33,864 nt of DNA from contig JAADCS010000001.1 of assembly GCA_013154295.1 (NCBI GenBank), positions 1-33,864 on the forward strand, written 5' to 3'. Below, piece by piece: positions 1-33,864 of this stretch. Numbering within the stretch: the first letter of the stretch is position 1; every line of letters begins with the position of its first letter. Position numbers and translations under genes: made by a program. The DNA comes from Thermotogae bacterium. GTDB lineage: Bacteria > Hydrothermota > Hydrothermia > LBFQ01. Below the pieces are notes generated by a model that was given only the letters and a program-made list of their open reading frames with translations, was not told the DNA's origin and ran no database searches.

Positions 1-1
1 C

Positions 2-766
2 AACCCCCGCGCTGCGAGGGACATATACAGGCAGATAAAGTTGGCCTTGGACAGTCAGGAGAACTACATAGACGCCCGGAAGTTCTACGCCCTTGAGCTT
101 CAGGCCCACGGAAGGGAGTTGGAGGGGGAGATAAGGAGAGAGTGGGTCCGCCTCCCATCCGACGTTCGCCGCCCCATCGGCAGGCTCGTGGAGGGCAACC
201 TCAAGGTTGCCACCTACATAGTACTGGCTCTGCTCCTCTTGGTGGTGCTGGGGCTGTTAGTCGCCTTGCATCAGCTTTCGATCTGGGGAGCATACATCCT
301 CGTTGGCCCCAACGGTTTCGTTAAGAACGCCCTCTTCTTCCTCCTGCTCGCAGCCGCCGTGGGAGGGTTGGTCGCGTTCGTGAGGAGGTATTCCACGCTT
401 CAGAGGGTCGCCAACGCCTATCAGGACCTGCTCGTGTATTACCTCTACGGTGATACGGCAAACTTCGGCCTCTCGTGGGTCAGGCCCTTCACCATCTTCT
501 TAATAACAGTTATGTTCTACGGCGCCATATACCAACTGCACAGTGCTGGTTTCCCATACAACCTTCTACCGTCTCCCCTCTACGACTTCTTCTACTCCTT
601 CTCGGACGCCCTAAACTCCTTAGCACGCCCCATATTTCCCCACTTCATCGCCTCCCAATTCCACAACATCCGGGGACTGGAGTTCATATCTTTAATTTTC
701 TACGTCCTCTCCGGTTATCTGGTCTATCAGACCATCGTAGGTTTGAGGCGTAGGGTGAGGAGGTAA
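2..766 (+). CDS. C-terminal part of pentapeptide-repeat/ion-channel-like membrane protein (5' truncated by window edge)
   Basis: The frame is open to the first base of the window, so the TTG at 41 in the ORF track is not the real start; upstream in-frame codons read NPRAARDIYRQIK. The segment DIYRQIKLALDSQENYIDA followed by RKFYALELQAHGREL resembles the linker after the repeats of pentapeptide-repeat proteins, where a helix-rich stretch with an xxFYxxEM-like motif leads into a membrane domain. Four hydrophobic segments follow, near ORF residues 55-78, 96-114, 147-165 and 213-235, ending with the basic tail GLRRRVRR. It is probably an inner-membrane protein with a cytoplasmic N-terminal domain outside the window. 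Substrate and function are unknown. It ends in TAA, and no clear terminator follows. Confidence 0.6.
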   Translation, partial: NPRAARDIYRQIKLALDSQENYIDARKFYALELQAHGRELEGEIRREWVRLPSDVRRPIGRLVEGNLKVATYIVLALLLLVVLGLLVALHQLSIWGAYILVGPNGFVKNALFFLLLAAAVGGLVAFVRRYSTLQRVANAYQDLLVYYLYGDTANFGLSWVRPFTIFLITVMFYGAIYQLHSAGFPYNLLPSPLYDFFYSFSDALNSLARPIFPHFIASQFHNIRGLEFISLIFYVLSGYLVYQTIVGLRRRVRR

Positions 767-1051
767 ATGCCATTTTAATCCTGGGATTCCTACTCTGTCA
801 AGAACAGAACTTCAGTGGGATTGGAGTTTCCGAAAACCTCGTAGAACGGCATACTAAAGTAGGCATCGTGACCTTTCGTCCTTTCATAATTAGGAACGCT
901 GTTTTTCAACCGATCACGTAGAAATACTGTTCAAAAAATGGGGTTCCGTTAAACTCGATCATCGTGCCACATCCTGGAATTCTCCATTCTCACCTATCAG
1001 TTATGCTTCTCTCTTTCATCTTTCGCTCTCTCCGTCTCAAAGACACACTTG
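767..1051. other. Intergenic gap with possible decayed minus-strand coding remnant
   Basis: No intact gene is visible. On the minus strand two adjacent frames are open: 989-906 and 930-790 (ending TAG at 792-790). A one-base shift near 915-920 would join them. The second frame contains protein-like text such as DAYFSMPFYEVFGN. The open stretches (27 and 46 codons) are not long enough to exclude chance. The right end of the gap holds the promoter of the next gene. Confidence 0.3.
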
Positions 1052-1057
1052 TATAAT
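1052..1057 (+). promoter_or_regulatory. -10 box TATAAT of the SDR-like gene
   Basis: TATAAT ends 9 nt before the ATG at 1067, with T immediately before the ATG. The TTG at 1049 used in the ORF track lies on this box and is not a credible start. No clear -35 element is seen. Confidence 0.75.
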
Positions 1058-1066
1058 ACCTTTCCT

Positions 1067-2857
1067 ATGCCGGTATATGACTTTAGGCGCTTCATGATAG
1101 TCGGGGGCACAGGTTTGGTAGGTAGAGCCATCCTTAAAAAGGTCCTACCCGTGAGCCGTCGCCTCATAGTTCTTGGCCTCCGTAAGAAAGAAGTAGAGGA
1201 AACCCTAACCCTTTTCTCTGGAAAGGTTAAAGAAGAAACTCACCCAGTCTTGGGCTCGTATCTACGCAGCGGCAAAATAAGTGGATTTTGGGGTGATATA
1301 TTCCTAAGTTTGAAGCTAAATTCGGAGTTGAAGGGGAAGGTTGAAGAGAGAAAGAAAGCAGGAGAAAAGGATATAGATCTGTTGAAGCTCATGAAGGAGC
1401 TTCTGGAGAGGGATGAAAGGTTTCGCCTGGAAGCCATAGAGGACCTGTTGGGCCTTCTAAGAGGGCGAAAAAGAGGAAGAACCAACTATCTTAGGGTACT
1501 TTTGAAAAACCTTAAACCCGATGTGGTGGTGGATACCGTAAACACAGCCACGGCCATCGCATACAGAGATATTTTCAAAAACGTAGCCGATATATACAAA
1601 CTTCTGAAAGAGGATGCAAAATCGGAGGCTTATAAGGATTATGTAACGAACCTTCTTCTCTCCCTCAACATCCCCATACTTTTGAACCACGCCATAAACC
1701 TTTACGAGGGTCTTAAAGAAGCCGGAAGCCGAATTTATCTAAAAGTCGGCACTACCGGAACCGGTGGCATGGGTTGGAACATTCCTTACACCCATGGAGA
1801 GGATAAACCTTCCAAAAAGCTTTTGGACAAATCCGCCATAGCCGGAGCTTCAACCATGCTCTTTGTACTCATGAACAGAGACGATTCTCCAGTGGTCGTT
1901 AAAGAGATAAAACCAGGTGCTATGATAGGGTGGAAAAAGATAAGCAAGGGCACCATCATCAAACGTGGTGCGGAGATTATCCTGAAGGAACCGGTTGCCG
2001 TTTCACTTGCCATGGGAACAATAGAAAAGAAAACCACACCCGAAACAGGAAAGGTTCTGAAGACGGCTTACATAGATACCGGCGAAAACGGCTTCTTTTC
2101 CCTGGAGGAATTCAGAGCCATAACTTCTCTATCCCAAATGGAAATGATCACACCAGAGGATATAGCCGAGGTCGTTTTCCTGGAACTAAAAGGCAAGAGT
2201 ACGGGCAAAGACGTAGTAGGGGTCGTGGAAAGCGCTATATTAGGCCCCTCCTATAGAGGAGGCTTCATGCGAGACGGAGCTATCAAACTACTTGAAAAAT
2301 ACGAGAAGGAATCTCCCATGCCGAGTGTGGCCTTTGAGATATTGGGGCCTCCGCGTTTATCCAAGCTACTCTTCGAGGCCCATATCCTGAAGGAAACTTT
2401 CAAGACCTTGACTGCCCTGTCAGAGGCCAAACCAGAAGTCATATCCAAGACTATGTGGGACTACCTAAAAGAAAATCCGGATATGATGAGTTACATAACT
2501 TCCATAGGTATAGGTGTTCTCTCTCCCTCCCGGCGTCTTTACTACACCGAGGAATTAAAAGTTCCAAACCTTCCTGTAAATGATTTCTCGGCTGAAGATG
2601 TGGAGGAGTGGGCCCACAAGGGGTGGGTGGATACGAGAGTTGAGAATGCTCGGCGCTGGAAGTACAGAGCCATGATGTATCTGGAAGAGCTAACACGCAA
2701 GTATAGAGAATTGAAAAAGCTGAATGCCAGTTCTGCCCACGATCGTATAGGCCTACAACCTTTGAACCTGCGACCAAAATACGAGATAGTACCCGGTGAG
2801 ATAGTGCGCTGGATCTTCATCCACGAGGACAAGGGTCGCCGGACTAGACCCTACTGA
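1067..2857 (+). CDS. Large NAD(P)-dependent SDR/epimerase-like protein, 596 aa
   Basis: The N-terminus MIVGGTGLVGRAILKKV (from about residue 9) is a classic Rossmann GxxGxxG NAD(P)-binding motif of extended short-chain dehydrogenases. The protein is nearly twice the usual length. A charged, probably helical insertion (about residues 80-140, many Lys/Glu) follows the first strands. A conserved-looking block KVGTTGTGGMGWNIPYTHGE (about 225-245) sits where the substrate loop would be. The C-terminal third is mostly helical. I recognise the overall type, long uncharacterised SDR homologues with a TGTGGMG block, but not a specific reaction. The start at ATG 1067 rests on the -10 box 9 nt upstream. 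It is followed after 24 nt by a small outer-membrane protein gene with its own promoter. No signal peptide, so cytoplasmic. Confidence 0.7.
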   Translation: MPVYDFRRFMIVGGTGLVGRAILKKVLPVSRRLIVLGLRKKEVEETLTLFSGKVKEETHPVLGSYLRSGKISGFWGDIFLSLKLNSELKGKVEERKKAGEKDIDLLKLMKELLERDERFRLEAIEDLLGLLRGRKRGRTNYLRVLLKNLKPDVVVDTVNTATAIAYRDIFKNVADIYKLLKEDAKSEAYKDYVTNLLLSLNIPILLNHAINLYEGLKEAGSRIYLKVGTTGTGGMGWNIPYTHGEDKPSKKLLDKSAIAGASTMLFVLMNRDDSPVVVKEIKPGAMIGWKKISKGTIIKRGAEIILKEPVAVSLAMGTIEKKTTPETGKVLKTAYIDTGENGFFSLEEFRAITSLSQMEMITPEDIAEVVFLELKGKSTGKDVVGVVESAILGPSYRGGFMRDGAIKLLEKYEKESPMPSVAFEILGPPRLSKLLFEAHILKETFKTLTALSEAKPEVISKTMWDYLKENPDMMSYITSIGIGVLSPSRRLYYTEELKVPNLPVNDFSAEDVEEWAHKGWVDTRVENARRWKYRAMMYLEELTRKYRELKKLNASSAHDRIGLQPLNLRPKYEIVPGEIVRWIFIHEDKGRRTRPY

Positions 2858-2866
2858 ATCCTCCCT

Positions 2867-2872
2867 TAGAAT
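2867..2872 (+). promoter_or_regulatory. -10 box TAGAAT of the outer-membrane protein gene
   Basis: TAGAAT ends 9 nt before ATG 2882. Its TAG is also an in-frame stop upstream of that ATG, so translation cannot start further upstream in this frame. Confidence 0.7.
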
Positions 2873-2881
2873 AATCGGGAT

Positions 2882-3490
2882 ATGTTACTATTGGTGTTCA
2901 GCCAGTACGATTGGGAAGCGGACGAATACTACTACGAAGAGATCCGCAGAAAGGGTAAGTATGTTCTAGCAGCTGCAGGATACGGCATCTTTCTCTCCGG
3001 CGATAAACCCCAGGCTGCATTCGGGTACCTAGGCATACGTACCACACGTCTTGAAGATCCAAGAGCATACTTTACCTTCCTAGGAGGTGGAGGTTACTCC
3101 TTCACCCATGACCTCTTCTACGGCCAGGGGGGCGTTCTATACGAGAGAAGAACCCAGAGGTTTGGGGGACGTGTTGCCTTTCACTTGGGTGTCGGGATAC
3201 TTGCGAGTTATTATTCCTGGGGTACCGGTTCCTCTCCCTTGGCTGACAGCGGAGTCTCCAACACCGAGGCTATAATGTTTGATTTCCCCATTAGGGCAGC
3301 CGTTAGTTTACGTTTTGGGGCCTTTGAGTTCGTTCCAGAGCTTCAAGCGGTTCCATCCGTGAGTACGAACTTTCATAAGTTTTTCGCTCTGCGAGGCGTC
3401 CTCTATGTGATGTACGGTCATGAATCCGAATCCGAATTCTTTGAGGCGAAGCGAAAGAAAAAGGAGATGCGATACAAAAAGCTGAAGTGA
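2882..3490 (+). CDS. Putative outer-membrane beta-barrel protein, 202 aa
   Basis: No family is recognised. The N-terminus MLLLVFSQ is a very short hydrophobic stretch, possibly a minimal export signal. After it come alternating hydrophobic/polar segments rich in Gly, Tyr and Phe (FGYLGIRTTRLED, FTFLGGGGYSFTHDLFYGQ, AFHLGVGILASYYSWG, IRAAVSLRFGAFEFVPELQ) typical of short transmembrane beta strands. The tail is strongly basic (EAKRKKKEMRYKKLK), which is odd for a barrel that normally ends on an aromatic residue. The start is fixed by an in-frame TAG at 2867 with no other start between. It overlaps the next gene by GTGA, suggesting coupled translation. The barrel assignment is inference from composition. 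Confidence 0.6.
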   Translation: MLLLVFSQYDWEADEYYYEEIRRKGKYVLAAAGYGIFLSGDKPQAAFGYLGIRTTRLEDPRAYFTFLGGGGYSFTHDLFYGQGGVLYERRTQRFGGRVAFHLGVGILASYYSWGTGSSPLADSGVSNTEAIMFDFPIRAAVSLRFGAFEFVPELQAVPSVSTNFHKFFALRGVLYVMYGHESESEFFEAKRKKKEMRYKKLK

Positions 3491-4278
3491 GCCTACCGGA
3501 GAACTTTATAACGGTACTCCCTCCACCTTCGTCCTGGAAAGTGGAAGAGGTAGATAACTACTTAAAATGGGCTTTCAAACTCAGAGAAAAAGTTAAAGGT
3601 GCCTTCCTAATACCGGAAGTTTTACCCCATGCAGGTTACGGTGAAAGACCCATACCTTTCCAAGAAAAGATACCACTTTTGGAATTCGCCTCTTTACTCG
3701 GAAAGGGTGGGAAAGTGTTTGTAAGCCGCTACTTTTCTACGATACAAAGGGAAGAAGCGGCACGTTGGTTGGATGACGCTGGATCTTCCGTTGACGGAGT
3801 GTTGGTTGTGGGAAAGACCCCTGGAAGCACCCGCGCCTTCGGAATGGACGTTTTAGAGGCCATAACCTTAGCTAAACGATACTTTGAAGATGTGGGAGCG
3901 ATACTCATAGCCGGGAGACCTGACGAAACTGTTAGAGTTTGCAGAAAGATTGAAACTGGGGCCACTTTTTTCGTTTCACAGATCACTTTTGATCCTCTCC
4001 CCTTGGAAGTTTTGCTCTCGGCCTTAGAGAAGACTTGCCCGTCTATTACTGTATATCCGAGCGTGGCCCCTATAGTAGGGAAAAGGGAAGTTGAACTTTT
4101 GGAATGGATGGGAGTGGCTGTACCTGATCCTATCCCTTCTGTAGGTAAGCTGATAGGGCGTCTTCTCAAGCTTCCTTTGGTCGGCGGTATGAACTATGAG
4201 CATATACTTCTTGGCAACTTACGAAAACTCGCTTACATGGATATACCACCGTATAATACACTTCATGATCTCGGTTGA
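3487..4278 (+). CDS. Methylenetetrahydrofolate reductase-like (MetF-family) protein, 263 aa
   Basis: The second half matches the MTHFR TIM barrel pattern: AGRPDETVRVCRKIETGATFF then VSQITFDP (compare KxxAGAdFxxTQxFFD), followed by ITVYPSVAPIVGKREVELLE and a GVAVPDP loop. The N-terminal FITVLPP aligns with the SFEFFPP motif of MetF, but the catalytic Glu (Glu28 in E. coli) appears to be Thr. At 263 aa it is shorter than the usual ~290-300. It may be a true reductase with a rearranged active site, or a MetF-fold protein acting on another folate or C1 carrier. The GTG start overlaps the upstream stop (GTGA). The downstream ABC ATPase starts inside its last 14 nt and has its own -10 box within this gene. 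Cytoplasmic, presumably FAD-binding. Confidence 0.6.
   Translation: MSLPENFITVLPPPSSWKVEEVDNYLKWAFKLREKVKGAFLIPEVLPHAGYGERPIPFQEKIPLLEFASLLGKGGKVFVSRYFSTIQREEAARWLDDAGSSVDGVLVVGKTPGSTRAFGMDVLEAITLAKRYFEDVGAILIAGRPDETVRVCRKIETGATFFVSQITFDPLPLEVLLSALEKTCPSITVYPSVAPIVGKREVELLEWMGVAVPDPIPSVGKLIGRLLKLPLVGGMNYEHILLGNLRKLAYMDIPPYNTLHDLG
4252..4257 (+). promoter_or_regulatory. -10 box TATAAT of the ABC ATPase gene, inside the MetF-like CDS
   Basis: TATAAT lies within the last codons of the MetF-like gene and ends 7 nt before ATG 4265. It implies an internal promoter giving a leaderless ABC-permease transcript. Confidence 0.65.
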
Positions 4279-4927
4279 GGGTCTTTATAAAGCGTACGGT
4301 GGAAGGATGATCTTACGGAATCTGGACCTAAAGGTGGAAGAGGGGGAACGGGTGTTTCTTTTGGCTCCCAATGGGTTTGGGAAGAGTACTTTATTAAAGA
4401 TTTTAGCAAATATTGAACCTTTCCAGAGGGGCAAGGTAAGCGTAGCCAGCTTCAACGTCCCATCTTCCCGAAGCCGAGCTGCGCTCTCATATATCAGCGA
4501 GAACGACAACCTCTATGAGGGATTCTCCCTTGGATATTTGGCTGAATTTTCCGCCCACTTTTGGCCCTTTGAGTGGAAGTTATTTGAAAGTTTTCTAAAT
4601 GTGATAGGCGTGGATACTAGAGCCAAATACGGTCAGCTCTCTAAGGGTCAAAGGATGGTGGTGAGGGTAGCGCTGGGTATAGCGAAAGATGTTCCCGTAT
4701 ACCTGATAGACGAACCTTTGTCCTCCCTAGACTTCGTCCTTCGCGAGAAAGTGGTAGAGATGATAAAGGAAAGGTCCGATAGAACTATGCTCTTCACCTC
4801 CCATCAGATAGACGAGCTGGAAAGTCTGGCTACTCGCTTCGTTTTTCTCAAGGACGGCCAAATAGCGCTTAGTACGGAGAACCGTCATAATCTGAAGGAC
4901 CGATACAGGGAGGTCTTTGGTGGATAG
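4265..4927 (+). CDS. ABC transporter ATP-binding protein, 220 aa
   Basis: A single nucleotide-binding domain: Walker A APNGFGKST (residues 33-41), Q-loop region near SYISENDN, signature LSKGQ, Walker B VYLIDEP, D-loop SSLD, and the H-loop TSHQ. The first residue of Walker A is Ala instead of the common Gly. It lacks the C-terminal OB-fold/TOBE domain of MalK-type sugar ATPases and most resembles short Ecs/Ccm/antibiotic-type ATPases. The ORF track start at 4196 adds 23 residues without sense; ATG 4265, 7 nt after a TATAAT box, gives MISVEGLYKAYGG, the usual ABC N-terminus. Its stop overlaps the start of the MalG-type permease, so the two are co-expressed although their subfamilies do not match. 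Confidence 0.85.
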   Translation: MISVEGLYKAYGGRMILRNLDLKVEEGERVFLLAPNGFGKSTLLKILANIEPFQRGKVSVASFNVPSSRSRAALSYISENDNLYEGFSLGYLAEFSAHFWPFEWKLFESFLNVIGVDTRAKYGQLSKGQRMVVRVALGIAKDVPVYLIDEPLSSLDFVLREKVVEMIKERSDRTMLFTSHQIDELESLATRFVFLKDGQIALSTENRHNLKDRYREVFGG

Positions 4928-5741
4928 ACGTATAAGAAAATTCGTCCTGATAGGTGGAGCCATTCTTCTACTCCTTTTCACCTTCTTCCCCTTCTACTGG
5001 ATGTTCATAACCTCCTTGAAAACACAAGCTGAAGCTATCCTGTTCCCACCGACGCTCTGGCCCAAGGAGATAACCTTTGATGCTTACAAACTCGTTTTTA
5101 CCAAACTGAACATCGGCATGAGTGTTTTGGTAACCTTGGGGATGATAGCCGTTATAGTCTCCGGTGAGGTCGTTACCTCAACACTGGCAGCTTACGCCTT
5201 CTCCTGGATAGATTTTAAGGGTCGGGAGATCTTATTCTCAATACTTTTGGTCTTGGCATCTATACCTATGCCCGTGTTTATCCTACAGCTCTTCATCGTG
5301 GTGCAAAAGCTCGGTTTGGTTGATACCTTCGCCGGTTTGGTTGTACCGTGGCTTGCCAACATATACTCAATCTTTCTCCTACGACAGGCTTTTAAGAGTA
5401 TTCCCCGCGAGCTAAGAGATGCCATATACATGGATGGAGGAAATGATCTAACTTTTCTTCTGAAGGTAGCCATACCCATAGCGCGTCCCGTTCTTATAAC
5501 AGTGGTGGTCTTCAGCGCCGTATATACCTGGAACTCGTTCCTTTGGCCTCTTTTGGTGGTTTCCGATAAAAACTTAAGGCCCATACAGTTGGCCGTGGCA
5601 TACTTTTCGCAGGGTGAAGTTTCCAACTATCCGGCCCTTATGGCGGCATCTTTCTTAAGTGCCCTTCCGGCTTTGCTGGTATTCGCCATCTTCCAAAGAC
5701 AGATTACGGAGGTGTACGCAAGAGGAGGGATGAAGGATTGA
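4917..5741 (+). CDS. MalG-type (CUT1) carbohydrate ABC transporter permease, 274 aa
   Basis: Inner-membrane permease with six hydrophobic segments. The first is FVLIGGAILLLLFTFFPFYW, followed by the family-typical MFITSLKTQAEAI and PPTLWPKE. The cytoplasmic EAA loop is ELRDAIYMDGGNDLTFLLKV followed by AIPIARP, which contacts the ATPase. Length and C-terminus (FQRQITEVYARGGMKD) match MalG/LacG homologues. Start: TTG 4917 or GTG 4920; GGAGGT a few nt upstream is a good Shine-Dalgarno sequence for GTG 4920. It overlaps the ATPase gene. A normal CUT1 importer also needs a MalF-type permease, a MalK ATPase and a binding protein; none is in the window, so they must be encoded elsewhere or the transporter is unusual. 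Confidence 0.88.
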   Translation: MVDRRIRKFVLIGGAILLLLFTFFPFYWMFITSLKTQAEAILFPPTLWPKEITFDAYKLVFTKLNIGMSVLVTLGMIAVIVSGEVVTSTLAAYAFSWIDFKGREILFSILLVLASIPMPVFILQLFIVVQKLGLVDTFAGLVVPWLANIYSIFLLRQAFKSIPRELRDAIYMDGGNDLTFLLKVAIPIARPVLITVVVFSAVYTWNSFLWPLLVVSDKNLRPIQLAVAYFSQGEVSNYPALMAASFLSALPALLVFAIFQRQITEVYARGGMKD

Positions 5742-5959
5742 AGGTGAAGGTTCGTGTTAAACCTGCCTCCAAAGTTGCTAAAGTGGTGGAAGAAGAAGGA
5801 ACTTTGGTGGTATTTTTAAAATCTCCTCCGGTTGAAGGCAGAGCAAACAGGGAGTTGGTCGAGGTTTTAGCGAAACACTTCGGGGTTACAAAGGATTCGG
5901 TGCGGATACTTCGTGGTAAGAAGTCAAGGACGAAGGTAATCGAGATAGTAAATCGCTAA
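5738..5959 (+). CDS. YggU/UPF0235 (DUF167) family protein, 73 aa
   Basis: A small basic protein matching the YggU family: VKVRVKPASKVAKVV, then VFLKSPPVEGRANRELVEVLAKHF, GVTKDSVRILRGKKSRTKVIEI. The SPPVxGxAN and LxxGxxSRxKxI blocks are the family signature. Its role is not established; homologues are often encoded near YggT or proline-synthesis genes, not here. The TTG start overlaps the permease stop (ATTGA), with GAGGAGG upstream as Shine-Dalgarno. It is the last gene of the cluster beginning at 2882. Confidence 0.88.
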   Translation: MKVKVRVKPASKVAKVVEEEGTLVVFLKSPPVEGRANRELVEVLAKHFGVTKDSVRILRGKKSRTKVIEIVNR

Positions 5960-6315
5960 GGTATTTCTTCAGCCACCAGGGATTATACCGTTTTACATTG
6001 GAGATGGGAGTACCCACATCACTATCATTCCGGTGAGTGGTTTCACTTGGAGGCTGTTTAGCCTCACAGTGAAACCAGAAGGGGTCCGTGCTTTTGATTT
6101 CCGGCAAAGGTTTGTAATCTTAAAAGGTAAAAGAAATCAAGGATCTATCTATGCAGGGAAGTATAATCCCTGTCACATTTGGGGACCTAAATTTTCCACA
6201 CCCTATCCCCTGCAACACCTTTTTGACCTTTCATTCGCCAGGATTGGGAGATAAAACTTTCCATGCCATAACCCCATATACTCCTTCAACCGCTTGCTTT
6301 GGTAGCATACCCCTT
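5960..6315. other. Intergenic gap with hairpins and copy 1 of a dispersed repeat
   Basis: No gene is accepted here; ORF 6033-6254 and the minus ORF 5886-6107 look like chance frames. The gap holds the repeat hairpin at 6038-6076 and a smaller perfect dyad at 6154-6172 (CAGGGA, 7-nt loop, TCCCTG). No intrinsic terminator with a U-tract was seen after the YggU gene. Confidence 0.5.
6038..6076. repeat. Dispersed intergenic hairpin repeat, copy 1
   Basis: The core begins GGTTTCACTTGGAGGC, has the loop region TGTTTA, and closes with GCCTCACAGTGAAACC. Both arms pair over about 17 bp with two mismatches. A second, partly degraded copy lies at 33284-33317. Both copies are followed downstream by a GGCAAAG(G/A)TTTG motif (6103-6114 and 33327-33338). 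The GTTTC...GAAAC span is 36 nt, the size of a CRISPR repeat, but there is no array. Confidence 0.75.
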
Positions 6316-6321
6316 TAAAAT
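6316..6321 (+). promoter_or_regulatory. -10 box TAAAAT of apgM
   Basis: TAAAAT ends 7 nt before ATG 6329, with C immediately before the ATG. The spacer is CCAATCC, with no Shine-Dalgarno sequence. Confidence 0.7.
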
Positions 6322-6328
6322 CCAATCC

Positions 6329-7513
6329 ATGCTGTACAGGGAACTTTTACAGCCCGGTAGTAAGATAGTTTTGGCTGTAGCTGACGGTTTAGGTGGCCTA
6401 CCGATTATAGGAGGTTTTACAGCGATGGAGCTGGCAAGCTTGCCAAACCTTGATTCTTTGGCCCGTAAATTTCCTGTCGGAGCTCTGGAACCTATCGGTG
6501 CAGGTATAACACCCGGAAGTGGTCCGGCTCATTTAGCCCTGTTCGGTTACGATCCTCTTAAATATAGGATAGGTAGAGGCATACTTGAAGCCTTAGGAGT
6601 AGGTATGGAGGTCAGGAAAGGGGATCTGGCCATACGGGGAAACTTCGCAACCCTTCGCAACGGGGTCGTAGTGGATCGTAGAGCCGGGAGAATTCCGACA
6701 TCCGAAAACCGCCGTCTCATAGAAAAGTTAGAGTCTATAAAGGAAGTTATGGGAATTAAGATCATCTGGAAGAGTGGGAAGGAACACAGGTTCGTCCTTC
6801 TCCTTAGGGGAGAAAATCTCTCCGAAAATGTCAAAGAAACGGACCCCGGAAGAGAAGGTCTTCCGCCCAACCCACCTGATCCCCTTACTCCGGAGGCCAG
6901 CTTTACTTCAAAGGTGCTCACCGAGGTGATTAAACGAGCTTCAGAAATACTGCGAGATGAGCCGAAAGCCAACTACTTCCTTCTAAGAGGCTACGCTAAA
7001 CTACCGCATATTCCCACCTTTGAGGAAAAATGGGGGCTTAAAGCTTTCGGTGTTGCCACCTATCCAATGTATAGAGGTCTTGCCAAGTTAGTGGGTATGA
7101 GCGTACCAGATGGACCGGAAACCTACGAAGAAGCTCTAAAACTCCTTGAGGAAAATTGGGAGAAGTACGATTTCTTTTATATACACTACAAAGATACCGA
7201 CAAGGCCGGAGAAGACGGAGATTGGAGAAAGAAAGTTGAAGCCCTAGAGAGATTTGATAGTTACGTGCCCCGACTTCTAAAAGAGGAAGCCGTTTTGGCT
7301 GTAACTGGTGATCACAACACTCCCTGTATCATTGCTGGCCACTCATGGCATTATGTACCTCTCCTGATAGCGAACAAAAGGGCAGGAATACCCACTGCCT
7401 GGCATTTCACTGAAAGAGAAACCTTGAAAGGCGGTTTAGGGTTAAGACCATCAAAAGACCTTATGGGTCTCCTCTTGGCTACCGCCTCGCGCTTAAAGAA
7501 GTTCGGAGCATAG
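6329..7513 (+). CDS. apgM: 2,3-bisphosphoglycerate-independent phosphoglycerate mutase, archaeal type, 394 aa
   Basis: Interconverts 3- and 2-phosphoglycerate in glycolysis/gluconeogenesis; cytoplasmic, alkaline-phosphatase superfamily. From ATG 6329 the motifs are AVADGLGGLP (metal Asp at 19), TPGSGPAHLALFGYDP (catalytic Ser at about 64), HYKDTDKAGEDGDW in the middle, and TGDHNTPCIIAGHSWHYVP near the C-terminus (metal Asp/His set). Length and motif order match the apgM family of archaea and deep-branching bacteria rather than the ~510 aa GpmI. The ORF track start at 6299 lies upstream of the -10 box; ATG 6329 fits the 7-nt spacing. The gene stands alone and ends 14 nt from the convergent V-ATPase B gene, sharing a hairpin. 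Confidence 0.92.
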   Translation: MLYRELLQPGSKIVLAVADGLGGLPIIGGFTAMELASLPNLDSLARKFPVGALEPIGAGITPGSGPAHLALFGYDPLKYRIGRGILEALGVGMEVRKGDLAIRGNFATLRNGVVVDRRAGRIPTSENRRLIEKLESIKEVMGIKIIWKSGKEHRFVLLLRGENLSENVKETDPGREGLPPNPPDPLTPEASFTSKVLTEVIKRASEILRDEPKANYFLLRGYAKLPHIPTFEEKWGLKAFGVATYPMYRGLAKLVGMSVPDGPETYEEALKLLEENWEKYDFFYIHYKDTDKAGEDGDWRKKVEALERFDSYVPRLLKEEAVLAVTGDHNTPCIIAGHSWHYVPLLIANKRAGIPTAWHFTERETLKGGLGLRPSKDLMGLLLATASRLKKFGA

Positions 7514-7542
7514 AGAAAAGGTTGGCTTCAACTCTTTTTCTC
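7512..7542. terminator. Bidirectional terminator-like hairpin between apgM and atpB
   Basis: GAGAAAAG-GTTG, the loop GCTT, then CAAC-CTCTTTTTCTC fold into a stem with a small bulge. The A-rich and T-rich arms would supply U-tracts on both strands. It overlaps the last codons of atpB on the minus strand. There is little G+C in the stem, so the call is moderate. Confidence 0.4.
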
Positions 7543-8934
7543 CCGTAGTCTCTCCTTGATAGGTTTGAGATACTTTTCTATGTACTCCCTCTTTATACGG
7601 GTCAGTTCGGTCTCCGGGAACATGGCCAAGAGCTTCCAACCTATCTCAAAGGTTTCTTCAATGCTACGAGGTCTGTTACCCTGGTTAAGCATCTCCTGCT
7701 CAAACCTATCGGCAAAACGTAGATATATACGCTCGTTCTCGTCTATAGCATCCTCCCCAACGATGGAGACCAGGCGGCGCACATCCTTACCGCGGGCATA
7801 GGCTGCAAACAGCTGGTCAGCCCAGTTACGATGGAACTCCGAGGTTTTACCTTTGCCTATGCCCAGGTTCATAAGACGGCTAAGGGAAGGAAGAGGATCT
7901 ATCGGCGGGAATATTCCGGCCGCATGTAGCTCCCGTGAGAGCACTATCTGACCCTCGGTTATGTATCCCGTCAGGTCAGGTATGGGGTGGGTTATATCAT
8001 CATCGGGCATCGTAAGGATGGGAATCTGCGTAACGGAACCTTTACGGCCTTTGATGCGCCCGGCGCGCTCATATATAGTAGCCAGATCGGTATACATGTA
8101 TCCTGGATAACCGCGCCTTCCAGGGACCTCCTCACGGGCCGCCGCTATCTCACGTAAGGCCTCGGCGTAGTTGGTCATATCGGTGAGTATCACCAAAACC
8201 TGGTAGTCCAAGTCAAAGGCGAAGTACTCGGCTACTGTTAGAGCGAACCTAGGGGTAAGAAGTCTCTCAATCGGAGGATCGTCGGCCAGGTTTATGAAGG
8301 CTATCAAACGGCTTGCGGCTCCCATTTCCTCAAACTGCTGTTTGAAGAAGGCATACTCGCGCTGAGTTATTCCCATAGCGGCGAAGACCACCAGGAACTG
8401 CTCACCCTCACCGCGCACGGTAGCATTTCTCATTATGAAGGCGGCTATCTCGTTAGCCGGCAAACCAGCACCGGAGAATATAGGTAACTTTTGACCTCTA
8501 ACTAGCGTATTGAAACCGTCTATTGAAGATATACCTGTCTGTATGAAGTCCGAAGGCTTGTTGCGGGCTACCGGATTTATAGCCTCACCGATTATGGGCA
8601 GACGTTTTTCGGGTACTATCGGAGGCAGGCCGTCTATTGGTTCCCCCCTTCCGTTAAAGACCCTACCTATCAGGTCCTTGGATACACCGATGCGTACAAC
8701 GTTATCTACCAATTTGATACGGATGGAAGAGGCATCCAGCCCCAAGGTACCCTCAAGGACCTGAATGACAGCCAGATCCTCGGAAACCTCCAGAACCTGC
8801 CCGTTACGACTCGTCCCATCGGGTAAGATTATCTCCACCAAACTACCATAGGGAAGTTCCTTCGCCCTATCCACTATTATCAAAGGGCCTGAGATGTACC
8901 GTGCCCCTACGTACTCCTTGGTTGCAAGTTCCAT
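7528..8934 (-). CDS. atpB: V/A-type ATP synthase subunit B, 468 aa
   Basis: Non-catalytic nucleotide-binding subunit of the rotary V/A-type ATPase headpiece, alternating with subunit A. Typical features: N-terminal beta-barrel ([21 protein letters not shown]), the [22 protein letters not shown] hinge, [20 protein letters not shown], the degenerate P-loop [34 protein letters not shown], and the C-terminal helical domain ending LREKKS. Full length for the family. The gene has its own TATAAT box 8 nt before ATG. Subunit A, D and the membrane sector are not adjacent: pepP is upstream and apgM is convergent downstream. The gene is therefore a detached piece of the usual atp operon, or a second copy. 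Confidence 0.95.
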
Positions 8935-8942
8935 AGGCGGCT

Positions 8943-8948
8943 ATTATA
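8943..8948 (-). promoter_or_regulatory. -10 box TATAAT of atpB
   Basis: On the minus strand TATAAT is followed by AGCCGCCT and ATG (8-nt gap). No Shine-Dalgarno sequence is possible in this spacer. Confidence 0.75.
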
Positions 8949-8978
8949 CCCCCGGCACCCCATCGTTTTCCCAACCCT

Positions 8979-10079
8979 CTAAATCAGGATGAGACTTTTG
9001 GGTGAAGAAGTTAGATTCTCTCCTCTTTTGGCTACCACTATATCCTCTATCCTTACGCCAAACTTACCTTCCAGATATACACCCGGCTCCACCGTAACCA
9101 CCTCATCTCCCTTAAGGATGTATTTAGAAAGTGGTGAGAGAGTTGGAGCCTCGTGAACGTCCATACCTACCCCATGGCCTAAACCGTGCCCAAACGTACC
9201 GGCAAAGTCGCTGTTTTCTATCACTTCCCTCGCTGCCCTATCCACCTCCTTTGCCCTGATCCATTTACCAAAGTGTAGCTTCTCTATTGCCCTCCTCTGG
9301 GCCTCTAAAACCACCTCATAGGCTCTCTTAAACTCCTCGTCCACCTGCTTTCCAATCCACAGGGTGCGGGTCATATCCGAAACGTACCCGTTTACCCTCA
9401 AACCAAAATCCAAAAGAAGGACTCCGCTTTCCGGTATAACCTTATCGGTGGGACGCGCATGGGGTAAAGCGGAATTGGGCCCGGAGGCCACGATACTCTC
9501 AAAAGCCATGCCCTCGGCACCGTTACGTCTGGCCCAGATTTCCATTTCAAAGGCCAGCTCCTTTTCCGTCATCTTACCTGGTTCCACATTATCAAGGATC
9601 CACGAAAAGAGGGAATCTGTAAGACGTTGGGCTTCCCTTATAAGCTCGATCTCCTGGTTTTCTTTCTTTACGCGAAGGTTGGAGATATAACCGGAGACCA
9701 CATAAAGACGTACGCCACTTCCTCGTAGAGCCTTCCTTAAATTTTTAAGAACCACAGCGGGGATGTTCCCCTCTACTGCCACCGACTTCACCTTAAGGGA
9801 TTTTAACTTCTCTGCCACGCTACTTAAGGGCGATTTTCCAGGCGGCACATCTAACACCTCAACACCTTCCTTAACCTCTTTACGGGCCTGTATCTTATAA
9901 CGGAAATCAACTATAAGTAAATTTCGCCTCCTACTTTGAAGGAAAAAAGCTGTGGAGCCCGTGAAACCAGTGATGTAACGTAGATCGGCCCCTCTCCAGG
10001 CTTCTGGTTTATACAGAAGATAGGCATCATGATATTTGGACCAAGCACGACGAAGTTCCAGTATTCCCTTCCAGGTCAT
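8979..10079 (-). CDS. pepP: Xaa-Pro aminopeptidase/prolidase (M24B metallopeptidase), 366 aa
   Basis: Cytoplasmic metallopeptidase cleaving Xaa-Pro bonds. The creatinase N-terminal domain (about 1-140, with RYITGFTGSTAFFL) precedes the pita-bread catalytic domain. Dinuclear metal ligands are visible: D224 (LLLDFGL), D235 (SDMTRT), H302 in GHGLGHGVGMDVHE, E331 (VTVEPGVY) and E345 (VRIEDIV), with the correct mutual spacing for prolidases. Size fits PepQ/PepP-like enzymes of ~350-360 aa, so aminopeptidase versus dipeptidase specificity cannot be decided. ATG 10079 follows a TAGAAT box by 7 nt, and the gene is divergent from the copper-chaperone gene. Its 3' end is 44 bp from the atpB start. Confidence 0.92.
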   Translation of the reverse strand: MTWKGILELRRAWSKYHDAYLLYKPEAWRGADLRYITGFTGSTAFFLQSRRRNLLIVDFRYKIQARKEVKEGVEVLDVPPGKSPLSSVAEKLKSLKVKSVAVEGNIPAVVLKNLRKALRGSGVRLYVVSGYISNLRVKKENQEIELIREAQRLTDSLFSWILDNVEPGKMTEKELAFEMEIWARRNGAEGMAFESIVASGPNSALPHARPTDKVIPESGVLLLDFGLRVNGYVSDMTRTLWIGKQVDEEFKRAYEVVLEAQRRAIEKLHFGKWIRAKEVDRAAREVIENSDFAGTFGHGLGHGVGMDVHEAPTLSPLSKYILKGDEVVTVEPGVYLEGKFGVRIEDIVVAKRGENLTSSPKSLILI

Positions 10080-10086
10080 AGATGGG

Positions 10087-10092
10087 ATTCTA
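10087..10092 (-). promoter_or_regulatory. -10 box TAGAAT of pepP
   Basis: TAGAAT CCCATCT ATG on the minus strand (7-nt gap, T before ATG). Confidence 0.7.
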
Positions 10093-10094
10093 CT

Positions 10095-10111
10095 CCCGAC
10101 ACCTTGTCGGG
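10095..10111. promoter_or_regulatory. Perfect dyad between divergent pepP and PCuAC promoters
   Basis: CCCGACA-CCT-TGTCGGG, a perfect 7-bp inverted repeat centred between the two -10 boxes. Its position overlaps the upstream promoter region of both genes, so it could be an operator controlling one or both. The binding factor is unknown; a metal-responsive regulator would fit the copper chaperone, but this is inference. Confidence 0.5.
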
Positions 10112-10113
10112 TG

Positions 10114-10119
10114 TAAAAT
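10114..10119 (+). promoter_or_regulatory. -10 box TAAAAT of the PCuAC gene
   Basis: TAAAAT ATCGTCCT ATG, 8-nt gap. An in-frame TTG at 10104, upstream of the box, would give a longer signal peptide and is the competing start. Confidence 0.6.
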
Positions 10120-10127
10120 ATCGTCCT

Positions 10128-10511
10128 ATGTTGTTCATTCTAAGCTTGACCGTTGTAGATGCGTGGGCACGCCCTGGAATGGAGGGTGGGAACTCCGCTG
10201 TCTACTTTACCGTTAAGAACGAGTCCGATAAACCCGACACCCTATATGGGGCTTCCGTTGTGGAGGATGTGGCCGAGAAGGTGGAACTACACGAGACCTA
10301 CGATGCCGGCGACGGAAAGCTGGGCATGAGGCACGTCGACTTCGTAGTCGTTCCTGCCAAGGGAGAGTTACACTTCAAGCCCGGTGGCTATCACGTAATG
10401 CTTATCGGTCTAAAGAGAACTCTGCGTGACGGTGACGAAATAACTCTAGTCCTCAAGTTCAAAAGGGCAGGGGAGGTCGTTATAAAGAACGTAAAGGTGA
10501 AAGTAGAATAA
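10128..10511 (+). CDS. PCuAC-type periplasmic copper chaperone, 127 aa
   Basis: Delivers Cu(I) in the periplasm, classically to the CuA site of cytochrome oxidase. The cupredoxin-like domain carries H55, M67, H89 and M91 (from ATG 10128). The spacing M-x21-HxM is exactly that of the PCuAC copper-binding motif, and H55-x11-M67 is near the canonical H-x10-M. The N-terminus MLFILSLTVVDAWA is a short signal-peptide-like stretch; an alternative TTG start at 10104 would add a basic n-region (SGVKYRP). It shares a divergent promoter region and a dyad with pepP. mutS2 follows 7 nt after its stop. No cytochrome oxidase or SenC gene lies nearby, so its client protein is unknown. Confidence 0.87.
   Translation: MLFILSLTVVDAWARPGMEGGNSAVYFTVKNESDKPDTLYGASVVEDVAEKVELHETYDAGDGKLGMRHVDFVVVPAKGELHFKPGGYHVMLIGLKRTLRDGDEITLVLKFKRAGEVVIKNVKVKVE
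10504..10509 (+). promoter_or_regulatory. -10-like TAGAAT before mutS2, overlapping the PCuAC stop
   Basis: TAGAAT ends 9 nt before ATG 10519, and its last T begins the TAA stop of the PCuAC gene. A GGAGG sequence also lies 2-4 nt before the ATG, too close for ideal use, so mutS2 may be either leaderless or read through from upstream. Confidence 0.45.
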
Positions 10512-10518
10512 GGAGGAG

Positions 10519-12279
10519 ATGGCAGAGGATAAGTTGCGTGAGGAGATACTGGGGATAGTGAGTGGTTTTTGTTCCACATCGGTCGGCGAAAAAGTAGTAT
10601 TGAGTCTAAGGCCGGATTATGAAGCGGCCAAACGGGAGTTTGGGGATATTGCCGTCGCACTCTCCGAATATGAAAATGGCATGTCTTTAAGCTTTCCCCG
10701 GATACCGGATCTTGAGGAGGTGTTCTCCTACCTTGATAAGTTTGGAAGTTTGGACGGTACCAAACTGTGGACCGTAGCGGATTTTGTGGAAGGTGTTCTT
10801 AATCTTCGCTCCAAAGTTCACTCCAACCGTCTCGCTCGATATCTACATGTCCCATCTCATCTCGTTCGTTTATCGCGTCAGATAAGGGAGAACCTCTCGC
10901 CGGAGGGTAGGATTCGTACAGACAAACATTCCACCCTAGCTCGGCTAATATCACGCAGGAACGAGGTTAGAGAAAAACTTCTCTCAACCTTCTCGGACAT
11001 AATACGCACCCACAGGGAAAAGTTACGCGAAGGTAAGCCGGTTATAAAGGGAGGAAGACTTTCGTTGGCTGTTATATCCAACTACCGTTTGGATGGAATA
11101 GTCCATGGCTTCTCCGCTACGACAGAAACCATCTTCGTTGAGCCCTACGAGGTCGTTCCTCTGCAGAATACTCTCATACAACTGGAGGACCAGATAAGGG
11201 AATACGAAGAGAGAATCCTTAGGTCCCTATCCACGAGAGTGATAAGGAGCGCCAATGTCCTAAGGAGGATATACAGCAATTTGGGAAAATTGGATAGTAT
11301 ATTTGCCCGCGCTAAATTCTCAATAGAGTACGATGCTCGGATCCCACGATTCGGTGATAGTCTTAAGCTCATAAAGGTCCGTGAGCCGATACTCTATAGG
11401 ACCAAAGGGAAGGATACGGTCCCCTTAGACCTCGATCTAAAAAACAAGGCTCTCCTCATAACTGGTCCTAACGCTGGGGGAAAAACGGTTAGCCTGCGTA
11501 CCGTAGCTTCAGCTATCCTGATGGCCTCCATGGGGATACCTGTGTTAGCGGAGGAGTCGGAGATACCCTATGGAGCTCGTGTTTTCATGCTGGGTTTCGA
11601 GGATGAAACGGATCTGCGAAGGGGCCTTTCAAGTTTCACTAGCGAGTTGGCCCATCTTAGGGAGATAGTGGCCGAAGCTGAGGAAGGAGATGTGGTGCTG
11701 TTTGATGAGGTGTTCGCCTCTACCGATCCGGACGAAGCTTCCGCTTTGGCCTACAGTACGGCCGAATATCTCTCAAAGCGTGGAACGTATGTCCTCATGA
11801 GCACTCACTTCTCAACCCTCAAAGTGCTGGCTAAAAATTCTGCTCTCTTTGAGGTTGCCACGGTGGAGGAGTATCGCTTGGTAATGGGATCGGTAGGGGA
11901 AAGTGGAGGAATAAGAACCGCACGTGCTTTTCTGCCAGCCGAGATTGTCAACCGAGCTGATGAGATTCTCCGTAGGGTACCTTCGTACATTCTCGAACTT
12001 CGCAGGGAGTACGAGGAGCAGGTGGAAAAGCTACGTAGAGAACGGAAGGAGGTGCGGGAGAGTCTAAGAAGGATACGTGCCGCTATAGGTAGAGGGGATG
12101 TAGGCCAGGTCTATGCGGAGGTTGAAAGTAGTGTGGGACGTCCCCCTATAGAAGAAGGCAAGGAATATCTGATAAAGAAGTTAGGAGTAAGAGGTAAAGT
12201 CCTTAGGATTAAGGATGAGGATGCTGTGGTTCAGGTGCGAAACTTCCAGCTGGTGGTCAAGCTGGAGGATCTTATCTAA
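10519..12279 (+). CDS. mutS2: MutS2-family ATPase lacking the Smr domain, 586 aa
   Basis: MutS2 proteins bind branched DNA or stalled, collided ribosomes and couple ATP hydrolysis to their processing. The N-terminal block VGEKVVLSLRPDYEAAKREFG and the core/clamp coiled regions are as in the family. The ATPase has Walker A GPNAGGKT (316-323), Walker B DVVLFDE (391-397) followed by VFASTDPDEASALA, and the STHFSTLK switch (428-435). A long charged helix (about 490-540) and a KOW/SH3-like segment (GKVLRIKDEDAVVQVRNFQL) end the protein. The usual ~780 aa MutS2 has a C-terminal Smr nuclease domain, completely absent here: the stop follows the KOW-like segment with no remnant downstream. tRNA-Asn follows after 42 nt. 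Confidence 0.88.
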   Translation: MAEDKLREEILGIVSGFCSTSVGEKVVLSLRPDYEAAKREFGDIAVALSEYENGMSLSFPRIPDLEEVFSYLDKFGSLDGTKLWTVADFVEGVLNLRSKVHSNRLARYLHVPSHLVRLSRQIRENLSPEGRIRTDKHSTLARLISRRNEVREKLLSTFSDIIRTHREKLREGKPVIKGGRLSLAVISNYRLDGIVHGFSATTETIFVEPYEVVPLQNTLIQLEDQIREYEERILRSLSTRVIRSANVLRRIYSNLGKLDSIFARAKFSIEYDARIPRFGDSLKLIKVREPILYRTKGKDTVPLDLDLKNKALLITGPNAGGKTVSLRTVASAILMASMGIPVLAEESEIPYGARVFMLGFEDETDLRRGLSSFTSELAHLREIVAEAEEGDVVLFDEVFASTDPDEASALAYSTAEYLSKRGTYVLMSTHFSTLKVLAKNSALFEVATVEEYRLVMGSVGESGGIRTARAFLPAEIVNRADEILRRVPSYILELRREYEEQVEKLRRERKEVRESLRRIRAAIGRGDVGQVYAEVESSVGRPPIEEGKEYLIKKLGVRGKVLRIKDEDAVVQVRNFQLVVKLEDLI

Positions 12280-12302
12280 CCCACACGGCTGTTCTACCGC
12301 CG

Positions 12303-12308
12303 TATAAT
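12303..12308 (+). promoter_or_regulatory. -10 box TATAAT of tRNA-Asn (and murI)
   Basis: TATAAT ends 13 nt before the mature tRNA 5' end, leaving room for a transcription start and a short leader. This independent non-coding gene supports TANAAT as the real -10 hexamer of this genome. Confidence 0.75.
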
Positions 12309-12321
12309 AACTTCCTCAAAC

Positions 12322-12394
12322 GGGTCCGTAGCTCAATAGGCAGAGCACCCGGCTGTTAACCGGGGGGTTGCAGGTTCGAGTCCTGCCGGGCCCG
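12322..12394 (+). tRNA. tRNA-Asn (anticodon GTT)
   Basis: A complete cloverleaf: acceptor GGGTCCG/CGGGCCC (one G-U pair), D-arm GCTC...GAGC, anticodon stem CCCGG/CCGGG with loop CTGTTAA (anticodon GTT), variable loop GGGTT, T-arm GCAGG TTCGAGT CCTGC, and discriminator G. The CCA end is not encoded. The murI start codon follows 6 nt after the tRNA 3' end, so the two are almost certainly one transcript. Confidence 0.95.
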
Positions 12395-12400
12395 TTTATT

Positions 12401-13117
12401 TTGTTCGGTTTCCTTAATTCAGGTCTTGGAGGGTTGGTCTCTTTACGTGTGTTTCGCAAGTACTCTTCGGGTCAAGTAATATACTTAGGCGACCTAAAAC
12501 ATCAACCCTACGGTGCCCGCCCCAGAAACGAGATCGTGGAATTGTCCAAGAGGGCTGTAGCTTTCCTCCTGGATATGGGGGCTGAGGAGATTTTCATAGT
12601 ATGCAATACCATAGCGGCCAATTCCTTGGGCTCGCTTCGCAGTCAGTTCCAGGTTCCCATACACGGTATCACGGAGTGGGTGAGGTTTTACACTCCCCCG
12701 AAGGATAGGAAGATCGTGGTCATAGGAACGAGGGCAACCATAGAATCAGGTTTTTACCAACGAACTCTCGGTGCCGAGGGTATAGCCGCTCCTGAACTTG
12801 CCCTCCTAATAGAGGAAGGCCATTGGCACGATGCTGTGGTAAGAGAATATTTAAACGGTCTTCTACCTAAAGGGGAATACGTCTTAGTGTTAGGATGCAC
12901 CCATTATCCGATCTTAACACCGCTTATAAAAGAATTAAGACCCTCCGTTGAGGTGATAGATCCGGCTGAAATTTTCTTCAAATACGTGCGCCGTGAGGGG
13001 GAAAATTTCTTTGCCCATATCTACCTTACGAGGGAGAACCCACGTTACCGGGACTTTTTGCTCAATCTGGGATACGACGAGAATGAGTTTTCCCTTTATT
13101 TTCTCCCTGATTATTGA
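12401..13117 (+). CDS. murI: Glutamate racemase, 238 aa, with Asp-to-Asn change in the N-terminal motif
   Basis: Produces D-glutamate for peptidoglycan. Both catalytic cysteines are present, C68 in VCNTIAANS and C166 in LGCTHYP, as well as the GDLKHQPYG substrate loop. The first motif, normally DSGxGGL, reads NSGLGGL: the conserved Asp is Asn. The ORF track start at 12368 lies inside the tRNA; TTG 12401 is the only plausible start, giving MFGFLNSGLGG. It lies 6 nt after tRNA-Asn, so tRNA 3' processing would leave an mRNA with a 6-nt leader. The 3' end overlaps the Omp85 gene by 35 nt. Slightly short (usual 255-285 aa). Aspartate racemase is less likely given the GCTHYP context. Confidence 0.85.
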   Translation: MFGFLNSGLGGLVSLRVFRKYSSGQVIYLGDLKHQPYGARPRNEIVELSKRAVAFLLDMGAEEIFIVCNTIAANSLGSLRSQFQVPIHGITEWVRFYTPPKDRKIVVIGTRATIESGFYQRTLGAEGIAAPELALLIEEGHWHDAVVREYLNGLLPKGEYVLVLGCTHYPILTPLIKELRPSVEVIDPAEIFFKYVRREGENFFAHIYLTRENPRYRDFLLNLGYDENEFSLYFLPDY

Positions 13118-14219
13118 TACGGTTGTAGTTTCCGGTAACCGATGGACCAAATCCTCTTACATTTTAAGGTACTTGAACCTACACATGGTTGATACCCTAA
13201 CGGATTCCTCCTTGATTGAGATTGAGAAAAGACTATGGCAGTTGGGTCTTTTTAGAGGTGTAAATCTGCAAGTTGTAAGGGATACTCTAAAGATCAAAGT
13301 TGAAGAGATGTGGTACATATACCCCGTACCATACCTGAGCGTTTCGACCACTGAACTGACCTACGGTCTAACCCTCCTCCACATGAACTGGAGAGGTGTG
13401 GGTGAAAACCTCTACACGACTTTAACTTTGGGGGCACGGCGTATGTTCATCTTGGGCTGGAATACGCCAAAGCACCGCCTCGTTGAAAATATCCTTTCAC
13501 TGAAGGGAGGCAGGGAGATTTATAACTCATTCTTATACTTAATGCCCATAAACAGAACCTTTTTAGCCTTTTCCTTTTCTAATCGTCTGGATGGGAGGCT
13601 ACGTTTAAAGGTCGACCTGAATCTTGAGAGGATCGGGTCTGATAGCAGTCATCTTCTTTTTGCCGGTGACGACGATGCTTTCATGAAGGTTTCCTACTCG
13701 CTATACTACGACAGCCGCGATTGGGCCAACTATCCTCGTCGGGGTTTTTACGTAAAAGGGGGAATCTCCTCCTATATGGGTGAGTTTGTTGCATGGACCT
13801 ACGGGGCGAGCGTGAGCAGTTTTTTCACATTTAAACGTCTAACCTTTAAACCTTTCCTTTCGGTGTGGCGAACTTTTGGCGATCTACCCCTTTACTTGAA
13901 ATTTCCCTTGACAGGTAGATCCGATGTCTTAAGGGAGGGACACCCCGAAGAAAGATACGTTGGAAGGAGCTTGGACGTAGCCTCGATCGAACTGAGGTAT
14001 CTTGTCTTTGAAAAGCTACCACCTCCGGTGGGGAAGTGGGTGTCAGGTGGATTAGCTACCGTTCTGTATTTGGACATGGGGCGGACCGATACCCTATCCG
14101 CCTTTATCTGTGGGTTGGGGGCCTTAAGCTATACCCCTTTTGGTACCTTCATCGCCTTGGCTGGCTATGGAACCCACGGCTTCCAATTCTTCTTCGGTGA
14201 AAGCCGAAGGATATGGTAA
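13083..14219 (+). CDS. Omp85/BamA-TamA-like outer-membrane protein with a single POTRA domain, 378 aa
   Basis: ATG 13083 gives MSFPFIFSLIIDTVVVSGN, a short hydrophobic N-terminus. It runs into one POTRA-like domain (TVVVSGNRWTKSSYILRYL ... LIEIEKRLWQLGLFRGVNLQV), followed by a beta-barrel. The barrel has Omp85 hallmarks: YDSRDWANYPRRGFYVKGG, LTFKPFLSVWRTF and an aromatic-rich C-terminus. BamA has five POTRA domains and ~750+ aa; this is a reduced form, nearer to patatin-associated or short TamA-like barrels. Likely role: inserting or exporting outer-membrane proteins. The 35-nt overlap with murI suggests coupling. It ends 5 nt from convergent fumC. The longer ORF start at 12993 would be deep within murI and adds nothing recognisable. 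Confidence 0.78.
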   Translation: MSFPFIFSLIIDTVVVSGNRWTKSSYILRYLNLHMVDTLTDSSLIEIEKRLWQLGLFRGVNLQVVRDTLKIKVEEMWYIYPVPYLSVSTTELTYGLTLLHMNWRGVGENLYTTLTLGARRMFILGWNTPKHRLVENILSLKGGREIYNSFLYLMPINRTFLAFSFSNRLDGRLRLKVDLNLERIGSDSSHLLFAGDDDAFMKVSYSLYYDSRDWANYPRRGFYVKGGISSYMGEFVAWTYGASVSSFFTFKRLTFKPFLSVWRTFGDLPLYLKFPLTGRSDVLREGHPEERYVGRSLDVASIELRYLVFEKLPPPVGKWVSGGLATVLYLDMGRTDTLSAFICGLGALSYTPFGTFIALAGYGTHGFQFFFGESRRIW

Positions 14220-14224
14220 GACCG

Positions 14225-15625
<1,401 letters not shown>

Positions 15626-15633
15626 GAGAGGGG

Positions 15634-15639
15634 ATTTTA
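15634..15639 (-). promoter_or_regulatory. -10 box TAAAAT of fumC
   Basis: TAAAAT CCCCTCTC ATG on the minus strand, 8-nt gap. It decides the fumC start at 15625, because the longer ORF would translate through the promoter. Confidence 0.75.
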
Positions 15640-15849
15640 CCCATGAAATACTAAGTAGCATGATCCTAACCATAAGAATCTTTTCTCATAACACTTCCCT
15701 TCAAGTGGTTGATCTATTATAGCGACAGAAATTGGGCATCGCGTTGAATACCCCGCAGGATGCATGTAAAAATCCGACACTTTTTAAATCTATAGTAAAA
15801 ATTTCACCCATAGTCGCAAATATCGACAAGAACATTCCAAGAACTACCT
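15640..15849. other. Intergenic gap between divergent fumC and queD
   Basis: About 210 bp of AT-rich sequence. A 57-codon open frame exists on the minus strand but shows no family resemblance and no promoter at the right spacing. Nothing else was recognised. Confidence 0.4.
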
Positions 15850-15855
15850 TAAAAT
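15850..15855 (+). promoter_or_regulatory. -10 box TAAAAT of queD
   Basis: TAAAAT ATCTTCCTT ATG, 9-nt gap, T before ATG. Confidence 0.7.
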
Positions 15856-15864
15856 ATCTTCCTT

Positions 15865-16209
15865 ATGTGGATTTTGACAGTAAAGTACGAGTTCGATGCG
15901 GCGCATAGTCTTCCGGATGTGGAGGGGCCATGTGTAAATCTGCACGGGCATAGGTGGGTGGTTGAGGCCAACGTGAGGTTCAAAGAGTTAGGGAAGGGGG
16001 GAGTGGCCATGGATTTTAAAAGGATAAAGGCGGATCTCCACTCCTTTGGACTTGACCACACCTACTTGAATGAAGTATTGGAGGATCCACCGAGTGCAGA
16101 GAACGTCGCCAGGTACTTTTATAGACGTTTGAAATCGCTTGGATACGACGTGGTTTCCGTGAGAGTATGGGAAACACCTAACTATGCGGCGACCTATTAC
16201 GAAAAGTAA
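15865..16209 (+). CDS. queD: 6-carboxytetrahydropterin synthase QueD / PTPS family, 114 aa
   Basis: Converts dihydroneopterin triphosphate to 6-carboxytetrahydropterin for queuosine/preQ1 synthesis. Zinc ligands are H14 (EFDAAHSLP), H27 and H29 (NLHGHRW); the catalytic Cys is C23. The LDHTYLNE block (catalytic Asp-His), PSAENVARYFY and the terminal Glu in VRVWETP are all present. Length matches QueD. It is the first gene of a probable three-gene operon with an HTH protein (26-nt overlap) and lpxK. No other queuosine genes are present, so assignment to QueD rather than another PTPS-family role rests on the CxxxHGH motif. Confidence 0.92.
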   Translation: MWILTVKYEFDAAHSLPDVEGPCVNLHGHRWVVEANVRFKELGKGGVAMDFKRIKADLHSFGLDHTYLNEVLEDPPSAENVARYFYRRLKSLGYDVVSVRVWETPNYAATYYEK

Positions 16210-16816
16210 GTTAAAACGGGCTTACGAAACCTACATAAACACCCCAAGAGGTAGTAAGGGAAAGGTTATCAAGGAACTGGCCCAGAAATTGGGTCTCAGC
16301 GAATCTCAACTTAGGAGGGCCTTCCGTAAGATTTATGGAGGACGAAGACGCAAACGCTCCCCCAACCGATATAGAAAAGATGATATTCTCTACGCCATAC
16401 ATTACGCACGGGTAAAGAGAGTTTCGCTCTTAAATGCGTGTGCCTATATGATCGCCACCAAAAAGGTTGTGCGCCTTTCCTATGAGGAGGTTAAAGATCC
16501 GGTAAGAGCCTTCTATTTAGCCGTTATGCGCTTTATAAAGTCCTCTAACTCCTATGCTCCGAAGAGCAAGAGACCGAGCCGCAGGATGTTAAAACTGGCC
16601 CTTTTGAAAACATCATTTGATAACACTCAAAAACTGCTTCTCACGTTGGCTATAGATGGTCTTTTAACTACCCACACCCCCTTAAGCGGGGATCTGCTCG
16701 CATCCTTGGAGAAACTTTTAAGAGAGAATCTTCTTTCCTTAAGGCGCGGCAGATACTTCATAACTCCCAAATTGAGGTACGAGATCCTTGAAAGTAACTT
16801 ATTTGAGGGGACCTGA
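16184..16816 (+). CDS. Helix-turn-helix protein of unknown function, 210 aa
   Basis: Strongly basic. The N-terminal part KGKVIKELAQKLGLSESQLR followed by RAFRKIYG reads as a helix-turn-helix, after which RRRKRSPNRYRK is a probable nucleic-acid-contacting basic stretch. Residues 65-110 (DILYAIHYARVKRVSLLNACAYM) suggest a second helical domain. The C-terminal half has no recognised motif; LLTLAIDGLLTTHTPLSG resembles a winged-helix fragment at best. It overlaps queD by 26 nt and lpxK by 29 nt, so it is likely co-translated with them. It may be a DNA-binding regulator. No acidic catalytic triad of a transposase is visible. Confidence 0.6.
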   Translation: MRRPITKSKLKRAYETYINTPRGSKGKVIKELAQKLGLSESQLRRAFRKIYGGRRRKRSPNRYRKDDILYAIHYARVKRVSLLNACAYMIATKKVVRLSYEEVKDPVRAFYLAVMRFIKSSNSYAPKSKRPSRRMLKLALLKTSFDNTQKLLLTLAIDGLLTTHTPLSGDLLASLEKLLRENLLSLRRGRYFITPKLRYEILESNLFEGT

Positions 16817-17735
16817 TCTTATCAATCCCTATGCTTGGGTCATAAGCCTCCTAAGGCGAATGAGCGATCCCCAGATTCCTCCTCTTCCTTCAGTGGGAGT
16901 AGGGAACCTGCGTACAGGAGGAACGGGTAAAACACCTTTGGTTGAATATCTCGTGGGTAAGCTTGAGGATGCGGCTATTGTCACGCTTGGGTACAGGCGC
17001 AAATACCGGGGTTGTTTCACCTCCCTCGAGAATCCTACTCCATACCATCTTGGTGATGAGGGATACATGCTGTTCAAAAAGACGGGAAAACTGGTGGTAG
17101 CTTGCAAAGATAGGATGAAAGGAACCCTAATGGCCAAGGAACGAGGAGCCAAGGCTGTGGTTTATGATGATGTGTTTCAGTACTTTAAGATAAAACCACA
17201 CGTTAGCATATTGCTGCTTAGGCCTAACGATCCTTATTCATACGTTCTTCCCTTCGGACCTTTAAGGGAACCTTTCGTGGCCTACAGATACGCTGACATA
17301 TTGGTGTTCAACTTCAAACTGGAGGGGGTTAAACCACCGCCTAAACTGGGGAAACCTACTTTTACCATGAGATACAAGATACGGGGGATGGTAGAGAAAG
17401 GCAGAGTGAAGGATGTGCGCGGCAGGAGACTTTATGCCTTCTGTGCCATAGCGGATCCTTTCAGTTTCTTTGGAGCGATTAAAAGATCTGGAGGTATAAT
17501 CGTAAAAAAGAGAATCTTCCCAGACCATTGGTGGATTTCGAAGGAAACGTTGGCCTATATGAAAACTGAAGCTGAAAGGTTGAATGCTACACCCATCTGT
17601 ACAGAGAAGGATTTTTACCGCTTGGGAGATGATTCTCTCGCCTACCTCAAGGTTGAAACGGAGGTGGAGAAAGGCCTAACGGAAGCGGTGTTTGAACTTC
17701 TCAAAGAGAGAACGAAGATCAAACCACCTCTTTGA
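16788..17735 (+). CDS. lpxK: Tetraacyldisaccharide 4'-kinase LpxK, 315 aa
   Basis: Phosphorylates the 4' position of the lipid A disaccharide precursor at the inner-membrane face. The P-loop GGTGKTP (residues 44-50) follows the typical VGVGNLRTGG start; other family blocks are LGDEGYMLFKK, YDDVFQYF (usual DDGFQH), LLPFGPLREP as VLPFGPLREP, FCAIADPFSFF, FPDHWW and CTEKDFYRL. The TTG start overlaps the HTH gene, with GAGGT upstream. This is the best single evidence that the organism makes lipid A and has a lipopolysaccharide outer membrane. The 3' end overlaps the convergent Wzc-type gene by 60 nt. The DDGFQH-to-DDVFQY change and the WW in place of a normal HxY are small deviations. Confidence 0.92.
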   Translation: MKVTYLRGPDLINPYAWVISLLRRMSDPQIPPLPSVGVGNLRTGGTGKTPLVEYLVGKLEDAAIVTLGYRRKYRGCFTSLENPTPYHLGDEGYMLFKKTGKLVVACKDRMKGTLMAKERGAKAVVYDDVFQYFKIKPHVSILLLRPNDPYSYVLPFGPLREPFVAYRYADILVFNFKLEGVKPPPKLGKPTFTMRYKIRGMVEKGRVKDVRGRRLYAFCAIADPFSFFGAIKRSGGIIVKKRIFPDHWWISKETLAYMKTEAERLNATPICTEKDFYRLGDDSLAYLKVETEVEKGLTEAVFELLKERTKIKPPL

Positions 17736-19769
17736 ATTTCTTCTCCCATACCGTGAGTAATATCGGGAGTAGTATGAAGTCGCCCTTTCCTTACCGTTGA
17801 ATATTACCAAATCCGGCGAAATATCCACTTTTTTCAGCATTTCCTTGGTGGTATAGTTATACCTTAGGACTAAGATGTACTTTACGGCGAAACGATCAAG
17901 AAGTTTGATCTCTGGAGAAACAGTTATGGGTGGAAGATCTAGAACTACCCTGAACCTCTCTATCAGATCCGAAATCTTTTCGAGCATGTTTTTGAATATG
18001 AGGAGGTGATCTCCTTTCCCACTTCCGACGGGAAGGATGTAGAGGTAAGGGGCTATCTCGTAAGGTTCATAATGACCGTCGGAGTATCCCTTGGCATCGG
18101 ACATGCCGAACAACTCGCTCAGCCCTTTAACCCTAACGTCTCCATCTATGAGGAGAACCGGGATTCCGGATATGGCGGCGGCGGCGGCGAGGTTGGCGCT
18201 GACGAAGGTTTTTCCCTCACCTTCACGCGTACTCGTAACAGCCAGGATTTCTTTTATATCGTCAAACATTCCCAATTTGAAAAGCAGTTTACGAAATTCG
18301 TTCAGGGATGGGGACGTAGAATCAAGTTCATCTATCTGGACCATCTGGTAGGGTAAAAGATCGCCGGTGTCAAAATGGGGAAGAACTACCACTTTATCCC
18401 GCGGGAAAGGAAGGGTGCTTTCATCAAGTACCACATCCACCGCCATATCGCGCAGGAAGGCCATAACCATACCAACCACCAAACCTATCAGAAGTCCCAA
18501 TAGGAAGACGAAACCGGTTCTGCCGTATATACCGACCTTCCGCACTACGGGATTCCCCAGAATGTGGATGTCGGAAACCAAACTCCCAAGGCGCACATCG
18601 GTATCATTGAGTTTTTGACCCAAAACGATATAGAAGTCTTCCGCATTTTCCAAATTTCTCTGTATGGTCAAAAGGGTGGCTTCCTCCTTCATAACATCAG
18701 GTAGGATACCCCGGTAGTATGCCACCTGTTCCTGTATGTACCTAAGACTCTTCTGTGCCGAACCTAATATCAATGAATTCATGTTCTTTAAGGTCCTTCG
18801 TAAGGTTACCACTTGTGGATGCTTCTTGCCGTAGATGGATTCCAACTCCCACATCTTCAAAAGGATGGATATACGTCTACTTTGCAGATCGTTCAGAGCA
18901 GATTCGCCTACATCCACGAAAAGGGTGTCTTCAGGTTGCTTTTTGAGGACGTCAACCAACTTTTCGAGGGCCCTCTCCCTCTCTTTCAAGTTGGACAGGA
19001 TCTTTAAAATTCCCTCCTCGGTGAATTCAGGATATTTCATCTTCTCTTTGAACTTTTGGATCTGTCGAGCGAAGATGTCTATCTCCTTTCTGTAGAAGTC
19101 CATAAGCTTGCGTATGGTCTCCCTCTGCCGTATGAGGCTCTGTTTCTTTTCCTCGAGATGTTTTAAAATTATCCAGTGAGCTACCACTTCCGATGCTCTG
19201 CGAGCCCAACGTTTATCGGGAGAGACGTACTCAACGGTGAAGAAGATCGTATTTTTTGGACCGAATGTAGGCTCGGACGATCTACCCTCCACTATCCTAA
19301 CTCTTCCCCTGGCCAATCTATCCCATAGGGAAAGGGTGTCGTATATCACGACCTTAAATTTCTTAGAACACGGACACCCTATAACTCCATTCTCAGTGCT
19401 CGTATACACTCCAGGTTTCAACTTATTTACGCGCTCGATCCTTCCCTCCAAAACTTCGTACATCAACGCTGTATCCTTGAGTCCTCTATAGAAATCTGGA
19501 AACTGGGTTTTGATGGTCAAGACCTCTATAGACGGAGGCATTCGTCGAGTGTTTTGCCCCATCTGAACATCTAGAACGCTGACACCGGTTTCACTGGTTG
19601 TGGCCATCAGGTAGGTGGTAGCTTTGAAGTTGGGACTCTTACGGACCAGGTAGTTTAGAATCGCCGCCATCACTCCACCACCTAACGCTATCGTTAAGAT
19701 AAACCACTTTTCCCGCGCTAGTATGGCTTTGATACGTTGGTAAAGATACACAAAACTTTCGTTCATCAC
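17676..19769 (-). CDS. Wzc-type polysaccharide co-polymerase / BY-kinase, 697 aa
   Basis: An inner-membrane protein controlling capsule or exopolysaccharide chain length and export. Transmembrane helices lie at about 21-43 and 417-441 and bracket a periplasmic, coiled-coil-rich Wzz domain (about 200-375). The cytoplasmic tyrosine-kinase domain has Walker A STREGEGKT (513-521), Walker A' VLLIDGD (538-544), Walker B VVLDLPP (608-614) and a C-terminal Tyr cluster SYYSRYYSRYG (665-675), the autophosphorylation site. The ATG overlaps the TPR gene stop (ATGA), so the two are coupled. No Wza export protein or glycosyltransferase cluster adjoins it. The tail after the Tyr cluster (RRNSKRWFDLRSLFEKFKHRFR) is longer than usual and is encoded in the 60 nt that overlap lpxK. 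Confidence 0.9.
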   Translation of the reverse strand: MMNESFVYLYQRIKAILAREKWFILTIALGGGVMAAILNYLVRKSPNFKATTYLMATTSETGVSVLDVQMGQNTRRMPPSIEVLTIKTQFPDFYRGLKDTALMYEVLEGRIERVNKLKPGVYTSTENGVIGCPCSKKFKVVIYDTLSLWDRLARGRVRIVEGRSSEPTFGPKNTIFFTVEYVSPDKRWARRASEVVAHWIILKHLEEKKQSLIRQRETIRKLMDFYRKEIDIFARQIQKFKEKMKYPEFTEEGILKILSNLKERERALEKLVDVLKKQPEDTLFVDVGESALNDLQSRRISILLKMWELESIYGKKHPQVVTLRRTLKNMNSLILGSAQKSLRYIQEQVAYYRGILPDVMKEEATLLTIQRNLENAEDFYIVLGQKLNDTDVRLGSLVSDIHILGNPVVRKVGIYGRTGFVFLLGLLIGLVVGMVMAFLRDMAVDVVLDESTLPFPRDKVVVLPHFDTGDLLPYQMVQIDELDSTSPSLNEFRKLLFKLGMFDDIKEILAVTSTREGEGKTFVSANLAAAAAISGIPVLLIDGDVRVKGLSELFGMSDAKGYSDGHYEPYEIAPYLYILPVGSGKGDHLLIFKNMLEKISDLIERFRVVLDLPPITVSPEIKLLDRFAVKYILVLRYNYTTKEMLKKVDISPDLVIFNGKERATSYYSRYYSRYGRRNSKRWFDLRSLFEKFKHRFR

Positions 19770-20788
19770 TCCATATCTAAACGTGCTTTTGCCCTCTTAT
19801 AAAGCCTACGTAGTCGGCGAATTATGGAGGCGAGCGCCTTCTTGTCGGAAGGAGGAGCCTCCTCGTAATATTTCAGAGCCACGTCAAAGAACCTTATAGC
19901 TTCATCGAACTTTCCCAGAAAGTATTTGGTATAGCCAAGATAATAAGCAATATAGACTACGTTGTAGGGAACGTTGGGCTGATCCCTAAGGACCAGGTAA
20001 AGGAGACCCTCATACACCGTTTCAGCTTCTTCAAACCGGCCTTCTTTCAAAAGTAGCCCACCGAAAACCCACCGGAAATAGCGACTTTCTGGATACTTTT
20101 CCACGTAGGAACGGAGTATGGGGATAGCCTCTCTGGCTCTACCTTCCCTCATCAAAACCCACGCCAGGGTAAGGGCGGATATAGTTGAGGTGTAGTGACC
20201 TTTCCTCCATGCCAACTTTAGGTATTCTATTCCCTTCTTTTTGGCAGCTTCCTTATCTTTAACCAGAAAAAAGGTAGGGAGTATTCCTATACGGCTCGGT
20301 GCTTTGGATAGAGCATAGTTGTATATACCCAAGGGGAAATAGGCATCATAGAGAGTTGAATCCTCTTGAAGGGTAGCTTTTAAAGGCTTTATACCTTCAA
20401 GAGCATACTTTAGGGCCACCAGATAGTTTCCACTTCGGCCCGCTCTCATGGCTTTGTAACCGTAAGCTCCAGCTACAAAAAAGTGCATCCATGCTCGTAC
20501 GTGCCGGTCCTTTGCGGTAGTTAGTCTCTCCTTAGCCTTTCGCTCTGCTATCTCCATGAATCTAAAGAACTCGTTCTCGTAGCGGTTCGTATGGTAATCT
20601 TCCATATAGTAATCATATATGGCTGCTTTAAAAAAATACCCGACCGGCTCGTCTGGAAAACGTGTTATGGCATCGTTTATAACCGATAAAGCAGCTCCAT
20701 ACCTTTCACGGTACGTATATTCCAAAGCGGTGAGTACCAAACTGTCCAGTTCAGGACTGAACGGTACTCCTACTGCTAAGACTATCAA
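19766..20788 (-). CDS. Secreted or periplasmic TPR-repeat protein, 340 aa
   Basis: TTG start, then MIVLAVGVPFSPELDSLV, a short hydrophobic N-terminus that may be an export signal. The rest is helical repeats with TPR character: ALSVINDAITRFPDEPVGYFFKA, AREAIPILRSYVEKYPESRYF, FEEAETVYEGLLYLVL, FDEAIRFFDVALKYYEEAP. Such proteins usually act as scaffolds; in this operon it precedes the Wzc-type kinase, suggesting a role in envelope polysaccharide assembly. This is inference. The start overlaps the 3' end of nuoG by 38 nt and lies 8 nt after a TAAAAT box inside nuoG, so it can be transcribed separately. Confidence 0.78.
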   Translation of the reverse strand: MIVLAVGVPFSPELDSLVLTALEYTYRERYGAALSVINDAITRFPDEPVGYFFKAAIYDYYMEDYHTNRYENEFFRFMEIAERKAKERLTTAKDRHVRAWMHFFVAGAYGYKAMRAGRSGNYLVALKYALEGIKPLKATLQEDSTLYDAYFPLGIYNYALSKAPSRIGILPTFFLVKDKEAAKKKGIEYLKLAWRKGHYTSTISALTLAWVLMREGRAREAIPILRSYVEKYPESRYFRWVFGGLLLKEGRFEEAETVYEGLLYLVLRDQPNVPYNVVYIAYYLGYTKYFLGKFDEAIRFFDVALKYYEEAPPSDKKALASIIRRLRRLYKRAKARLDME

Positions 20789-23216
20789 CAGTGACTATTT
20801 TACCGCTGAAAGATTCGTTTATGGGTAAATCGTAAAAGAGGCCCTTAAAGAGTATTAAACCGGCGGGAACATCGGGGCTTACGATGGGTGTAACCTCGTA
20901 TTCCTTACCCTTGATCTTCAATAGGATCTCTTTCTCTCCTACGATGCCGAGACGCTCCGCATCCTCCGGCGATACGAACACACCTTTCTCAACTACAAAG
21001 GATTTATGAATGGGGTTACGGAAAGCATAGTAAGAACTCTTGTAGAGATCTCTAACGTGCAGGAGTAACAGATCGGCATCGTTAACCCCCTTCTCCTTGA
21101 CCGGATCGTAACCCTCCCGGAAGAAACTGTACTTTGCAGTGGGGTAGCGATACACCCGCTTCAGTTTAGCGATGGTGGGAACGAAGTCGGGATAGGGTCT
21201 CTCCTCGTAAGGTAGCTCGTAAGGATCGAACTCAAGCTCACGATAAGGGAGAACGTTCCTGCGAAGTTCTAGGAACACATCGCGGGTGCTCTTCCAATCG
21301 GCTTTACCGCCGAGCCTCCTTATAAGTTCCTTAAAGATCCACCAGGCGGGTCTGCTCCCTGCGTAGGGCCAGAGGGCATCCTTACCATACTGGACACGCC
21401 CTTCCAGATTGGTTCTGGTACCCTCCTCCTCATAGGGAACGGTTATAGGGAGGATGGCCGAAGCGTATTCCGAGGAGGGATCCCAGAAGGAGGTAAGTAA
21501 CACCACGAACGGTGTATTTTCCAAGGCCTTCGTGACCAGCTCTCTATCGTAGTACTCGTAAAGAGGTTCCACCTCCCATAGTATGAGGGCATCTATCTTA
21601 CCCTCGGCAGCCTCCTTCAGTATGTCTCCAGTCGTGGAACCGTCCGGTAGAGGTAAGAAGCCTATATCTACAAAACCTTGGCCGTTGGGGGCGGTTCTAA
21701 GAAGGAGAAAACGGAACCGTTCATCCATGGCCCACATATAGGCTAAGTTGGATTGGGCTTCCGCCGGTAGGTCGTCAGAGAATATGAGGAGGGGAGATTT
21801 GGCCAACTTCAGAGCTTCCATCACCTCTCGGAGATAGTCGGGTCCTTCCCCTTTAACCAGGTGGTAGGAAATCTCCGTCTCGGAACCTGGCTCCATCTTA
21901 ATCCACCTCGCCCAACCATCTCTAACGTACCTCTCTCTGTAAGGGTTTAGAACGAAGAGTTTAGCTCTCCTACGAGCAGCTCTCACCAACCTTATGCCTA
22001 TACCGGGAACGGTCTCCCTGACATCTCCAAAGATAACTATCACATCAGACCTGTCTATATCAGCTATCTTAGCAGTGGAAGCGGAATAACCCACGACCTT
22101 CTTTATGGGATCTTCCCTGTAGGCCATATGGGGTGGTCTGAAATCCAGATCGCCCCCCAAAATCTCTTGCATTAGCTTATGGCCAGCGTAGGCGGCTTCG
22201 TTGGTACCACGACCGCCAGAGAGCATGGCCACTCTTTTGGCATCGCTCAAATTGTGGGCTACCCAATCCAGCGCCACCTTCCAGTTCAACTTCACCCACT
22301 TACCATCCTTTCCTCTCAGATGTGGATAATCCACACGTTTTTTATGATCGTACACGTACTGATGAGAAAACCTATCACGATCACTTATCCAGAATTCGTT
22401 GACATCAGGATTCTCGCGGCCGTTTATCCTGACTATCCTGTGGACATCCTCTCGCCTACCTCCCATCACCATGCGACCCCTACTGTAGGGTTTGCGGCTT
22501 ATAACCTCTACCAGAACGTTGGCTCCCAAAGAGTCCTCTGGACTTATGGCGGGAACCCTCTCTATGTTCCAGGGTCTCGTGTAGTATTTGTAGTCGGTCC
22601 CGTTTATAGCACCCACGGGACACACCTCTATGAGATTACCGGAGAACTCATTATTAAGAAAACGATCCTTCTCCGGACCGAAGACCGTATACCACCCCCT
22701 ATCAAACATGGACCAATCCTTGCCACCACCTATGATCCAGTAGAAGGTTGAACACTTGAAACATTGGATACACCTGTGGGGTTCAAGGTCGAAGTAAGGA
22801 CCGGCATCGCGTTTGGGATAAAGTCTCTTGGGGAAGGTGTACTTGCTCGTGGTAGGTCCGAACAGGTAGGTTATATCCTGAAGATCACACTCTCCGCCCT
22901 TATCACATACGGGACAATCAAGGGGATGGTTCGTCAAAAGAAGAGCTACTACGGACCTTTGGGTCTCTTTAACGGTCTCGGTTCTTGTCCAAACCTTCAT
23001 ACCGTTTTCGGCTTTTGTGGCGCAGGCAGGTTTCAACCCCTTACGACCACGCCTGTCTTCCACCTCCACCAGGCACACCCTGCATCCTGCCCATACAGGT
23101 AACTTAGGGTGATAACAAAAAACGGGTATCTTTTCGCCGTTCCTCCATGCAATCTCAAGGATCGTTTCCCCCTCGTTGAAAACTACCTCTTTATCGTTTA
23201 GAAGGATTTTGGCCAT
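20751..23216 (-). CDS. nuoG: NADH-quinone oxidoreductase subunit G (NuoG), 821 aa
   Basis: Iron-sulfur subunit of respiratory complex I, peripheral arm. The [2Fe-2S] ligands are C34, C45, C48 and C65. N5 uses H97, C101, C104 and C110 (HPLDCPVCDKGGEC). N4 uses C149, C152, C155 and C199 (CIQCFKC and CPVG). The extra N7 cluster of E. coli and Thermus is absent: the position after TRPWNIERVP has ISPEDSLGAN instead of cysteines. A molybdopterin-oxidoreductase-fold domain follows (about 265-720) and a C-terminal barrel. It starts at ATG, 7 nt after a TATAAT box. No nuoE/nuoF/nuoI or membrane subunits adjoin it, so it is a solitary locus. A NuoG-like subunit of another NAD-dependent enzyme is possible. 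Confidence 0.9.
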   Translation of the reverse strand: MAKILLNDKEVVFNEGETILEIAWRNGEKIPVFCYHPKLPVWAGCRVCLVEVEDRRGRKGLKPACATKAENGMKVWTRTETVKETQRSVVALLLTNHPLDCPVCDKGGECDLQDITYLFGPTTSKYTFPKRLYPKRDAGPYFDLEPHRCIQCFKCSTFYWIIGGGKDWSMFDRGWYTVFGPEKDRFLNNEFSGNLIEVCPVGAINGTDYKYYTRPWNIERVPAISPEDSLGANVLVEVISRKPYSRGRMVMGGRREDVHRIVRINGRENPDVNEFWISDRDRFSHQYVYDHKKRVDYPHLRGKDGKWVKLNWKVALDWVAHNLSDAKRVAMLSGGRGTNEAAYAGHKLMQEILGGDLDFRPPHMAYREDPIKKVVGYSASTAKIADIDRSDVIVIFGDVRETVPGIGIRLVRAARRRAKLFVLNPYRERYVRDGWARWIKMEPGSETEISYHLVKGEGPDYLREVMEALKLAKSPLLIFSDDLPAEAQSNLAYMWAMDERFRFLLLRTAPNGQGFVDIGFLPLPDGSTTGDILKEAAEGKIDALILWEVEPLYEYYDRELVTKALENTPFVVLLTSFWDPSSEYASAILPITVPYEEEGTRTNLEGRVQYGKDALWPYAGSRPAWWIFKELIRRLGGKADWKSTRDVFLELRRNVLPYRELEFDPYELPYEERPYPDFVPTIAKLKRVYRYPTAKYSFFREGYDPVKEKGVNDADLLLLHVRDLYKSSYYAFRNPIHKSFVVEKGVFVSPEDAERLGIVGEKEILLKIKGKEYEVTPIVSPDVPAGLILFKGLFYDLPINESFSGKIVTVDSLSSRSTVQS
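20797..20802 (-). promoter_or_regulatory. -10 box TAAAAT for the TPR gene, inside nuoG
   Basis: TAAAAT AGTCACTG TTG on the minus strand, 8-nt gap, located in the last codons of nuoG. It gives the TPR-wzc pair its own leaderless transcript. Confidence 0.55.
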
Positions 23217-23223
23217 GGAGGGT

Positions 23224-23229
23224 ATTATA
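23224..23229 (-). promoter_or_regulatory. -10 box TATAAT of nuoG
   Basis: TATAAT ACCCTCC ATG on the minus strand, 7-nt gap. A short perfect dyad CTACG-GCG-CGTAG (23238-23250) sits 8 bp upstream and could be an operator. Confidence 0.72.
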
Positions 23230-23284
23230 CAGGAGGGCTACGGCGCGTAGGTCTCAAGTAGAAACACCCCTTCCAAACCCACCT

Positions 23285-23290
23285 TAGAAT
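23285..23290 (+). promoter_or_regulatory. -10 box TAGAAT of the flavodoxin-like gene
   Basis: TAGAAT CGGCTCC GTG, 7-nt gap; supports GTG 23298 as the start. Confidence 0.68.
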
Positions 23291-23297
23291 CGGCTCC

Positions 23298-23930
23298 GTG
23301 GCTGTTAAGGTCTTGGGGGTAAATGGCTCGGCCCGAACCGACGGTTGGACGGCAGCATATCTGCGGCATAGCCTTGAGTTTGCCTCCCGTAGTGGAGCAG
23401 AAATCTCTCTGGTGCATCTATCCATGCTCAACCTACACTTTTGCACAGGTAGCTATAGCGAAAACCCGAACCTTTGTAACCTCGAAAACTGTACTGGAGA
23501 CCGGCTTGGAGATGCCTTTACTTCTCTGGTTTGGAAGATGTTGGAGGCCGACGCCATACTCTTCGCCACGCCGGTATATTGGTATTCACCTTCATCCCTA
23601 TTGAAGGTCCTGGTGGAGCGGATGACTTCTCTGGAGAATCTTGGAGCTTTCATGCTACGGGGTAAGGTGGGAGGAGTTTTGGTGGTGGGCGAGGAGGAAG
23701 GAGCCTCACAGGTGGCCTCCAACCTGATGTTAACTTTGAGCCAAATGGGTTTCCTGTTTCCACCGGTCGGAGCAGCCTATCTCATCCGTAGATGGGATGA
23801 TGAACGCAAAAGTGAAGCTTACGACGATGCCGCTGCCCTTGGGGCCAACGTAGTTAGGCTAGCTGGCATGCTGGATACTTCTTGGGACTGGATTCATTCT
23901 TGGCGCACTCTAATCCGGAAGCGTCCTTAG
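23298..23930 (+). CDS. NAD(P)H-dependent FMN reductase / flavodoxin-fold protein, 210 aa
   Basis: N-terminal KVLGVNGSARTDGWTAAYLR is the FMN-phosphate loop of the NADPH-dependent FMN reductase/WrbA-like superfamily (GSxRxxGxT). ADAILFATPVYWYSPSSLLK is the second flavin-contacting loop, followed by LVERMTSL and GGVLVVGEEEGASQVA. A cysteine-containing insert (LHFCTGSYSENPNLCNLENC, residues 47-66) is where iron-sulfur-flavoproteins bind a cluster, with the CxxxxxxxxxxCxxxxC spacing relaxed from the usual CxxCxxC form; cluster binding is doubtful. Likely a cytoplasmic flavoprotein reductase of unknown substrate. Divergent from nuoG, 81 bp away. GTG start, 7 nt after its -10 box. Its stop TAG is part of the next gene's -10 box. 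Confidence 0.85.
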   Translation: MAVKVLGVNGSARTDGWTAAYLRHSLEFASRSGAEISLVHLSMLNLHFCTGSYSENPNLCNLENCTGDRLGDAFTSLVWKMLEADAILFATPVYWYSPSSLLKVLVERMTSLENLGAFMLRGKVGGVLVVGEEEGASQVASNLMLTLSQMGFLFPPVGAAYLIRRWDDERKSEAYDDAAALGANVVRLAGMLDTSWDWIHSWRTLIRKRP

Positions 23931-23933
23931 AAT
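23928..23933 (+). promoter_or_regulatory. -10 box TAGAAT overlapping the stop codon of the flavodoxin-like gene
   Basis: TAGAAT AGGATCCT ATG, 8-nt gap. The TAG is the stop codon of the preceding gene. Confidence 0.65.
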
Positions 23934-23941
23934 AGGATCCT

Positions 23942-24127
23942 ATGAAAGCACCCAAGCTAACAACCCTAAGCTGGTCATTCTGGATAGGAGCGATCCTTTC
24001 GGTGTTGGCAGCCTTTTACCTAACTATGGTGGGGGAAAAATTGTATTCAACCGGACTTTTCATATTGGGGTACGCAATATTCCCCACCTTGGCAATACTC
24101 TTCAGCGAGACGCGAACGGAACCGTAG
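23942..24127 (+). CDS. Small two-helix membrane protein, 61 aa
   Basis: No family recognised. Two hydrophobic segments (about 11-29 FWIGAILSVLAAFYLTMVG and 35-54 LYSTGLFILGYAIFPTLAIL) with a short loop and a charged C-terminus (SETRTEP). The positively charged residues at the N-terminus suggest both ends are cytoplasmic. The start has the standard -10 spacing, which supports it as a real gene in spite of its size. yfcE follows after 3 nt, so it heads a three-gene operon with yfcE and midA. Confidence 0.68.
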   Translation: MKAPKLTTLSWSFWIGAILSVLAAFYLTMVGEKLYSTGLFILGYAIFPTLAILFSETRTEP

Positions 24128-24130
24128 AAG

Positions 24131-24628
24131 ATGAAGATCCTGGTAACGGCAGATACCCATATACCCCATAGGGCTAACTTTCTTCCAGACACGTTCTATG
24201 AGAGAGCGGAAGAGGTAGATCTTATAATTCACGCCGGTGACTTCACATCGCTGTCAGCTTTGAGGGAAATGGAGAGTTTGAAACCTGTTATAGGTGTGAG
24301 TGGTAACATGGACGATCCCGATATTTGGAGCATGTTGCCGGAGTTGAGGGTGGAGACGTTTGAGAGAGTGCGGATAGGTGTATATCATGGGATGGGGTCA
24401 CCCTTGGGTATAGAACGCAGAGTGAGAGAGAAATTCAAAAGGGAACGGTTGGAAGTGGATCTGATAGTTTTTGGCCACAGCCATAGATGGTTCTTCGGAG
24501 AGCTGGAGGGTGTGTATCTCCTTAACCCGGGTTCTCCCACGGATGCCCTCTTCAGCCGGAGGCGTTCCTTCGCCATACTCACGCTGAAGGATGGGCAATT
24601 TGGGGTGGAGAAGGTAGATGTACCCTAA
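24131..24628 (+). CDS. YfcE/MJ0936-type metallophosphoesterase, 165 aa
   Basis: Calcineurin-like phosphodiesterase of the small YfcE group. Dinuclear metal motif set: TADTHIP (D-x-H), HAGDF (GD), GNMDD (GNxD), YHGMG, and FGHSHR (GHSH), with NPGSP before the C-terminal strand. Canonical motif I is SDTH, so Ala-Asp-Thr-His is a mild variant. The natural substrate of this group is generally unknown; in vitro members cleave phosphodiesters such as bis-pNPP. Cytoplasmic. Starts 3 nt after the small membrane protein and overlaps midA by 11 nt. Confidence 0.9.
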   Translation: MKILVTADTHIPHRANFLPDTFYERAEEVDLIIHAGDFTSLSALREMESLKPVIGVSGNMDDPDIWSMLPELRVETFERVRIGVYHGMGSPLGIERRVREKFKRERLEVDLIVFGHSHRWFFGELEGVYLLNPGSPTDALFSRRRSFAILTLKDGQFGVEKVDVP

Positions 24629-25526
24629 ACGCTTGAGCGATCTCATAGAAGAGCTTCTTTACGGTGAAGACGGCTACTACACCCGTTATGTTCGCATAGG
24701 TAAAAGGGGTGACTTCTTCACCGCACCTCATGCCTCACCTCTCTTCGGATACACCGTGGGACGATTCCTTCAGAGGGAGGGGGTCAAAATTCTCCTGGAG
24801 GTTGGAGGAGGGGAAGGCTATCTGGCGGAGGACATCTTAAAAAGCACTGATATAACCGTCCTGTCTTATGAAAGAAGCCCCCACCTTTTGAAATTCCAGT
24901 GGAAGAGGTTAAAGAAATGGGGTGAAAGATGGAGGACAGTTGGAGAACTGGTAGAAGCCGATGCTTACCTCCTCAACGAGGTGTTGGACGCATTCCCATC
25001 CAACAGATACGTGTTTAAAAACGGACGATGGTACGAGGTAGTGGTTGATGAAGGAAAGTTCGCCTTGATACCTTCCGAGGGTCCTAAACACTACCTCGGT
25101 CCCGTAAAAGAAGGTTTCGTGTATGACGAGGGGGTAGGTATGGAAGGATTTTTGAAAGAGATATTCAAGAAAACGGATAGAGTTCTGATATTCGACTACG
25201 GGTATGACGAAGAAGAATTTCCCCTACTGGCTCCCGATGGCACACTTCAAGGATATAGGTTTCACAGAGTTGTACATGGATTGGATGCCCTGACGGAAAG
25301 GGGCGATATAACCCATTTCATTAATTTTACACAAATAAAAAACATTGCTCGGAAAAATGGATTTAAGGCGAAAATCTACATTGATCAGACCAATTTTTTA
25401 CTTAAAAATGGTTTGCTTGAAGTATTTGAAAGTTTGCCGGATGATGAGAAGAAAAGGTTAGCACCGGGCATGAAAACCTTAATTCTTCTCTTCAGGAATC
25501 ATAGGGTTCTCTACCTGACCCGATGA
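24618..25526 (+). CDS. MidA/NDUFAF7-family SAM-dependent methyltransferase, 302 aa
   Basis: The family (DUF185) includes the mitochondrial complex I assembly arginine methyltransferase NDUFAF7. Recognisable blocks: YYTRYVRIGKRGDFFTAPHASPLFG at the N-terminus, LLEVGGGEGYLAEDIL (SAM-binding motif I, about 59-74), LNEVLDAFPSNRYVF (family NExLDAxPxxR), IFDYGY, LQGYRFHRV and GDITHFINF. The start is ATG 24618, 11 nt inside yfcE, with purine-rich GGAGAAGGTAG upstream. It lies about 1.4 kb from nuoG, which is suggestive since NDUFAF7 acts on complex I, but they are divergently transcribed. The last 48 nt overlap the convergent hypothetical gene. Confidence 0.87.
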   Translation: MYPKRLSDLIEELLYGEDGYYTRYVRIGKRGDFFTAPHASPLFGYTVGRFLQREGVKILLEVGGGEGYLAEDILKSTDITVLSYERSPHLLKFQWKRLKKWGERWRTVGELVEADAYLLNEVLDAFPSNRYVFKNGRWYEVVVDEGKFALIPSEGPKHYLGPVKEGFVYDEGVGMEGFLKEIFKKTDRVLIFDYGYDEEEFPLLAPDGTLQGYRFHRVVHGLDALTERGDITHFINFTQIKNIARKNGFKAKIYIDQTNFLLKNGLLEVFESLPDDEKKRLAPGMKTLILLFRNHRVLYLTR

Positions 25527-26147
25527 ACCCTCTTCCAGCATTTTCAGAATACGTTCAAAGTAAGGTTTAAGACGTCTTCTGTTCTCTTCCCACACAGAAG
25601 ACAGAGTGTTTTGGAAGCTCCCCATGAGAAAGCGGTTCTCCCAAAAGAGATACCAGATAATCGCATCTACGTAGTGTTTTTTCTTTATGGAATAGGTTAT
25701 ACCGGCTAATCCAACGGATACGGCTAAAAAGGTTTTCAACCCCTGCCATGGCTTGCCCGTATATAGAAGCCCCCCACCGGGGATTAAGTTGAACAGCAGA
25801 GCTTTAGACGGATCGAGGAGCGGTGGAAGGATCGCCTTGAGAGAATCAGATAGGGGATCGTCAGTGAAGTTTAGGGTGTAAGCTCTAAATAGGATCCTAT
25901 CCCTGCCCGTGAAGCAAAGACTATCCTTTAAGAGATCCTCAGTAGTTTCAAGGTAGAACTTAGCCAAGGAGAGAACCATCATGTACCGCTTAGCCTTACA
26001 ATCCTTGAGTCTCATAAGAACGTTTATGGCACCCAAGGTATCGCCCCCGGCAGCTAGGGCTTTAGCGTAAAGGTAAGAGTTACCCAAACGCAAAGCTTCA
26101 ACTTGAGCACCTTTCGGATCCCCCAACGACAGGAGCGAGATTACCAA
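25479..26147 (-). CDS. Hypothetical protein with helical-repeat N-terminus and P-GxG membrane segment, about 222 aa
   Basis: The N-terminal half is repeat-like helices (GNSYLYAKALAAGGDTLGAIN, AKFYLETTEDLLKDSL). The C-terminal half has FNLIPGGGLLYTGKPWQGLK then TFLAVSVGLAGITYSI, a membrane-hairpin motif seen in several short envelope proteins, and HYVDAIIWYLFWENRF. Function unknown. Start uncertain: TTG 26147 is in the ORF track but lies 27 nt after a TAAAAT box; the frame is open further upstream, where an ATC codon (26168-26166) lies 6 nt after the box. Its 3' end overlaps midA by 48 nt convergently, and it follows the oxidase gene on the same strand. Confidence 0.65.
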   Translation of the reverse strand: MVISLLSLGDPKGAQVEALRLGNSYLYAKALAAGGDTLGAINVLMRLKDCKAKRYMMVLSLAKFYLETTEDLLKDSLCFTGRDRILFRAYTLNFTDDPLSDSLKAILPPLLDPSKALLFNLIPGGGLLYTGKPWQGLKTFLAVSVGLAGITYSIKKKHYVDAIIWYLFWENRFLMGSFQNTLSSVWEENRRRLKPYFERILKMLEEGSSGQVENPMIPEEKN

Positions 26148-26174
26148 GAGCGTATCACTTAAACCGATACGACT

Positions 26175-26180
26175 ATTTTA
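26175..26180 (-). promoter_or_regulatory. -10-like TAAAAT upstream of the hypothetical gene
   Basis: TAAAAT AGTCGT ATC on the minus strand; the nearest in-frame conventional start (TTG 26147) is 27 nt away. It would give a short leader or a non-standard start. Confidence 0.4.
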
Positions 26181-26188
26181 CAGGGGAT

Positions 26189-27514
26189 TCAAGCCATTCC
26201 CAAACGTTTTGCCAGATCCGAGGAGAGTATTCCATCCTGATCTACGGATCTCCTTAGTTCGTACCACCTGGGAAAACCCGGATATGAAGCCTTGAAAAGC
26301 CCCTCATCCATAAGAGCATCCTTAGTTAGGTAAAACCTACCCCCTCTATCCACGATCTCCCGCATAAGAGGTTTTAAAAAATCAAAGAGACCAGATTTTA
26401 TAGGAAAATCCAAGGCTAGGGTCCACCCTGGGATGCCAAATGGTAGATACCCCCTTTGTTTACCCATCCTTTTGAGGACAGCCAAGAAGGAACCTCCACC
26501 ATGTTTTACGATTTTTTCCAAGATAAGTTTCATATCTTCAGCTGAGGGTATCACAAACTGAAACTGGATGAAACCTCTTTGGCCATAGGCTCTGTTCCAA
26601 CTCTCTATGGAATCAAGGGGGTAGAAAAACCTTTCGTAATCTACCAATCCTTCGTACGTGGGATGAGTTAAGTAGTACGCCCAGTTGAATAATCTCATGG
26701 TCAGGTCATTAAGAAGAAAGGAGGGCGCGTAAAAAGGGAATTTCAATTGAGGGCCTTTTTTAAAGAAAAGGGGGTTCCTTTTGAGTTTTTTAGGCAAGGC
26801 TTCTAAAGGAGCATGTTCACCGAACATGACGACACCGCGACCTAAATTCTTTCCTCCAGCTAAGCAATCTATCCAGGCCACCGAATAAGTATGGTGGGGA
26901 TCATATTTGGAAAAAACATCCAACATGGCATCTATGTTTGCAACACGAAAGGCCCGGTAAAGGATATAGGAGGTTTCAACTCTGCGAAGCTTCAGTTCAA
27001 CTTCCGTTACTATACCCGTTAAACCCATCCCTCCTACGGTAGCCCAATAGAGATCATCCTTGGGGGTGAGGTGCAAAAAGTCACCTTTAGGTGTCAGAAG
27101 GGTCAAAGAGATCACATGTTCAGAGACCGATCCTTCCCTATGGTGGTTTTTGCCATGTACGTCACTGGCAATCATACCCCCTAAGGTTACATATTTGGTT
27201 CCCGGTGTAACATAGGGAAACCATCCCTTGGGAAGAAAGACTTCCAGAATCTCCTTTAAAGATACTCCCGCCTCCGCCTTCAGGATGCCGTTTATTTCGT
27301 CGAACTTTAAGAATCTATTTAGGGGGTTGAGATTCAAAACGTACCCCCCATCATTGAGGGATTGATCCGCGTAACTACGTCCCAATCCTCTGGCTATGAG
27401 ACTCTTTTTTAAAAGACGCGGCAACTCATTATAGAAGGAGGGAGAGAGAAGTTTGACTCTGGCTTTAGGATAGTTCCCCCATCCACTCAATAAAGTTTCT
27501 TCCACCTTTGCCAA
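26189..27514 (-). CDS. FAD-dependent oxidase of the DprE1/ALO family, 441 aa
   Basis: VAO-type flavoprotein. The FAD-binding domain has SLIARGLGRSYADQSLNDGG, FLKFDEINGILKAEAGVSL, VTPGTKYVTLGGMIASDVHG then KNHHREGS, and ATVGGMGLTGIV. The HGKNHH block is characteristic of DprE1, which oxidises decaprenylphosphoryl ribose in arabinan synthesis in mycobacteria; in other bacteria these homologues are uncharacterised and may act on polyprenyl-sugar or sugar lactones. The C-terminal half (ALO-type cap) fits. No DprE2-like short-chain reductase adjoins it. TTG start, 6 nt after a TAGAAT box whose TAG is the stop of the CocE gene. The GT-C-like gene two positions upstream hints at polyprenyl-sugar chemistry, which is only context. 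Confidence 0.83.
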   Translation of the reverse strand: MAKVEETLLSGWGNYPKARVKLLSPSFYNELPRLLKKSLIARGLGRSYADQSLNDGGYVLNLNPLNRFLKFDEINGILKAEAGVSLKEILEVFLPKGWFPYVTPGTKYVTLGGMIASDVHGKNHHREGSVSEHVISLTLLTPKGDFLHLTPKDDLYWATVGGMGLTGIVTEVELKLRRVETSYILYRAFRVANIDAMLDVFSKYDPHHTYSVAWIDCLAGGKNLGRGVVMFGEHAPLEALPKKLKRNPLFFKKGPQLKFPFYAPSFLLNDLTMRLFNWAYYLTHPTYEGLVDYERFFYPLDSIESWNRAYGQRGFIQFQFVIPSAEDMKLILEKIVKHGGGSFLAVLKRMGKQRGYLPFGIPGWTLALDFPIKSGLFDFLKPLMREIVDRGGRFYLTKDALMDEGLFKASYPGFPRWYELRRSVDQDGILSSDLAKRLGMA

Positions 27515-27520
27515 GACGGG

Positions 27521-27526
27521 ATTCTA
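27521..27526 (-). promoter_or_regulatory. -10 box TAGAAT of the DprE1-like gene, overlapping the CocE stop
   Basis: TAGAAT CCCGTC TTG on the minus strand, 6-nt gap; TAG is the CocE-gene stop codon. Confidence 0.65.
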
Positions 27527-29302
27527 ACGGAGAATCACCCTTCTGACCTCATCTTTAACCTTTAAGAAATAAACGCCTTTGGGTAAGTGCGGTGAACAAC
27601 CTCGTCCCGACCATCTCATCCTGCCGGAGGCATCGTATAGGACTCCCCTTTCATTCAGGCATAGAGTGCTACCTTTGAGTTCAAAAGCTATCCGCACATC
27701 TTTCCTCTCGAGAACCTCGGTTGTAGGAAGTATGGGTATACTCAAGTAAGACGGATATAGGGCAGTGTGATACACTCGGTTGGTGGCGATCAACTTGAAC
27801 GTGTCATTTCTCTGGAACGGGGCACCAGTGTTTGGATTGGCCTCAAACCTTGGGTAGCTTGCCGAAGATATTATTACCATAAGGCGATGACCAGGCATGA
27901 TAGCCCACGCTGTACTCCAGACCTTTACTTCAAGGGAGTCTATCTCACCGGGGGTCAAAAATACTTCCCTGTCAAATCCGTATCTGAATCGTGCCTTGGT
28001 TATACCATCGGAGATGAGTATGGCTCTGCCGTCTGGATATACATCAGCCAGCCGTACAATGAAATCGGTATCGTAACGATCGCTTGAAACGTAGAGCTTC
28101 GCCTTCACGCTTCCTATGATCACCAGAGTATCCGTTAGAGGGGGTGTCTGGAAGATTAGAACGTCGGAACGACTTAAAAGTGGTCTCTGGTCCTTGGGAC
28201 CGTCTCCACCAGGCAGGTCCATCTCGTTACCCCCTATAGAAGGGGTGGGGTCATCAGGATCATACACGTAGGTAGAGAAACTGTCCGCGGATGGTGGGGG
28301 ACTCAACGATAGAGTACCATCCCCGCGCAGGTACCAGTTTCGGTAATATACGCCACGGGGAGGAAAAGTGTCAGCTTCCACCCAGCGATTCAATCCTATT
28401 ACGTAAAATCTGACTGGTGGCCAATCGTCTGCGCCGTTACTTTCCCCCCGAAGCCAATAGTCGTACCAGGTACCCATCATATTAACCAACTCGGTCACGG
28501 ATAGGCCTGCCTCCGACGGAAAGCTCATATCTCCTTGGTCCGTTTGACCGAACCCCAGATGGGTCCAGGGTCCTATTATCAGTTTCTGGTTTCCCCGTGC
28601 CAGTGGTGCCCCTTCAAACTGGAGACGGTTGAAGGCCTCAATCTGGCTTTCCAAAAAGAGATCGAACCATCCAGCGAAGTGCAACATGGGAACATTCACG
28701 CCGGCAATACGCGTGTTCAGATCTAGAAGCTGCCAGGTGCTATCGTAGAGTGGATGGTTTGCCACCGAATCGATCAAAAAAGGTGTTCCCAAACCCCCAA
28801 GCCACCCTTCAACCAGGTTCTTCCTAAACTCCCCCCCTTGAAAGGCGGCATAATGATACATACTATGTGCACCTACCAAGGGAACCGCACATTTATAAGC
28901 CGGGTGGTAGGTTCCCGACAGTAAATATTGGGTTATCCCCATAGCCGAAAACCATGCCCCGCACACCTTACCGGAGGACCAGGGTTGGGATATTATCCAG
29001 CTGACGGCGTCATACCCATCCTGAAGCGATCCCCAAGCATCTGTTTTAAACACTTGGGGATCCCCCTCACTTCCCTGAAAACCTCTTACACTCTGTATAA
29101 CCAAAGCGTACCCCTTCACGTCCGTGATGTAAGGGATAAAAGCCGAAAGTCCAACGTCCGTACGGCCGTAGGGCGTCCTTATTAAAATGGTATGAAGTTG
29201 CCCACTGTAAAAGGTGGGTTTGTAAATATCTGTGGCCAATCTAACGCTGTCGCGCATAGGAACCATCACGAAATCGTGTGAGTAGGCTATGATGATCCAC
29301 AT
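27524..29302 (-). CDS. Secreted CocE/NonD-type alpha/beta hydrolase with T9SS-like C-terminal tail, 592 aa
   Basis: An X-Pro dipeptidyl-peptidase (S15)/cocaine-esterase-type hydrolase, acting on acyl or prolyl bonds. From ATG 29302: N-terminal MWIIIAYS (short export-like), domain start MVPMRDSVRLATDIYKP, oxyanion Tyr in RTPYGR, catalytic S119 (AWFSAMGITQ), D214 (FAGWFDLF) and H248 (IGPWTHLGF). A jelly-roll C-terminal domain follows (about 410-545). The last ~45 residues (VLYDASGRMRWSGRG, LPKGVYFLKVKDEVRR) look like a Bacteroidetes-style C-terminal sorting/FlgD-like domain. The ORF track start at 29494 would overlap the GT-C gene by 193 nt; ATG 29302 has the -10 box at 7 nt and a TAATG junction with the upstream stop. 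Confidence 0.87.
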   Translation of the reverse strand: MWIIIAYSHDFVMVPMRDSVRLATDIYKPTFYSGQLHTILIRTPYGRTDVGLSAFIPYITDVKGYALVIQSVRGFQGSEGDPQVFKTDAWGSLQDGYDAVSWIISQPWSSGKVCGAWFSAMGITQYLLSGTYHPAYKCAVPLVGAHSMYHYAAFQGGEFRKNLVEGWLGGLGTPFLIDSVANHPLYDSTWQLLDLNTRIAGVNVPMLHFAGWFDLFLESQIEAFNRLQFEGAPLARGNQKLIIGPWTHLGFGQTDQGDMSFPSEAGLSVTELVNMMGTWYDYWLRGESNGADDWPPVRFYVIGLNRWVEADTFPPRGVYYRNWYLRGDGTLSLSPPPSADSFSTYVYDPDDPTPSIGGNEMDLPGGDGPKDQRPLLSRSDVLIFQTPPLTDTLVIIGSVKAKLYVSSDRYDTDFIVRLADVYPDGRAILISDGITKARFRYGFDREVFLTPGEIDSLEVKVWSTAWAIMPGHRLMVIISSASYPRFEANPNTGAPFQRNDTFKLIATNRVYHTALYPSYLSIPILPTTEVLERKDVRIAFELKGSTLCLNERGVLYDASGRMRWSGRGCSPHLPKGVYFLKVKDEVRRVILR

Positions 29303-30357
29303 TACCAGGATTTTATGCCCGTAGAACGTTTGAGGATGGCTAAAATCTCCACCGGCAGTCGTAGGCGAGGGGATCCTGGTAAAGCCACACCAAGGATATA
29401 GAAAAGGCCCACGGCTGTTAAGCCACGATCTCCCAAAATCCTCCGGTAAATGTACAGTAGGTAGGGATAAAATAGAAGATAAGCCAATGGCCAAAGAGGA
29501 CCGAATATCTTTAGATAGCCGCGTGGAATAGCCTTAAAGAGGGTAAAGACCACACCTTTTAACCACACTCCTATAGTTTCCATAGGATGGGATAAAATCC
29601 AAGGAAAAACAACCTTAGTCATGTTAGAAATCCATTCTCCCATCGTGGGAATTTCGTTGTAAGCATTTAAAAGAGATGAAACGTCCGTAAATTTACTCAT
29701 CAGATATACAGTCAAGGTGGTGGTAAAAACACCGGAGAATATAGGTGCACCACCTAGAACCGCGTTCGTTGTCATCCAAAGACCCACGGGGAGAATAAAG
29801 AGGAGAGCATTGAGCAAAATGAACCTCCAGGATCTCCTTCGCAATCCCTCCAAAAGGAGCAGGGGGGGGAAGAGCAACAGGGTAGCTTGGCGCAGAAGGG
29901 CCAGAATACCCCAAAGTATTCCTTGAAACCTACCTTTATAAAGGAGAACGAATACCAGCAAGGGAACGTAAAGACCTTCCGTAAGATTTTGGTTGGTGAA
30001 TACACTGACTGTAGGAGATAAAAACAGGAGCATCGCCTTCTCCCTCTCTTCGCGCATCACCAAGGTCATAACGGCCAAAATTAAAAGGAGGTTTTGAAGG
30101 AGTAACGTACCTTTGGATCCCAAAATAGACAGAACTACCGGGTAGATGGGCATCCTTATAACATCGTGCTTTAGGGGTGGATGGGGATCGCTAGAAAACA
30201 CACTATAAGTCCGCAAATTATGGGCTATACGCATGTAATCCTGTGCGTCACTCGTAAACAAGGGATAATCACCCGTGAAGGCCACCACGGTCACATACGC
30301 TTTGAAAACGATGAGAGAGAGGATGTATGAAAGAAACAGAAACCTCCTCAGAGACAT
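29302..30357 (-). CDS. GT-C-like multi-spanning membrane protein, 351 aa
   Basis: About nine or ten hydrophobic segments. The first extracytoplasmic loop contains FTSDAQDYMRIAHNL and later RMPIYPVVLS, the pattern of GT-C glycosyltransferases (ArnT/PMT and DUF2029-like), where an acidic residue in loop 1 is catalytic and a polyprenyl-phosphate sugar is the donor. Other segments include LLLQNLLLILAVMTLV and WGILALLRQATLLLF. Probably transfers a sugar at the outer face of the inner membrane; the acceptor is unknown. The ORF track start (GTG 30402) adds 15 residues; ATG 30357 lies 8 nt after TAGAAT and begins MSLRRFLFLSYIL, a normal first helix. The stop TAA overlaps the CocE start (TAATG). Confidence 0.68.
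   Translation of the reverse strand: MSLRRFLFLSYILSLIVFKAYVTVVAFTGDYPLFTSDAQDYMRIAHNLRTYSVFSSDPHPPLKHDVIRMPIYPVVLSILGSKGTLLLQNLLLILAVMTLVMREEREKAMLLFLSPTVSVFTNQNLTEGLYVPLLVFVLLYKGRFQGILWGILALLRQATLLLFPPLLLLEGLRRRSWRFILLNALLFILPVGLWMTTNAVLGGAPIFSGVFTTTLTVYLMSKFTDVSSLLNAYNEIPTMGEWISNMTKVVFPWILSHPMETIGVWLKGVVFTLFKAIPRGYLKIFGPLWPLAYLLFYPYLLYIYRRILGDRGLTAVGLFYILGVALPGSPRLRLPVEILAILKRSTGIKSW
29310..29315 (-). promoter_or_regulatory. -10 box TAAAAT of the CocE gene, inside the GT-C gene
   Basis: TAAAAT CCTGGTA ATG on the minus strand, 7-nt gap, within the final codons of the upstream gene. Confidence 0.6.
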
Positions 30358-30365
30358 AAGGGCCA

Positions 30366-30371
30366 ATTCTA
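30366..30371 (-). promoter_or_regulatory. -10 box TAGAAT of the GT-C-like gene
   Basis: TAGAAT TGGCCCTT ATG on the minus strand, 8-nt gap; moves the start from 30402 to 30357. Confidence 0.68.
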
Positions 30372-30411
30372 AAGAGGTTTCAAGGTTTTCCCAATTATCC
30401 ACATTTCCCGC

Positions 30412-30429
30412 GTAGAATTTAAAATCTAC
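30412..30429. promoter_or_regulatory. comEC promoter (-10 TAAAAT 30420-30425) within an imperfect palindrome
   Basis: GTAGAATTTAAAATCTAC is an 18-bp palindrome with one mismatch per arm. It contains TAAAAT, which ends 10 nt before TTG 30436 of comEC. A repressor could bind here, but none is identified. Confidence 0.5.
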
Positions 30430-30435
30430 TATCCC

Positions 30436-31656
30436 TTGCTGATCTCCATAACCTTTTTGACAGGTCTTTTGGGAGCGGTTTGGTGGGGTTTCCTCTTTTT
30501 AATCCCTGTGTTTTTCTTTCTAAGTGGGAGAAGGAATGCCAGTATTTTGCTCGGTTTGATCGGAATCTTGGGATATGCTCGCATGTACTTTCTCCTGAAC
30601 GGAAGGGAGAACGTTAAAGGGGGATATGGATGGTACGTAGTTAGCATATTTGATAGAGGCCACGGTATGATATTGAAAGAGAAGCGCAAAAACGCTTGGG
30701 TGAAGGTGAAAGCCAAGAAAGTGGTCGTTCTCAACGGAGAAAGGGAGGCTTTTCCGGTTGATGAAGTTGTGGTTTTTGGCAGGTTACACTCCGATACCCT
30801 CACCGTTGAGGAAGCTATCTTTAAAAAGGGTATAAGGGCATTTTATCGTTGGATATCCGATAGATTGATAGTGGCCACACGATCTGGGGATCAGTTTCGG
30901 TTTGCCCTATCGGTTATAACCGGTGTCAGAAACGTTAGGTGGGATCTAAAGAGAGCCTTCTATGATACAGGAACGGGACACGTTCTGGCCATATCCGGAT
31001 TGCATGTGGGTATAATCTTCTTCGCGGTCTACTACCTTTTACGTCTTCTTAGCCCAGGGATTATAGCCCCCTTGCTGGCTACTCTGTTGGTTTGGCTCTA
31101 CGCTTGGGTCGTCGGTTTCATACCTTCGGTTGTGCGGGCTGCCCTCATGCTAACATTTTTCTCGGGAGGTATTTTATTGGCCAGACCCCTAAAACCTCTT
31201 AACGTCTTGGCTATTTCTTTGGCTTTTTCCCTATACCTAAAACCTCTCTGGCTGTTCTCCCCCTCTCTGTGGTTATCCTACTCGGCCATAACAGGCCTGA
31301 TCGTTCTTCGTGGCAGGTTAGGTGCCATTTTCGGTGCCGCAGCTTACTCCCTCCCTTTTGCTTTACACTACTTTGGCAAGTATGCTCTTCTTTATCTTCC
31401 TCTTAACCTGCTTGTGATTCCCCTTATGGGGCTCTTTATGTATTCTCAACTTCTGGCTCTTCTATTTCCCTATCCCTTCGCCTATTCTGCATCTCTATTT
31501 TATGACATCCTTGAGTGGGTGGTGGTTAAAGCAGCCTCCTTGAACTTTCCCTCGTTGAGATTGGAAATCGGGTGGGTTGGAGTTGGAGCCTACGTCTTCC
31601 TTCTCACGACGCTACTATTAGCGTTACGCTGCCTTCGAAAACCTACCATCTCTTGA
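30436..31656 (+). CDS. comEC: Minimal ComEC/Rec2-type competence membrane channel, 406 aa
   Basis: Inner-membrane channel for single-stranded DNA uptake. The Competence domain is clear: TGTGHVLAISGLHVGIIFFA (about 178-197, the family HLLAISGLHxG) and IPSVVRAALM. About ten hydrophobic helices follow. A short N-terminal soluble OB-like part (about 60-130) replaces the larger DUF4131 region. The C-terminal metallo-beta-lactamase-like domain of full ComEC (~750 aa) is absent; the frame ends soon after the last helix (LLLALRCLRK). Either the nuclease-like domain is a separate gene or it is not used. TTG start, 10 nt after a TAAAAT box. Overlaps the convergent propeller gene by 14 nt. Confidence 0.87.
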   Translation: MLISITFLTGLLGAVWWGFLFLIPVFFFLSGRRNASILLGLIGILGYARMYFLLNGRENVKGGYGWYVVSIFDRGHGMILKEKRKNAWVKVKAKKVVVLNGEREAFPVDEVVVFGRLHSDTLTVEEAIFKKGIRAFYRWISDRLIVATRSGDQFRFALSVITGVRNVRWDLKRAFYDTGTGHVLAISGLHVGIIFFAVYYLLRLLSPGIIAPLLATLLVWLYAWVVGFIPSVVRAALMLTFFSGGILLARPLKPLNVLAISLAFSLYLKPLWLFSPSLWLSYSAITGLIVLRGRLGAIFGAAAYSLPFALHYFGKYALLYLPLNLLVIPLMGLFMYSQLLALLFPYPFAYSASLFYDILEWVVVKAASLNFPSLRLEIGWVGVGAYVFLLTTLLLALRCLRKPTIS

Positions 31657-33100
31657 TAAATCTGCGCCAGCCCCTCTCGGTTCGTAGAAGGAGCAGACCC
31701 TTGGGTGCCTCTTCTAAGGAGTCGAACCTCCTTCCGTCAGCTGTATAGATCTCCAGAATCCTTTCATCCGTGGAACATCTACTCATCTCTCCAACGGCCA
31801 GATCGTTGTCATGGCCTACAGGAGTACAGAATTCAACCGTGTCGGCGGGGAGAGATTGGACCGTCAGGAATGCGGTACCTATGTTCGTGCTGGCCGTCCT
31901 ATCGCGAAACGTGGGAAGCGATGTGTTTAACGTGTAAGTCGGTGTAGAGAAAGAGGGGGAAACGGAGGAATACTGATCGGTGCAAACTGTGCCATCGCTC
32001 AAGAATTTAGTAATAAACCAGTCGGAGACCGTGGAGAATCCACTTAACTTGTAACTGTTACCGACCACCAGAAAGCCACCGTCGGGGGATCTATGAACGC
32101 TGTTGCCTGCATCTCCAAAGCTACTACCCCAGAAGATGCGCGCCCACACTGGATTCCCAGACGGATCCGTTTTTATTATTATGGCATCCTCAAAACCTAG
32201 TAGATCGTGGGAGTAGGAGAAAGTGAATCCCACGACCACACATCCGTCATCACTGGAGGAAGCCACACCGAAGGCCTGATCGTTGGAGGATCCGCCTATC
32301 TTCTTTATCCACAGCAAGTTTCCGAGTGAATCCACCCGCATAAGCAGTATATCGTAATCCCCATCTGCGTTGGTATATCCAGCGGCACAGTAGTCACCCG
32401 ATGGTGTCTGGGTTACCGAGAAGAGTCTATCCTCACTCCCTATATCAACCCTAAGGGACCAAAGAGGGTTGCCAGCATCGTCCGTACGTATCAGCAAAGC
32501 GTCGTAGTTGGAAGGGGGACCGACTCTACCTGCTAGGATGTACCTACCGTTGGCATCCACGCGTATTTCCCTCGCCATGGACGGATCGGTAAACTCCAGC
32601 GATACGGACCAGGTGAGGTTACCCAGATCATCCATTTTGAAGATCCATACCCCGTTCCCAAACGACACGGAATAGCCAGCTGCCAAGATTTGACCATCAT
32701 CATCCTGTACTACCCAGTAGGGATACTCGTTCATGGAGGTTCCCAGATACCGCGCCCAAATTAAGGAACCGCTTCCATTCACTAAAGTTACCAGGGCATC
32801 GTATCCACCGAAACCGGAGGAGGAAGACGTACGACCGACCAAAATGTATCCAGCGTCTATCTCGGTTATACCGTAAGCTCTATCCTCCGCTGGAGTACCC
32901 AAAGCATGACCAAAGGTCAAGTTTCCTAAGGAGTTGTACTTCACTATGCCAAAGTCTCCGTTGGAGCCGTAGCTTCCCCATATCCCACCAACCACGAATC
33001 CACCATCGGAAGCGTTGATACCCGCGTATCCCTCATCCGTATCTGAACCCCCGTAGCGGAACATGAACGAGACTGCCGATAGATTTAACAGGAACACCAT
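31643..33100 (-). CDS. Secreted beta-propeller-like repeat protein with T9SS-like C-terminal tail, 485 aa
   Basis: Six to seven ~50-residue repeats of the type DGGFVVGGIWGS...GDFGIVKYNSLGNLTF. Later repeats include DGQILAAGYSVSFGN, GRYILAGRVGPPSNYDALLI and DGCVVVGFTFSY, each with a GNPLW/GNLTW-type turn, as in delta-60/SBBP-like secreted propellers. The tail ERILEIYTADGRRFDS and PKGLLLLRTERGWRRF resembles a C-terminal sorting domain like that of the CocE protein. ATG 33100 gives MVFLLNLSAVSFMF; the longer start 33130 would give a better basic n-region (CRYKIRVIM) but overlaps the -10 box. Four cysteines near the C-terminus (about 395-450) may form disulfides. Presumably on the cell surface; binding partner unknown. 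Confidence 0.78.
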   Translation of the reverse strand: MVFLLNLSAVSFMFRYGGSDTDEGYAGINASDGGFVVGGIWGSYGSNGDFGIVKYNSLGNLTFGHALGTPAEDRAYGITEIDAGYILVGRTSSSSGFGGYDALVTLVNGSGSLIWARYLGTSMNEYPYWVVQDDDGQILAAGYSVSFGNGVWIFKMDDLGNLTWSVSLEFTDPSMAREIRVDANGRYILAGRVGPPSNYDALLIRTDDAGNPLWSLRVDIGSEDRLFSVTQTPSGDYCAAGYTNADGDYDILLMRVDSLGNLLWIKKIGGSSNDQAFGVASSSDDGCVVVGFTFSYSHDLLGFEDAIIIKTDPSGNPVWARIFWGSSFGDAGNSVHRSPDGGFLVVGNSYKLSGFSTVSDWFITKFLSDGTVCTDQYSSVSPSFSTPTYTLNTSLPTFRDRTASTNIGTAFLTVQSLPADTVEFCTPVGHDNDLAVGEMSRCSTDERILEIYTADGRRFDSLEEAPKGLLLLRTERGWRRFIKRW

Positions 33101-33110
33101 AATTACTCGT

Positions 33111-33116
33111 ATTTTA
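33111..33116 (-). promoter_or_regulatory. -10 box TAAAAT of the propeller gene
   Basis: TAAAAT ACGAGTAATT ATG on the minus strand, 10-nt gap (the longest with ComEC). Confidence 0.5.
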
Positions 33117-33715
33117 TAGCGGCAAACCACCTGTCTGCAAATGGAGTCGTACTGTTCCCTTTAAAGTGTCTCCGGAGTTTTAACACTGACGACATGTTCC
33201 TACGGGAGCGGTTGAAAGAATATCGCTTTGGGTTAAGAAGGTTTAAATACCATTTCTCCCATTCCTTAAGAGCGCGAAAAAGCTGGTTTCACTTGGAGGC
33301 CATTTAGCCTCACAATGTTAGTTTTAGGCAAAGATTTGGAAAGGAACGATAGCAAAGATTTCGCTATAAAAGTCAAGTTAGGGATATTATCCTCTCACCC
33401 CTTCGAACATTCGTTTTGCTTAAACAGTATCAGCGATGTTTCTCCCAAATTTTAGCCTGTTACTTCTCCGGTCATGCTACCCGCACCATCACCTAAATTG
33501 TAGTACTCTTTCGCATTCAATCCAGAGCTTTTAGACATTCCTGCTGGATGGCACCTTCAAAAAGTTTCCCACCTTCCCCTGTAGTCCAATTTCATATTTG
33601 CGTTCAAGCCGAAGGGAAAAATCCTATCTCCAAAAGTAGTGCCATAGATGGAAAAAGAACTTATCGTCTAATAGGCCCTCGTTTGTGTAAAGAAGTATAA
33701 CACTTCCGAAATAGC
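33117..33715. other. Long intergenic gap with repeat copy 2 and possible decayed coding sequence
   Basis: No intact gene. The repeat copy lies at 33284-33317. On the minus strand one frame from 33715 to about 33370 contains protein-like stretches (FGDRIFPFGLNANMKLDY, SGLNAKEYYNLGDGAG, GETSLILFKQNE) separated by three stop codons. Stop density is about the random expectation, so this is weak evidence for a dead gene. Confidence 0.4.
33284..33317. repeat. Dispersed intergenic hairpin repeat, copy 2 (degraded right arm)
   Basis: Shares TGGTTTCACTTGGAGGC and TTTAGCCTCACA with copy 1 at 6038-6076; three differences in 34 nt (CA for TG in the loop, A for G near the end). The inner stem GAGGC/GCCTC is intact; the outer arm GTGAAACC is lost. 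A GGCAAAGATTTG motif follows at 33327-33338. Confidence 0.72.
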
Positions 33716-33738
33716 AAAAAGGGGGCTGTAGCCCCCTC
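33716..33738 (-). terminator. Rho-independent terminator of the right-edge gene
   Basis: On the minus strand AGGGGGCTACAGCCCCCT forms a stem of 7-8 G+C-rich pairs and is followed by TTTTT. It starts about 21 nt after the TAA stop at 33759. Confidence 0.88.
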
Positions 33739-33758
33739 TTTGTAAATTGTACTGTTCT

Positions 33759-33863
33759 TTACCCCTTTTTACGGAAGGTTGATGTGAAGAACCTCAAGAA
33801 GGGTGCCTCATATACGAACTCCAGTCCCTTTATGCTATCCCTCCTCCTCCACACGCCCAGGAC
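33759..33863 (-). CDS. 3' end of an unidentified minus-strand gene (5' part outside window)
   Basis: Too short for the ORF track. The frame is open from the right edge to TAA 33761-33759 and reads VLGVWRRRDSIKGLE, then FVYEAPFLRFFTSTFRKKG. The strong terminator immediately downstream on the same strand supports it. No family recognised from 34 residues; the tail is basic. Confidence 0.65.
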   Translation of the reverse strand, partial: VLGVWRRRDSIKGLEFVYEAPFLRFFTSTFRKKG

Positions 33864-33864
33864 G

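What the first reader, a model, noticed from the sequence alone, without database searches (positions are those of the whole stretch)
1052..33116. Leaderless mRNA seems to be the default: TA(T/A/G)AAT box 6-10 nt before the start codon in 19 genes
The gap from the hexamer to the start codon is: SDR 9, OM protein 9, ABC ATPase 7, apgM 7, atpB 8, pepP 7, PCuAC 8, mutS2 9, fumC 8, queD 9, TPR 8, nuoG 7, flavodoxin-like 7, 61-aa membrane protein 8, DprE1-like 6, CocE 7, GT-C 8, comEC 10, propeller 10. Bacterial transcription starts about 6-8 nt after the -10 box, so +1 falls at or next to the initiation codon. The base before the start codon is a pyrimidine in nearly all cases. Spacers are C/T-rich with no Shine-Dalgarno sequence, except in mutS2. 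The chance of one of three hexamers in a 5-position window is under 1% per gene. tRNA-Asn has TATAAT 13 nt upstream, an independent calibration. Several operon-internal genes (permease, YggU, lpxK, midA) have Shine-Dalgarno-like sequences instead, so two initiation modes may coexist. Leaderless genes with such a motif are known in Deinococcus and mycobacteria; I know of no description for this kind of lineage.
Basis: partly seen in the sequence, partly recalled or inferred. Interest (0 to 1): 0.88.

Follow-up and report, generated by a model that had tools for sequence, protein, structure and literature searches.

The report
Leaderless genes with a new promoter signature
In an uncultured hot-spring and vent bacterium (Caldipriscus family, candidate phylum WOR-3), about four in ten genes appear to have messages that start at the start codon itself, driven by a promoter that lacks the usual -35 signal and instead carries conserved C bases (C at -18 and -15) which I could find in no other lineage searched.

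Summary
19 of 30 gene starts in the window have TA(T/A/G)AAT 6-10 nt upstream (0.13 expected; P about 5e-38). In 1.09 Mb of the same genome, 438 of 1025 genes carry the box, against 6-28 with scrambled or reversed matrices. The leaderless reading is well supported by sequence. The ATG peak is sharp, the base before ATG is a pyrimidine, and Shine-Dalgarno (SD) motifs are depleted in box genes (7% vs 22% background). Divergent first genes carry the box in 81%, overlapping operon-internal genes in 6%, and the latter use SD. The 16S anti-SD is intact, so two initiation modes coexist. The mutS2 and comEC hexamers look like chance.

The box is part of a longer element, C(-18)NNC(-15)NNTANAAT(A), with no -35. 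C-18 is present in 89% of 345 sites and in all 17 accepted window genes. 25 of 26 tRNA genes and RNase P RNA carry it, so it is a promoter, not a ribosome signal. It is confined to one family (Caldipriscus) of WOR-3; a sister family has leaderless genes with a different box (CTTTAAAATTT). What reads C-18 is unknown; a candidate is the RNA polymerase beta' zipper. No transcript data exist.

The parts
1046..1057 (+). extended promoter box CACTTGTATAAT, gap 9 to ATG 1067 (596-aa protein, 'SDR')
   Evidence: score 11.5; C at -18
2861..2872 (+). extended promoter box, gap 9 to ATG 2882 (outer-membrane-like protein)
   Evidence: score 16.1
4246..4257 (+). extended promoter box, gap 7 to ATG 4265 (ABC ATPase); lies inside the upstream gene
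   Evidence: score 16.5; Pfam PF00005
6310..6321 (+). extended promoter box, gap 7 to ATG 6329 (apgM)
   Evidence: score 15.1; Pfam
8943..8954 (-). extended promoter box, gap 8 to ATG 8934 (atpB)
   Evidence: score 13.5; box and C-18 conserved in L021-L025 while flanks diverge
10087..10098 (-). extended promoter box, gap 7 to ATG 10079 (pepP)
   Evidence: score 12.1
10108..10119 (+). extended promoter box, gap 8 to ATG 10128 (PCuAC copper chaperone)
   Evidence: score 15.7; Pfam PF04314
12297..12308 (+). extended promoter box of tRNA-Asn (gene 12321-12395), gap 12
   Evidence: score 17.4
15634..15645 (-). extended promoter box, gap 8 to ATG 15625 (fumC)
   Evidence: score 12.7
15844..15855 (+). 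extended promoter box, gap 9 to ATG 15865 (queD)
   Evidence: score 15.0; Pfam PTPS from residue 4
20797..20808 (-). extended promoter box, gap 8 to TTG 20788 (TPR protein)
   Evidence: score 17.7
23224..23235 (-). extended promoter box, gap 7 to ATG 23216 (nuoG)
   Evidence: score 13.3; Pfam
23279..23290 (+). extended promoter box, gap 7 to GTG 23298 (FMN_red / flavodoxin-like)
   Evidence: score 13.2; FMN_red domain starts at residue 3, which supports this start
23922..23933 (+). extended promoter box, gap 8 to ATG 23942 (61-aa protein)
   Evidence: score 14.5
27521..27532 (-). extended promoter box, gap 6 to TTG 27514 (FAD-binding, DprE1-like)
   Evidence: score 14.7
29310..29321 (-). extended promoter box, gap 7 to ATG 29302 (CocE / S15 peptidase)
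   Evidence: score 13.4
30366..30377 (-). extended promoter box, gap 8 to ATG 30357 (GT-C-like; no Pfam hit)
   Evidence: score 11.9
33111..33122 (-). extended promoter box, gap 10 to ATG 33100 (propeller)
   Evidence: score 14.8
30407..30418 (+). extended promoter box upstream of comEC, TTG 30436 at gap 17; probably the true comEC promoter, with a short leader or another start
   Evidence: score 14.4
10504..10509 (+). rejected: TAGAAT before mutS2, no C-18/C-15; AGGAGG follows directly (SD start)
   Evidence: score 2.6
30420..30425 (+). rejected: TAAAAT 10 nt before comEC TTG, no C-18/C-15
   Evidence: score 4.5

Best explanation
TA(N)AAT is the -10 element of the housekeeping promoter of this lineage. 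The full element is C(-18) N N C(-15) C/T G/T TANAAT A, with no -35 hexamer. For first genes of transcription units it sits so that the start point falls on, or within about 0-3 nt of, the initiation codon. Those mRNAs are therefore leaderless or nearly so and are translated without a Shine-Dalgarno sequence. Genes inside operons, and rare leadered genes, are translated by normal SD pairing with an intact 16S anti-SD. Shown here by sequence: the element, its position, its presence at tRNA and RNase P RNA genes, its partition by operon position, SD depletion, and its family restriction. Inferred: actual RNA 5' ends, 70S-type leaderless translation, and reading of C-18/C-15 by RNA polymerase (possibly the beta' zipper).
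For: Hexamer-anchored histogram: ATG+ORF counts at gaps 6-10 of 39, 89, 107, 85 and 26 against 3-14 at nearly all other gaps. Refined matrix: 438/1025 genes vs 28 reversed and 6-17 permuted; 399 of 672 strong sites lie 5-11 nt before a gene start vs 10 of 207 for the reversed matrix. Codons in the peak: ATG 297 (13 expected), GTG 49 (18), TTG 41 (25), others none. C-18 in 88.7% of hexamers before ATG-ORFs vs 29.8% of other hexamers (P 4e-94). 25/26 tRNAs have the element. RNase P RNA has it with gap 6 to its 5' end, an untranslated calibrator of the start point. Box in 81% of divergent vs 6% of overlapping genes; SD 5-8% in most box classes vs 55-61% in operon-internal non-box genes; overall SD 7% in box genes vs 22% background, 47% in non-box genes. 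Anti-SD intact. atpB box conserved across relatives. Element repeated in all 8 family genomes and absent elsewhere.
Against: No RNA or protein data. Gene starts came from a simple caller. The assembly is a MAG with 6% stated contamination; 1.09 of 1.97 Mb was read. A short 1-3 nt leader cannot be told from zero: under a first-YR rule 199 of 320 sites give 0 and most others 1-3. What reads C-18/C-15 is unknown: sigma regions 2.4 and 3.0 show no family-specific change that would explain it.
Confidence: 0.88

Rival explanations
1. The motif is an RNA-level translation signal (a non-SD ribosome-binding element) in a normal 5' UTR.
For: It lies at a fixed distance from start codons and replaces SD.
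Against: 25 of 26 tRNA genes and RNase P RNA, which are not translated, carry the same element; it contains a consensus -10.
Confidence: 0.03
2. The box is the promoter, but the true start codons lie downstream, so mRNAs have ordinary leaders and the ATG next to the box is a mis-called start.
For: Start calls are computational; YR initiation next to ATG could be coincidence at some genes.
Against: ATG at gap 6-10 is over 20 times background and only canonical start codons are enriched. Pfam domains begin 3-4 residues after such starts (FMN_red, PTPS). SD is depleted.
Confidence: 0.05
3. C-18/C-15 are read by a separate general DNA-binding factor, not by RNA polymerase itself.
For: Sigma regions 2.4/3.0 match those of families without the element; bacteria can use basal factors such as CarD (own knowledge).
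Against: No small CarD was found, only Mfd and weak partial hits in ~690-aa proteins. The element sits inside the core RNAP footprint and occurs at nearly all promoters including tRNA.
Confidence: 0.35
4. C-18/C-15 are read by the RNA polymerase beta' zipper, altered in this lineage (Z-element-like recognition).
For: A 13-residue insertion just before the zipper in families f1 and f2 only, and R47K (plus L49, Y57) in f1 only. E. coli beta' R47 is reported to contact the -17/-18 backbone (PMC10216364); the zipper is reported to contact bases -24 to -18 (PMC4496709).
Against: The insertion is also in f2, which lacks C-18. Base-specific reading is unproven. f1 sigma also has other private changes (F419Y, Y421W).
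Confidence: 0.3

Closest known systems
Leaderless genes with TANNNT -10 motif in Deinococcus-Thermus (PMC12340547; Zheng 2011, PMC3160421)
   Same: -10 box a few bp upstream of ORFs, no -35 in most, coexisting RBS-motif genes, about one third of genes
   Different: Those motifs are reported as TANNNT alone; here a strong C-18/C-15 extension and TANAAT; unrelated phylum
Mycobacterial leaderless mRNAs (PMC4633059)
   Same: Large share of leaderless genes beside SD genes
   Different: Experimentally mapped there; no C-18 element known to me there
Extended -10 (TGn) promoters
   Same: Promoter works without a -35, with conserved bases just upstream of the -10
   Different: T-15 G-14 not present; C-15 and C-18 instead
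Z-element read by beta' zipper (PMC4496709)
   Same: Overlaps position -18
   Different: Z-element is reported for -24 to -18 and sequence specificity is doubtful; here a single strong C-18

Membership tests
Bacterial TA-led leaderless genes | Pribnow-like signal about 12 bp before the start codon with a sharp positional peak | tested here: met
Bacterial TA-led leaderless genes | No SD upstream of these starts | tested here: met
   7% vs 22-23% background
Bacterial TA-led leaderless genes | The box is a transcription signal | tested here: met
   same element at 25/26 tRNAs and rnpB
Bacterial TA-led leaderless genes | RNA 5' end at the start codon | not testable with these tools
   no transcript data; rnpB gap 6 is indirect support
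Extended -10 (TGn) promoter | T-15 G-14 | tested here: not met
   T 8% at -15, G about 20% at -14
Classical sigma70 promoter with -35 | TTGACA about 17 bp upstream of the -10 | tested here: not met
   information at most 0.07 bit from -50 to -10 relative to the hexamer
Z-element promoter | recognition by beta' zipper | not testable with these tools
   only correlative protein changes

The most novel reading that the evidence does not exclude
The Caldipriscus family has its own core-promoter code, in which RNA polymerase itself (a modified beta' zipper) reads C-18/C-15 in place of a -35 at nearly all housekeeping promoters, while the sister family uses a different -10 dialect (CTTTAAAATTT): a recent change of the basal promoter code within one order.
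Probability: 0.3. Interest if true: 0.82.

Novelty: new variant of a known kind. Interest (0 to 1): 0.64.

Why it matters
It extends near-default leaderless expression to a candidate phylum where I found no description of it, and it shows a basal promoter signature with no -35 and a conserved C-18/C-15 that changes between sister families. That makes the evolution of core promoter recognition testable by simple polymerase swaps. In practice, start codons in these genomes can be called from the box.

Tried and rejected
A -35 element: none. Non-canonical start codons (ATC, ATT, CTG) after boxes: no peak, although one strong box at 26180 precedes an in-frame ATC. Sigma region 2.4/3.0 change as reader of C-18: none found. 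CarD: only Mfd and weak partial hits in ~690-aa proteins. The element in other lineages: no excess in the rest of the phylum or in 16 genomes from other lineages. Loss of anti-SD: rejected. Loss of RNase P, suspected from short tRNA leaders: rejected, rnpB present.

Full report
Lineage. The atpB product of the window is 98-88% identical to WOR-3 MAGs and Ca. Caldipriscus T1.2. T1.2 (L024) lies in a genome (G147) whose size and motif counts are those of G118, a member of the window's family f1. The window is contig C165 of a 1.97 Mb, 169-contig assembly. I read 1.09 Mb of it.

Check of the observation. With 30 gene starts the expectation is 0.13. Without any gene calling, anchoring on TA(T/A/G)AAT gives an ATG peak at gaps 6-10 whose ATGs open ORFs of 80 codons or more. 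Shifted or related words (AATATA, TTATAA, TATATT, TATACT) show no such peak; ATAATA peaks only because it overlaps TATAATA.

A longer element. Aligning 345 such sites shows no -35 but a C in 89% six bases before the hexamer, C 63% / G 25% three before, G or T just before, and A after. C-18 is present in 88.7% of hexamers that precede ATG-ORFs and in 29.8% of the rest. In the window, all 17 accepted genes and tRNA-Asn have C-18; mutS2 and the comEC TAAAAT do not, and mutS2 has AGGAGG.

It is a promoter. 25 of 26 tRNA genes carry the element, with the hexamer ending 6-16 nt before the mature 5' end in 24 and 32 nt in one. RNase P RNA has it 6 nt before its 5' end. Since that RNA is not translated, the element cannot be a ribosome signal, and its gap calibrates the start point to the same 6-10 nt seen for ATG.

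Two modes of initiation. Box frequency is 81% for divergent genes, 43-55% for same-strand genes with a gap, and 6% for overlapping genes. SD frequency runs the other way. Box genes have fewer SD words than background (7% vs 22%) and non-box genes have more (47% vs 25-29%). Both 16S sequences in the bin keep CACCTCCTTTCT. A cobalamin-riboswitch gene, leadered by definition, has AAAGGAGG before its ATG.

Start point. Before ATG the base is T or C in 71-82% at gaps 6-9. Choosing the first pyrimidine-purine step 6-10 nt after the hexamer puts the start on the A of ATG in 199 of 320 sites, and 1-3 nt upstream in most others. So 'leaderless or with a leader of a few nt' is the accurate statement.

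Phylogenetic range. CNNCNKTATAATA occurs 75-228 times against 1-19 for the reversed control in all eight f1 genomes, and at about control level in nearly every other family of the phylum and in 16 genomes of other lineages. G084, another genus of f1, has the same logo (C-18 81%, C-15 81%). G055, sister family f2, is also leaderless, but with C-15 and TAAAATTT and no C-18, and its tRNAs carry CTTTAAAATTT. At atpB the f1 box is kept in five relatives, the f2 box appears in L027 and L028, and an SD-like GGGAG replaces it in L026. TATAAT-N9-ATG excess also appears in some other families of the class.

Who reads C-18. RpoD regions 2.4 and 3.0 show no f1-specific change that would explain it; f1-only changes are mostly elsewhere (F419Y, Y421W, I390E; a conservative I443V). 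Beta' has a 13-residue insertion just before the zipper in f1 and f2 only, and R47K in f1 only (the alignment to solved beta' chains starts right after it). E. coli R47 is reported to touch the -17/-18 backbone (PMC10216364), and the zipper is reported to contact -24 to -18 (PMC4496709). This is correlation only. E. coli sigma and beta' sequences used for numbering were written from memory.

Known or new. Leaderless genes with a TANNNT box a few bp upstream are established in Actinobacteria and Deinococcus-Thermus (PMC3160421, PMC12340547, PMC4633059). My paper searches found nothing on leaderless expression in WOR-3, but only open-licence papers were searched. The kind is known; the lineage and the C-18/C-15 variant appear new.

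Noticed in passing
L103:9003-9249 (minus): tRNA-Met is followed directly by a cobalamin riboswitch and then a gene with AAAGGAGG; tRNA and riboswitch seem to share one promoter. It is the only riboswitch in about 0.66 Mb scanned, as expected if most genes lack leaders.
   Followed up: partly
window:10080-10127: The pepP/PCuAC divergent promoters sit in 48 bp and share an inverted repeat CCCGACA..TGTCGGG that overlaps both C-18/C-15 parts; possibly an operator.
   Followed up: no
window:26163-26186 (minus): A very strong element (score 16.3) with no ATG/GTG/TTG at gaps 6-10 but an in-frame ATC at gap 6 of the downstream ORF.
   Followed up: partly
G000 C46, C97, C129: Two different 16S genes in the bin, one split over contigs; agrees with the stated 6% contamination.
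   Followed up: partly
L229-L248 (G055): Sister family f2 uses another leaderless promoter, CTTTAAAATTT, also at its tRNA genes.
   Followed up: yes
L211, L206: 13-residue insertion before the beta' zipper in the whole order (f1 and f2), absent from the other families aligned.
   Followed up: partly
L022: Record titled 'Thermotogota bacterium L_MaxBin.116' has the atpB and promoter signature of the Caldipriscus family; probably mislabelled.
   Followed up: partly
tRNA genes of G000: Promoter placement predicts pre-tRNA 5' leaders of only about 0-9 nt; RNase P RNA is nevertheless present (C37:9061-9475).
   Followed up: yes

Follow-up and report, generated by a model that had tools for sequence, protein, structure and literature searches.

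The window analysed here, a stretch of 33,864 nucleotides, belongs to a 1.97-Mb draft genome; its congeners are assigned to candidate division WOR-3, and one of them is labelled Thermotogota. It contains a tRNA-Asn gene immediately followed by a murI-like glutamate racemase gene (Table 1). The Rfam boundaries of the tRNA yield a normal G73 discriminator and a 7-bp acceptor stem; the span reported by ARAGORN, 12321-12395, is one base wider on each side. An earlier note on this DNA had placed the TTG start codon of murI (12401-12403) 6 nt after the tRNA 3' end and had regarded the expected message as near-leaderless. The spacing is confirmed, the tRNA end being right within 1 nt, and the near-leaderless reading is supported; the interval between the tRNA and murI contains neither a Shine-Dalgarno (SD) sequence nor a match to a -10 box. 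The single promoter-like box that the note recognized lies 13 nt before the tRNA and is strictly conserved in the genus. A promoter scan of the locus did not find a consensus -35/-10 pair, so the tRNA-Asn promoter is assigned from the -10 box and from the conservation of that box. Further upstream, 42 nt separate the tRNA from the end of a mutS2-like gene on the same strand.

Table 1. Features at the tRNA-Asn–murI junction and its flanks (positions in the window)
Feature	Position	Strand	Evidence or remark
mutS2-like gene	10519..12279	+	PF00488 and PF20297; upstream, outside the conserved unit
-10-like box TATAAT of the tRNA-Asn gene	12303..12308	+	TATAATA from 12303, invariant in 6/6 genus members
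tRNA-Asn(GUU), no encoded CCA, discriminator G12394	12322..12394	+	Rfam tRNA 71.8 bits
TTTATT, tRNA 3' trailer and presumed 6-nt mRNA leader, U's right after the discriminator	12395..12400	+	
murI-like glutamate racemase gene, TTG start, 238 aa	12401..13117	+	TIGR00067, PDB 1b73, PF01177
Omp85/BamA-like ORF after murI, overlapping the murI end, start provisional	12993..14219	+	PF01103 just below cut-off

Comparison among species supports TTG 12401 well as the start of murI. The spacer between the tRNA and this codon is TTTATT in the window, CTTATT in four congeners and five T's in the remaining one (G005, locus L006). Alternative in-frame starts in this genome are ATT 12398 and a TTG at 12368, inside the tRNA, and the 5-nt spacing in G005 rules out both as a shared start. 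The shorter spacer puts murI in another frame with respect to the tRNA and has TTT in place of ATT, which leaves TTG 12401, the start given in the earlier note, as the only one common to the six species. Alignments of MurI begin at residue 2-3 of the TTG-initiated protein, and initiation at the next in-frame TTG (12434) was rejected because it would remove the (D/N)SGxGG motif.

The MurI protein aligns with the Aquifex structure PDB 1b73 (E 5.6e-33) and passes the Pfam superfamily PF01177 (43.1 versus a cut-off of 31), and its TIGR00067 score of 107 bits falls under the curated cut-off of 146.65. The catalytic cysteines C68 and C166, in the CNT and GCTH motifs, are invariant in five aligned species and align with those of 1b73. 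Residue 6 is a conserved active-site Asp in five congeners and in 1b73, but is Asn in the window protein (AAT, 12416-12418), which accordingly lacks the catalytic Asp of the F-D-S-G motif. The window MurI may be impaired, or the base responsible for Asn6 may be an assembly error. This genome has a single murI match, and murI was not matched in 23 of 60 related WOR-3 genomes.

The arrangement was looked for in relatives and was found in all five other sequenced species of the genus, where tRNA-Asn lies directly 5' of murI with spacings of 6, 6, 6, 6 and 5 nt. An Omp85-like gene follows murI in all congeners and also in G006, which represents a second genus of the same family; mutS2 was not matched in the congener stretches fetched around the tRNA-Asn–murI pair. 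In G006, murI has no tRNA before it, yet still lies 5' of the Omp85-like gene, and murI loci elsewhere in the phylum (L008-L030) have no tRNA directly upstream. The pair is limited to this genus and, being present in 6/6 members and absent in G006, the junction is a genus-level trait kept by descent.

Placement of a protein gene directly after a tRNA gene extends well beyond murI. Nearly every tRNA found was taken from this genome (G000) and from three family relatives (G004, G001 and G006), with stretches sampled, and subsets of tRNAs were taken from another family of the same order (G008, G009 and G010) and from other families (G018, G022, G046 and G052). Start codons often occur within 12 nt by chance, and only long open reading frames with a coding score or cross-genome homology were therefore counted. 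A co-directional coding sequence begins no more than 12 nt from the discriminator for 15 of 46 usable tRNAs in G000, 19 of 47 in G004, 19 of 40 in G001 and 27 of 42 in G006, and the 13-30 nt bin is nearly empty, with 0, 1, 2 and 3 starts in the same genomes. Among the tRNA genes of this family, which consists of uncultured WOR-3 bacteria, between one third and two thirds adjoin the start of a coding sequence. Under a uniform rule that takes the first ORF of at least 80 codons after the tRNA, junctions were found for 87 of 217 tRNAs in the order versus 2 of 66 in other WOR-3 families, a contrast that is large even though its Fisher p of 2.8e-10 overstates independence as the genomes share ancestry. 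Within the order, the signal peaks in the family of the window, and the second family shows it less strongly. The possibility that junctions are chance start codons is countered by the conserved, homology-supported coding start in six species and by the involvement of a third or more of the genome's tRNA genes.

Junction genes in this genome include rpmB (2 nt from the tRNA), rpmG (3), gatC (1), murA (2), prs (2), nuoH (1), purB (5), tsaE (6), mnmA (9) and a gene for an Rrf2 regulator (2), as well as murI (6). Profile matches begin at the first few residues for L33 (rpmG), L28 (rpmB), MurA, Prs, PurB and GatC, and sequence comparison thus indicates that the junction genes are real and their starts right; the architecture is near certain. 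The earlier note had also suggested that the junction links tRNA maturation to peptidoglycan precursor synthesis. That part of its reading is rejected, since the roughly 15 genes found behind tRNAs are functionally mixed and the tRNA-Asn–murI pair occurs in this genus only, although its local inference was otherwise largely right. At least 10 tRNA–gene pairs are kept between two genera: Gln-TTG with gatC, Glu-TTC with purB, Gly-TCC with rpmB, Lys-TTT with murA, Lys-CTT with a membrane-like protein, Ser-CGA with prs, Ser-GCT with a small protein, Cys with Rrf2, Trp with rpmG, Leu-TAA with a small protein, one Met tRNA with a conserved unknown, and Thr-GGT with a pdxT-like and Asp with a dehydrogenase-like gene (both names read from sequence). 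Some pairs seem related in function, such as tRNA-Gln with gatC, tRNA-Cys with the IscR/CymR-like Rrf2 regulator and tRNA-Gly with the tRNA thiolase gene mnmA; tRNA-Val and nuoH have no evident functional relation.

The style of translation initiation in this genome, described as leaderless for the region in the earlier note, bears the same character on a larger scale. Across 310 kb of this genome, an ATG stands 7-9 nt after TATAAT in 34 cases versus about 7 expected, and no peak of SD spacing was found in the same 310 kb. Upstream of 157 long ORFs, TANAAT occurs at -17 to -6 of 62 starts versus 2 in a control window, and SD cores are at background (26 versus 28). The combination of a -10 box 7-9 nt before start codons and no SD signal suggests that leaderless translation is the ordinary mode of initiation here. 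CCTCC is still present at the 3' end of the 16S rRNA, and the congeners keep some SD signal (26 versus 12 of 99).

The mechanism proposed here builds on features observed directly in the DNA, namely the conserved architecture, the missing SD sequence and internal -10 box, and the leaderless signature. Transcription of murI would start at the tRNA-Asn promoter and yield a tRNA-mRNA transcript, from which the tRNA would be excised by RNase P and a 3' tRNA endonuclease, probably of the RNase Z type, that is activated by uridines just past the discriminator. If the cut falls after G73, the 3' product would be a murI mRNA with a 6-nt leader, which would be translated as a near-leaderless message. 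The same excision at other junctions would generate mRNAs with leaders of 0-11 nt, and tRNA genes would thus serve as 5' punctuation of protein genes across the order, with murI as one of many junctions. That tRNA and gene are cotranscribed, that the cut falls at G73 and that its mRNA product is translated are predictions from sequence, and the reading that tRNA cleavage frees near-leaderless mRNAs, as a bacterial counterpart of mitochondrial tRNA punctuation, is assigned a probability of about 0.7.

Several observations bear on the steps of this mechanism. Boxes resembling -10 elements lie 5' of 154 of 179 tRNAs in the four family genomes, and no 5/6 match to TATAAT was found within 20-4 nt before 74 junction coding starts, for which the natural reading is one transcript per tRNA–gene unit. 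Uridine occupies position +2 at 99% of 75 junctions, compared with 84% after other tRNAs of the family and 64% outside the order; tRNAs that no gene follows are trailed by T-rich sequence as well, so the signal is not specific to junctions. The RNase Z of Bacillus subtilis is about 200-fold more active on precursors that lack CCA when a U lies no more than 2 nt from the discriminator (PMC10100781). The junctions resemble these U-activated substrates in having no encoded CCA and a U within the same distance, but B. subtilis normally discards the downstream product as a trailer whereas here it would be an mRNA, and the RNase Z-type enzyme is putative here. The start codon is TTG at 37 of 40 junctions with 0-2 nt spacing and ATG at 28 of 40 with 3-12 nt spacing, and such a TTG excess at the shortest distances would follow from a need for the start codon itself to provide the U. 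The weak point of the mechanism is the 3' endonuclease, for which there is no secure RNase Z candidate. RNase P RNA and CCA-adding-type enzymes are present, but RNase Z models had no match in G000 and G001, and a search of G004 and G006 returned only sub-threshold metallo-beta-lactamase proteins, all four genomes being incomplete drafts. Propionibacterium acnes has no obvious RNase Z, yet cleavages have been mapped at its tRNA 3' ends (PMC3848588), and another nuclease could therefore act here.

Adjacency of tRNA and gene could alternatively reflect plain compaction, in which ribosomes load without an SD beside the folded tRNA and translate the gene from the intact tRNA-mRNA, and processing is incidental. 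Translation of operon-internal genes without an SD must indeed occur here, given that SD cores are at background, but half of the junction starts (40 of 80) lie 0-2 nt from the acceptor stem, where a folded tRNA leaves no room for a ribosome, and a functional tRNA needs a 3' maturation cut at that place anyway. This explanation is unlikely. It is less likely still that transcription of the protein gene starts separately, within the tRNA gene, with a primary leaderless transcript and an adjacency due to compact packing. Most leaderless genes in this genome do carry a -10 box 7-9 nt upstream, but none of the 74 junction starts has one, and the tRNA sequence at that place is GC-rich and constrained. 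For murI itself, expression could come chiefly from a mutS2-tRNA-murI-Omp85 read-through operon in which the tRNA promoter has little weight, as the close, same-strand end of mutS2 would allow. The congeners keep the tRNA and murI together without mutS2 upstream, however, a conserved -10 box intervenes between mutS2 and the tRNA, and cleavage of the longer transcript would yield an identical murI 5' end; read-through as the main source is the least probable of the three, with very little weight.

Release of near-leaderless mRNAs by tRNA cleavage has its closest parallel in mitochondrial tRNA punctuation (Ojala, Montoya and Attardi 1981, as cited in PMC11996679). In both, tRNAs abut open reading frames and excision would leave almost leaderless mRNAs. 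The bacterium described here is free-living, and most of its tRNAs have their own -10 box; only a third to two thirds of the tRNAs and a small part of the genes are involved, with at most 27 junctions per genome, and genes are punctuated at the 5' side only, by a predicted cleavage. The arrangement thus resembles mitochondrial tRNA punctuation in its working without belonging to that class, and no bacterial precedent was found in a search of an open-access library. The E. coli thrU-tyrU-glyT-thrT-tufB operon is a mixed tRNA-mRNA operon whose coding gene has an ordinary SD leader. Junctions in the WOR-3 family resemble it in that a tRNA and a protein gene are presumably on one transcript, but differ in their 0-11 nt spacing, lack of an SD and genome-wide scale, and none has a tufB-type leader containing an SD. 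In G006, a tRNA-Gln is followed at a distance of 19 nt by one tuf gene, which is preceded by the SD-like sequence aaaggagg. Actinobacterial leaderless mRNAs likewise have the start codon at or near the 5' end and a -10 box just before it (mycobacteria, PMC4633059; P. acnes, PMC3848588). Their 5' ends are made by transcription initiation, whereas those at the junctions would come from tRNA processing, and UUG, which is rare among P. acnes leaderless mRNAs (3%; PMC3848588), is the commonest start at junctions (45 of 80), a contrast that counts against the proposed mechanism.

If cleavage is confirmed, a free-living bacterium in which leaderless translation has become the rule can acquire punctuation of the mitochondrial style, and tRNA nucleases would become mRNA-producing enzymes. 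For gene finders, TTG starts that touch a tRNA can be real, and the order, set beside neighbouring families, offers a comparative system for how SD-dependence is lost. The conserved pairs might also be regulatory, with the rate or quality of tRNA 3' maturation setting mRNA release so that protein output tracks tRNA output, and UUG starts at 0-2 nt would then double as the uridine signal for the tRNA 3' nuclease; this idea is doubtful.

A tRNA also adjoins the 3' end of the RNase P RNA with zero gap in two genomes, tRNA-Lys(CTT) in G004 (L303 1428-1929, minus strand) and tRNA-Leu(CAA) in G006 (L300 1419-1910, minus strand), and RNase P, in processing the adjoining tRNA, could also form its own RNA's 3' end. 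In G000 and G001, the RNase P RNA is followed by a gene with its own start and no tRNA. The reading of the T-run downstream of tRNAs as a terminator only was rejected; a pyrimidine followed by T6-8 after tRNAs without a coding sequence is terminator-like, but junction spacers are mostly shorter. Many such tRNAs in G000, G004 and G001 end in C or T plus 6-8 T's with no separate hairpin, and the tRNA may itself act as the terminator stem.
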